NCBI RefSeq assembly: GCF_002865645.1
Contig: NW_020194628.1
Location: 2,289,587 to 2,353,586, forward strand
Direction: 5' to 3'
From: Hyaloscypha bicolor E
Lineage: Eukaryota; Ascomycota; Leotiomycetes; Helotiales; Hyaloscyphaceae
DNA: 64,000 nt
Positions 1 through 64,000 of the stretch are shown here, piece after piece. The position numbers and the translations under genes are program-made. Position 1 is the first letter of the stretch. The number at the start of each line of letters is the position of its first letter. The notes beneath the pieces are model-generated. The model saw nothing but the letters and a program-made list of their open reading frames with translations. It ran no database searches and was not told the DNA's origin.

Positions 1-127
1 AAAGCTAAGAAAAAGAAAACTTAAATATAAAAAGCTATAAAAGAATATATATATTCTATAATATATTAGTTTATAAGAAACTTAGTTTTCTAAATATATC
101 TAATATATTTCAAATAAACTTTTCTAG
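1..127. other. AT-rich left flank of copia I
   Basis: This stretch is AT-rich with no recognisable coding frame. It ends in TCTAG (123-127), the same five bases that follow the 3' LTR of copia I at 12913-12917, so it is read as the left target flank of that insertion. Confidence 0.5.
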
Positions 128-628
128 TATTAGTATAGCTATTCCTTTGGGAGTCACGTGTATAGTTACGGGATACGAGACACGGGATATAGGCAATGAA
201 ATATAGGTAATAGAATATAGGTAATAGAATATAAGTAATAGAATATAGAATATAGGATATAGTTATATAATCTTATATTCTATTAGTAACTCGACCGGTA
301 GCTAGTTCCTATTAGGCTTAGTAGATTTAGGAATTATATATTAATACTATTGTCACAGTTGTGTATCACGTGCGCGGCTAGTCACGTGATGCGCACTGTG
401 CTCTCATATAGTAGAATAGCTAATAAGGCTTCTAACCTTATTATTGTACCTTTTGGTCTGATTACCCATACAGTAAAGCTATTTCCCTGCATATGCATCT
501 ATTAGTCTAAGCGACTCGTAATAACTATAATATTATAATTCTTATTTCTAAATAATAACTTTACTAACTTTATATAAATAGTATTCTATAATTATATAAT
601 AGTACTATATATTTCTGGTAAACTAATA
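128..628 (+). repeat. 5' LTR of copia I
   Basis: It aligns with the 3' LTR at 12604-12912. It is longer (501 versus 309 bp) mainly because of a 173-bp insertion plus a 5-bp duplication (351-528). A short tandem of about 14 bp (AATAGAATATAGGT-like, about 190-250) is present. The LTR ends CTAATA at 623-628, and leader sequence begins directly after. Confidence 0.85.
351..523 (+). mobile_element. 173-bp solo LTR or short non-autonomous element without RIP
   Basis: It starts TGTCACAG and ends CTCGTAATA, and is flanked by the direct repeat ACTAT (346-350 and 524-528). The 3' LTR of the same copia shows the empty site. By hand count the insert holds about 23 CpA/TpG dinucleotides, against about one in the next 173 bases, so it carries little or no RIP. 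Two CACGTG palindromes (about 367 and 382) lie in its first 40 bases. TG...TA-type ends with a 5-bp duplication fit a solo LTR. No parent element is visible in the window, and the strand assignment is arbitrary. Confidence 0.75.
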
Positions 629-1467
629 CTAATTAGTTTATATATATAGATTAGATAGTAAGAAGAATTAAGCTATACTTACTTAAGATTCGGTTTCTTA
701 GGAATAAAGCTATTATTCTATATTAAAGAGGAAATAACTATTAATTACTTTTACTTATAATTTAGTTCTATAAAGAGGAAAAGATACTTAATCTTACTAA
801 GGCCTAACTAAGCTATATTAAAGAGAGGAAATAATAGTTGCCTTTATCTATAATTCGGTTCTATAAGAAGAAAAAATACTAATTCTTACTAACTATTAAA
901 TAGTTAGCTATTTAACTATCTAATTATTTTATAAAACTACCTTCTTTATAAAAAATTACTTTTCTTATAACTATCTAAATATTTGGGGCTCTTAAGCTTT
1001 AGAATTATTAAGTTCTTCTAAAATCTCGATATTTTATTTCTTAAATTTCACTTTCTAAATTTCTTATTATAGATAAAATTTTTATTTTAAATATAATAAC
1101 TTTTACTTATCTATCTTATAAACTATTCTTCTTTTTACGAATTTACCCTTCTTATAAATTACTATACCTCGAACTAGATATAAGCCTATAGAATATATAA
1201 TAGTAGAACCTATTATAGTAAATAATTTCTTTATTAGATTTGTCTAATCCGATTACTTTATTTTTATAGAAACTAATAATTTTAAGGAAATAATAATAAA
1301 ATAGAGATATAGAATTAATCTAGATATTACTATAGTATATAAGATATTTAAGTTTTTGAATATTAAGCTATTTAGATATAACTTTAAGAACTTTATTTAT
1401 TAAAGGAACTTTAATAAACTTAAACTTCCGGAAATACTATACCTATATAAGGTCTTTTAATATAGTA
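629..1467 (+). other. copia I leader, no coding frame
   Basis: This is the untranslated leader between the 5' LTR and gag, cut off at 1467 by G1. The first 500 bases align with the sequence after the copia V LTR (13663 down to about 13150) and after the copia III LTR (56127-56800). That is what identifies them all as leaders. I see no conserved reading frame. Confidence 0.65.
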
Positions 1468-1472
1468 CTATA

Positions 1473-1732
1473 TATTACGAGTATAAGATCTAGGGCCTAA
1501 AAGATATAGTTAGACTATTTCTATTTTAATAATTCAAAGCTAAAGAGAAAAGAGGATCCCAAAGAAGCCTCGGATCTAAATAATCGCAAGCTATATACGG
1601 GCCCATATACTAGCTTAAGCTCGGGATTACATGTAATAATCAGGTAACTATAGATACCTTGCTTAGATACCAGATGCCTTTCTAGCTCTAGTCTAACCCC
1701 TACTAGTACTATATATTATAATAACCGTAATA
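1473..1732 (-). repeat. 3' LTR of G1
   Basis: It is 260 bp, the same length as the 7341-7600 copy, with inverted tips TATTACG and CGTAATA. It is preceded on the plus strand by CTATA. It lies next to the polypurine tract, so it is the downstream LTR of this minus-strand element. Confidence 0.9.
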
Positions 1733-1747
1733 TTACCTCCCCCCCTT
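1733..1747 (-). other. polypurine tract of G1
   Basis: On the minus strand this is AAGGGGGGGAGGTAA, directly upstream of the 3' LTR. This is where plus-strand DNA synthesis would be primed in an LTR element. The G run has survived RIP, which mostly acts at CpA/TpG. Confidence 0.8.
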
Positions 1748-1801
1748 AAAGTAAGCTCGTTCCCGAGCTTTGAAAGTCCCTATTAAATTTCCAAGTTATA
1801 G

Positions 1802-1837
1802 GTTACATATTAAAGGCCAGGGCCTTTTATACGTGAC
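1802..1837 (-). repeat. 36-bp near-palindrome, G1 copy (least mutated)
   Basis: On the minus strand it runs from GTCACGTATAAAAGGCC to GGCCTTTAATATGTAAC. It lies between the end of pol and the polypurine tract. The same 36-bp unit occurs at seven other places in the window, in other element families. This copy keeps more CpA/TpG than the others and probably best shows the ancestral form. Confidence 0.8.
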
Positions 1838-4800
1838 TTTGAAGGATTTCTGTCCGTATTATACGGTTCCGATAATATATTATTCTTGGTATAGTCTAAC
1901 TAATAGGGGAGATTCTGGGGCGGTCCTGGCTATTTGGGGTTCTTATTATAGAAGCTCTAAAGAGCTAGGGTACTATTACTTAATAAGGAAGCAGGATACT
2001 ACTCCGGATCTGGGTCCTATTCTTTTTACTAGACTTGGTACTTTAGCTTCCTATAAAGTAGTTTTACCACTTATATCTCTTGAACTTCGTACTTCGTTTT
2101 CCCGTCTTATAGTTCTAATAATAGAGGCTCCGGATTTGCTTATCCGGAAAAGAGGTTACCTGGGTCTTTATATAGCTTCTCTATATAAAATACCGGATAT
2201 ATTCTTATTAATTCCGGAAGCTTAAGCCTAAAGAAATATCTCACTTATTCCAGGATTTCGTATAGTCCTTCTATTTAGTAAGCTAGCTTGTGGCTCGGAT
2301 AATTATTCTTCTAGTACTTAATAGTAATCTATACCTTATCTCTTACTCCGAAGTCTACTAGTCGGCGGTACTTATTAGCTTAAGTAGTATAGTATTCTTA
2401 TACTCATATTATATTCTCTTATATCTTTTATTATAATTCGTAAAGCCGTATTACTAGGGCCTTTGCCTCCTGTCTATTTAGCTCTTCCTTTGAGGTACCC
2501 GATTATACTTAGGTTTTCTAGTTAAATAATATCCGCGGTTTATAGCCCTTCTCTATAAGGAACAGGGATTAGCCTATAGTCTTATAGACTAGAGCTACTT
2601 GCTAGTAGTTAATTATTACTACCTATTCGTCCTAATTATCCTAGTAGTAATTCATATAGGGATATAGCTATTAGTCGAAGTACTAGTTAATAATCTCCGT
2701 CTGGCTATTAGTTTAGGGATAGTTAGTAGTTAATAACTTGAGCTTTATACTAATATATTTATAGAACTTGCTTTAGAAATCCGATATGAACTAGGGGCCT
2801 TAATTAGATACTATGGTTTCCGGGATACTAACTTGGCAAACTATATAGGTAAGAAATAGGGGCGCTAACTCTTTAGCTATTACTATATCTCGGATAGGAA
2901 TCATAATAGGGTACTTGCCCAGGTAATTAATAAAGATTACTATTATATTATACTTATTTCTACTTTCTGGGTACTTCTTAAAATCCACTAATATATACTA
3001 CTAGGGGCGATTAGGGACTAGTAATAGATATAAGAGCCCTGGCTTCTTATTTCTAGGGATATGGGATTATTAGCAGGTATAGTAGTTATTTCTATACTAA
3101 TTAATATCTATATCTTGGCCTGGCTAGTAATAGCGGGCCTAAAGAAGCTATTAAAGCTTGGCTTGTTTTGGGTATCCTATTAGGGGCTATATATATATCT
3201 CCTAAATAAGAGTAGTATATAAGAGTATCTCGGGTATTATTATATTATTAGGTATAAATAGTTTACTATATTATAAGAAGAGGCTATCTTATAGTATCCA
3301 AGTGCCTTCCTTCTCATTTCTTGCCTTATCCCGTAGCTTTTCTAGTTCTAGTAACTCTTGGTTCTTGCTTAATAGCTTGTCTACTAGCTAGATATTATTA
3401 TACTAGGTTTCTTTCTAAGCCAGGCTTATAAAGGCCTCAATTAGGGCTAACTAGAGATCCCGTATAATATTATTATTAATCTTTTATTATAGGAGGAGAA
3501 TTTGGGTTTAGTAGGCTACTATTACTTTATCCTAGATAGTTATATTCTCGTATTTCTTACTTAGGATATCTGCTTATTTATTTGACTTACCTATCTAATA
3601 TATAAGCTTGAAATAATAGCAGGAAAGATACTTTGCCTAGTAAGCTTATCTTATTAAGAGCTTCTTTATAGTTATAAAGTACTTAAGGGCTCGGTAATCT
3701 AAGTAAATTATAAAGGATATCTTCTATAGGCCTTCTAGCTTTACTTACTATTTAGTTAAAGAGAGAATAATAGCAAGTATCTCTTTATTATAAATATTAT
3801 AGTTTAGCTTTACTAACTATATAGTCTTAAAGAAAAACGCTACCGGATACTAGAGTCTTATCTAGGGGTCTTATTATAAGAGAATACTGGCTATAACTTT
3901 ATTTAATATATCCGTCTTAATTATAGTAAGAAGGTTTGGGTTATAGTAGTATAGAATTAGTACTAAGAATATAGCTTACTTTAGCTTAGTAAAACCTTCT
4001 TAATACTAATCTATTTATTTAAACGGAACTCCCTTATATATTAGAGCTATTAGGGGCTTTATTATATGGCTATATTCCGTAATAAAGTACTAATAAAAGT
4101 TATAAAAACCCAGAAAGCCTTATATTTCTTTAATTATCTTTAGTAGTTACTAGTCCTTAATAATTGCTATTTTATCTAGATCTACTTTAATACCTCTAGT
4201 AAAGATAATAAAGCCTAAGTACTTTATATAAGTAACCTTAAACTCTAATTTCTTAATATCCGCTTAGAGGCCGGTATCCTGTAATTACTAAAGGACCTTT
4301 CATATATAGTCTTTATATTCTAGGGAATTATCCGAGTAAATTAGGATATTATTCAAGTAAGCTATATAAAAGATATTAAGGTAATTAAAGAAGATATTAT
4401 TTATATACCTCTAATATATAGCAGGGCTATTAGTTAGGCCTTCCCAAAGGACCTTATACTTATAGGCCCTATATCTTATACGAAATATTATAAGTTCTTC
4501 TAATTCTAGATCTATTCGGATCTAATAGAATACTTGCCAAATATCTAGCTTTATATAGACCTTAGCTTGAACTAGTTATATAAGGGTCTCGTAAATAAGG
4601 GAAAGAGGATAATAGTTCTTTTATATTAAGTTATTTAGCTTATAATAGTTAATATAGAATTAGAGAGCTTTATTAGCCTTCTTTATAAAGAGGATTAGGG
4701 ATATAAAAGGGAACTGGCTTGGCTTAATAAAGCCCCGTTAGAGGTTCTTTTTAAGGAAGCACTTAATTTCCTATAGCTTATAGGTTAACTATTAATAGAG

Positions 4801-5890
4801 CGAGAAATACCCTAGGCTTTCTAGGCCTTCGGAATTATTAATCTAAATCTTATAGTTATATAATTAATACGGGAATAAGATATTTAATGCTTCCTTTAAG
4901 AAGACATTTACGAAATTCTTAAACTTCTCTAGTAAGACTCTTACTAGCTACTATAGCTCCGTTTCTCCTGGCTATTACTTGCCCGGAATAAACTCGTTCT
5001 CTTATTATAATTCTAGCTCTTTATTAATCTCGGAAAACGATATTATAAAGAAAAGGTTCTTCTTTTTCTATAGGTTTATCTGGAAAGCGGCTAGTGAGAT
5101 ATCTATAATATTAACCGAGGGTCTTAACTAGATCTTATAGCTTTTCTTTAGATAATATAGTTTTAATATCCCTATCTCTGGCTTAAGAGAAACTTCTATA
5201 TTTCCTAAGGCTACTTATATTTTTCCGTAGTATTAAGCTTAATTCTTTTACTATATATAGCTTTCTGAGCCCGGGTTAGGAAAAGAATAAGGGGGTTTCC
5301 TCTTTATAAGCTAAGGTCTCTAGGACTTATTTATAGCTATAGCTTTATTTCTTTTATCTATATCTTCTTAGTACTAGTTACTTTTCCTAGATTCCAAGTT
5401 CTTATATATAGTAATTAGAACCTTATCCTAATCCTTCTTTCTAGGCTAATTATCTAGCCAGATTAATCTTTTATTCTTATAATTAATTAGGATACTAGTA
5501 TTTATGAACTACTATTATTCTAAAATCATATTATACTTGCCTAGCCCTATAACTAGTATAAGTACTAGGACCTTCTATTTATTAATTAAGAGTATAAGCT
5601 TAATATAGTAAGTAATAAGTACGGCCTACTTACTATTAAATCCCCTTATATTATAGGGTAATACTAATTAAATAGGCTTAATATCTAGAAATTATTTAAT
5701 TATTTTTATAAACTTGAAATTAATAAAAATATATCCGTTTACTCTGGTATTAATAAGAGAAGAAGTCTTAATACCTAATCTATTATTACTAACTATATAA
5801 GGGAATATAAATGCTTTATCTCCTAATAGCTAGCTTAAATTAACTTCTGCTATATCTATATAATATGGCCCTAAAAAGGAGACTTCCTTT
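1811..5890 (-). pseudogene. G1 pol remnant: protease, RT, RNase H, integrase, chromodomain
   Basis: The minus-strand translation shows a gypsy pol read through many TAA/TAG codons. Near 4650-4000 is the reverse transcriptase. Its active-site YLDD reads YLNN (4348-4359), so both catalytic Asp codons became Asn. A 62-residue open patch at 2800-2988 matches the gypsy integrase core, beginning MDFKKYPESRNKY and ending IVSN, where the family has IVSD, so the second metal-binding Asp is also lost. A chromodomain-like segment with the tryptophan/tyrosine-rich WYPAS-type motif lies near 2130-1930. Boundaries are approximate because stops no longer mark ends. The plus-strand open frame at 1770-2225 is an antisense shadow of this tail. 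Confidence 0.8.
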
Positions 5891-5903
5891 AGGGGTCTTC
5901 GTT

Positions 5904-7290
5904 TCCCTATTCTATATCCTTAGATAGCTTACTTATAGTAAGTACTACTAGCTTAGCCGCCAAAACTTGCTTTATATACTCTATCTTAGGCTCTAAATAG
6001 TTCCTAGACATATAACCAAATCCATTATAATTATAGTACTTGAGATCTAAGGATTCGGGCTTCGGGATAATAGGCTTATCTATTACTAGGGTCTTGGGAG
6101 CAGGCTTTATATAAAAAGCGCCTCCTGGACTTAGCTTATCCATACCTTTATTAGCTTTCTTAGATACCTATTCTTTCTTTTTATAGTAAGCTCGGATCTG
6201 CTAGTTATTTATAGTATAGTATTATACGAACTCTATAGTACGGATAGCCGGATTATTATAGTATATAGCTATAGCCTCTTAAAGCTTCCAGGTAAGCTTA
6301 TTATTTAGGTTATCCTTAAGGTCCTATAGGTTAATATTTCTGTCTGCTATATATTTCAGGAATAGGGTATAGAACTCCTGAAAGGTCTGGCCCTTCTTTA
6401 TAAATAGCTCCTTAAATACTTGCCAAGTATTATACTCCTTATTCGGGTTGCCATATAGTTCCTCTAGATAGATATATAGTTTCCTAATAGTCTCATATAT
6501 ATATTAATTATCCTGGTTTAGATAGGAAGAGATTAGTATAAGGGTATAGCTACCTATATAGCCGGATACATAAATAATCTTGAGATTCTCTATCTAATAG
6601 GTATTAGAATTACTATGGAGCTTGTTCTTAATCTAAACTAACTAATTATTAAAGGTAATACTATTCTTAATTATACTTTTAAAAATAGGAGAGTTAGGGA
6701 ATTTAACTAAGTATTTATCTTCTAAAGCAGGGAAACCGGTTATTCCGGTAGGCTATATAATAAGCTTCTTAATAATAGCTTTATTCTTTTATAGGGCTTA
6801 CTTGGTTTCTCTTAGCTAATTCTAATAATTCTTACTATAGGTAAGGATATTATGTATCTTTAGAATTAGCTTAATAATCTCTTTATATAAAGCTTCTAGA
6901 TTCTAAAGTAATTCTTGGAACTCTGCCTTTAATAAGGCAGGTTCCTCTTTTTCCTCTATTTTCTAGAAAAGAGTATCTCTTCTATTATAAATATTAATAA
7001 GATACTCGGACTTCTCAGGAGACTTAATAAGAGGCTCTAGTCTACCTTCTAGTAGTATACTAGTAATATCTTATACTATAGCTCTTTCTGACTTGCCTAG
7101 TTATTCCGGGACTTGCTTTTTTATAAATCTTCGTTTAGTAATAAGATTACTAGCTTATCTGCTTACCTGGCCGGTCCAGGGCTTTCTTGCCTAGTTATTC
7201 TAGGGCTTTCTTTTATTCTAATATTAGTTAACCGGTTCGGGAGTAGCTATAGTATATTATATCTATACTCGTTAAAAACCGATTAGGTAG
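5904..7290 (-). pseudogene. G1 gag remnant with a tyrosine-converted zinc knuckle
   Basis: The minus-strand frame shows a gypsy gag: a charged coiled-coil-like N-terminus, a capsid-like segment (QTFQEFYTLFLKY region near 6390), then a nucleocapsid tail open from 6143 to the stop at 5904-5906. The tail holds the spacing of a CX2CX4HX4C zinc knuckle (5997-6038), but all four ligands read Tyr: YYNYNGFGYMSRNY. RIP explains this, since TGY Cys and CAY His both become TAY. Start and exact N-terminus are uncertain. Confidence 0.8.
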
Positions 7291-7340
7291 ATATTATTTA
7301 AATCCTCTATAGGATTAAGAAATAGGTAAGCTTTGAATTA

Positions 7341-7600
7341 TATTATAAGTATAAGATCTAGGGCCTGGAAGACATAATTAGACTATCTCTATTTTAATAA
7401 TTCAAAGCTAAAGAGAGAAGAGAATCCTAAAGAAGCCTCGGATCTAAATAATTACAAGCTATATACGGGCCCATATACTAGCTTAAGCTCGGGGTTATAT
7501 ATAATAATTAGGTAACTATAAATACCTCGCTCAGATACCAGATATTTCTCTAGCTCTAGTCTAACTTCTACTAGTACCGTATATTATAATAACCATAATA
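7341..7600 (-). repeat. 5' LTR of G1
   Basis: 260 bp, begins TATTATAAG and ends CCATAATA, followed by the CTATA duplication at 7601-7605. The minus strand just inside it reads TAATTCAAAGC, which may be a RIP-altered primer-binding site beginning TGG. That last point is inference. Confidence 0.88.
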
Positions 7601-7605
7601 CTATA

Positions 7606-9180
7606 TATATATAATAGAATACTAGTATTCTTACTATTATAACTATTCTGCTTTCTATTATTAAGGAAGATATATAATATATCTAGATAAATAAGAATCT
7701 ATTAGTAGCTAGATTAGATCTAATTAAGGAACTAATTCTATTAGGCTTTATTACCCTTATTAAAAATAAGTATCTAGAATCTATTATCTTTAATATTTCT
7801 ATACTATTATTATTATCTTTATCTTTATATCCTATATTTTCACCAGATTTATATACTAGTATAGAAGCTCTAGAAATAAATAGTATACTTCTACTAGCCC
7901 TATTACTTCTACTAGCCCTACTACTTCTACTAGCCCTATTACTTCTACTAGCCCTACTACTTCTACTAGCCCTACTACTTCTACTAGTCCTATTACTTCT
8001 ATTAGCCCTACTACTTCTACTAGCCTTACTACTTCTACTAGCCCTACTATTACTACTATAATTATATCCGAATACTCTCTAATTACCTTTAATTATAAGA
8101 CTTATTAGAGAAGTTACTAAGATCTATATTAAAGAATAAAAGTATAATAGATCTAATAGTAATTTTAATTATAAACTTACTATTTTCCTTAATATTTACT
8201 AATATATAAAGCTTTTATAAAAGGCACTAATATAAGCTTTTTCTACTATATTAAAGAAACTAGCTTAAGACTACTTCTATAATAACTAGCCCTTTTAATA
8301 TATATATAAAGAGGCTTATATTAATATCTATAGCTTCTTTAAAGGCCCTAGATTCGAATATTGAAATTTAGATATATAGAATACTATTATATTAGCTTTT
8401 ATAATAGCTAAATTTCCGGAAAAAACAACTTTTAAAACTATTTAATTACTAATTAATAAACTATATTAACTATAGTATAGTCTTATATCTAACTTATAAA
8501 ATACCGAATTTCTTTATAATAAAATTTTTTTTTTTTTACTAAAGCTTCCGGATATATAGATATATAATTTTAGACCCTTCTATAAATCTCGGCTAGCTTA
8601 TTAATAAGCTCTAGTTATTTGTTATTATATATAAAAGCAAATAATAAGCTAATTCCGAAATCTTCTTTACTAATTAATAATACTACTTTTAGAACTCTTT
8701 AAGCTATTATTTCTTCAGAAATCGTTAATATAAATCCAGTCGTAATTTCGGAATCTGTAATAACTACTTTAAGCTCTATAATTATAATAATTATATCCCG
8801 AAGTTATATTTTATATATAAGAAGCCCGAATACTATTTATAGAAGTATATACCAGAGAAATAAGAGGCTAAGAAAGCTTAATTTAGGAATAGAAATATTT
8901 ATTAGTTTAGATCCCGAAATACTTATAACTTTAATAAATGCTTTAGTAATACTTATATATAGTATATTACTAAAGCTAAAGGTAAAAAGGGTAATAAGGG
9001 TAATAAAGACAAACTAGTAAATAATACTTTTAAGGCTTTATTAGTAGAAATAGATAAAGAAAAGAAATATTACTTAGATTTCTACTTTATTTTAGTTAAG
9101 AGCTTTTTAGCTATTTCTGCTACTTTTACTTTACTAATAACTATAGCTAATACCTTTATAAATAATCTTACTTCCCTTTC
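7606..9180 (+). pseudogene. copia I gag remnant
   Basis: The frame continues from the leader after G1. It has a Thr/Ser/Pro repeat (7887-8048), then a capsid-like domain (about 8090-8800), then a basic tail leading to protease. The same gag is present in copia III (59693-61689), where many positions align base for base. Stops are TAA and TAG throughout. The zinc knuckle expected near 8830-8900 has lost recognisable Cys/His ligands. The start codon is unclear because the N-terminal part is heavily mutated. Confidence 0.75.
7887..8048 (+). repeat. nine-unit 18-bp coding tandem repeat in copia I gag
   Basis: Nine contiguous units of ACTTCTACTAGCCCTACT and near variants encode a TSTSPT repeat in the gag frame. 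Units differ at only a few positions (C/T changes). The copia III gag lacks most of it. Confidence 0.95.
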
Positions 9181-12100
9181 CCTTATATATTAGATAATAG
9201 GCGAAAACTATATATTAGAGTCTATTAAACCTTTAATAGAAAACGCCCAGACTTTTATAGTTAATAGTATATTAAGATATAATACTTACTAGTTTTATAG
9301 AGTTATAATTAATACTAGAGCCTCTAGATACTTAACTACTAGTTCTAACTAATTTCAAGCTTTCTAGTAAACTAATAATAATATTAAACTTAATAAAACT
9401 ATTAAGAGTTAAGTTAATATTTAGTTTAATATTAGATCTATATTTTCTATTAGATCTATAATAGTAAGTATATTAATTAGGCAAGTATAATTCTATATTA
9501 TATTTTTAAAGACTTTATTTTTATTTAGCTTAGCTAATATAAATAGACTAGGGATCTACTTTAATAATCTTACTAATTATCTTATTACTTCTACTAGAGA
9601 ATATATATCTATAGTATAATATTTCGGATACTCTTTTCTGCTTTAAAATACTATACTATAAAGTTTTATTTCCGAATTCTTTATTTATAACTCTTGCTTT
9701 CTTATAGAGATTAAATTATAATATCTATACTATTATTTTAGTTATTTATTTATTAGTAAGCTCCGAAATATACTAAAACAAGCAGGCTATAATATTAATA
9801 TAGAAGCTTTTAAGTACCTTATAAAATACTATAAGTAATACTAGAAATATAGCTAATTACCCGAATAATTCAAGTTTAATCTAAGAAATAATATTAGCTT
9901 TAACTACTTTATTATTATTAATATTTTCTATATTTCTAGTAAGCCTAAACTCTATATTATTAATAAAGGCACTCGATATTAAGCCGGCTAATAGCTCTAG
10001 AATATTAGTATAATATATATCTGGGATATATTTAAATAATACTAAATTAATAACTATTTAGGTTCTTTTAATTAGATTATAGCAAATACCGGAAAGTAGT
10101 TTACTAGTAAGGAATTCGCTCAGCTTATAAATACTATAGAAACTAAGATTAAAATTATTCCTATAAAAGCTTATAACTCTATCAGAATTATAGAATACTA
10201 CTATAGCCCGATTTAATATATTTACCTTATTATTACGGCTAAAGTTAATAGAATTAATAAGAATACCGTACTTTAAATAGCTTTTAAGGCTATTAATAAC
10301 TTTATAGAACCTAATAATATTATTCTAATTCTTTTAGTTTATAGTACTTTATCTCAAATAACCGAATATAATACTTTATTACCTATTATATTATAGTAAT
10401 TAGTAGTACTTAAGAAGGTAATAGTAGAAATTTAGAAGCTTTAAGCTAGATATTAAATTATAAATACTTTAAATATCCGAAATAGTTCTAATACTACTAA
10501 TATTTATAAACTATTTCTGAATTCGGATATTCTTATTTAATATAAAGGAAATACTAGTTAATCTAGTAATTAGAATAGACTATATAAGCTAGTAGCTATT
10601 AATAGAAAGAATTATATACTAGCTTTATTATATAGTAATACTATCTTTTGTTTAACTTCTATAAAGGCCTTTTATATAGGGGATATTAAGGTTATTACTA
10701 ATAACTCTAAACCTAAACCTATTTCCGAATCTAATAGTAAGGCTAAAGGCAATATAGATATATTTCCTTCTGCTATTTCTATTATTCTACTAAAATATAA
10801 TAGAGAATTCCCTTATAAGATCCCGAATATTACGGTATTTTTATAGAATAATGAATTATATAAGGATTTCCGTTAAGTTAAAATTACTAGCCTTTTAGAA
10901 AAAAGTATATTTAAGGTTATTTCTAGATCTTAGATACTAAAGGAAGTATATATTTTTAACTTCCGGTTTATTAATAAGATTAAAAATAAGGATATAGAAA
11001 GAGAGCTTAAAAAGTCGAGACTAGTTATTTAAGCCTATAATAATAGTAAGAAATATATAGTATTAATATAATTATTTACTATTTAATATATTAGCTAGAG
11101 AATTATTTTTAATATTACTATTATAATAATAAATATTATAGAATTATATTTATATAATATCTTATAAGCTTATATTTAATTAATAACCTTACTTAATTAT
11201 AATTTCTATATTAATTTACTTTATAAGTTTACTAGAGAGCTAAATCTAAAAAATAATTCTATTCTAAAGGTTATAAAATTACTATATAATATACCGGAAG
11301 CTAGAAACCACTAGTTTAAAACTTACTATTTCTATTATATTAACGAGCTTTCTATAGAATAGTTAACTTATAACTCTTGCCTTTTCTATAACAAGCAATT
11401 CTTCGAAATTGTCGGCCTTTAAACTAATAATACCTTATTTATTAGAACTAATAATTTTATAAAGGCAGAGTAACTAAAGCTCTATAAAGCTAAGTTCTTA
11501 GCTAAAAAGCATAAATTCCTTACTTTTAACTATAATCTCAAGTTTAATAAAGGTATTATTTATATGAATACTACTAGAATTACTCTTATATAGAAATACT
11601 AGTATAAAAACCTCTGAACTATTTCTATAAAGAATACTATTACTATAAGTAATAGAAGTACTATTCGTTAAAATCTCTCTATTAAGAACTAATATATTAC
11701 CTAATATATTAGAGGAATATATATTATATTAGTCTATTAACTAAAAGCTTTATATAACCTATTAATTATTACTTAAGCTATTAAATCCTCGGAAACTAAT
11801 ATAAAGGCACTTAATAAGTATATTTAATAGCAAATTGAAAATGCTATTAGAAAACTAAGATTTATAAAGCTAGTAAAGGAATTCTTATATTTAATCGTTT
11901 TTATAAATACTTTATTTATAAATAATAGAGATCTTTTCTTCCAAATTAGATATATTCTAGTTCTAGTAAATAGAACTAAATATACTAATATTATTTACTA
12001 GTTCTCTACTAAATATAAGAAAGTTACTAGAAATATTCTAGCTTCGGAACTCTATAATATAGCTTATAGTTTTAATATAGGTGCTTTAGTTAAATCTATA

Positions 12101-12400
12101 ATTAATAAAGTACTAGAAATAGAACTACTACTAGTTATCTATATGAATTCGAAGTTATTATATAAATGCCTTATTAAATTAGGTACTATTTAAGAGAAAT
12201 ACCTAATAATTAATATAATATATCTTTATTAAATATATAAATAATAAGAGATTACGAAAGTTAAGTAAATTAAAAGAGAATTGAATTCTACTAACTCTAT
12301 AACGAAATTAAAGCTATTAAATACCCTTAAGTACCTTATTAATATAAATATAATATAATTAGATATAAAGAAAGAAATTAAATATAAATAAAGCAGGAAA
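9181..12400 (+). pseudogene. copia I pol remnant: protease, integrase, RT, RNase H
   Basis: The plus-strand translation keeps one frame. The protease site near 9302-9340 reads NTRA, where aspartic proteases of the family have DTGA. The integrase region (about 9690-10500) includes a GAG-pre-integrase stretch and a core with Asp-to-Asn changes. Reverse transcriptase follows (about 10800-11560). A Ty1-type RNase H (about 11640-12370) has the family landmarks SELY and an NSKLLYKCL-like block, where the family has DSKSLYDCL. Stops are frequent. The same 3' region is found in copia II and copia IV. Confidence 0.82.
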
Positions 12401-12437
12401 TAGATATATAAGATAGAAGAATATTATAGGAGAAGAA

Positions 12438-12473
12438 GTTATATATAAAAGGCCGCGGCCTTTAGTATATAAT
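12438..12473 (+). repeat. 36-bp near-palindrome, copia I copy
   Basis: GTTATATATAAAAGGCC is followed by its inverted counterpart, centred on GGCCGCGGCC. It lies between the end of RNase H coding sequence and the 3' LTR, and is followed by TTAAAACC. Confidence 0.85.
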
Positions 12474-12603
12474 TAAAACCTTAAAAGCAATACAGATATA
12501 TAGAGCGTTTGGGAGATCTGGTACTAGGCCGGATTAGGGAATTTATATATAATTAGAGGAAAGTACTATTTTTTGTTTTTTATGTTTTTTAAAGAATTTC
12601 TAG

Positions 12604-12912
12604 TATTAATATAGCTATTTCTTTAGGAGTTATATATATAGTTACGGGATACGGGATATGAAATATAAATAATAGAATATAAGTAATAGAATATAGGTAA
12701 TAAAATATAGGATACGGGATATAGTTATATAATCTTATATTCTATTAGTAACTTGACCGGTAGCTAGTTCTTATTAGGCTTAGCAGATTTAGGAATTATA
12801 TATTAATATTATAATACTATAATTCTTATTTCTAAATAATAACTTTACTAACTTTATATAAATAGTATTTCACGATTATATAATAGTATTATATATTTCT
12901 AATAAACCGATA
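12604..12912 (+). repeat. 3' LTR of copia I
   Basis: 309 bp, begins TATTAATATAGC and ends CCGATA, followed by TCTAG. It shows the empty site for the 351-523 insertion and has fewer 14-bp tandem units than the copia V LTR. Confidence 0.87.
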
Positions 12913-12917
12913 TCTAG

Positions 12918-13149
12918 TAAAGTAGCCGTATTATATATATCTAGAAAGTAATAAGATATAAGTAATAAGATATAAATAATAAAATATAAGTAATAATTAG
13001 ATAATTATATTAACTAATAAGATTAAAAGCCAAATTATAATAATTAAAATAATTCAGGATTTCTTTATTATTAGAGCTAGCTGAATTTATATTATTTTTC
13101 TATTTCTTTATTTACTTATATTTATTTTATAGGTTTATTATTTCGAACC
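12918..13149. other. AT-rich spacer with a 14-bp periodic stretch
   Basis: About 12950-13005 contains AATAAGATATAAGT-like units, and the following bases match 55190-55230. It may be a fragment of a related LTR. I see no coding frame. Confidence 0.4.
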
Positions 13150-13663
13150 TTTAGAGCTAAGCTCTTTCTAATATATATATATAATTCGAGATAAAAGGAA
13201 TTTAAAAAAAGAATAATTTATAATAAGTTTATAAAAAGAATTTAATAATATTTATAATAAGAAATTTAGAAAGTAAAATATTATAATTTTAAAAAGATCT
13301 AAAGCTCGAGAGATTTAAGTAAATAATAAAATTAATATTATAATTAAAGAACTTTAAAAGCTTATATATTCTAGAAAGAAAATTTTATAAATTCGAGTAT
13401 TATATAAGTAAAAAAAATAGTTACTAAAAAAGTAATTTTAAGGCTAAAAGAAGTTAGCTTTAAAGAATAATAGAAGTTAAATAATTAATTATTTATTAAT
13501 TAGTAAAAATTAAAGTTTTTTCTTTTAGATTACTAAATACTTTTTCGTGAAATTAATAAATTATTTCCTTTTTTTTATAACTAGATTAATATTACTAAGA
13601 ATTATTAAATATTTCTTTTAATATAATTATTTTATTTCTAATCTATAAATACTAACTAATTAG
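13150..13663 (-). other. leader of copia V
   Basis: Read on the minus strand from the LTR end at 13664, it aligns with the copia I leader (629-1130) and the copia III leader (56127-56790). The rest of copia V is missing, so this copy is only 5' LTR plus leader. It contains no coding frame. Confidence 0.6.
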
Positions 13664-14184
13664 TATTAGTTTACTAGAAATATATAATATAATATATAAT
13701 ATATATAAAATACTTAATAAATAAATTAGTAAAATAATTATAATATTATAATATTAATATATAATTTCTAAATCTATTAAGCCTAATAGAAACTAGTTAC
13801 TAATTAAATTATTTATAAGATATAAAATTATATAATTATATTTTATATTTTATTATTTATATTTTATTATTTATATTTTATTATTTATATTTTATTATTT
13901 ATATTTTATTATTTATATTTTATTATTTATATTTTATTATTTATTTTTATTATTTATAATTTATTAATTATATATTTAATTATATTTATATTTATATTTT
14001 ATTATTTATATTTTATTATTTATATTTTATTATTTATATTTTATTATTTATTTTTATTATTTATATTTTATTATTTATATTTTATTATTTATATTTTATT
14101 ATTTATATTTTATTATTTATATTTTATTATTTATATTTTATTATTTATATTTTATATTTCGAGTTTTATAATTATATATATAAC
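13664..14184 (-). repeat. 5' LTR of copia V, split by copia II/III
   Basis: Minus-strand LTR whose end (CTAATA) is at 13664. Its first 26 bases are absent here and are found instead at 55812-55837, next to copia III. The split point is duplicated as ATAAC (14180-14184) and GTTAT (55838-55842), so copia II/III inserted into this LTR. Most of its length is an expanded 14-bp tandem repeat. Confidence 0.8.
13840..14155. repeat. expanded 14-bp AT tandem repeat inside an LTR
   Basis: Roughly 20 units of ATTTTATTATTTAT with a few interruptions (about 13935-14000 and 14050). On the other strand it corresponds to the AATAGAATATAGGT units present only 3-4 times in the copia I LTR, so this is an LTR minisatellite expansion after RIP. 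Confidence 0.9.
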
Positions 14185-14468
14185 TATTAGTTTACTAGTA
14201 ATATATAGTACTATTATATAGATATAAAATACTATTTATATAAAATTAGTAAAGTTATTATTATTTAGAAGTAGGAATTATAAATTATAATATTAATATA
14301 TAATTCCTAGATCTACTAAGCCTAAAGAAGTCTAGTCTACTTATCGAGTTATTTATATAATATAAGGTTATATAACTATATTTTATATTTTATATTCTAT
14401 TACTTATATCTTATATCTCGTATCCCGTAATTATATATATAACTTCTAAAGAAATAACTATACTAATA
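14185..14468 (-). repeat. 3' LTR of copia II/III
   Basis: 284 bp, exactly the length of the copia III 5' LTR (55843-56126). On the plus strand it starts TATTAG and ends CTAATA. It is flanked by ATAAC (14180-14184), the complement of GTTAT beside the partner LTR. Confidence 0.88.
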
Positions 14469-14591
14469 CTAGAACCTTTTTAAAAAACGCGAAAAATAGT
14501 ATTTCTTTCCAATTATATATAAATTCCCTAATTCGGCCTAGTACCAGATTTCTCAAATACTTTATATATCTATATTGCTTTTAAGGTTTTA

Positions 14592-14627
14592 GTTATATAC
14601 TAAAGGCTATAGCCTTTTATATATAAC
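14592..14627 (-). repeat. 36-bp near-palindrome, copia II copy
   Basis: Same unit and same relative place as in copia I, upstream of the 3' LTR. The centre reads GGCTATAGCC. Confidence 0.85.
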
Positions 14628-14639
14628 TTCCCTTCTTAT

Positions 14640-17334
14640 AATATTCTTCTATTTTATATATTTATTTCCTATTCTATTTATACTTAATCTATTTCTCTAT
14701 ATTTAATTATATAGTATTTATATTAATTAGGTATTTAAGGGTATTTATTAGCTTTAATTTCGTTATAAAATTAGCAGAATTTGATTCTTTCTTAATCTAT
14801 TTAACTTCTATAATCTCTTATTATTTATATATCTAATAAAGATATATTATATTAATTATTAGATACTTTTTTTAAGTAATTCCTAATTTAATAAAGTATT
14901 TATATAATAATTTCGAATTTATATAAACTACTAATAATAATTCTATTTCTAGTATTTTATTAATTATAGATTTAATTAAAGCGCTTATATTAAAGTTATA
15001 AGCTATATTATAGAGTTTTAAAGCTAGAATACTTCTAATAACTCTCTTATATTTAGTAGAGAACTAGTAAATAATATTAGTATATCTAGTTCTATTTACT
15101 AGAACTAGAATATATCTGATTTAAGAGAAAAAATCTCTATTATTTATAAATAAAGCATCTGTAAAAATAATTAAATATAAGAACTTCTTTACTAGTTTTA
15201 TAAATCTTAATTTTCTAGCAGTATTTTTAATTTGCTATTAAATATATTTATTAAATATTTTTATATTAATTTCTAAAGATTTAATAGCTTAAATAATAAT
15301 TAATAGATTATATAAAGCTTCTGGTTAATAGACTAATATAATATATACTTTTCTAGTATATTAGATAATATATTAGTTTTTAATAAAGAAATATTAATAA
15401 ATAGTATTTTTATTACTTATAATAGTAGTATTTTTTATAGAAATAATTCAGAGGTTTTTATACTAGTATTTTTATATAAGAGTAATTCTAGTAATATCTA
15501 TATAAATAATACTTTTATTAAACTTGAGATTATAATTAAAAGTAAAGTATTTATACTTTTTAGCTAAGAACTTAGCCTTTTAAAGCTTTAGTTACTTTGC
15601 TTTTATAAAATTATTAGTTCTAATAAATAGAGTATTATTAGTTTAAAGACTAATAATTCTAAAGAGTTACTTATTATAAAGAAGGCAAGAGTTATAAATT
15701 AATTATTCTATAAAAAGCTTATTAATATAATAGAAATAATAAGTTTTAAACTAATAGTTTCTAGCTTCTAATATATTATATAATAGTTTTATAATCTTTA
15801 GAATAGAATTATTCTTTAGATTTAGCTTTCTAATAAGCTTATAAAGTAAATTAATATAAAAATTATAGTTAAATAAGGTTATTAATTAGATATAAGCTTG
15901 CAAGATATTATATAAATATAATTTCATAATATCTATTATTATAGTAGTAATATTAAAGATAATTCTCTAGCTAATATATTAAATAGTAAGTAATTATATT
16001 AATACTATATATTTCTTATTGTTATTATAAGCTTAAATAACTAGTCTCGACTTTTTAAACTCTCTTTCTATATTCTTATTTTTAATCTTATTAATAAACC
16101 GGAAGTTAAAAATATATATCTTTTTTAGTATCTGAAATCTGGAAATAATCTTAAATATAATCTTTTCTAAAAGGCTAATAACTTTAATTTAGTAGAAATT
16201 CTTATATAAATTATTATTTTATAGAAATACTATAAAATCAGGGTTCTTATAAGGGCATTCTCTATTATACTTTAGTAAAATAGCAGAAATAGTAAGAGAA
16301 ATTATATCTATATTACTTTTAGTCTTATTATAAAGTTTAGAAATAGTTTCAGATTTAAAGCTATTAGTAATAACCTTAATATTTCCTATATAAAAGAGAT
16401 TTACAGAAATTAAATAGAAGATAATATTATTATATAATAGAGCTAATATATAGTTCTTTCTATTAATAGCTACTAGCTTATATAGCCTACCTTAATTACT
16501 AGATTAACTAGTATTTCTTTTATATTATATAAGAATATTCGAATTTAAAGAAAGTTTATAGATATTAGTAATACTAGAACTATTTCGGATATTTAGGGTA
16601 TTTGTAATTTAATATCTAGTTTAAAGCTTCTAAATTTCTACTATTATCTTTTTAAGTACTACTAATTACTATAATATAGTTAGTAATAAGGTATTATATT
16701 TAATTATTTAAAGTAAAGTACTATAAATTAAAAGAGTTAAAATAATACTATTAAGTTTTATAGAATTATTAATAGCCTTAAAAGCTATTTGAAATATAAT
16801 ATTTTTATTAATTTTATTAATTTCGGCTATAATAATAAGATAAATATATTAAATAGGGCTATAGTAGTATTTTATAATTCTAATAGAATTATAAGCTTTT
16901 ATAAAAACGATTTTAATTTTAGTTTCTATAATATTTATAAGTTAAGCGAATTTCTTATTAGTAAACTATTTTCTAATATCTATTATAATCTAATTAAAAG
17001 AGCCTAAATAGATATTAATCTAATACTATTTTAGGGCATTTCAAATATATAAAGTACTAATATTCTAAAGCTATTAGCCGGCTTAATATCGAGTACTTTT
17101 ATTAATAATATAAAATATAGGCTTATTAGAAATATAGAAAATATTAATAATAATAAAGTAATTAAAGCTAATATTATTTCTTAGATTAAACTTGAATTAT
17201 TCTAGTAATTATTCGAATTTCTGGTATTACTTATAGTATTTTATAAAGTATTTAAAAGCTTTTATATTAATATTATAGCTTATTTATTCTAGTATATTTC
17301 GGAGTTTACTAATAAATAAATAACTAAAATAGTA
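14640..17334 (-). pseudogene. copia II pol remnant: integrase part, RT, RNase H
   Basis: The minus-strand translation parallels copia I pol from the GAG-pre-integrase region to the RNase H C-terminus, with more RIP stops. Reverse transcriptase lies around 15500-16250 and RNase H around 14680-15350. Short plus-strand open frames here (for example 16789-17007) are antisense shadows. Its gag and protease lie 40 kb away in copia III. Confidence 0.8.
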
Positions 17335-17339
17335 ATATA

Positions 17340-17504
17340 TATTAAATATAGTTATATAATATATTATATATATATAACTATATATAAGGCCAACTAGCCT
17401 ATATGGATATATATATAAGGTGGGCTCTATTTATCTCTTATTCTATAAGAAATTAATTAAGATCTGACTTACTTATATATATATATATATATATTTATTT
17501 AATA
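17340..17504 (+). repeat. 5' LTR of G2
   Basis: 165 bp, begins TATTAAATATAG and ends ATTTATTTAATA, giving inverted tips TATTAAA/TTTAATA. ATATA (17335-17339) precedes it. It matches the reverse complement of 61695-61855. Confidence 0.85.
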
Positions 17505-18378
17505 AGTTATAAGCCCGGCGACTTCTATAGAGCTAAGTTATCTAATCTAATTTATTACTTTATAAACGGATGATTCTAATCCAAAAGTGCTTGGTTCTAT
17601 AAGCCTTTATACAGAATTAAATTAAGGATATAGATCCCTTAATTACTATTAAAATTACCGAGATACTAGATCTCCTTCTTATCTTAAGAAATAATAGATA
17701 TAATCCTCCGGATATCCTCGGATTCACTTAGTAATTCATACCTTATATAAAAGAATTAATACGAGCTTTCCTTTATTTCCGAAACTAATGAATTAATTAT
17801 TCTTACGAGCTATTCTTATCTCCTAACCTCCTAATATTAGAGTTTTCTATTAGTTCAAGAGCTATACGAATACTAAAACACTAGTAGACCCGATAATACG
17901 GTTCTAGTATATTTTAATTAATAAGAATTCTAATATTCTAATTTCTAAACTTATCTACTTCTTTTATTAACTAATCTCTCTGTTTTACTTGACTAATAAT
18001 AGAACAGATAGTCGAAGAGCTAATAGCCCAAAAGCTATAAGCGGTCTTAAAGCAGGCGTTTCCTATAAATGAAACGTTTATTTTATTAAGAAATACTCGA
18101 ACCCGCAGAATTACTTAATTACGAGATATACTTCTTTTTAACCCGACCTGTTTCCTTATTATATATATACCCTTATTAATACTCTAATTAAATCCTTTAA
18201 TACTAAATCTAATTGAGACTCTAATTCCAATTATACTAATTTAGAAATCGAACCTCTTTCCTCCAAATATACTTATCCAGATACTAAGGCCTTAAGCTCT
18301 CTGAGCCCTAGATCTCTATTACCTATATTCCTCTTTGATTATTAAATTAAGACCTGGAATATAGATATATAGGCAGCC
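17505..18378 (+). pseudogene. G2 leader and start of gag
   Basis: The sequence after the LTR starts AGTTATAAGCCCGGCGAC, a possible primer-binding region that I cannot assign to a tRNA. From about 18060 a frame rich in Ser, Pro and Asn with few stops runs to the L1 insertion and appears to continue after it (24407). This fits a disordered gag N-terminus. No conserved motif is visible, so the gag call rests on position. Confidence 0.5.
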
Positions 18379-18512
18379 AACTTTTTTCCGGTTTTTTTAC
18401 CCCCCTTACTTTCACACCCACACTTTACCCACCTTCAGAACTCACTCAATATACCTTAGCCCTTTGGCCCCAGGCTCTAGAACCTACTATAAGTAGAGCT
18501 AGAACAGGCTAA

Positions 18513-20141
18513 ATGGCCCCCCCTGATCCCCCGGGCTCTAGCCCCCCTCCCATTGACTTTTAAGAGCTCGGAGAGCTTCCAGAGGGCCCTAGCAAATAGC
18601 TAGACCTACCTACTAGCTCCCTACTAGCTCGGTTCAGCCAGGGAGCTTAATTCGCATTCGATTTAGCTATAAATCCCATCTCTTCAGACGAACTCGCAGC
18701 CCCTTTTCCTTAGCCTAATTCAGCTAGTGCGGCTCGACTGAGCCGCCTCCAGAACGGGCTAAAGCATGGCCCTAGCTTAAGCAATATTAATAGTAATATT
18801 AATAAGAAATACCAAAACTACGGAAACTACTACTAATATTAGAATCAAGCTTTAAATAAAGCTAAATTACTAATTTGTCAAGCCCGGGACTTAATAGTCA
18901 AAGCTATTACTATTACTCTATTATATGACTAGTAATCTCGACTACTAGATTTAGTAGAAATCTTTAGAGAATATACTGAATTCGGCCATATCCGCTATAC
19001 TAGTACCTTACTAGCCTCCCAGGTAGCGAACCTCGAAAATGCCACTAAACGGATCGAAATTCAGTTAAGAACTCAAGCCAAACTAGCTACTCAAGCTAAA
19101 ACTACCTCCGAAAAGCCTACTTGGGCTAAAATCGCTACTCAAGAACCATAATCTTATTCGGAAAAGAACTAGACTATAGTATTATATACTAAGTCCAAAA
19201 ATCAGAGAGGAAAAGGCCCTAGTATACTTACTAGTAGCGGTAATACTCGTAATACTAATAACCCACTTAGTACCCGTAATACTAGTAGTTCTAGTACTCG
19301 TAATACTAGCTTGAAATCTATAGCCCTCTCTAGGAAAAGCACCTTCCTACTAGCTTATATAAAGCAGGCTAGCTTATTCTCTGCTATTTCTATTTATAAT
19401 TCGCTTAATACTACTTTCTGCTCTAAGGGAATTAAGGAACTAGTAATCTCTATAGTTTCTCTTTCCTTAAAGAGTAATATTATAATTAATACTACTCCCG
19501 AATTCAACTCTGACTTTCTGGTTCAAAATCAAGCTATTATAAAAGGAGTGCTTCTCTTAGTTACAAGTATATAAAAAGGAAAACCTTAATATAAAGTTAT
19601 TATTTATAGTCTACTAATTTATAAGTTTAATATACCCGAAGAAATAAACTTAGTCCTAGAAGAAATCAAGACCTTTAATAAGGGACTAGAGCCTATTAGC
19701 CAGCCCTATTAGGCTACTTTTAAGGAGAAAAGAGACTTAGGCCTCTAGTAAGCCGGTTTAGTAATAGTAGTATTTCCTATCGAGATTCAAGCTAATAGAG
19801 CTATTAAAAATAGACTTCTTATAGCCGGGATCTTTACTAAAGTAGTGAAATACTATACTATTTCTAGTACTATATAATATACTAGATATATAGGATACAG
19901 GCACTTAGATTCTATTTATAAAAAGAAACCTAAGTATTTACTATATAGTAAGGGTTATATAACTAAGAACTATTTTTGCTTTATCTATAAAAAGAAGAAT
20001 AAAAAATGCCCCTATATAACTACTAAATACTCTAATTATTTAAGTACTACTTACTCAGCTAGTTCTAAGCTATATAAGGTTTACTTAGTAATTAAAAAAG
20101 CTACTACTATTATAATTCCTATTATTACTATTAATAAGTAG
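18513..20141 (+). pseudogene. L1 ORF1 (gag-like) remnant
   Basis: Starts MAPPDPPGSSPPP, as in L3, with the first RIP stop at codon 17. The length of 543 codons is a multiple of three from start to stop, so decay is by point mutation with no net frameshift. The C-terminal half carries what were Cys/His zinc-knuckle motifs (about 19900-20090), most ligands now Tyr. ORF1 proteins of this clade bind element RNA; that role is inferred from the family. Confidence 0.8.
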
Positions 20142-23100
20142 CTATATTAAAGTACTATAAGTTAATATGAATTATAATAGCTCTATTATTAAAAACGTCT
20201 TATAAATAGCTATAGAACTAGATATTAAAGTCTTAGTAATCCAGGAGCCTTAGGTAATAGCAGGAAATAATAATCGGGAATATTATTCTATTATATACTC
20301 TAGCTATTTCCAAATACTCCCGAATTATAATACCCTGAGGCCTAGAACCCTATTTTATATAGCTTGCGAACTATAAGCTAGTCTAGCCTCAAACTTACTA
20401 AGTAATCCTAATTACTTAATTATAGACTTAAGTCTAGGTATATTAAAAATATAGCTAATTAATTTCTATAATATAATTTACCCAGAAAACCCTAATAGTA
20501 TATTAACTATATTAAGAGAGGACATTTTACTTATTACTCTCTATAATAGCTCTCTATTACTAGGTGATTTTAATATATATTATCCTTAGTAGGATTTCTT
20601 TAAATCTTAAAATAGTTATATAGTTTATTTAATTAGCTATATAGAGAACTATTCTCTAAGGCTATTAAATAAACCAGGGAAAGATACCTTCTATAGATCT
20701 AATATATCCACTCCTTCCGTATTAGACTTAAGTTTTGCTACTAGTGAAATAGTAACTAAGATCAAAAACTGGCAAGTACTACTAGACTTAGGTTCTAATT
20801 ACTTTGGGGTACTATTTACTATTAGTAAGTCGACTTATAGCTCTAGTTCTAATCCAGTCAGATTTAATACTAGGAAAGCGGACTGGGCTAAATTTACAAG
20901 CTACCTTATTAATAGCCTTAAGAATATGCCTTTTCTATTTACTAGTATACCTGGAAACCATAAACTAGACCTATTAATAAAAGACTTTACTAATAGAATA
21001 GTAGAAGTAGCTAGTAATAGTATTCCAAAATCTACTACTAGTCCGTATTCTAAACCCTAGTAAAATAAGGACTTAAAAACCTTATATAAATTAATACTAT
21101 ACTATAGCTATAAGTCTAAAGCTTTAGGGTATACTTTCTATAAATAAGAACTTCAAAATATAAAAAATACCTATTTTAATACTATTAAGAATACTAAGCT
21201 AGTATATTAGAATAAGTTCTTAGAAAATAAAGACTTCTAGTTAATTTTTAAAGCTATAAAATATACTAAAGATACTATATATTAACCTATTCCTAGTATC
21301 TTAGATAGTAATTCTAATAAGCTTAAATTAACTTTCTAAGAGAAATATAATATCTTTAGAACTATGCTTTTCCTATTACCCCCTATTACTAAGCCTACTA
21401 GTTTAATAAACTATAGGCCTAGCTCAAAATAGGACTAGTCTATTTTATCTAAAATAGAGCTAGAATAAGCCTATATTTCTGAGATAAAGGAGAAAACCCC
21501 AAGACTAGACTTAGTTACTTAAGAGATTATAGTTCATACTTATAGAGCTTTTTCAGATATCTTTTATAGGCTATATTCCTTATTTATTAATAAGAAATAC
21601 TACTCTAAAGTCTGGAAATAAGCTACTAGCTTTATTCTAAAGAAATCAGGGAAACTAAACTATTCCCTACCTAAAGTATATCGAGTTATTTCTTTACTTA
21701 ATTATTTAGGAAAGGTTTCTAAGAGAATACTAGCTAGATAACTTAGTTATTTAGCCGAGACTAGTAACCTACTATACTATTCCCAAATAGGAAGTAGGCT
21801 CTATAAATCAGCTATTAATACTACTTTACTATTATAAAATAAAGTAGAATTAAATAAGTCCTATAAGCTAAAAACTAGTACTTTCTTCCTAGATATTAAA
21901 GGCGCCTTTAATTACGTATTCAAGAATAGGCTATTATAGATTATAATTAGTTTACTACTACCTATTAGCCTTATTCTCTAGGTATTATTATTCCTAGATA
22001 ACCGAGTATTATAACTAGCTTTTAATAATAGTATTAAAGTATTTAGGTCTATACTTACTAGTATTTTATAAGGTAGCCCTATATTCCCTATATTATTTCT
22101 TATCTATATTCGAGACTTATTTAAGTTAGTAAATATTAAATTCAGATCCTATTTAGATAATATATTCCTTATTACTGCTTCTAAAAGTCTAAAGAAAAAT
22201 ATTAAGACTCTAGAAAGAGAAATAAAAGATATAGTTAATTTAGGGAAAAAGAATACTATTAGCTTTAATATAGATAAAACAGAGCTTATTTATTTTAATA
22301 ATTCCAAAAATAAGCCTAGTCTAAAACTACCTAATAGAGAACTAGTTTCCCCTAGTAAAGTAATTAAATAACTAGGGATCTATTTTAATAAAAATCTCAG
22401 ATTTAAGAAATATATAGCCTATAGGGCTTCCAAAGTAAAACAAGCCTTTTATAGGATATAGAGACTTACGAATATATTATATGGTTTATTTCCTTTTATA
22501 ATTAGATAGCTATACTTAGCCTGTATTACTAGTATAATAGACTATAGTTCTATACTATAATAAAAGACTAAAAACAAAGCTCAAATTCGGCCTTTATAGG
22601 CAATTCAAAACCTAGTCCTAAGGAAAACCCTAGGAGTATTTAAAACTGCTCCTATTATTTCTATAGAGGCCAAATTAGCTTTAGTTCCACCTATTATAAG
22701 GCTAAACCATAATTAATGTTATTATGCCTTCCGTATCCTTAAACTAAGTCTAAAATACCCTATTAGACTAGAGTTCGAGAAGTTCTTTTAAAGATCCCGT
22801 AATTTAGAACTAGTAGAATCTAATATAGACTCTATTTATAGTCTAAATACTAATCTAAAGCGAAATCGCATGGCTAAAAAGTCTCAAGTAGAAACTATAG
22901 TAAACTTTATTAGTAATCTAATAGACCCTAAAGACCTAAAAATTATAAGACACTTTTATTTTGCCCCTTGGAATAGAGAAGTGCCTTATAAAATTACTAT
23001 ATTAAAAGAGCCAAAGAAAGAAACTACTATATTATATAACTTTTATCTAAAGACTTTATATAATAATAGCTCTATACTATCTATATATATAAATAGATCT

Positions 23101-24150
23101 CAAACTAAAAAAAAACTTGAAGTAGGCCTAGGGCTCGTAGTTTATAGTTACGAAACTTCTTATATTCCGGTTATAGCTAAATATAGAGAAAGCCAGAATA
23201 TAGAAGCTAGTACTATAGTCTATAATAAAGAACTAGAAGGCGTTACTAGAGCTATTAAGTACGCTAGTAATAAAGCAAAGAGAGGAAAGCTTTTTAATAT
23301 CTTTATAGATAACCAAGCTAGTTTACTAAGATTAAAAACTCCTTCTAATAAGCCAGGACAAAGTTAATAGATTAGAGCTATACTAGCTACTAAGGTCCTT
23401 AAAGCTAAAGGAGCTAATATAGAACTAATCTGGGTTCTAGGGCATATAAATATAATAGGAAACAAAGAAGCAGACGAACTAGCTAAGCTAGGCACTACTT
23501 CTCCTATATTAGAACCTGAATTAGTAAAAACCTTTTTTGCTTTCCTAGGGATTAAAATTAATAAAGTTAAGAAACTAGAGTATAGACTACTTTTAGAATC
23601 TTATACTAAACCGAAAACCCAGCTAGAATTATATAGTAATATATATCCGTGGAAAGTATTCAGAAAGATAAACTTATCTTTAGGAACTTTTAGGCCCCTA
23701 GCTAGTGCCTTCTTCTAGCTAAAGCTAGGCCACGGATATTTAAAGTCCTATTTATATAGGCTAAATATAATATCTAATAACAAATACAAATACGGAAAGA
23801 CTAAGAATACAAAGCACTTCCTTTTATATTATATATTATATAAAGAGGAACGACTTAGACTATTTAGTCTATTTAAAGGAAGCTTGGAAGCTAGTGCTTT
23901 TAACCTATAATTACTATTATATACGAAAATTAGAATATTAAATATACTAGTATTCTTAAAAGAAACTAGTATATATATAAGAAAATGGCATATTAAGCGA
24001 AGTATAGAAGTAGAAGAAGTGGAAATAAGAGAGGAAATAGGAGAGGAAATAGGGGAGGAAATAAGGGAGGAAATAGGAGAGGAAATAGGGGAGGAAATAG
24101 GAAAGGAAATAGGAGAGGAAATAGGAGAGGAAATAGGAGAAGGGAAATAG
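20134..24150 (+). pseudogene. L1 ORF2: endonuclease, RT and RNase H remnant
   Basis: 1,339 codons. The start codon, which overlaps the ORF1 stop in L3 as ATGAGTAG, is ATAAGTAG here. In order: an APE-type endonuclease (about residues 1-230, with a GDFN block), reverse transcriptase (about 480-760) with FLDIKGAF and the active site reading YLDN, RNase H (about 915-1130, open at 22870-23367), a Cys-poor remnant of the terminal knuckle, and a GEEI tandem at the C-terminus. The overall length is kept in frame despite many TAA/TAG codons. Confidence 0.85.
24021..24141 (+). repeat. 12-bp coding tandem repeat (GEEI) at the L1 ORF2 C-terminus
   Basis: About ten units of GAGGAAATAGGA encode EEIG. Copy number and composition differ in L2 (28120-28190), L3 (31530-31690) and L4 (62940-63020). 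The reverse-strand open frames over it are shadows. Confidence 0.9.
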
Positions 24151-24406
24151 GGAAAAAGGGAAAAGGGAAATAGGGAAAAAGAGAAAAGGGAAATAGGGAA
24201 TAGGAGAGAAATTGCAATTTATACTCATTTTTTCTTTATTTCCTTAAGTTTTTATTTCAGGGATATGTCCCTAACTATTTACTACCTATATTGGAATTTG
24301 GGCCTATATATAAGCTACTAAGACTCATACTAGCTTAGCTAGCCATACTATATAGTTCTAAACTAATAAAGCATATTAAAAGAAAAAAAAAAGAAGAAAA
24401 AAAAAA

Positions 24407-27400
24407 GCCTAGTAAGTATAATTCGGGTTTTCGGGAAAAATATACTAGAAGTTATAATAGAGGATATAGAAAATACTATAGTAGCTATAATAATTAAGCT
24501 AAAATAAATAAAGAGTCTAGATAACTATATTCTAAAGAAAGTTAGTCTTAAGTATAATTAGAAAATATTACTTAAGTTAATATAGCCTATAATATAGATC
24601 TAGAACTAAAAGAATAAATTTACTATAAATATTATAGTAGAAATAAAAATAATAATATTAATTTAGAATATATCTATATTTCTTAATTCTATTACTTATT
24701 AATAGAAGAACTTATAAATTATAGATATACTTACTAATTTAATAAAAGATAATATAAAGAACTATTTAAGTCTAAATAAGAAAGTATTTCCTTTTTTCTT
24801 ACTAGTAAGTACTAGTAATTTAACTAAATTATTTCTTAAGTCTAAGAAAAAAAAATCAATTATAACTTAAATATTTGACCTATAAATATCTAGAGATTAA
24901 TAGGAAATATCTAGTTTACTAGATAAGAAAGAGAAAAGGAAACTAGCTAACCGGAATTTATATATAAAAGCAAGTTATATTTAGGAAATCTAAATAGCTA
25001 CTTTGCCTTAAAGGAAATTATATTAGAATTACTAATACTTTAGATTCTAGAATTAATAAATAGTACTAAGATTTAGCTATAAATAGTATTTCTATTAATA
25101 CTATAATAAATTTCTTATTAAAAAATAAAAAAAAAGAAATAGAAATAGCTAAAGAGGTTTTCCGAAAATAAATTAGAATAGAAGAAAAGCTATTTTATAT
25201 AAGAGGCTAGAAGAATACTATTCTAAAAAGTAATAAATAAGAAAATAGCCTAGATAAAAATATAGATATTAATATTTCCGGAAATAAACTAGATAAATTA
25301 GAAACTTAATATACTCTTAATTATAATAAGTATAGAATTCCTGAAGTTAATAATATTCTAATAAGGCTACTAAAGAAAATAACTATTCTATTCCTAAAAA
25401 CTTAGAAAGAAATAAGAATACTTATTAATATCTTAAAGATACCAGATCTAGCTATTATACTTTAGAACTAATAAATTAGAAATAATACTTCCTATCTTAC
25501 TATTTTATAAATAAGAAATACTATTATATTAAGTATAGTTAGATATATTAGAAGATTTATAAAACTGGCGGCTATAGCTTATATAATAGATAGAATATTT
25601 AAGGAATTAGAAATACTAGCTTAGATACTTAATACTAATAGAATTATTTAATTTAAAAATAATAGTATTAATATTCGAATATTACTAGCTTATAGATATA
25701 TTATATAATCTCTATATCTCTAATTTATATTTTAAGGACCTTAAGAAAGTATTAAATATAAAGAAATAATTAATATTAGAGCTAAAATTAATATTCTTTC
25801 TAAAAAGATCTCTAGAAGTATTAGTAAAGTAATATATAATATTATAGATTATTAAATATTTACTATTACTAAAATAGAATTTGGATTTATAAGAATAATA
25901 AAGCTTAAAGCTAAGATTATAAATAAAATAGGATATAAAAATATATTCTTTCTAATTAAAAAAGCTCTAAAAATCTTTTTTAGTTAATTATTTTTAGTAA
26001 AAATAAAAATAAATATTATATATAAGAGTAATAATTTATAAAATAGAAGATTTATTAACTCTAAAAATAACTAGAATACTTATACTATTATAATTATTTT
26101 ATTTTTAAAAAATATCAGGAAATAGAAAAAAGTAATAGTTTAAAAGTATTAAGTTTCTAGAATTAAAAAATTAAGTAATATAAAGCAAGAAACTAAAAAT
26201 AAAAAGGAAAAATAAAGCCTGGTATTATAACTAGTAATAATATTAGAAGAAATAGAAAAATACCAGGATTTTCTATAAATTCTTTTATTTTAGATTTAGG
26301 AGTTTAGGAAATTAATAATATTTTTAGAGAAACTAAAATAGAAAGGGCTTTAATTAGAATATTATTAAGAGTAATTCCGGACTTAATAGAAAAAAAAGAA
26401 AAAAAAAATTAAATAAAAATATTTCTAAAAAAGAAATAAAATAATATCTTCTAATAATAAAGAAATATATTTCTAAAACTAAGAAATATAAAACCCAAGA
26501 CTAGAAAGAATTCTAAAATATATAAGAGCTTAAGGAAAGTATATTAAAAAACCAGATAAAAAGGTAATCTCTATACTTAACTAGAAAGAAGCTAAGTAAA
26601 AAGATTATAAATTCTAAAGATTAGATAAAAAGAGTACTAGAGAAAATAATTATAGCTCTTAAAAAAATAAAAAAAATAATAGTTTATTTCTAGTTATAAA
26701 AGTATATAAAATAAAAAATAAAAAGATTTAACTAGTAAATACTAATAATAGAACTAGAGAAGGCTCTAGTAAATATCCAAACTAGTTTAAGAGATCTAAA
26801 GCTAGAGAATACCTATAGAAATATACTAGAAAATATAAGAACTATTTTTTATTAAAAATATTAGCTATTTTAAGAGATTTATAACTTATTCCGGAATGTC
26901 TTAAATAATTAGATATTAGTAACTAGCTCTAGGAAGAGGAACTAGCTATATTTCAAGAATTAATAATTAATTAAGAAAATATAATTATATTTAATTAGAA
27001 AGAAATAAAAAAAGTTTATAAGAATATTAGTTTACTTATTCTAATTAAGACTATTAAGTATAAGGCCTAGTAAGAGAAGAATTTCTTATATTTCAAAGCT
27101 CTAGTACTAGTAGTAATAAAAATACTATTAGAATACCTAAATTATAGAGTTTTTAAGAAATATAATAGACCTTACTAGAATTTATAGTTCTTAGTTATAT
27201 AAAAGGTTACTAGAACTTATAAACAAATTAATACTACTATAAAGATAAATTTAGTAATTCTATAAGATACTAATTTATTTCCGTTTATTAATAAGATCTC
27301 AGAGAAATTTACTAGATATACTTATATTTCTCTAATTAATTTCTTTTCCGGATATAATTAACTTATACTAGATACTTATAATAGAGATTTAATTATATTT

Positions 27401-27865
27401 ATAATACTTTTAAAACTATTAAGAATAACTATACTATCTTAGGAAGCTACTAATTCCGTTATATAATTTATATAAGTTATTATAATTATTCTAAAGAATC
27501 TATTTCTTAAAATTACTATACTATTTATTAATAATATTAGAGTTAAGAAACCTTATATAGACTATAATAAATAGCTTATTTTATTTGGAATTTAGCGTTT
27601 TATATTTAAATACTTTTAAAACCTAAATATAATCTTAAATAAAATTAAATAAGCCAGAACTAGTATTAAAGAAAAATTATAGTTTTATTATAATTATATA
27701 ATTATTATTAGCTTTATTTATAGAGTACTTAGAAAGAGCCCTTTAAGCTCAGAAATTACTAAGATCTTAAAATAGAAATATTATAATAATATAACTAAAA
27801 GTAAGGTATTTATTAGAATTATTATTTACTATTATATTTGAATTAAAGGCTTTATAATTATTACT
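24407..27865 (+). pseudogene. G2 gag to reverse transcriptase remnant
   Basis: The first 2.3 kb read as a basic, poorly conserved polyprotein. From about 27060 the gypsy reverse transcriptase is clear: an ISEKF block, then LINFFSGY where the family has LIDFFSGYD, then LPQGATNS-like sequence read as LSQEATNS, then FINN, where the family has F[IL]DD. So both catalytic Asp of the RT motif are Asn. L2 inserted just after the RT thumb, and the frame resumes at 39934. Confidence 0.78.
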
Positions 27866-28101
27866 AAATCTATTTATTTTTTTATTTTTTATTTTTTTTC
27901 CTTTTAATATACTTTATTAGTTTAGAACTATATAGTACGGCTAGCTAGCTAGCGTGTATCTCAGTAGCTAATATATAGGCCCAAAATCCAATATAGGTAT
28001 AATAAATAGTTGGGGACGTACCCCTAAAATAAAAACTTAAGGAAATAAAGAAAATGAATATAAATTGCAAATCCTTTCCTATTTCCTATTTCCCTTTTCC
28101 C

Positions 28102-31100
28102 CTATTCCCCCTCCCCTATTTCTACTCCTATTTCCTCCCCTATTTCCTCTCCTATTTCCTCCCCTATTTCTACCCCTATTTCTACTTCTTTTACTTTCAC
28201 GCTTCGGTCTATATGCCATTTTCTTATATATATACTAGTCTCTTTTAAGAATACTAGTATATTTAGTATACTAATCTCCGTATATAATAGAACTCATAGG
28301 TTAAAAGCACTAGCCTCCAAGCTATCCTTAAATAGACTAAATAGTCTAATTTGTTCCTCCTTATATAGCTCGTAATATAAAAGGAGGTGCTTTGCATTCT
28401 CAGTCTTCCCACATTTACATTTGTTATTAGACGCTATTTTTAGCCTATATAAATAGGACTTTATATATCCGTGGCCTAGCTTTAATTAGAAGAAGGTACT
28501 AGCTAGTAGCCTTAAAGTTCCTAAAAATAACTGTATTTTCTTGAATACTTTCTATAGATATATATTACTATATGATTCTAGCTAGGTCTTTGGTTTAGTA
28601 TAAGATTCTAAAAGTAGTCTATACTCTTATTTCTTAACTTTATTGATTTAGATCCCTAAAAAAGCAAAGGAGGTTTTTACTAATTCGGGGTTACCTAATA
28701 TAGGGGAAGTAGTACCTATTTTAGCTAGTATATCTGCTTCTTCGTTCCTAATTATATCTGTATGGCCTGGGATCCAGATTAGTTCTATACTAGCTCCTTT
28801 AGCTATAAGGGCTTTAGTGGCTAGTATAGCTCTAATCTATTAACTTTGTCCCGGCTTATTAGAAGAAGTTTTTAATCTTAGTAAACTAGCTTGGTTATTT
28901 ATATAGATATTATAAAGCTCCCCTCTCTTTACTTTACTACTAGCATATTTAATAGCTCTAGTAACGCCTTCTAGTTCTCTATTATAGACTATAGTACTAG
29001 TACCTATATTCTGGCTTTCTCTATATTTAGCTATAACCGGTATATAGGGAGTTTCGTAACTATAGACTACGAGTTCTAGGCCTATTTCAATTCCTTTTTG
29101 AGTTTGAGATCTATCTATATATATAGATAATATAAAGCTATTATTATATAAAGTCTTTAAATAGAGATTATATAATATAGCAGTCTCTTCCTTAGGCTGT
29201 CTTAATATAGTGATTTTATAAGGTACTTCTCTATTCCAGGGAGCAAAGTAAAAGTGTCTTATAATCTCTAAGTTCTTAGGGACTATAAGTTCCTTAATAG
29301 AATTAACTATAATTTCAATTTGGGACATTTTAGCCATATGATCTCGAACTAGATCTATATTTAGACTATAAATAGAGTCTATATTAGAGTCTACTAATTC
29401 TAATTACTTAGATCTTTGGAAGAACTTCTTAAACTCTAGTCTAATAGGATAATTTAGACTTAATTTAAGAATACAAAGAGCATATTAGTAATAACTATGG
29501 TTTAGCCTTATAATAGGTAAAAGTAAAGCTAATTCGACCTCTATAGGAATAATAAGAGCCGTTTTAAATACTCCTAAAGTTTTCCTTAAAGCTAGGTTCT
29601 AAATAGCTTATAAAGGCCTAATTTGAGCTTTATTTTCAGTCTTCTACCATAGTAAGGAACCATAGTCTATTATACTAGTAATATAGGCTAAATATAGCTA
29701 TCTAATTACAAATGGGAATAAACCACGTGATATATTCGTAAGTCTCTGAATCCTATAAAAGGCTTGTTTTGCTTTAGAAGTCCTATAAGCTATATATTCC
29801 TTAAATCTGAGATTCTCATTAAAATATATTCCTATTTACTTAACTACTTTACTAGGGGAAACTAGTTCCCTATTAGGTAGTTTTAAGCTAGGTTTATTCT
29901 TAGAATTATCGAAATAAATAAGCTCAGTCTTATCTATATTAAAGCTAATAGTATTTTTATTTCCTAGATTAACTATATCCTTTACTTCCCGCTCTAAAGT
30001 CTTAGTATTCTTTTTAAGGCTATTAGAAGCAGTAATAAGGGTTATATTATCTAAATAGGACTTAAAACTAACGTTTACTAATTTAAATAGATCTCGGATA
30101 TAGATCAGGAATAGTATAGGTAATATAGGACTCTCTTATAAAATGCTAGTAAGTATAGACTTAAATACTTCTATACTATTATTAAAAGCTAGTCTTAATA
30201 CTTGGTTATCTAGGAACGATAATACCCAGAAAATAAGGCTAGTAGGTAGTAATAAACTAATTATAATCTATAATAGCCTATTCTTAGACACGTGATTAAA
30301 GACACCTTTAATATCTAGGAAGAAAGTAATAGTTTTCAGCTTATAGAACTTATTAGTCTCTACTTCATTCTATAGTAATAAAACAGTATTAATAGCTAAT
30401 TTATATAGCCTATCTCCCATTTAGGAAGAGTATAATAGGTTACTAGTCTTGGCTAAATAACTAAGTCTCTTAGCTAATATTCTCTCAGAAACCTTCCCTA
30501 AGTAATTAAGTAAGGAAATAACTCAATATACTTTAGGTAAGAAATAGTTTGGTTTTCCTGATTTCTTTAAAATAAAGCCAGTAGCTTATTTCCAGACTTT
30601 AGGGTAGTATCCCTTATTAATAAATAAGAAATATAGCCTATAAAAAATGTCTGAAGTAGCTTTATAAGTATGAACTATAATCTCTTAAGTAACTAAGTCT
30701 GGTCCTGGGGTTTTCCCCTTTATCTTAGAGATATATACTTATTCTAGCTCTATTCTAGATAGAATAGGCCAGTTTCACTTTAAACTAGGCCTATAGTTTA
30801 TTAGGCTAATAGGCTCAGTATTAGGGGGTAATGGGAAAAGCTTAGCTCTAAAGATATTATACTTCTCTTAGAAAATCGACTTTAAATTACTATTACTACT
30901 ATTACTATTATTTTTATTATTACTATTTAAAATACTAGGGATCGGTTCATATAAGGTATCTTTAATATATTTCATAGCTTTAAAAATCGACTAGGAGTCT
31001 TTATTCTCTAAGAACTTATTCCAATATACTAGCTTAGTACCTTTAATAGTAATAAAGTAGGTATTCTTTGCATTTTGGAGTTCTTATTTATAAAAAGTAT

Positions 31101-31285
31101 ACCCTAAGGCTTTAGACTTATAGCTATAATATAGTATTAATTTACGTAAAGTCTTTAAGTCCTCATTTTACTAGGGTTTAGAATATAGACTAATAGTAGA
31201 TTTTGGAATACTATTACTAGCCATATTCACTATTCTATTAGTAAAGCCTTTAGCTAATAGGTCTAATTTATGGTTTCTAGGTATA
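28102..31285 (-). pseudogene. L2 ORF2, 3' part: RT, RNase H and C-terminus
   Basis: Reverse transcriptase (about 30700-29850, active site YLDN) and RNase H (open at 28840-29337) match L1 and L3. The C-terminal GEEI tandem is short. A trinucleotide-like ACT/TTA expansion at about 30885-30930 lies between the endonuclease and RT regions. Together with the 5' piece the frame is not a multiple of three, so L2 has at least one net indel. Confidence 0.82.
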
Positions 31286-31518
31286 TTTTTTTTTTTTTTT
31301 TTTTTTTTCCTTTTAACGTGCTTTATTAGTTTAGAACTATATAGCACGGCTAGCTAAGCTAGCGTGAGTCTCAGTAGCTTATATACAGGCCCAAATTCCA
31401 ATATAGGTAGTAAATAGTTAGGGACATATTCCTAAAACAAAAACTTAAGAAAATAAAGAAAAAATGAGTATAAATCATAATTCCTCCCCTACTTCCTATT
31501 TCCCTTTTCCCTTTTTCC

Positions 31519-34500
31519 CTATTTCCCTTCTCCTATTTCCTCCCCTATTTCCTCTCCTATTTCCTCCCCTATTTCCTCCCCTATTTCCTCCCTTATTTCT
31601 ACTTCTTCTACTTCTTCCACTTCTTCTACTTCTTCTACTTCTTCCACTTCTTCCACTTCTTCCACTTCTTCCACTTCTTCCACTTCTTCTACTTCCACGC
31701 TTTGCTCAATATGCCATTTTCTTATATATATACTAGTTTCTTTTAAGAATACTAGTATATTTAATATCCTAATTTCCGTATATAATAGTAGTCATAGGTT
31801 AAAAGTACTAGCTTCCAAGCTCCCTTTAAATAGACTAAATAGTCTAAGTCATTCCTCCCTATATAGCATATAGTATAAAAGGAAGTGCTTTGCATTCTTA
31901 GTCTTTCCATATTTGCATTTATTATTAGACATTATATTTAGCCTATATAAATAGGACTTTAAATATCCGTGGCCTAGCTTTAGCTAGAAGAAGGCACTAG
32001 CTAGGGGCCTAAAAGTTCCTAAAAGTAGGTTTATCTTTCTAGATACTTTCCACGGATATATATTACTATATAATTCTAGCTAGGTTTTTAGTTTAGTATA
32101 AGATTCTAAAAGTAGTCTATACTCTAGTTTCTTAACTTTATTAATTTTAATCCCTAGGAAAACAAAAGAGGTTTTTACTAATTCAGGTTCTAATATAGGA
32201 GAAGTAGTACCTAGCTTAGCTAGTTCGTCTACTTCTTTATTCCCTATTATATCTATATGCCCTAGAACCCAGATTAGTTCTATATTAGCTCCTTTAGCTT
32301 TAAGGGCCTTAGTAGCTAGTATAGCTCTAATCTATTAACTTTGTCCTAGCTTATTAAAAGGAGTTTTTAATCTTAGTAAACCAGCTTAGTTATCTATAAA
32401 GATATTAAAAAGCTCCCCTTTCTTTACTTTACTACTAGCATACTCAATAGCCCTAGTAACGCCTTCTAGTTCTCTATTATAGACTATAGCACTAGCTCCT
32501 ATATTCTGGCTTTCTCTATATTTAGCTATGACCGGAATATAAGGGGTTTCATAACTATAAACTACGAGCCCTAGGCCTACTCCAAGTCCTTTTTCAGTTT
32601 GAGATCTATCTATATATATAAATAATATAAAGCTATTATTATATAAAGTCTTTAGATAGAAGTTATATAATATAATAATCTCTTCCTTTAGCTCTTTTAA
32701 TATAGTGATTTTATAAGGCACTTCTCTATCCCAAGAAGCAAAATAAAAGTGTCTTATAGTCTCTAGGTCTTTAGGATCTATTAGATTACTAATAGAGTCC
32801 ACTATAGTTTCTACTTGAGACTTTTTAGCCATGCGATTTCGCTTTAGATTAGTATTTAGACTATAAATAGAGTCTATATCAGATTCTACTAGTTCTAAAT
32901 TACGGGATCTTTAGAAAAACTTCTCGAACTCTAGTCTAATAGGGTATTTTAAACTTAGTTTAAGAATACGGAAGGCATATTAACGTCAACTATGATTTAG
33001 CCTTATAATAGGTGAAACTAAAGCTAATTTGACCTCTATAGGAATAATAGGAGCAGTTTTAAATACTCCTAGGGTTTTCCTTAGGACTAGGTTTTAAATC
33101 GCCTATAAAGGCCGAATTTGAGCTTTACTTTTAGTCTTCCACTATAGTATAGAACCATAGTCTATTATACTAGTAATACAGGCTAAATATAGCTATCTAA
33201 TTACAAAAGAGAATAAGCCACGCGATATATTCATAAGTCTCTATACCCTATAAAAGGCTTGTTTTGCTTTAGAAGCCCTATAGGCTATATGTTCCTTAAA
33301 TCTGAGATTTTCATTGAAATAGATCCCTAGCCATTTAACTACTTTACTAGGGGAAACTAGTTCCCTATTAGGTAGTTTTAGACTAGGCTTATTTTTGGAA
33401 TTATTAAAATAAATAAGCTCTGTTTTATCTATATTAAAGCTAATAACATTCTTTTTCCCTAAATCGACTATATCCTTTACTTCTCTTTCTAGAGTCTTAA
33501 TGTTTTTCTTTAGACTTTTAGAAGTAGTAGTAAGGGATATATTATCTAAATAGGATCTGAATTTAATATTTACTAACTTAAATAAGTCTCGGATATAGAT
33601 AAGGAATAGTATAGGGGATATAGGGCTGCCTTATAGAATGCTAGTAAGTATAGACCTAAATACTTTAATACTATTATTAAAAGCTAGTCGTAATACTCGG
33701 TTATCTAGGAATAATAATACCTATAGAATAAGGCTAGTAGGTAGTAATAAACTAATTATAATCTATAATAGCCTATTCTTGGACACGTGATTAAAGGCGC
33801 CTTTAATATCTAGGAAAAGAGTACTAGTTTTTAGCTTATAGGACTTATTTAATTCTATTTCATTTTATAATAATAAAGCAGTATTAATAGCTAACTTATG
33901 AAGCCTACCTCCCATTTGGGAGTAATATAGTAGGTCACTAGTCTCGGCTAAATAGCTAAGTCGCCTAGCTAGTATTTTCTCAGAAACCTTCCCTAAGTAA
34001 TTAAGTAGGGAAATAACTCAATATGCTTTAGGTAGGAAATAGTTTGGTTTCCCTGATTTCTTTAGAATAAAGCCAGTAGCTTATTTCCAGACTTTAGGGT
34101 AGTATCCCTTATTAATAAATAAGGAGTATAGCCTATAAAAGATATCTGGAGAAGCTTTATAAGCATGAACTATAATCTCTTAAGTAACTAAGTCTAGTCC
34201 AGGGGTTTTCCCCTTTATCTTAGAAATACAGGCTTATTCTAGCTCTATTTTAGACAAAATAGGCCAGTCTTACTTTGAGCTAGACCTATAATTTATTAAA
34301 CTAGTAGGCTCAGTAATAGGGAATAGTAGGAAAAGCACAGTTCTAAAGATATTACACTTCTCTTGGAAAGTCGATTTTAGCTCATTTAAACTATTATCTA
34401 AGATACTAGAAATAGGTTAATATATAATATCTTTAGTATATTTTATAGCTTTAAAAATCGACTGGGGGTCTTTATTCTCTAAGAACTTATTCCAGTGCAC

Positions 34501-35565
34501 TAGCTTAGTACTCTTAATAGTATTAAAATAAGTATTTTTTACATTTTGGAGTTCTTATTTATAGAGAGTATACCCTAAAGCTTTAGACTTATAACTATAG
34601 TATAGCATTGATTTACGTAAGGTCTTTAAGTCCTCATTTCACCAGGGTTTAGAATACGGACTAGTAGTAGATTTTGGAATACTATTACTAGCTACTTCCA
34701 CTATTTTATTAGTAAAGTCTTCTACTAATAGGTCTAGTTCATGGTTTCCAGGTATACTAGTAAGTAGAAAGGGCATATTCTCAAGGCTATTAATAAGGTA
34801 GCTTGTAAATTTAGCCCAGTCCGCTTTCTTAGTATTAAATCTGACTGGATTAGAACTAGAGCTATAAGTCGACTTACTAATAGTAAATAGAACCCCGAAG
34901 TAATTAGAACCTAAGTCTGGTAATACTTGCCAGTCTTTAATCTTAGTTACTATTCCACTAGTAATAAAACTTAAGTCTAATACGGAAGAAATAAATATAT
35001 TAGGTCTATAGAAGATACCTTCCCCTAGTTTATTTAATAGCCTTAGAGAATAATTCTCTATATAGCTAATTAAATAAACTACATGACTATTTTAAGATTT
35101 AAGGGAATCCCACCAAGGATAATATATATTAAAATCACCTAGTAATAGAGAGCTATTATAGAGAGTAGTAAGTAAGATATTCTCTCTTAATATAGTTAAT
35201 ATACTATTAGGGTCTTCTAGATAAATTGCATTATAGAAATTAATTAGCTATATTTTTAGTGCACCTAGACTTAAGTCTATAATTAAGTAATTAGGATTAC
35301 TTAGTAAGTTTGAGGCTAGACTAGCTTGTAGTTCGCGAGCTATATAAAATAGGGTTCTAGGCCTCAGGATACCGTAATTCGGGAATATTTGGAAATAGCT
35401 AGAGTATATAATAGAATAATATTCCCGATTATTATTCCCTGCTATTACCTAAGGCTCCTGGATTACTAGGACTTTAATATCTAGTTCTATAGCTATTTAT
35501 AAGACGTTTTTAGTAGTAGAGCTATTATAATTCACATTAACTTATAGTACTTTAATATAGCTACT
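31519..35565 (-). pseudogene. L3 ORF2: endonuclease, RT and RNase H
   Basis: 1,349 codons, starting MSSYIKVL at 35565 inside the overlap ATGAGTAG with the ORF1 stop. The endonuclease shows LGDFNIYYP and a conserved SNPVRF region. RT shows FLDIKGAFNHV, where the second half keeps His, and YLDN at about 33541-33555. RNase H is open at 32386-32832 and carries an IYID block, a family YTDG turned to YID, plus ELEGVTRAIEYAS. The enzyme would nick DNA, reverse-transcribe and remove RNA. Reading stays in frame despite RIP stops. Confidence 0.88.
31530..31690 (-). repeat. L3 C-terminal coding minisatellites (GEEI and EEV)
   Basis: About six 12-bp GEEI units are followed (plus-strand order) by about ten 9-bp units TTCTTCCAC/TTCTTCTAC, encoding EEV on the minus strand. 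L1, L2 and L4 have at most three of the 9-bp units. The plus-strand Leu/Pro-rich open frame over it is a shadow. Confidence 0.9.
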
Positions 35566-37195
35566 CATTAATAGTAATAGTAGGAATCATAGTAGTAGTA
35601 GCTTTTTTAATTACTAAGTAAACCTCACATAGCTTAGAACTAGCTAAGTAGGCAGTACTTAAGTAATTAGAGCATTTAGTAGTCACGTGAGGGCATTTTT
35701 TACCCTTCTTCTTATAAATAGAGCAAAAATGGTTCTCAGTCACGTGACCCTCACTATATAGTAAGCACTTAGGTTCCTTTTTGCAAATAGAATCTAAGTG
35801 CCCGTACCCTACACACCTAGTGCACTATATAATACTAGAAATAGTATGGTATTTTACTACTTTAGTAGAGATCCCGGCTATAAGAAGTCTATTTTTAATA
35901 GCTCTATTAGCTTGAATCTCGGTAGGAAATGCCACTACTACTAAACCGGCTCGCTAGAGGCCTGAATCTCTTTTCTCCTTAGAAGTAGCCTAATAGGGCT
36001 AGCTAATAGGCTCTAGTCCCTTATTAAAGGTCTTGATTTCTTCTAGAACTAAGTCTATTCCTTCGGGTATATTGAACTCACGAATAGGTAGACCGTGAAT
36101 AATAACTTTATACTAAGGTTCTCCTTTTTATATACTTGTAACTAAGGGAAGCACCCCCTTTATAATAGCTTAATTTTGAACCAGAAAGTCAGAGTTGAAT
36201 TCGGGAGTAATATTAACTATAATATTACTCTTTAAGGAAAGAGAAACCATAGAGATTACTAGTTCCTTGATTCCCTTAGAGCAGAAAGCAGTATTAAGCA
36301 AATTACGAGTTGAAATAGGAGAGAACAAGCTAGCCTGCTCTATATAAGCTAGTAGGAAGGTGCATTTCCTAGAGAGAGCTATAAATCTGGTATCACGAGC
36401 ACCAGAACTACTAGTATCACGTGCACTGGGTGGTTTATTAGTGCCACGAGTACTACCGCCATTAGTAAGTATACTAGGGCCTTTTCCTCCCTAATTTTTA
36501 GACTTAGTATATAATACTAAAGTCCAGTCCTTTTCCGAGTGTGATTCCGAGTGTGTTTGTGGTTCTTGAGTAGCGATTTTAGCCCAAGTAAGCTTTTCGG
36601 AGGTAGTTTTAGCTTGAGTAGCTAGCTTGGCTTGAGTTCTTGACTGAATTTCGATCCGTTTAGTGGCATTTTCGAGGTTCGCTACCTATAAAGCTAGTAA
36701 AGTACTAGTATGGCGAATACGGCCGAATTCTGTGTATTCCCTGAAGATTTCTACTAAATCTAGTAGTCGAGATTACTAGTCATGTGACGGGGTAATAGTA
36801 ATGGCTTTGACTATTAAGTCCCGGGCTTAACGAATCAGTAATTTAGCTTTATTCAAAGCTTGATTTTGGTATTAGTAGTAGTTTCCGTGGTTTTAGTATT
36901 CCTTATTAATATCGCTATTAATATCGCTCGCGCTAGGGCCACGCTTTAGCCCGTTCTGGAGGCGGCTCAGTCAAGCCGCACTAGCTGAATTAGGCTGAGG
37001 AAAAGGGGCTGCGAGTTCGTCTGAAGAGATGGGATTTATAACTAAATCAAATGCGAATTGAGCTCCCTGGCTAAACCGGGCTAGTAGGGAGCTAGTAGGT
37101 AGCTCTAGTTCCTTGCTAGGGCCCTCTGGAAGCTCTCCGAGCTCTTGAAAGTCGATGGGAGGGGGGCTAGAGCCCGGGGGGTCAGGGGGGGCCAT
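35558..37195 (-). pseudogene. L3 ORF1 (gag-like, zinc-knuckle) with few lesions
   Basis: 546 codons including the stop (TAG at 35558-35560). The first 74 codons are open (36971-37195), Pro/Ser-rich at the start. The last 60 are open too (35561-35743) and still show parts of Cys/His knuckles: HFCSIYKKKGKKCPH and KCSNY, with two Cys now Tyr. ORF1 of this clade forms the RNA particle. ORF2 starts within the last codons (overlap ATGAGTAG), suggesting reinitiation or coupled translation. Confidence 0.85.
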
Positions 37196-37355
37196 TTAGC
37201 CTGTTCTAGCTCTACTTATAGTAGGTTCTAGAGCCTGGGGCCAAAGGGCTAAGGTGTATTGAGTGAGTTCTGAGGGTGAGTGAAGTGTGAGTGTGAAAGT
37301 AAGGGGGGTAGAAAACCGGAAAAAAGTTGATTCAGTATTTGGTTTCTAGATATAC

Positions 37356-38169
37356 TAGTAAGTAGAAAGGGCATATTATTAAGGCTACTAATAAGGTAGC
37401 TTATAAATTTAGCCTAGTTCGCTTTCCTAGTATTAAATCTGACTGGATTAGAACTAGAGCTATAAGTCGACTTACTAATAGTAAATAGTACCCCAAAGTA
37501 ATTAGAACCTAAGTCTAGTAGTACTTACTAGTCTTTAATCTTAGTTACTATTTCACTAGTAGCAAAACTTAAGTCTAATATAAAAGGAGTAGATATATTA
37601 GATCTATAGAAGATATTTTTCCCTATTTTATTTAATAGCCTTAGAAAATAGCTCTCTATATAGCTAATTAAATAGATTATATAACTGCTTTAAGGCCTTA
37701 GGAGATCCCACTAAGGATAATATATATTAAAATCGCCTAGTAATAAAGAGCTATTAAAGAAAATAATAGGTAAAATGTCCTCTCTTAATATAGTTAATAT
37801 ATTATTAGAGTTTTCTAAGTGAATTATATTATAGAAATTAATTAGCTGCATTTTTAGTATACCTAAACTTAAGTCTATAATTAGGTAATCTGGATTACTT
37901 AGTGAGTTTTGAGCTAGGCTAGCCTGTAATTCATGGGCTACATAAATTAAGGTTCTAGGTTTCAAGGTATAATAATTCGGGAGTATTTAATAATAGCTCG
38001 AGTATATAATAGAATAATATTTCCGATTATTACTATCCCTTACTATTACCCATAGTTCCTGGATTACTAGGACTTTAATATCCAATTCTATAGCTATTTA
38101 CAAGACGTTTTTAGTAGTAGTTCCATTACGATTCACATTAAATTATAGTACTTTTACGTAGTTACTTAT
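37356..38169 (-). pseudogene. L2 ORF2, 5' part: endonuclease domain
   Basis: Endonuclease-like sequence with LGDFNIYYP (near 37730) continues into 31285 across L3. An 84-residue open patch (37711-37965) belongs to it. The initiator region reads ATAAGTAAC, so the ORF2 start codon is lost. Confidence 0.8.
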
Positions 38170-39778
38170 TAATAGTAATAGTAGGAATCAAAGTAGTAAC
38201 TTGCTTTATAGCTAAGTAGACTTTATATAGCTTAGAACTAGCTAAATATATAGTACTTAAGTAATTAGAGCATTTAGTAATTATGTGGGGGCATTTTTTA
38301 CCCTTCTTTTTATAGATAAAGCAAAAATAGTTCTCAGTCACATGACTTTCCCTATATAGTAAACATATAGGTTCTCTTTTATAAATAGAATCTAAGTGCC
38401 TGTACCCTATATACCTAGTATACTATATAGTACTAGAGATAGTATAATATTTTACTACCTTAGTAGAGATTCCGGCTATAAGAAGTCTATTTTTAATAGC
38501 TCTATTAGCTTGGATCTCGGTAGGAAATGCCACTACTACTAAACCGGCTTGCTAGAGGCCTGAGTCTCTCTTTTCCTTAGAAGTGGCCTAATAAGGCTAG
38601 CTAATAGGCTCTAGTCCTTTATTAAAGGTCTTAATTTCTTCTAGGACTAAGTCTATTCCTTCGGGTATATCGAACTTACGAATAGATATACTATAAATAA
38701 TAACTTTATATTATAGTTCCCCTTTTTATATGCTTTTAACTAAGGGAAGCACCCCCTTTATAATCTTAATATTTGAAACCAGAAAATCAGAGTTAAACTC
38801 CGGGGTAATATTTACTATAATATTACCCCTTAAAGAAAGAGAGACCATAGAGATTACTAGTCCCTTAATTCCCTTAGAGCAGAAAGCAGTATTAAGCGAA
38901 TTGCGAGTAGAAATAGCTGAAAAGGAAGTAGCCTGCTCTATATAAGCTAGTAGGAAGGTGCATTTCCTAGAGAGGGCTGTGTTTTTAGCATTACGTGTGC
39001 TATATAAACTAGTATCACGAGTACTAGTATTAGTGCCACGAGCACTACCGCTACTAGTAAGTGTACTAGTGCCATTCCCTCCCTGATTTTTGGACTTAGT
39101 ATATAATACTAAAGTCCAGTCCGATACTGAGTTTGTGAGTTCTTGTCTAGCTATACTAGCCCAAGTAGGCTTAGCTTGTATAGCTTATATAGGCTTTATA
39201 GGGGCAGTTTTTGCTTGTATTCTTGCTTGAATTTCGATCCGTTTAGTAGTATTTTCGAGGTTCACTACTTGAGAGGCTAGTAAAGTACTAGTATAGCGGA
39301 TACGGCCGAATTCAGTATATTCCCTGAAGATTTCTACTAGATCTAGTAGTCGAGATTATTAATTATAGGAAGTAGTAATACTAATAGCCTTGACTATTAG
39401 TTCCCGGGCTTGGCGAATTAGTAATTTAGCTTCGTTCGAAGCTTGGTTCTGATATTAGTAGTGGTTTCCGTGGTTTTGGTATTCCTTATTAATATTGCTA
39501 TCGATATTGCTCGAGCTAGGGCCATGCTTTAGCCCGTTTAGTATACGGCTCTATTAATTCGCACTAGCCTGATTAAGCTGAGAAAAAGGGGCTGCGAGTT
39601 CGTCTGAGGATATAGGGTTCGTAGTTAAATCGAAGGCAAACTGGGAACCTGGGGGGAATTGAGGTAATGGGGGGCTAGTAGGTAGCTCTAGCTCCGAGCT
39701 AGGGCTCTCAGGGAGCTCTCCGAGGTCCTAGGGGTCGATATTAGGGGGGCTGGAGCCCGGGGGGTCAGGGGGGGCCAT
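38162..39778 (-). pseudogene. L2 ORF1 remnant
   Basis: Begins with the same MAPPDPPG start as L1 and L3. 539 codons to the stop at 38162-38164. It is more RIPped than L3: the knuckle region (about 38200-38420) has lost further Cys/His codons. The plus-strand open frame 38730-38945 is antisense. Confidence 0.8.
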
Positions 39779-39933
39779 TTAGCCGGCTCTAGTTCTACTT
39801 ATAGTAGGTTCTAGAGCCTGGGGCTAAAGGAAGTAAGTATATGGAGTAAGTTCTATAGGTAGGTGAAGTGTGTAACTGAAAGTAAGGTGAGTAAAAAACG
39901 GGAAAAAAAAGTTTATTAAAAAATCTATTTATT

Positions 39934-42400
39934 ATTTAATAAGAAAAGATATAATATAGAACTGGAATAATAAATAAAAGCAAGCTATATAAATTCTTTA
40001 AGAAAAGCTTATTACTACTCTAATACTTTATAAGTTATATTATAATTTATTAAAAAATTAGAGAATAATTATATTAGTAGTAGATACTAGCCTGAATAGA
40101 TAGAGCAGAACTCTTAATTAATATAATAATAAAGAGAAAAAGAGAGTTATATAATATAAGTCTGGAATTTAAAATAATACTAAATAGAGATATAATATTA
40201 CTAAAAGAGAATATTAAGAACTAGTAAAGTATTTATAGAAAGTATAATTCTAGCTATATAAAGTTTATTTTATTTTTAAACTAGATACTAATATACTTAT
40301 TATATAGCTAAGTAAAGCGGCTATAGATCTTCCTAGAGCTCTAGTTACTTACTAGCTAGTATAAATTTAACTATTTGACTTTAAAGTCAAGTATATTAAG
40401 GAAATTAAATATATTATTACTAATAAATTATTAAAATACCTATAATAAGAAAGTAATACCAAAAATAATAAGAATATTAATAAATAGTTAGTAATAGAGC
40501 TTAATACTATTAGAATAGTACCTATTAGACAGAAAGTTTAGTTAAAGAAAGTAGTTCCGGTTTAGTTATATAATATTATTTTAAGGAATTAGATTTCCAA
40601 GATCTTTATTAGATATTTAGATAATAGTATCTAGTTACTAGAGATTAATAATTAAAGCTTTATTATATCTAAAAGCAAATTAGTAATATTAAAAAATAAT
40701 AAAATTCGGAAGTTATATAATAAAGGCTATAGTCTTTTATATATAATTTCTGGTAAAGTAATAAATAATAATACTAACTTTTATACTTTACTTAATAACC
40801 TGACTATTTTACTAGATTCTTTAGATAATAGCTATTTCGAATAATACTAGAATATTATATAATATCTTATAATACTTTTTAGACTAAAAGAAATATCTAG
40901 AGCCAAGTTTCGAAAATTAAATAGGGAAGCTTTAAATTATAATATAAGAAATTAATTATTATAGAGAATTATATTTAAAGTATATCTGCCTTAACTTATT
41001 ATTAATAATTAAAAATAAAGGGAAATTATTATTAAAGAGCTATATAATAAGATCGGATATACCGGGAAAAAAAGTACTTTTTATTTAATAGCTAGCTATT
41101 ATTACTAGAAAGATTATTATAACTATATATAAAAGTATATTAATATTTATAAGATTTATTAATATAAAAGTAAAAAAAGATAAAAAGAAGCTCTATATCT
41201 AATAAAAGCTATACTTCTTTTTTATTATTTTGGGATTAATATAATTAAACTATTAGACTATAAAAGATATAACTTATTAGTTATTACTAGAAATAACTTC
41301 TTAGAATAAGTTAAGGCTAGATTTTTAAAGAATCTAACTAGTAAAAAGATTACTAAGTTTATTTAGAAAGAAATTATTTATAAGTATAATTTATTTAGAT
41401 AGCTTAAAATAAATAGCAGATCGGAATTTAAAGAAGTAGTAATTTAGGAACTTAATAAGCTAGAAATTAATAGAATTATTATTTTGGCCTATAATTTTAA
41501 AGGAAATAGTATAATTAAAAAAGAGTATTAACTAATTATTTAAATATTTATTATATTTATAATAAATAAAAAGAAGCCTTAGATAGATTTATTATTATAT
41601 ATTCTATTTACTAATTAAATTACTATATATAAACTAATTAGATTTATTTCTTTTTATATAATCTATAATAGAAAAGCTATATTATTTATAGAAATATACT
41701 TTCTAATCTAGAGAATACTTAAATAAAATAAAGTTTATAATAAAAAAATACTTTTAGAAATATATATAAAATAAATATAAATAAGAAATAAAGATATTAA
41801 AGAAGCCAGAATAAAAAAGAATAGATAATACTAAGAGGAAAAAGAGTAATTTAATACTATTTACTAGATTTATTTAAATTCTATTTCTAAAAAGAATCTA
41901 GTTCTTATATATAATATTAAATTAATAAATTAAAATAAGTCAAGAAATATAAAGCTATTATATTACTAGCTTGGCCTATATAAAGTAAGATATATAGATT
42001 AACTAAAAGAATACTATATACTAGAAGAACTTAATAATACTATATTCTAAAGAATATATATTAGGAATTAACTTAAGTAATTTATTAAAAGAAATAAATT
42101 CTAGTACTTCTCTAAAAATAAAGTTAATAATAAGTATATATTTATAAATAAATATTTTAAGATAGATATAGAACTAGAAAAGAAAGTAGTTATAAAGTAT
42201 TATAAATAAAATAGTACTTAGAAAATCGAGAAAGCTACTAGTATTATTATATATATTTTAGAATTACTAGAATTAGAGAAAGCAAAGTATATCTTCTTTA
42301 TAAAGAACTAGAAGAAAGTATCCGATAATAAGAACTTTTCTTAATCTAAAATAAAGCTTATTACTTTTAATTTTTTATATATCTTTTAATTTTTTCTTCT
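39934..42400 (+). pseudogene. G2 RNase H and integrase remnant
   Basis: Continues the G2 pol frame after the L2 duplication. RNase H-like sequence at about 39934-40500 is followed by a spacer and, from about 41030, the integrase: zinc-binding region, then a core with FRQLKINSRSEF where the family has a TxDxGxEF block, so Asp is lost. The tail after the core is long and charged (to about 42360). The frame dissolves in AT-rich sequence after that, and no matching 3' LTR follows. Confidence 0.72.
40712..40747 (-). repeat. 36-bp near-palindrome, G2 copy inside pol
   Basis: Same unit, centred on GGCTATAGTC, lying inside what reads as G2 coding sequence between RNase H and integrase. The pol frame reads through it. 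Confidence 0.8.
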
Positions 42401-44242
42401 AACTATTATTTATAATCTTTAGAAAATATTATTATTAGACTATTATTCTGGAAGTCAGATAAACTTTATTATTACTTATTTCTTATTATTATTTAATTAT
42501 TATTACTAGATAGTATTCTTAATATATAAGATTCTATTACTAGATCTTAGAAATCAAATATAAAGTATTTCTTTTAGTATAAAATTAAATAGAGAATTAA
42601 AAAATTATCTTACGAACTTTTAATTCCGAATTATAATAATAGATAATACTTATATTTAGAGATAAAGAGAGAAAAGAAGAAGAAAAGAGGCCTTTTATAT
42701 ATATTTTATTAAACTAGAAACCTTTTAAAAGCTCTATTTACCCTTTTATCTAGCTATTCTTATAGCTTATATTAGTCTAAAACTTAACTATAATATCTAT
42801 AGATCTTGACTTTAACTTGAACTACTATTATAAGTTTTCTTATAATATTTAAATAAACTTCCTAATTAGAAGTTATATATAAACGAAATAGCCGAACTAG
42901 AAGCCTTATAAGAGAAAAGAGAAACCTTATTAAACCTAATAGTTATTTCTAAAAGTACTTAATAATATATAATTCTGAAAATCTCTTAGATATTAAACAA
43001 ATTATATCTGCCTATTTAAAGCCTATCTTATACTAGAAAACCTACTTCTTCTTTAATATAACTATAGCTACTCTCAAAACTCATATTAAGGCTTAGTTAG
43101 TATATTATATATTTCTATTTTTATAAAGAACTTCTCCTATATAGAATTCTTTCTCCGATTATAATACTATTTTATTACCGGAAACTAGTTACTTTTTTAA
43201 AAAGCTAGTATAGTTTACTAATTCTTACTATTAATCTATTTATTACTATTAAATATTATCTAAATAATTCCTATATCCTTAATACTAATTTGGAATATCT
43301 AATCTTTTATATTTTATATTAACTTTAATATTAACTATTCCAAACTTAATAATAGTACTATAAACTTTATTTATACTATTTTATAGTTCTTCTTTCTATA
43401 TATCCCGATATTTTTAGTATTACTTTTATAGATATAAATATTACTTTAAAGTTCTAACTAGCTAAATAGTTTTATATTATATAAAGTTAACTTTAATAAG
43501 TACTAAATAAATATAATTAGCCTTTAGAAGAAATACAGATTAGTTTCAGAAAAAGTAATATCTTATTCTAAGTTATTTCTTAATTCTATTATTCTAACTT
43601 CTTTTCTATTAATATTTACTTTATATTTTTCTAATATCTTTAGTATATTTATATATCTTACTTTTTATATATTTCCTATATTATTTCTCTTCTTTTATAC
43701 TATTTTTTAAGTTAATAGGGATTTCTTTAAATAAATAGAAAATTAGGATATACTTATATTATAAAATTTTTATTATTTCCTTCTATATTTTAATACTTTA
43801 AATACTATTACTATATCTATATTTCTATTATATTACCTTCTTATTTCCCTATTATTATTATTTAGTTTAATCTGCCTTAATTATTTCCTTAATTATATTT
43901 ACTTAGATATATATATTTATATTTTTTTCTATAATAGAAACCTAATTTTATATTTTACTTTCTATAATTATTTCTAATTTATAATTATATTACCTTAAAT
44001 ATATCTAATTATTATATTTACTTTTCCTATTATATATATTACTATTTTAGCTTTGTTTTCTTATTAAGAAGAAAGAAAAACTCGAATATATATAATACCT
44101 TTATATAATCCAAGACTATTCTAATTTATTCTTTATTTTAGAATATACTTAAAAGAAATTCTTATAATTTCGAAAACTTTTAATTCTATAACCTATAACT
44201 ATTATACTAATAATACTTTTATAATCTATTAAAAATAATAAA
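42401..44242. other. T/A-rich stretch without recognisable genes
   Basis: It has a purine-rich run on the plus strand (about 42655-42692, GAGAGAAAAGAAGAAGAAAAG) that could be an old polypurine tract, then about 1.5 kb of pyrimidine-biased plus strand with no frame I can follow. It separates the end of G2 from the N reading frame and is a candidate position for the left inversion breakpoint. Confidence 0.4.
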
Positions 44243-46984
44243 ATGGCCGAAGTATAGATTTCTTAAGCTAGTAAAGTATAGTAGCTAGTTCTTATAAGCT
44301 ATAATATTATTAAAAGCCTATAGATTAATAGTATTAAAGTTCAGAGTATTAAAAAAGTTTAGGCAATTATAAAAGGCCTACTAATACTAGAAAAGATAGC
44401 TATAATTACCGAATTTAATATAAATATTCTAGATAAGCTAAGTAGTATATATAATAAGCTCTTAAAATAAAAAACCTTTATTAGAGACGGAACTAAACTA
44501 GAATTAACTAAAGAGGAACTAAAGAACTACTAAGCTAATAATAGAGAATTCAAGAATATTATTAAAGGCATTTCCAAAAGTAGATAAGAGAAGCTTAATA
44601 AAATTAAGACTATAATAAACGGTCTTAATATTAAGGATTAGAATAGAATTATATTATATAGTAAAGCTTTTAGCTAATATATTAATAATATCTATAATAA
44701 CCTTAGTAAAAACGTTTATAAGAAGTTATATTCTTTCTTTAAAATAAAAGCTTTAGTATATAAAGCTATTTAGTTAATTAATAAAGCTACTTTAGAATAT
44801 ATTAAGAATAAGAAGTATTAGAATACTAGTATATTTACTAAATTAGATATTACTAAGATATTTAAGTATACTAAAGCTATTTCGAAACCTAAAGAATTAG
44901 AGTTTAAGCTACTATTAGCTAATAACCTCAAAACTAGATAGTATATCTTTAATACTTCCGGAATTCTAATTAAGGGAGTTTATAGTAATAAGCCTTTTCC
45001 TGCTTTCTGAAATAAGCCTAAAAAATAGACCCCTATTATAATTTCTGCTTTAACTTAACTAGATCTAGCTAAGAAAAATAGAGCTAATTTAATAAAGCCT
45101 AGTAAGAAAACTACTAGTAAAGCTAGCGGAACTAGTATAACTAGACGAAAAGAACCTGGCAAGAATAGAGAGTAAGCTAAGCCTAAGACTTCTAATAAAT
45201 AGCAGAGATCTAAGTACCAGACCAAGTATAAGATTAATAAAATAAAGAAAAGCAAGAAAAAACCCTCTATTTTAAAAGGAAAAATACTATCTAGAAAGAT
45301 ATCTATAATTATATCCAGAATTAAGAAGCAAAAGACTAAAGGTATTAAGTCCGGAGAACTTAATAAAAGTATTTAGTATACTTATAAGATACTAGCTAAA
45401 TAGAAATTAATACTTGCTTAATAGAATAAATATATTTTTAAAGAAGTATATAATAGTATTTTAGGACCTATTTATAAGCAAGAATACTATAAGATTAATA
45501 ATAAATTCCTTAAAGCTCCCTATATAGGATATATTTAGTAATTTGCTAATACTCTTTCTATTAATATACGAGATATTAAAAATACTCTAAAGCTAGTTAC
45601 TAAGATCTATAAAGTTACTAAAGGCAAAAAGTATATTTCTATTATTTAGATAAATAAGAAAATACAGGATTTCTTCTTTAAAATATAGGAAATTAAATAG
45701 TATAAATACAAGTATTATATTTCTAATTAATTCCGCCCTAATCTATAGCTTTAATTCAATACTATAGTTCTTATTTCTAAGTCTAGTATTACTAATCTAG
45801 ATATAAATAGCTATATTTATAAGAAGAATTACCTAAAGTAAATTAAGAAACTTAGTATTCGAGAACTCTTAATAGAAGAAATAAAGATATTATAGTTCTA
45901 TCTCTAAAAAGATAATATATTAATATATAAAGATCTTAGTAATAGCTATTTTATCTTAGTCTCTTAATTCTTAATAATAGATTTACTAATATAGTTCGGA
46001 TTTTATAAGGTATTAAATAAGCGCCCTATCTATCTAGTTACTTACCCTTAGCTAGCCCAATACTTTATTTCTAGAAACATTAATTATAATTAGTATAAAA
46101 ATAATACTAAAGATCTAGCTATTACTAAAGCTTTAAGTAGCGAATTCTATCTTAGTAAAAAGTATTAGAATATTAGCTATATTTTCTTTATAGACTATAA
46201 AAAGGCTACTACCTTTAATAAGAAGTTTTTCAAAGATATTAATTACTTCTCTATTTCCGATAAATTTAAGCCAGAAGTAGCTAAGAAATTAAGTAAGTAT
46301 TTACTAAAGATAGCAGGAGAAAAGACTCCGAATATAATCTATATAACTAGATAAATAAATACTTTTAGCTAGGTAATCTATAAGTCTGGAATTATAGGAA
46401 AGTATTAATTCTCGAATAATATATAAGTTAAAGAATAGCTTAATAATAATTTATTACTTAATAGGCCTTTTACTATAATTCTAATAAGTCTAGTTACTAT
46501 TAAGAATAGAATATATAAAAATAAAGTCTCTTATAAGATTATTAAAGCCTCTTATCTAGAGCTTTCTTTTCTTATTAAAGATTAATTTAAGAATACTATA
46601 AATAATATAAAATTCAAAGAAGCTATCCGTTTAAAGTATATTAGTATAATTTATAATATAATTCGCTATAATAAGCCTCCTTAATATCCTATAGTAAAGG
46701 CGGAAATTAAGTAATAGTTAAAAGCAGATACTAATTAATATAGAGAACTATATCGGATTTAATATAAGAATATAGCTAAGCGGATTCGGATTATCTTTAA
46801 GCAAGTTTAGAAGTATGAAATAAGACTATTTAAAGGTAATAAGTCTTATTTTAAGTATACGGAAAAGAAATTAGATTAACTAATAAAGAAGAATCCTAAA
46901 TATTTTATTATTTCGGATTCTAAATAGGATTTTTCTATTATTTTTAGTATTTAGGAAATAAGTATAAATAAATAGAGGGTCGGA
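44243..46984 (+). pseudogene. element N: 914-codon decayed frame of unknown function
   Basis: From ATG at 44243 one frame can be followed without any frameshift to the LTR at 46985. All interruptions are TAA/TAG except one TGA (45008-45010, codon 256). The N-terminal third is helical and charged. The middle (about codons 270-380) is strongly basic, Lys/Ser/Thr-rich (KPSKKTTSKASG). The C-terminal half is mixed hydrophobic/charged with no zinc knuckle, protease, RT, RNase H or integrase motif that I recognise. A purine-rich AATAGAGGGTCGGA (46972-46985) sits just before the LTR, like a polypurine tract. Best reading: the body of a non-autonomous LTR element, possibly a captured gene. The function is unknown. 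Confidence 0.6.
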
Positions 46985-47273
46985 TATAATACGGCAGGCT
47001 ATACTTATTAAAAATTATATTATTTTAGTAGTTTTAAGATTTAGGTTATATAATAAAGGCTATAGCCTTTTATATATAACTTGCGGAAATTATATAAGAA
47101 AGCTAGTTTTTCTATAGACTTAGAGAATAATTCTTTATAAGTATTTAATTAATTAAGCTTTTATATACTATATACTATTTATACTTTTAATTTATTATTT
47201 TACTATCAAGTCACGTTTTATACTCTAATATACTTTATATGGGTTTTTGTCTTATTATAGTTTCTTTCTTATA
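46985..47273 (+). repeat. N-family LTR, copy A
   Basis: 289 bp, starts TATAATACGGCAGG and ends TTTCTTTCTTATA. It matches solo copies B (59385-59688, -) and C (59978-60280, +). It lacks a flanking duplication, so it is taken as the 3' LTR of N; the 5' LTR was not found. The N frame continues about 30 codons into the LTR, seen best in the less mutated copy B. Confidence 0.75.
47045..47080 (-). repeat. 36-bp near-palindrome, LTR A copy
   Basis: Same unit inside the N LTR, centred on GGCTATAGCC. Confidence 0.85.
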
Positions 47274-47345
47274 CTAGCTATACTATATAGTTTTAAACTA
47301 ATAAAATATATTAAAAGAAAAAGAAAAAAAAAGAGAAAGAAAAAA
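47274..47345 (+). mobile_element. L5: 5'-truncated LINE tail
   Basis: About 45 bases match the 3' end of L1 (ACTATATAGTT...ACTAATAAA-type block), followed by an A-rich tail of about 30 bases. It starts at the outer edge of LTR A. This fits a severely 5'-truncated insertion of the same LINE family. Confidence 0.75.
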
Positions 47346-49780
47346 CCCTTTTAAGAAATTTTATATTAAAACTAATATATCGAAATTTGTAATTACTAAT
47401 ACTATTTTATAATAAATTAATTCTAGTAATAGCCCGAAAAAATACTAGTATCTAGTTATATTTTAGTTCTGAAAACTTTCCGGAGCCAAATATAATTATA
47501 GTACCTATAATAAAAAGCTACTTATAATTATTAAAGCCTTTAAGTATTAGTACTATTATCTTAAAGGATTCAGATTTATAATTAAGGTTATTATAAACTA
47601 TAATAATATCTAATATTTTATAGAAATAATATATCTAGAAAGCTATTAAGTATATTAGGTAATATATCTTATAATATATAATTTTAATATTATTTATTAT
47701 AGAAGTACCTTAAATCTAATAAATAGATCTAGTAAAAGGCCTAATTATAAAGAAGGTTTTATTAATATAACTTGGCTTCCGACCTTTTAGAAGAAGCTAA
47801 AAAGAGCTTTTATAATTATAATTTAGAAGCTCTTATAAATATTTAAAAGGTTTCTTTTTTAAAATAAGTATTATTTAATATTTATTATAAGACAAATAAA
47901 TAGATTATCTTATAGATCTCTTAATTATAGAATTAGTTAAGAAGTAAAATATAGGGAAATGCCTTAAAAGCTCTATTATTATAGCTAAAGTAATAGAAGT
48001 ATTTATAATTATATTACTTAATAGAACTAAAGACTTCTCGGTTTCCCGAGGTTTTAAATTAGATAGTTATAAATATTTAATTCTCTATATATAAATATAT
48101 ATAGCTACTAAAAGAGCTATAGTACTAGACTCTCTATCTAAATTTCTTCTAGATATTATTTAAATAGCTTAAAGAAATAATTCTTAATATTAGAATATCT
48201 TGAAATAGAAGCTTAATAAGAAAAATATTAAGGGAAAAGAAATCTAGAAAAATAATTCGGGTCTATTTAGATACTATTTAAGAATTATTATATCTAATAA
48301 TCTCGCTTTATATTAAGAAGTTATAAAGCTTTATTATAATAATCTAATAGCTAAATACTATAAAGTAAAGAAAACTCTTAAGCTTTTTAAAAGATTCTAG
48401 TATTAAAAGAATATAGAAAGAGATATTTATAATTATTATTAAAAATATAATATTTACTAAAGAGTTAAGGTAAAGAATTATTTACTATATAGTCTATTTA
48501 GTAGTTTACTATAGCTTAAGAAACTCTAGGGTAAGATCTCTATATAAGTAGATTTTATTATAGGTTTACTATTATATAAGAATCTAGTAAAAGATCCCGA
48601 TTTTAATATAATTTTTATAGTTATTAACTAGTACTCTAAAATAATAAGATATATTATATATTATAAAACTATTAACTTTTTGGAGCTTACTAAAATTATA
48701 TAAAAATATATTTTCTTAATTTTTAGCTTCTTTAGTAGAATTATTTCTAATTAAGAAATAGTATTTACTAGCTAGTTTTAGTTTGCTTTCTATTTCTATT
48801 TAATATATAAATAGTATTTAAATATAGCTTATTATTCTCAAATAAATAATTAGATAAAAAAGCAGAATTAGGCCCTAAAATACTATCTAAAATATTATTA
48901 TAATACTTAAAAAAATAACTAGTTTAAGAAGTTATTTTTTACGGAATTTATATATAATAATTTAAAATATTAGATTTTATAGAATATATCTTTTTATATA
49001 TATTATAAATACTATTTTTAATTTCTATAGAATTCTAAAAACAGAATTATAAAAGAAATACTAGTTATATATAAAAGGCTAGAAACCCTTAAAATAAAAT
49101 AAAGAAAGCTTAAGAATTTATAGTATTATATATAAAATAATTAGGAAACCTATTATAATAAATACTAGTTAGCTAAATATTATTTTAAAAAAGTCTAAAT
49201 AATATTATTAATAAGAAATATTAAACTTAAAATAAGAAAGCTTAAATCAAAATTTATAAATCTATTTAGAATTCTTAAATATATTAGTAATTTAATATAT
49301 AAGTTAGAATTACTAAATATATATAATTATTTATATTTAACTTTTTATATTTCCTTTCTTAAAAAATATATAATAAAAAAGAATTAGAAATTATATTTAT
49401 ATTTCTCTAGAAAACTTCCGGAATTAATAAATAATAATAAAAAATAAAAATAAGAAATAGAAGCTATTATTAATTATTAATAAGATAATAAAAATAGAAA
49501 ATAATAGTATTTAATTAAATAAAAAGCCTGGCCTAAAAATTATAATATTTAGTTATCTGCTTTTTCTAATCTTGAAAATTTCAAGAAACTTCTAAAATTA
49601 TATAACTAAAACTATAGCTTAGAATCCGAAATTATCTTTTAATAATTTTTTAAAATTAAAAAGAATTCTAAATTATTAAGAAAAAGGCTATTTAAAAGAA
49701 AAAAAGAATCTAGATAGCTAAGAAAAAGCCTAGAATAATAATAGAGATATTTTTTTCTTAAGATTTTTTATTTATAAAAG
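47346..49780 (+). pseudogene. G3: gypsy RNase H, integrase and chromodomain remnant
   Basis: RNase H-like sequence (about 47400-47730) includes KLLIIIKAFKY, close to the gypsy block KELLAIIKAFEHW. The integrase core (about 48540-49000) has DFIIGL and a second-Asp site reading IISN for IISD. It is followed by a C-terminal SH3-like stretch and a chromodomain (about 49460-49610; EAIINYQQ then YLIKQKAWP, for a family YLVKWKGW). No gag, protease or RT is found to the left, where L5 and LTR A begin, so the 5' part is missing. No 3' LTR is certain. Confidence 0.75.
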
Positions 49781-49899
49781 TTTTCTAAAGTTTTATTAAG
49801 GCTTATAAAAATTATATTTAAATTATTAGAAAAAGATTTAGAATTAAAAAAGATTTATTATAAATAGACTAGCTATAGATATCTTAAATAAATAAAACT

Positions 49900-51300
49900 T
49901 TAATTTCTATAAATTTCTAATTTCTAAAATAAGAATATTAAATACTAGTTCTATTTAGAATTTAGTAAAAAATTAGCTAATACTTTCCGGAATTCGCTTA
50001 TTTCTTAATAAAATATAGTTATACTATAATAATATTAGTATTAAGAATATTAAAAGAAATAAATAAGAAACTTATAATAACTATATATATCTTATAAAAG
50101 GCTCGAATTTCTAAAATCAGATTTCAAATAGCTATAAGTATTATATTATTAGTACTTAAAATACTAGTAATAGACTATTTAGTAATCTTAGGAGTAATCT
50201 CAATAATAAAATTAATATTTTAAAAATAGACTTTATAATATTTCTTTAAGAAATTAGTAAGTATTTAAATATATTAGAAAAAACTTATTTTTAGAATACT
50301 AATTCAAATAGTATTATTATTTACTTTATTAAAATAGAAAGAAGAATTCTAAAGCTTATTAGTATTTTTCTAGTCTTTAAAAACCCAATTAATAGTATTA
50401 TCTTTATTAGTATAATATTATTTAGAATATTCTTTAAGAAATTTCTTAAAAATTATAATAATATCTTTCTAAAACTAGTAAGCCTCTAATAAATAATAAG
50501 AAATCTAAAATTGTATTAGCTTTAATAGATATTAAAGCTAAAGAACTTACTAATATATAAAACTTAGAACTCTTATTATAATAGTTATAATTCTTCTTCT
50601 TAGATATTATAGTATATAAAGTAAAGAAATTAATAAGTAAATACTTAAAATATTTCAAGTATTTACTAGTAATAAAAAAGAAGATTATAAAATTATCTTT
50701 ATACTTATTATTATATAAGTAAATAATAAAGTTAGAAAATATTATAGAATTAATTAAAAATAATTAAAGAAAACTTAGAAAAGAATAGAAAAAGAGGCTA
50801 AAAGATAATAATAGGAAAAGTTATTATATATAATTATTAGAAAGAAAAAATATATATAGTAATATAAAAAGATTCTTTTATAAAAATAAAGAACTACTTG
50901 AATTAATTACTAGTTTTTATATTAGTTCTAATCGGAAATTAATATAACTAATTAATATATATTTCTAAAAGCCTATAAATAATCTCTAGAATCTCAGAAA
51001 TATTTATATAGATTTCTTATATAAATATTTTATTAAATTCTTTCTATATAGCTATTTAGATTATCCTAATATAAGATCTAATAAATAATATTAATTTTAT
51101 AAAATAGTATCTTAATACTTTAGATTAAGCTAATTAGAATACTTAGATTCTAAATAAAATTATAATTACCGGCTAGCTCTTATATTTAGGGTATAATTAC
51201 TCTTTCTTTTTACTTATTTAGCCCTAATCTAATTAGACGATTTTTATATTTATTATCTAGATTATATTAGTAAAACTATTTTCTAAAATACTAGAAATTT
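49900..51300 (-). pseudogene. unassigned minus-strand coding relic
   Basis: A frame on the minus strand is open for 70 codons (50446-50658, MKYFKYLLINFF start) and, after a shift of frame, can be followed to about 49920 through TAA/TAG codons with protein-like composition (ending near KRANSGKC-like sequence). Another frame can be followed upstream to about 51300. I do not recognise it. It could be a further transposon gene or a decayed host gene. Confidence 0.35.
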
Positions 51301-51670
51301 ATCTTAATTAAATAATTAATTAAATATTTACTAGAATAGATTAATAGATCTTAGGAATAAGATTCTAGAAGAAAGATATAGTTATAATATATATAGGGTT
51401 ATATATAACTTAAGAATATATAATAAACCTCGAATATTATAAATATTAATTAGAGAGATTAGTAGCCCTTTAATATTATAACTAACTACTATTTATATTA
51501 TAAGTATTAGGCTTATAAATTACTAATTATATATATATTATTAGGGCCTCTTATTTAGAGGAGGCTTCTCTAAACCTTATAGAAGAAATAGAGATTAGTT
51601 CTATACTAAATTTAATATTATAGTTTTATAATTCACTAATTTATTTTATTATTTTATTACTTACTAATAA
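51301..51670. other. possible LTR or AT-rich spacer
   Basis: It contains a purine-rich AAGATTCTAGAAGAAAGATA (51350-51369) followed by TATAATATATATAGGG, which could be a polypurine tract and LTR start, and a GCCTC...GAGGC hairpin near 51557. No second copy is present, so an LTR call is not secure. Confidence 0.3.
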
Positions 51671-52830
51671 ATACCTTATATATATATTATATTAGTCTAT
51701 TAGCCAGAAGCTTTATATAACTTATTAATTATTACTTAAGCTATTAAACTCTCGGAAACTAATATAAAGATATTTAATAAATATATTTAATAATAAATTA
51801 AGAATATTATTAGAGAATTAAAATTTATAAAGCTAGTAAAGAAGTTCTTATATTTAATTATTTTTATAAATGCTTTATTTATAAATAATAGAAATCTCTC
51901 TTTTTAAATTAAATATATTCTAGTTCTAATAAATAGAACTAAATATACTAATATTATTTACTAGTTCTTTACTAAATATAAGAGAGTTACTAGAAGTATT
52001 CTAGCTTTAGAATTCTATAGTATAGCTTATAGCTTTAATATAGGCGCTTTAGTCAAATTTACTATTAATAAAGTACTAGAAATAGAATTACTACTAGTAA
52101 TTTATATAAATTCGAAATTATTATATAAATACTTTATTAAATTAGGAACTATTCGAGAAAAGCATTTAATAATTAATATAATATATTTCTATTAGATATA
52201 TAAATAATAAGAGATTATAAAAGTTAAATAAATTAAGGAAGAATTAAATTCTATTAATTCTATAATAAAATTAAAGCTAATAAATACTCTTAAATATCTA
52301 ATTAATATAAATACTATATAATTAGATATAGAGAAATAGATTAAATATAAATAGAACAGAAAATAAATATATAGAATAAGAGAATATTATAAGAAAGAAG
52401 TTATATATAAAAGACTATAGCCTTTAATATATAACTAAAACCTCAGAAATAATATAGATATATAAAGTACTTGAGAAATCTAGTACTAGGCCGGATTAGG
52501 GAATTTATATATAATTAGAAAGAAGTATTATTTTTTGTATTTTTAGAAAGTTTCTAGTATTAGTATAGCTATTTTTTTTAGAAATTATATATATAGTTAT
52601 AGAATATAGGATATAGAATATAAGTAATAAAATATAGGATATAAGATATAGTTATATAACTTTATATCTTATAAGTAACTTGACTAGTAAACTAGACTCT
52701 ATTAGGCTTAGTAAATTTAGGAATTATATATTAATATTATAATACTATATTTCTTATTTCTAAATAATAATAACTTTACTAACTAATATAACTAGTATTT
52801 CTATATCTATATAATATAAAAAGTAAAATT
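51671..52830 (+). mobile_element. copia IV: truncated copia 3' end (RNase H plus LTR)
   Basis: Matches copia I from about 11700 to the LTR end region: RNase H (51671-52330), palindrome (52400-52435), then an LTR starting TATTAGTATAGC at 52558 and losing similarity near 52830. The 5' side is abruptly missing. It is strongly RIPped. Confidence 0.8.
52400..52435 (+). repeat. 36-bp near-palindrome, copia IV copy
   Basis: Same unit and same place as in copia I and II, between RNase H and LTR. Confidence 0.85.
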
Positions 52831-53297
52831 ATAAAATTATAAAATTATTTATTATAATATTTTAGAGAATTTAATATTTAAACTTATATATTTATTATAA
52901 ATAATATAATAAATAATCGAATTTATATTATTAATAAACCTTAGAATAACTAATAGCCTAATAATTAATTCAAGTAATAATATTTTATATAAAATATAAA
53001 AGTTAGATATTATAAAACTAATAAAAATAATTATAAACTTATAAATTTATAATTGAGAAATATTAGTATTATAAAAAATATTAAAAAATATTAATAAAAA
53101 ATTAATTAATTAATTAAGATATTTATTTATTAATATTAATATAAAAAAATAAGATATAAATAATAAAAATAAAAATAAAAGAAACCAAATTCAAGAAAAA
53201 GAATACTTTTAAGTCTAATTTATTAGAAAATAGCCTATTTTATTATTTCTTTAAAGTAATTTTAGCTAGATTTAAATCGAGTTTAAAATCGATTTTA

Positions 53298-53323
53298 ACT
53301 CGTTTTATTATAATAAAACGAGT
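53298..53323. repeat. perfect 26-bp palindrome
   Basis: ACTCGTTTTATTA followed directly by its reverse complement. It sits in the putative foldback element. Confidence 0.95.
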
Positions 53324-53798
53324 ATTAATTTATAACTTTAAATTAGCTTTAAACTAGATTTAAACTAGTTTAAAACTAGTTTAATTAATTTAATTAAAGT
53401 TTTAAAAAAAAAATTTTTAAATTTATTTAAGTTAATTAATATATATCTTAATATATTATAGTACCTTTATATATATATTATACTAAATTACGTAATTTTC
53501 GAGGTTATAAGATATTAGTATAGCTTATTAAATTATTAGTACTTTAGTAAAATTTAAATAATAAAGTTTAATTAAAAAAATATATATATATAAATTATAT
53601 AATATTTTTTAAAATAGTTATAAGCTAGCTTAAACTTAAAATCGAATTTAAATACTTAAATTATCTAATTTTAAATTAGTTTTAGATTAGTTTTAAATTA
53701 ATTTAAACTATATTTAAACTAAATTCAAACCCGATTTTATTACTTCTAGATATATAACTAAGTATTAGAAAATAAGCTAGTATAATTCTAAATCGAAT

Positions 53799-53814
53799 CC
53801 CGAAATATTTCGGG
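53799..53814. repeat. perfect 16-bp palindrome
   Basis: CCCGAAATATTTCGGG, at the right edge of the putative foldback element. Its GC-rich arms stand out in this AT-rich region. Confidence 0.95.
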
Positions 53815-54337
53815 TTATAATATAATTAATATATATATATTCTGGCTTATATATTCTTATTTCTGGCTTTTAATAATTGAAATAAAAGAAAAAGAAGCCT
53901 TATAATATTTTAATTTTTAGGTAAATATTTTAAGGGAAATAAGTTTTAGAATCTTTTATTAGAATATTAAATTCTAGTTTTTAGTAATCTAGAAAAATAG
54001 AAAAATTAAAGGTAATTATTTTTTGCTTTATTTATAATAAGAGTTATAAAAGTTATATAAATTTAAGAAAGAAAAATAATTACTTATTACTTGATTTTTA
54101 ATTCTTTTTTTTACTAGACCCGAAAGCCTCGAGAAAGTATTAGAAAGTACCTGGGTATTCTAGTAAGTATATATACTAATAGTTTATATATAAGCCTTTA
54201 AGGCTTTATATCTTTTATAACTCACTTCTTTTCTTAAGTTTTAGTTAGTAAATATAATTTTCTAATTTTCTAATTTATTACTTTTTTAGTAATTTCTATT
54301 ATATTATTTTCTAAAATAAAAGAACTAATTATTTTAA

Positions 54338-55080
54338 TAAATTATATAATAAGCTTCTTAATAATAGCTCTATTCTTTTATAAGGCTTATTTAATTTCTT
54401 TTAGATAATTATAATAATTCTTATTATAAATAAAAAATATTATATTTTAAGAATTAGCTTAATAATTTCTTTATATAAAGCTTTTAAATTCCGAAATAAT
54501 TCTTAGAATTCTATTTTTAATAAAATAAACTTATTTTTTTTCTTTATTTTTTTAAAAAAGGTATTTCTTTTATTATAAATATTAATAAAATACTCGAACT
54601 TCTTAAGAAATTTAATAAAAGATACTAGTTTATTTTTTAATAATATACTAGTAATATCTTATATTATAGTTTCTTTTAATTTATCTAATTATTTCAGAAT
54701 TTACTTTTTTATATTTTCTTTAATAATAAAATTACTAGCTTATTTATTTATTTAGCTAATTTAGAGCTTTTTACCTAATTATTCTAGGGCTTTCTTTTAT
54801 TCTAATATTAGTTAACTAATATAAGAATAGCTATAATATATTATATTTATATTTATTAAAAACTAATTAGGTAAATATTATTTAAATTCTCTATAGAATT
54901 AAGAAATAAATAAGCTTTAAATTATATTATAAATATTAAATTTAGAGCTTAAAAGATATAATTAGATTATTTTTATTTTAATAATTTAAAGCTAAAGAAA
55001 AGAAAAAGATCTCGAAAAAGCCTCGAATCTAAATAATTATAAGCTATATACGAGCCTATATACTAGCCTAAATAAAGCTA
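54338..55080 (-). mobile_element. fragment of a G1-type gypsy: 5' LTR part and start of gag
   Basis: Aligns with 6755-7500 of G1 in the same orientation, including the LTR start TATTATAAAT at 54925 and about 150 bases of LTR. It is more decayed than G1 and truncated at both ends, so it is an older, separate insertion. Confidence 0.75.
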
Positions 55081-55811
55081 TAATATATAATCTTAACTTA
55101 TATTTCTCGATTTTAATTTTATATATTTAAAAGATAATAAAATATAAGTAATGAAATATAAGTAATGAAATATAAGTAATGAAATATAAATAATAATTAC
55201 GTAATTATATTAGCTAATAAAGTTAAAAGTAAAAAAAAAAATTTTAAAAAAAAATTATATTTATTTTAAATTATAATTTCTATAATTAATATTATAAGTT
55301 ATAATAATTATTTATTTTTAGTTTTATATAATTATTATATTAATTTCCCAAATTATATTTTATTTTTATTTATTAATAATAAAATAATTTATAATTAGTT
55401 TTAGTTATAGCTTAAATTAAATAATAATAAATTTAATAATAATTAGTATTTTTAGTAATTAATTATAATTAATATTATAATTATAAAATATTAATTAAAT
55501 TAATTAATAATTTATTATAAATAAATAAATTTCTATTTATATATTTCTTTTTTTAATTTTAAATAATTAAGAAATTTAATAAAGTAATATATTATATATA
55601 TTAAAAATAAGACTTTCTTTTATTTATATATTTAAAGAAATTATTTAGAATTTTATTTCTTTTTTAATATTTAAAGCTTTCTTTTTTCTTAAAGTTATAT
55701 AATTTGCTTTAATAAAAATTACTATATTTATATATTATTACTTTTCTTTTTTCTTTTTAAGCCTTTATTATTATTTAAAAAAAAGCTCTTTTCTAAAAAG
55801 CTTTTTATATA
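55081..55811. other. AT-rich spacer with a 14-bp tandem
   Basis: Four units of AATATAAGTAATGA at about 55138-55195 resemble the copia LTR minisatellite and match 12950-13035. The remainder is AT-rich with no coding frame that I can support. Confidence 0.45.
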
Positions 55812-55842
55812 TATTAATATAGTTATTTTTTTTAAAGGTTAT
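55812..55842 (+). repeat. start of the split copia V LTR
   Basis: TATTAATATAGTTATTTTTTTTAAAG-type sequence (26 bases) equals the LTR start missing from 13664-14184. It is followed by GTTAT (55838-55842), the target duplication of copia III. Confidence 0.75.
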
Positions 55843-56126
55843 TATTAGTATAGCTATTTCTTTAGAAGTTATATATATAGTTATAAGATATAGAATATAA
55901 GATATAGGTAATAGAATATAAAATACGAGATATAGTTATATAACCTTATATTATATAAGTGACTTAATAAGTAGACTAGACTTTTTTAGGCTTAGTAAAT
56001 TTAGGAATTATATATTAATACTATAATCTATAATTTCTATTTCTGAATAATAATAACTTTACTAACCTTATATAAATAATATTTTATATCTATATAATAG
56101 TATTATATATTACTAGTAAACTAATA
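55843..56126 (+). repeat. 5' LTR of copia III
   Basis: 284 bp, TATTAGTATAGC to CTAATA, preceded by GTTAT. It is the same length as 14185-14468. Confidence 0.88.
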
Positions 56127-56800
56127 CTAATTAATTTATATATATAGATTAGAGAAGATTTTAGATTAGTTCTAAAAGTATTTAGTAACTTAAAATAAAT
56201 CTAGTTTATTCTATATTAAAGAAGAGAACTATTTATTAATTTTATAAAAGTATTTAATAACTTATAAAAAAGATACTAGCTCTTACTAATTAATAAGTAG
56301 TTAGCTATTTAATTATCTATCTATTTAACTTCTACTATTCTTTAAAACTAACTTCTTTTAGTTCCAAAATTACCTTTTTAGAAACTATCTTTTTTACTTA
56401 TATAATATTTATATTTATAGAATTCTCTTTCCGAAATATATATCCTATATATACCTTTAAAGCTTTTTAACTACTACTTCGATTTTACTATTAAATCGAG
56501 TTCTTTAAGCTTTAGATTCTTCTAGAATTATAATATTTCACTTCCTAAATTTCTTATTACAGATGAAATATTTAAGAGCAAAATATTTACTTTAATATCC
56601 TTAATACTTCTAGATATCTAGGGTATCTAATATCTAAACCAGATATCTAATATCTTAACTAGATATCTAAACCAAGTATCTAGATATCTAGATATCTTTA
56701 TTACTAAACTCTTTTTATAAACCTATTATAAACTATCTTATCTTTAAATTCCTTCTATTATAAATTATATATATATACTAGAGAAAATCTGAATTCGGTT
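56127..56800 (+). other. copia III leader
   Basis: Aligns with the copia I and copia V leaders, with an extra segment at about 56580-56700. It contains no coding frame. Confidence 0.6.
56612..56697. repeat. cluster of five AGATATCT palindromes
   Basis: AGATATCT occurs at 56612, 56641, 56661, 56682 and 56690, within TCTAAACC-containing repeats. It is absent from the other leaders, so it is a local insertion or expansion. Confidence 0.85.
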
Positions 56801-56802
56801 TA

Positions 56803-58897
56803 GTATAAATATAGCAAAAACTCGCTATAGTAATTCCTAATATAGGTAGTAATATCCTTAGTAATATAATACGGCCGTATGATTCCGTACTTTTTTAGCC
56901 TAAGGCTTATAATATTCTTAGTATTATGATTATTATAAGGTTTTTCGGTCCCACTCTTAATTTTTGGTAGTCTATTATTCTACTTTAGCTTGAAAATGGA
57001 TTAATTTATTAATACTTTAGGGCCCTCTAGTATCTCTCAGGCTCTCGATCTCACCGAATTATAGTTCCTTAATCTTACCTCTGGTTCTCTAGCCCCTAAA
57101 CAGCCCAAAAAAAGACGAAGAGGTATAATAGAAGCTAATTGCCGAATACTATAGAGGTATAAGTAATCCTATCCTAAAGCTATATATACTAATCTTATTA
57201 AGTGATTTCAGGACAAGTACTATTATAAAATTAACTAGTTTACTATTTCCCTTTGCCTTAGTACTTAATTCGATTACCTTAATACTAATATACGAAAAGA
57301 TATAAGCCTTACGAGTCAGTATTCAAGCTAATCTAATTAGCCAGATCTTGAATTAGTACTCTTTAAATAGTAGTAGAAGATATAAAGGCAGAAGGCAATA
57401 ATTACGGGCAATATTCTTAAGCAGAAGGCATATAATATCTGGTATCTTCTTCTCTAATATTACGAGTAGCCAGAGCCCAAATAGTCTAATAAATAGTTAA
57501 CTAATTTTAAGAACCGCTTCTATATTAAGGAGTTCGTTTACTATAGTAAAAGCGGTACGGCAGACATTAATAGTCCTGAGAATATTAAGTAAATATAAGA
57601 GAATCAAGATCTGGCAGCCATATACTCTCCTGAAAACGTCTTGAATATAAATAAAACTAGTTTATACTAGAAAATATTACTAAATCATACGCTAGTAACT
57701 AAGGCTAGTAATAGGGGCAAAAAAAGTAAAGAGCGAATTACTCTTACTCTTATAATTAATACTACAGGTACTAATAAGTAGGAGCCTTAGTTAATTAGAA
57801 AGAATAAGAACCCTTGGTATTTTAAGTATATTAATTATCGACTTTTGGATATATAATATTAGTATAATAATTCCAAGTAAATAACTGGTATTATCTATAT
57901 AGAATACCTCTATTAGCTCAATTACAAGTATTCTACTTAAGGCCGGTATATTCTTCTTTTTATAAATAATTTCTTAGGGTATAAATATAGTATTAATCTT
58001 ATTAGTAGAAAACAAGCTCTTTCTTATATACGAGTGAAATAGCTACCTCCCAATATGACATTATATTAGTAACTAGTAGATCAGAGTATTATTAATACCT
58101 TTAAGCTTTATTATTACAAGTAATAGATTGGCTATATAATTAAGTAATTTGAGGCGAATAAGAATTCTAATAAAACAGTCACTCTTCTCTATATAATTAA
58201 CTGGGCAGTATATACTTGGAATAACCATATTAAAGCTTCTATAATTACTAATTACTAGTACAAATCAAGTCTTATTACAAAACCTCTCCTTGGTAGAGAT
58301 CTTAATACCTATAGTAAACTGGACGAGGAATAGGCTACTTAATAAGCAAAAGACAAGGAAACTATTAAAGCCCTTTAATTAGCTATTTAGAGTACTACCC
58401 AATTCAATAATCCTCTTCCCATTAGCCAATTTATTATACTAATTAACGAGGCAATCGTGGAAGAAGAGAGTATAACTCTAGAGGTAATTATAAATTACTA
58501 TACTCAGGGAGGTTCAGGGAATTAGTCTAATATAGAGCGGGAGGAGCAGGAGGAAGAGATTAGGGAAGTGAAGCTAGCTAAAGTAATAGCTATACTTGAT
58601 TTGGTAAATCTTTATGAGAAGTAATAGGAGGATAGATAAAGTGAGGTTATATATAAGCTTAATGCTTTAAAAGCTATATTTACCCAAAGAAAGGTTAGGA
58701 AAGCAAAGCAGGCTTATTTAGAGCTTTCAGGAGGTACTTTACAAGTAATAAGGCATTAGGATTAAGAGGTTCTTTATATATCTTTAGTTCTTCCTTATTT
58801 ATTATATATATATATAATTCTTAATTTAATAATACCTCGGTATATTATTAGAAAAAGGCGCTAAAATTAATATTACTATAGCGAGTTTTTACTATAC
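56803..58897 (+). mobile_element. Fot1/pogo-type DNA transposon
   Basis: 2.1 kb. Terminal inverted repeats share AAAAACTCGCTATAGTAAT (left about 56809-56834, right about 58872-58897), and both tips (GTATA) are flanked by TA (56801-56802 and 58898-58899), the target used by Tc1/mariner/pogo elements. It encodes one transposase. It is less RIPped than the copia it sits in, so it arrived later or was hit fewer times. Confidence 0.85.
56996..58765 (+). pseudogene. Fot1/pogo transposase remnant
   Basis: 590 codons in one frame from ATG at 56996. A CENP-B-type helix-turn-helix lies at about residues 30-100, after a basic PKKRRR stretch that may be a nuclear signal. The DDE domain follows. Catalytic residue 1 is in NINKTSLY (residue 219), where the family has NMDETGLY, so Asp became Asn. 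Residue 2 is in FINNFLGY (residue 324; family MDNFSGH), also Asn. Residue 3 is Asp 362, retained. The C-terminus is acidic then basic. Numerous TAA/TAG codons inactivate it. The end is uncertain because several stops cluster. Confidence 0.85.
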
Positions 58898-59384
58898 TAA
58901 TAAGGAAAAGAAGCTAATTAAGAAATAAAAGAATAATATTAATCTAGTAATTATAATAAAGGCTAATTTTTAGAAATATCTGACTACTAAGATATATTAG
59001 TATATTTTATATAAAAAAAGTAATAATAATCTATAGAATCTATTCTAGAATAACTTTAAAAACTTTAATATTATAATATATAATCTAATTAACTATATAT
59101 TTATATAAAATATTCGAGTTTAACTTTAATATAATAGTATTTATATTAAATAAAACTATAGAAATCTTACTATTATATAATTCTTTATTAACTTTACTTA
59201 AGAAAAGATAAAAAGTATATAGAATAAAGCTAATATTATTAATAATAGTCTAATTAGAATAGATCTTTTTTAGAAACCTATTATATTAGTTTATTTTATT
59301 CTAAATAAAACGAGATATAAGAAAACTAGATATTTTTAGTCGAGAAATTAAGCTATCTATTTATTTCTTCTAAATTGAGGCTAT
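58898..59384 (+). other. remaining copia III leader/gag 5' sequence
   Basis: By position it lies between the leader and gag of copia III. I could not align it convincingly with copia I, and no frame is clear. CTAT (59381-59384) is the left target duplication of solo LTR B. Confidence 0.4.
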
Positions 59385-59688
59385 TATAAGAGGGAAACTA
59401 TAATAAAATAAAAACCCACATAAAGTATACCAGAGTACAAAACGTAACTTAATAGTAAAATAATAAATCAAAAGTATAAATAGTAAAGCATAAATAGTAT
59501 ATAGTATATAAAAGCTTAATTAATTAAATACTTATAAAGGATTATTCTCTAAGTCTATAGAAAAACCAGCTTTCTTATATAATTTCCGCAAGTTATATAT
59601 AAAAGGCCACAGCCTTTACTATATAACCTAAACCGCCAAAACCGCCAAAACAATATGATTTTCGACGAGTATAGCCTGCCGTATTATA
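59385..59688 (-). repeat. N-family solo LTR, copy B (least mutated)
   Basis: 304 bp in reverse orientation, flanked by CTAT on both sides (59381-59384 and 59689-59692). It retains CpA/TpG sites lost in A and C, for example the CCGCCAAAA pair. The LTR-internal end of the N frame would read with an FGGFGG-like stretch. Confidence 0.85.
59592..59627 (+). repeat. 36-bp near-palindrome, LTR B copy
   Basis: GTTATATATAAAAGGCC then the inverted arm ending TATATAACC, followed by TAAACCGCC. The flank TAAA(A)CC is shared with the copia copies. Confidence 0.85.
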
Positions 59689-59977
59689 CTATCTACTACT
59701 TCTATTTTTACTATTACTAGTATTACTACTAAATTCGAACTTCTATTAATTAATACCTACTATTACTACTAAAAAGCTTATTAGGGAAGTAGTAAAGATA
59801 TACTTTAAAATATAGAAATATAATAGAATTAATAATAGTTTTAATTATAAACTTACTATTTTCCTTAATATCTACTAATATATAAAGCTTCTAGAAAAGA
59901 TACTAGTAAGAGCTTTTCTTATTATATTAAAGAAACTAGTATAAAACTATTTCTATAATAATTAGCTCTCGAGCTAT

Positions 59978-60280
59978 TATAGTATAGCAGGCTATACTCT
60001 TTAAAAATTATATTATTTTAGTAGTTTTAAGGTTTAGGTTATATAGTAAAGGCTATAGCCTTTTATATATAACTTGCGGAAATTATATAAGAAAGCTAGT
60101 TTTTCTATAGTCTTAGAGAATAATTCTTTATAAGTATTTAATTAATTAAGCTTTTATATATTATATACTATTTATATTTTACTATTTATACTTTTAATTT
60201 ATTATTTTATTATTAAGTTATGTTTTATATTCTAGTATACTTTATATGGGTTTTTGTCTTATTATAGTTTCCCTCTTATA
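59978..60280 (+). repeat. N-family solo LTR, copy C
   Basis: 303 bp, flanked by CTAT on both sides (59974-59977 and 60281-60284), inserted in copia III gag. It is in opposite orientation to B, 289 bases away. Confidence 0.87.
60038..60073 (-). repeat. 36-bp near-palindrome, LTR C copy
   Basis: Same unit inside LTR C. Confidence 0.85.
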
Positions 60281-61694
60281 CTATATATATAAAAAGGCCT
60301 ATATAAATATCTATAGCTTCTTTAAAAGCTCCGGTTTCTATTATAAAAATTTAGATAAATAGAATACTATTACCTTAATAACTATAATAGTAAAAGATTC
60401 TAAAAAGACAATATTTAAGCTTATCTAAATACTAATTAATAACTTATATAAATTATAATATAGCCTTATTTCTGCTTTATAAAATACCGAATTCCTATAT
60501 AATAAGATTATTATCTCTTATTAAAGCTTACTAGTATACTAATATATAGTCTCGAATTCTTCTAATAAACTTAGCTAGCTTATTAATAAGCTCTAATTAT
60601 CTATTACTATTTATAAAAAGAAGTAATAAATTACTACCGAAATCTATTTTACTAATTAATAATACTATTTTCAAAACTCTTTAAACTACTATTTATTTAG
60701 AAATTATTAATATAAATCCAGCTATAACTTTAGAACCTGTAATAACTATTTCAAGTCTTATAATTATAATAATTATATTTCGAAGTTATATTTTATATAT
60801 AAGAAATCCGAATACTATTTATAGAAATATATATTAGAAGAATAAAAGGCTAAAAAGACTTAATTTAAGAATAGAAATATTTACTAATTTAGATTCCGAA
60901 ATATCTATAACTTTAATAAATACTTTAATAATACTTATATATAGTATATTATTAAATTTAAAAAAGAAAAGAATAATAAAAAGAATAAAAATAAACTAGT
61001 AAATAATACTTTTAAAGCCTTACTAATAGAAATAAATAAAGGAAAGAAATATTATTTAGATTTTTATTTCACTTCTATTAAAAGCTTCTTAGCTACTTCT
61101 ACTATTTCTATAACTAATATTCTTATAAATAACCTTATTTCTCTTTCTTTTATATATTAGATAATAGGCGAAAACTATATCTTAAAGCCTATTAAATAAA
61201 TAAAAGATATCTAGATATTTATAATTAATAATATATTAAAATATAATACTTATTACTTTTATAAAGTTATAATTAATAATAGAGCTTTCAGATTTTTAAT
61301 TACTAGTTCTAACTAATTCCAAGCTTTATAGTATATTAATAATAGTATCTAATTTAATAAAACTACTAAAGATTAAATTAATATATAGTTTAGTATCGGA
61401 TTTATATTCTCTATTAGATTTATAATAATAAGAATACTAATTAGGCAAATATAATTCTATATTATATTTATAAAAACTCTATTTCTACTTAGCTTAGCTA
61501 ATATAAATAAGCTAGAGATCTATTTTAATAATCTTACTAATTATTTTATTATTTCTACTAGATATTTTATACTTATAATATAATGTTTTAGATACTTTTT
61601 CCTGCTTTAAAATACTATATTATAAAGCTTTATTTCCGAATTCTTTATTTATAATTCCTGCTTTTTTATAAAGATTAAATTATAATATTTATAT

Positions 61695-61855
61695 TATTAA
61701 ACGAATATATATATATATATAAGTAGGTTAGATCTTAATTAATTTCTTATAGAATAGGAGGTAGGCAGAGCTCACCTTATATATATATTTATATAGGCTA
61801 GTTAGCCTTATATATAGTTATATATATATAATATATTATATAACTATATTTAATA
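61695..61855 (-). repeat. 3' LTR of G2, inverted relative to the 5' LTR
   Basis: 161 bp, plus strand TATTAAACGAAT to CTATATTTAATA, the reverse complement of 17340-17504. TATAT (61690-61694) precedes it and matches the ATATA beside the left LTR. Confidence 0.85.
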
Positions 61856-61867
61856 CTTCTACTCAAG
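61856..61867 (-). other. likely polypurine tract of G2
   Basis: Minus strand CTTGAGTAGAAG directly upstream of the LTR start. This marks 61695-61855 as a 3' LTR on the minus strand. Confidence 0.55.
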
Positions 61868-61941
61868 AATAGTACTAGATAAAACTAGTACCTCCAAGTA
61901 ATCCTAACTATATAAAATATAAAGGTAAAACAAAAAGTAGC

Positions 61942-62684
61942 TTAGATAATACCTTTCCTTACTTCCTTAGTAGCCTGCTTTACTGCCTTCCTTTCTTTCT
62001 TCTCCAGATACTTCTTCTCTCGTTTAGCTACTAGCTTCTAATCTCTTTCCCTTATATATCCTTCTATATTAAACTAATTTCGAGAGGTATTAGGTAAGGA
62101 GCTCTAAGAAGTAGTAAACGAGGGCCTAGTAAATAAGGGTTCGGTAGTAAACGATTTAAAAGCCGGAGGTATTAGTGCTTTAAGAATAGAAGGACTCGGA
62201 GGGCTTAGTATATAAATTATAGGGGGGTCTAGAGCTAATTAGAGCTGCGAGAAGTATATTAAAATACAAGAAGAAATAGATACTAGATCTTCTAAAGCAG
62301 ATAATAAGCCTTTAGTAAAGTTAGGGAAAGCAGGAACTAGAACTATTATAATCTCCTCCTCTATACCTAATCTATTAGATATAGGTACAGGAAAGCAATC
62401 TATAGAGAGTAGTTTAAATAGTTCTATTAAGGGTATTAGTAAGTTCAGGTTTATATTTTCTATATTTATTCCCGACTATTCAAGTTAATAGGTAATTATA
62501 TTATTATTAAAGACTAGCTCATACTTTCTATCTGCTATAGCTACCGTAATATCTCTTACTTAATCCGGAACCGGTATTAAGACAATATTTAGGTAGCTTG
62601 TTTTCTAGTAAAGAGTAAAAGGAACTAGCCCTATAGGAAAAGTAGAATAAGAGCGAGATTTAAAGGAGAACTATAATCTGAAGC

Positions 62685-62687
<3 letters not shown>
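61942..62687 (-). pseudogene. G2 3'-terminal ORF, unknown function
   Basis: Minus-strand frame of about 248 codons, entering from L4 and ending at TAA (61942-61944), with under ten internal TAA/TAG. The central part is Pro/Ser-rich. The C-terminus is a Lys/Glu/Arg-rich helix (AKREKKYLEKKERKAVK). It lies just before the polypurine tract and 3' LTR of G2, so by position it belongs to G2 downstream of integrase. I recognise no domain. It is less mutated than the rest of G2, which is odd if both are one element. Confidence 0.5.
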
Positions 62688-62715
<28 letters not shown>

Positions 62716-64000
62716 CCTTTAACGTGCTTTATTAGTTTTAGAACTATATAGCAACGGCCAGCTAAAGCTAGCGTGTGTTTCAGTAGCTAATATACAGGCC
62801 CAAATTCCAATATAGGTGTAATAAATGGTTGGGGACGTACCCCTGGAACAAAAACTTAAGGAAATAAAGAAATGAGTATAAATCGCAAATTCCTCCCCTA
62901 TTCCCTATTCCCCTTTTCCCTTTTTCCCTATTCCCCCTCTCCTATTTCCTCCCCTATTTCCTCCCCTATTTCCTCCCCTATTTCCTCCCCTATTTCCTCT
63001 CCTATTTCCCCCCCTATTTCTACTACTTCCACCTCTTCCACTTCCACGCTTCGCTCAATATGCCATTTTCTTGTGTATATACTAGTTTCTTTTAAGAATA
63101 CTAGTGTATTTGATATCCCAATTTCCGTATGTAATAGCAACCGTAGGTTAAAAGCACTAGCTTCCAAGCTTCCTTTGAATAGACTAAATAGTCTAAAACG
63201 TTCCTCTCTATATAGTATATAATATAGAAGGAGGTGCTTTGCATTCTCAGTTTTGCCACATTTGCATTTGTTATTAGACGCTATTTTTAGCCTATATAAA
63301 TAGGACTTTAAATATCCGTGGCCTAGCTTTAGCTAGAAGAAGGCACTAGCTATAGGCCTAAGTGTTCCCATAGGTAGGTTTATTTTTCTGGTTACTTTCC
63401 ACGGATATATATTGCTATATGATTCTAGCTGGGTTTTCGGTTTAGTATAAGATTCTAAAAGTAGTCTATACTCTAGTTTCTTAACTTTATTAATTTCGAC
63501 CCCTAGGAAAGCAAAGGAGGTTTTTACTGATTCAGGTTCTAATATAGGAGGAAGTAGTGCCTAGCTTAGCTAGCTCGTTAGCTTTCTTCGTTCCCTATTA
63601 TATCCTATATGCCCTGGAACCCAGATTAGTTCTATATTAGCTCCTTTAGCTTTTAAGGGCTTAGTAGCTAATATAGCTCTAATCTGTTGGCTTTGGCCAG
63701 TTTTATCAGACGAGTTCAGTTTTTAATCTTAGTAAACCAGCTTGGTATATCTATATAGATATTAAAAAGCTACCCCTCTCTTCTGCTTTACTGCTAGCGT
63801 ATTCAATAGCCCCTAGTAAACGCCTTCTAGGTTCTCCGTTATAGGGGACTATAGCACTAGCTCCTATATTCTGGTTTGCTTTCTCTATATTTTAGCTACA
63901 ACCGGAATATAAGGGAGTTTCGTGAGCTATAAACTGCAAGCCCTTAGGCCTACTCCGATTCCTTTTTCAGTCTGAGATCCGTCTATATATACTAAATAGT
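62688..64000 (-). mobile_element. LINE L4: 3' part of a Tad1-like element, runs off the window
   Basis: Begins on the plus strand with 28 uninterrupted T (62688-62715), then the 3' UTR shared with L1-L3 and ORF2. It keeps many CpA/TpG, similar to or better than L3. It inserted in the G2 3' ORF. The rest lies beyond 64000. Confidence 0.88.
62928..64000 (-). pseudogene. L4 ORF2 C-terminal part with RNase H, frameshifted
   Basis: Stop at 62928-62930. The 79 C-terminal codons are open, including about seven GEEI units and a short EVEEV stretch. Upstream the RNase H and knuckle region match L3, but from about 63540 to the window end there are many one-base insertions relative to L1-L3 (for example near 63547, 63655, 63812 and 63828), unlike the frame-preserving decay elsewhere. 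They may be real indels or assembly errors. Confidence 0.75.

Follow-up and report, generated by a model that had tools for sequence, protein, structure and literature searches.

Sequence character of the locus

The stretch of DNA analysed here (64,000 bases; hereafter the window) comprises bases 2289587-2353586 of contig C51 in a genome assembly of 82,041,658 bases and 76 contigs; positions above 64000 extend the window numbering along the same contig. The window is AT-rich and repeat-rich, with a longest stop-free frame of 191 amino acids. Its dinucleotide ratios (TpA/ApT of 1.44 and (CpA+TpG)/(ApC+GpT) of 0.33) are as expected of RIP. Since RIP produces transitions only, transversions and indels were taken as evidence of descent.

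One copia element in two inverted halves

The copia features of the window are the following.

13664-14179, minus strand: copia V 5' LTR minus its first ~30 bp
14180-14184: ATAAC, copia II/III target duplication (GTTAT at 55838-55842 is its complement)
14185-14468, minus strand: copia II/III 3' LTR, 284 bp
14469-17339, minus strand: copia II/III interior, 3' half, ending in the 5-base G2 target duplication ATATA
55812-55842, plus strand: copia V LTR head (~30 bp), which closes with the target duplication GTTAT (55838-55842)
55843-56126, plus strand: copia II/III 5' LTR, 284 bp
56127-61694, plus strand: copia II/III interior, 5' half, ending in the 5-base G2 target duplication TATAT
59380-59688, minus strand, and 59978-60289, plus strand: two G3 LTRs without interior between them, inside the copia II/III 5' half

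An earlier note on this DNA had proposed that the start of the copia V LTR missing at 14179 sits at 55812, beside GTTAT, and mapping of the LTR agrees. Bases 55812-55842 correspond to positions 1-30 of the copia V LTR, and from 14184 leftwards the LTR is read from position 26, with GTTAT common to both parts. At four further copia V LTR loci, the head aligned at positions 1-30 in every case and the rest started at position 26 in three and at 27 in one. The copia V internal sequence runs on leftwards from 13663, and the LTR part at 13664-14179 holds an expanded 14-bp tandem repeat.

The description of copia II/III in the earlier note also held up in its details: the two LTRs match over 284 bp, the outer flanks read ATAAC and GTTAT, ATATA and TATAT lie beside the G2 LTRs, and the inner ends of both halves (copia I positions 9730/9731) were found as written. 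When the last 150 bases of each half were aligned with other copia copies (L044-L054, 11 fetched out of at least 39 other matches listed), the two ends met in all 11 with an overlap of exactly 5 bp, which is the length of the proposed G2 target duplication. The LTR pair differs by 29 transitions, with no transversions and no indels, whereas each of the two differs from six other fetched LTRs by 1-7 transversions and 1-16 indel columns. In a genome-wide search, the partner LTR was the best match at 382 bits, followed by the next at 371 bits. By bits and by transversions the two LTRs are closer to each other than to other copies, the reverse of what would have spoken against their pairing. Our combined findings confirm that the halves at 14185-17339 (minus strand) and 55843-61694 (plus strand) are one element. 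A Pfam scan of the broken copia II/III and copia I pieces yielded nothing useful.

G2, a nested LTR element in four pieces

At the inner end of each copia half stands part of a second LTR element, G2. Its parts in the window are listed first, followed by all its pieces along the L055 copy, which served as ruler.

17340-17504, plus strand: G2 LTR, left side
17505-18373, plus strand: G2 interior to about position 1586 of the L055 copy
61695-61855, minus strand: the other G2 LTR
61856-62689, minus strand: G2 interior from about position 8186 of the L055 copy
62679-62689: target duplication of LINE d, AACTCGCTTCA on the minus strand, closing this G2 piece
17330-18373, plus strand: G2 positions 546-1586
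109364-105029, minus strand: G2 positions 1577-5907
74942-72642, minus strand: G2 positions 5904-8197
62693-61682, minus strand: G2 positions 8186-9195

G2 is thus present here once, in four pieces, three of them inverted and two of these beyond the window; the earlier note had advised seeking the rest of G2 beyond its right LTR, and these two minus-strand pieces are what was found. The last three pieces lie in order along the minus strand and the first on the plus strand, an order that was the same with L056 as ruler. Copies of G2 elsewhere match segment 17505-18377 at one end and segment 61856-62687 at the other, and each segment has one match on this contig. Where neighbouring pieces of G2 overlap, they share a target duplication, of 12 identical bases at LINE_a, 4 at the LTR element G3-right and 10-11 at LINE d. 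The G2 edges at LINE_a adjoin, with the duplication common to both, in 10 of 11 other G2 copies, the eleventh (L030) having no real match on one side. The edges at LINE d adjoin in 11 of 11, one side being aligned in L040 at just 85 of 150 bases. L055 and L056, which were also run in this edge test, correspond to L020/L032 and L022/L033, respectively. The tiling of a single copy, together with the adjacency of its edges elsewhere, indicates one strand change in G2, at LINE_a.

The tiling also bears on whether there was ever one copia here. Copies of both families also occur elsewhere in the genome, and two independent copias, each with an independent G2 at the same place, could each have lost the complementary half. 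This would require the same copia target, a G2 site coinciding to the nucleotide, a copia V LTR split at the same point and LTRs without transversions between them, and it is contradicted by a G2 that tiles as a single copy with no overlap beyond target duplications. We consider such a coincidence scarcely credible.

The G2 LTR pair is itself compatible with a single element without deciding the matter. Initially the two aligned with 13 transitions, 3 transversions (all in the TA-rich tail) and 4 gap columns. With transversions penalised, the alignment has 13 transitions and no transversion, and its one gap, of 4 bases, falls in the TA-rich tail. Four of six other G2 LTRs likewise show no transversions to both, and L022, with 8 transitions to the left LTR, is nearer to it than its partner is.

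The earlier note had called G2 a gypsy element, a label that no frame supports. Among seven short G2 frames scanned against Pfam, one weakly matches RVT_2, of the copia type (37 amino acids), with an E-value of 0.0055 that falls short of the cut-off, and the remaining six had no relevant match; all of this is read from badly broken frames. A search of the translated frames for protein motifs gave two matches, one of them copia-like and in G2. From these traces, G2 looks copia-like.

A candidate for a second split G2, with ends on opposite strands 50 kb apart on contig C70, was rejected. Its flanks differ (AATAG and ATATT), one flank matching another LTR element and the other matching none of the sequences compared, so that it provides no second case by this test.

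Inferred breakpoints within LINEs

The strand change in G2 falls at a LINE. The LINEs and associated features are as follows.

18362-18373: target duplication of LINE_a, TAGATATATAGG, 5' copy
18374-24406, plus strand: LINE1, 6 kb, inferred hybrid with G2 as 5' flank and G3 as 3' flank, containing the left breakpoint
24407-47273, plus strand: 3' part of G3-left, interrupted by LINEs; 3' LTR at ~46985-47273
27877-39908, minus strand: two nested LINEs, each with its own target duplication, m at 27877-31285 and 37334-39908 and n at 31286-37329
62690-64000, minus strand: 3' end of LINE d, in G2; LINE d extends past the window and G2 resumes beyond it
~109355-109366: inverted partner of the LINE_a target duplication TAGATATATAGG, outside the window, ~91 kb from the 5' copy
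109368-112255, minus strand: LINE4, with G2 and TAGATATATAGG at its 3' end

These elements were classed as LINEs by their A-rich 3' ends (A tails) and target duplications of 10-15 bp. In seven LINE frames scanned, Exo_endo_phos_2 matched in two (best E-value 7.5e-5) and RVT_1 in one (E-value 0.032), all below the Pfam cut-off; the remaining frames had no relevant Pfam match.

We compared 11 LINE 5' flanks with 10 LINE 3' flanks. The 5' flank of LINE1 matches the 3' flank of LINE4 at 12 of 12 bases, compared to a score of 4 with its own 3' flank. Five LINEs (m, n, d, q and r) score 11-13 against their own 3' flanks, and LINE p has no clear duplication (own-flank score 6). Other cells of the table reach up to 9, with one unexplained cell of 10 (LINE3 5' flank with r). 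LINE1 can be aligned with LINE n over its whole length (91% in 6056 columns), and hence shows no seam. Such a seamless LINE, running from a G2 flank to a G3 flank, is as expected of homologous recombination between inverted LINEs. LINE1 (plus strand) and LINE4 (minus strand) are 89% identical over 2945 aligned columns, so that homologous LINEs in opposite orientation stand at both breakpoints.

To which LINE the two ends of LINE1 belong was read from diagnostic sites, defined as purine/pyrimidine class or indel differences between two sets of LINE copies. State N was set by n, q, r and LINE3, and state P by p, plus s2 for the 5' part; LINE1 and LINE4 were scored only. At the 34 diagnostic sites in 21464-24406, where state P is represented by copy p alone, LINE1 has state N at 33 and LINE4 has state P at 32. 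Thus, the 3' end of LINE1 is not that of LINE_a, and belongs to a second LINE, LINE_b, in G3. Over its length, LINE1 carries state P at all 11 sites as far as 19391; from 20250 on, 37 of 38 sites are in state N. This switch (19391-20250) was rejected as a marker of the crossover: the same indel pair occurs, judged by match length alone, in 10 of 39 other scored copies (40 were scored from 137 candidates in the family), and the switch may therefore be inherited. If the crossover lay at this switch or further 5', the other joint would lie in the missing part of LINE4.

The earlier note had placed one breakpoint between 42.4 and 55.8 kb and the other beyond 62.7 kb. The G2 tiling and the LINE_a duplications relocate both: they support a left breakpoint within LINE1, at 18374-24406, and another in the LINE at ~109.4 kb, ~45 kb past the window end.

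A probable large inversion

The locus holds a single nested stack that switches strand at LINE_a, with the LINE_a duplication split into inverted copies ~91 kb apart. Three once-continuous sequences, copia II/III, G2 and the copia V LTR, are each split into opposite orientations. The half-end, LTR and G2 tiling tests agree with the order of nesting given in the earlier note (copia V, then copia II/III, then G2). Its broader claim, that one copia and one gypsy were split by an inversion, is supported for the splitting of both elements and the reversal of the right part, and unsupported for the gypsy label.

A single inversion with ends in LINE1 and LINE4 restores the whole stack, copia V > copia II/III > G2 > LINE_a, in one step. 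We consider it probable that two LINEs of one family, lying in opposite orientation, underwent homologous recombination and thereby inverted a segment of ~85-94 kb. Under this history, copia V would have inserted first, followed by copia II/III into the copia V 5' LTR, duplicating GTTAT. The second LTR element, G2, would then have inserted into copia II/III, duplicating TATAT, and LINE_a into G2, duplicating TAGATATATAGG. Recombination of LINE_a with LINE_b, sited in G3 in the opposite orientation, would have flipped everything between the two, namely the rest of G2, the copia II/III 5' half and the copia V LTR head. We infer that the switch reflects a reciprocal LINE-LINE crossover that is present in the living genome as well as in the assembly.

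The same arrangement could exist in the assembly only, had the assembler crossed between LINE copies and joined the wrong sides, and both inferred breakpoints do lie in copies of a many-copy family. However, the breakpoint LINEs are only as similar as given above, and the best of the other copies reaches 94% identity across 1089 bases; reads of several kb would tell LINEs at such identity apart, which makes a misassembly unlikely. The contig is, moreover, 2.4 Mb long, and a misjoin alone would presumably not remove the 5' flank of LINE_b (see below). We therefore regard this explanation as very unlikely, and favour an inversion in the genome.

The missing flank of LINE_b

A reciprocal crossover would exchange target duplications between the two hybrid LINEs, and such a pairing across the breakpoints is seen for LINE_a, at 12 of 12 bases. 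The expected 5' flank of LINE_b, i.e., the 5' part of G3-left, was not found in the region covered, ~172.8 kb of the contig, one stretch of which consists of N. A duplication beginning GCCTAGTAAG would be expected with this 5' part of G3-left.

This absence would fit a more complex rearrangement (a translocation, or an inversion with a deletion) in which one of two joints is preserved. In line with this, LINE4 is cut short, ending where LINE5 begins, and the far (5') side of LINE5 lies in a different LTR element; LINE5 also has a mosaic look, with state P in its 5' part and a LINE m-like 3' part. Yet both parts of the stack are on one contig, ~91 kb apart and in opposite orientation, so that one inversion suffices, and a later deletion at LINE5 would account for the missing flank. 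A complex origin is thus quite unlikely, and the simple inversion is preferred.

Had two directly oriented LINEs recombined and deleted the sequence between them, the loss of the LINE_b flank at LINE5 would be explained. The flanks of LINE5 itself, though its two sides are different elements, share 10 bp, as after plain insertion, which counts for such an insertion and against a deletion. A second such place is LINE3, which has no duplication of its own (score 6) and joins LINE2 to G3, with ~2.5 kb of G3 lost. We treat the possible deletions at LINE3 and LINE5 as leads rather than results. LINE2 (76706) was tried as the missing 5' part of LINE_b and rejected: among the best 40 matches of each list, 9 common places put the LINE2 site 526-529 bp upstream of the LINE_b site in G3.

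Relation to known inversions and implications

Inverted retrotransposon copies are known to give rise to inversions by ectopic (non-allelic) homologous recombination. As in such inversions, the breakpoints here lie inside oppositely oriented copies of one element, and the duplication that is mismatched across the left hybrid pairs with the other breakpoint. The present case differs in that it is read in a single genome via nested insertions rather than by comparing strains, and in that the region covered yielded no reciprocal joint. Superfamily I groups, which figure in one of two fungal parallels, are LINEs.

In Cochliobolus heterostrophus, which like the fungus studied here combines recombinant TE sequences with RIP, ectopic recombination among TEs has been described (PMC4112212), and in that account superfamily I groups are among those with events, with 3 of 5 such groups having none. 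Those events were inferred by sequence-mosaic programs, whereas the strand switch described here is evident from how the pieces are ordered and from the target duplications. Retrotransposon-mediated inversions are also mentioned for Aspergillus niger (PMC3441728), likewise a filamentous ascomycete with retrotransposon-mediated recombination and inverted genomic regions. The passage on these inversions gives no element type or coordinates, and the present case lies in a repeat-rich stretch with frames of at most 191 amino acids. Our literature searches turned up no study of this locus. Events of this kind are already known in fungi, and the record at this locus is unusually complete.

It is possible, if doubtful, that this TE island records repeated LINE-LINE recombination, comprising the inversion and possibly a deletion at each of LINE3 and LINE5, in a genome whose copies have been driven ~10% apart by RIP-like mutation. 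If this is true, recombination must either precede RIP or tolerate ~10% divergence, and the nested target duplications would allow the order of events to be derived. More generally, nested insertions and their target duplications in one assembled genome can establish an inversion without a comparison strain. Here they place one breakpoint in one LINE and date the inversion after three or four insertions, and the case bears on the coexistence of repeat recombination with RIP.

LTRs of the copia and G3 elements

The LTR of copia V, the older copia that hosts copia II/III, is about 540 bp in total; 40 full-length LTR matches, among the matches listed, measured 279-300 bp. A 14-bp tandem repeat forms a long run within this LTR (13836-14150). 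Two LTRs of the G3 family of LTR elements were found within copia III, the 5' half of the split copia:

59380-59688, - strand, G3-family LTR
59978-60289, + strand, G3-family LTR

Copia sequence lies between them and the G3 interior is absent there; they look like a pair of solo LTRs on opposed strands. G3-left, the copy that adjoins the 3' side of LINE1, itself seems to have inserted close to the 3' end of a LINE, since about 70 bp of a LINE 3' end (47274-47343) directly adjoins its LTR.

LINE junctions and sequence types

Two regions beyond the window (its numbering carried on along the contig) contain further LINEs:

76706-84171, LINE3 (-) and LINE2 (+), junction region
112254-117483, LINE5 region

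LINE3 starts within LINE2 and ends within G3, and no matching duplication was found for its ends in this region. About 2.5 kb of G3 and the remainder of LINE2 are absent at the junction, which is possibly a deletion through LINE-LINE recombination. LINE5 combines two LINE types in a mosaic; its 3' neighbour is LINE4, its 5' neighbour a different LTR element.

At least three LINE sequence types are present (P, N and that of m, a nested LINE in the window), for example among copies such as LINE1 (18374-24406). A P-N indel combination, judged by match length, is common to 11 of the 40 scored copies, and thus the LINE family may itself contain mosaic lineages.
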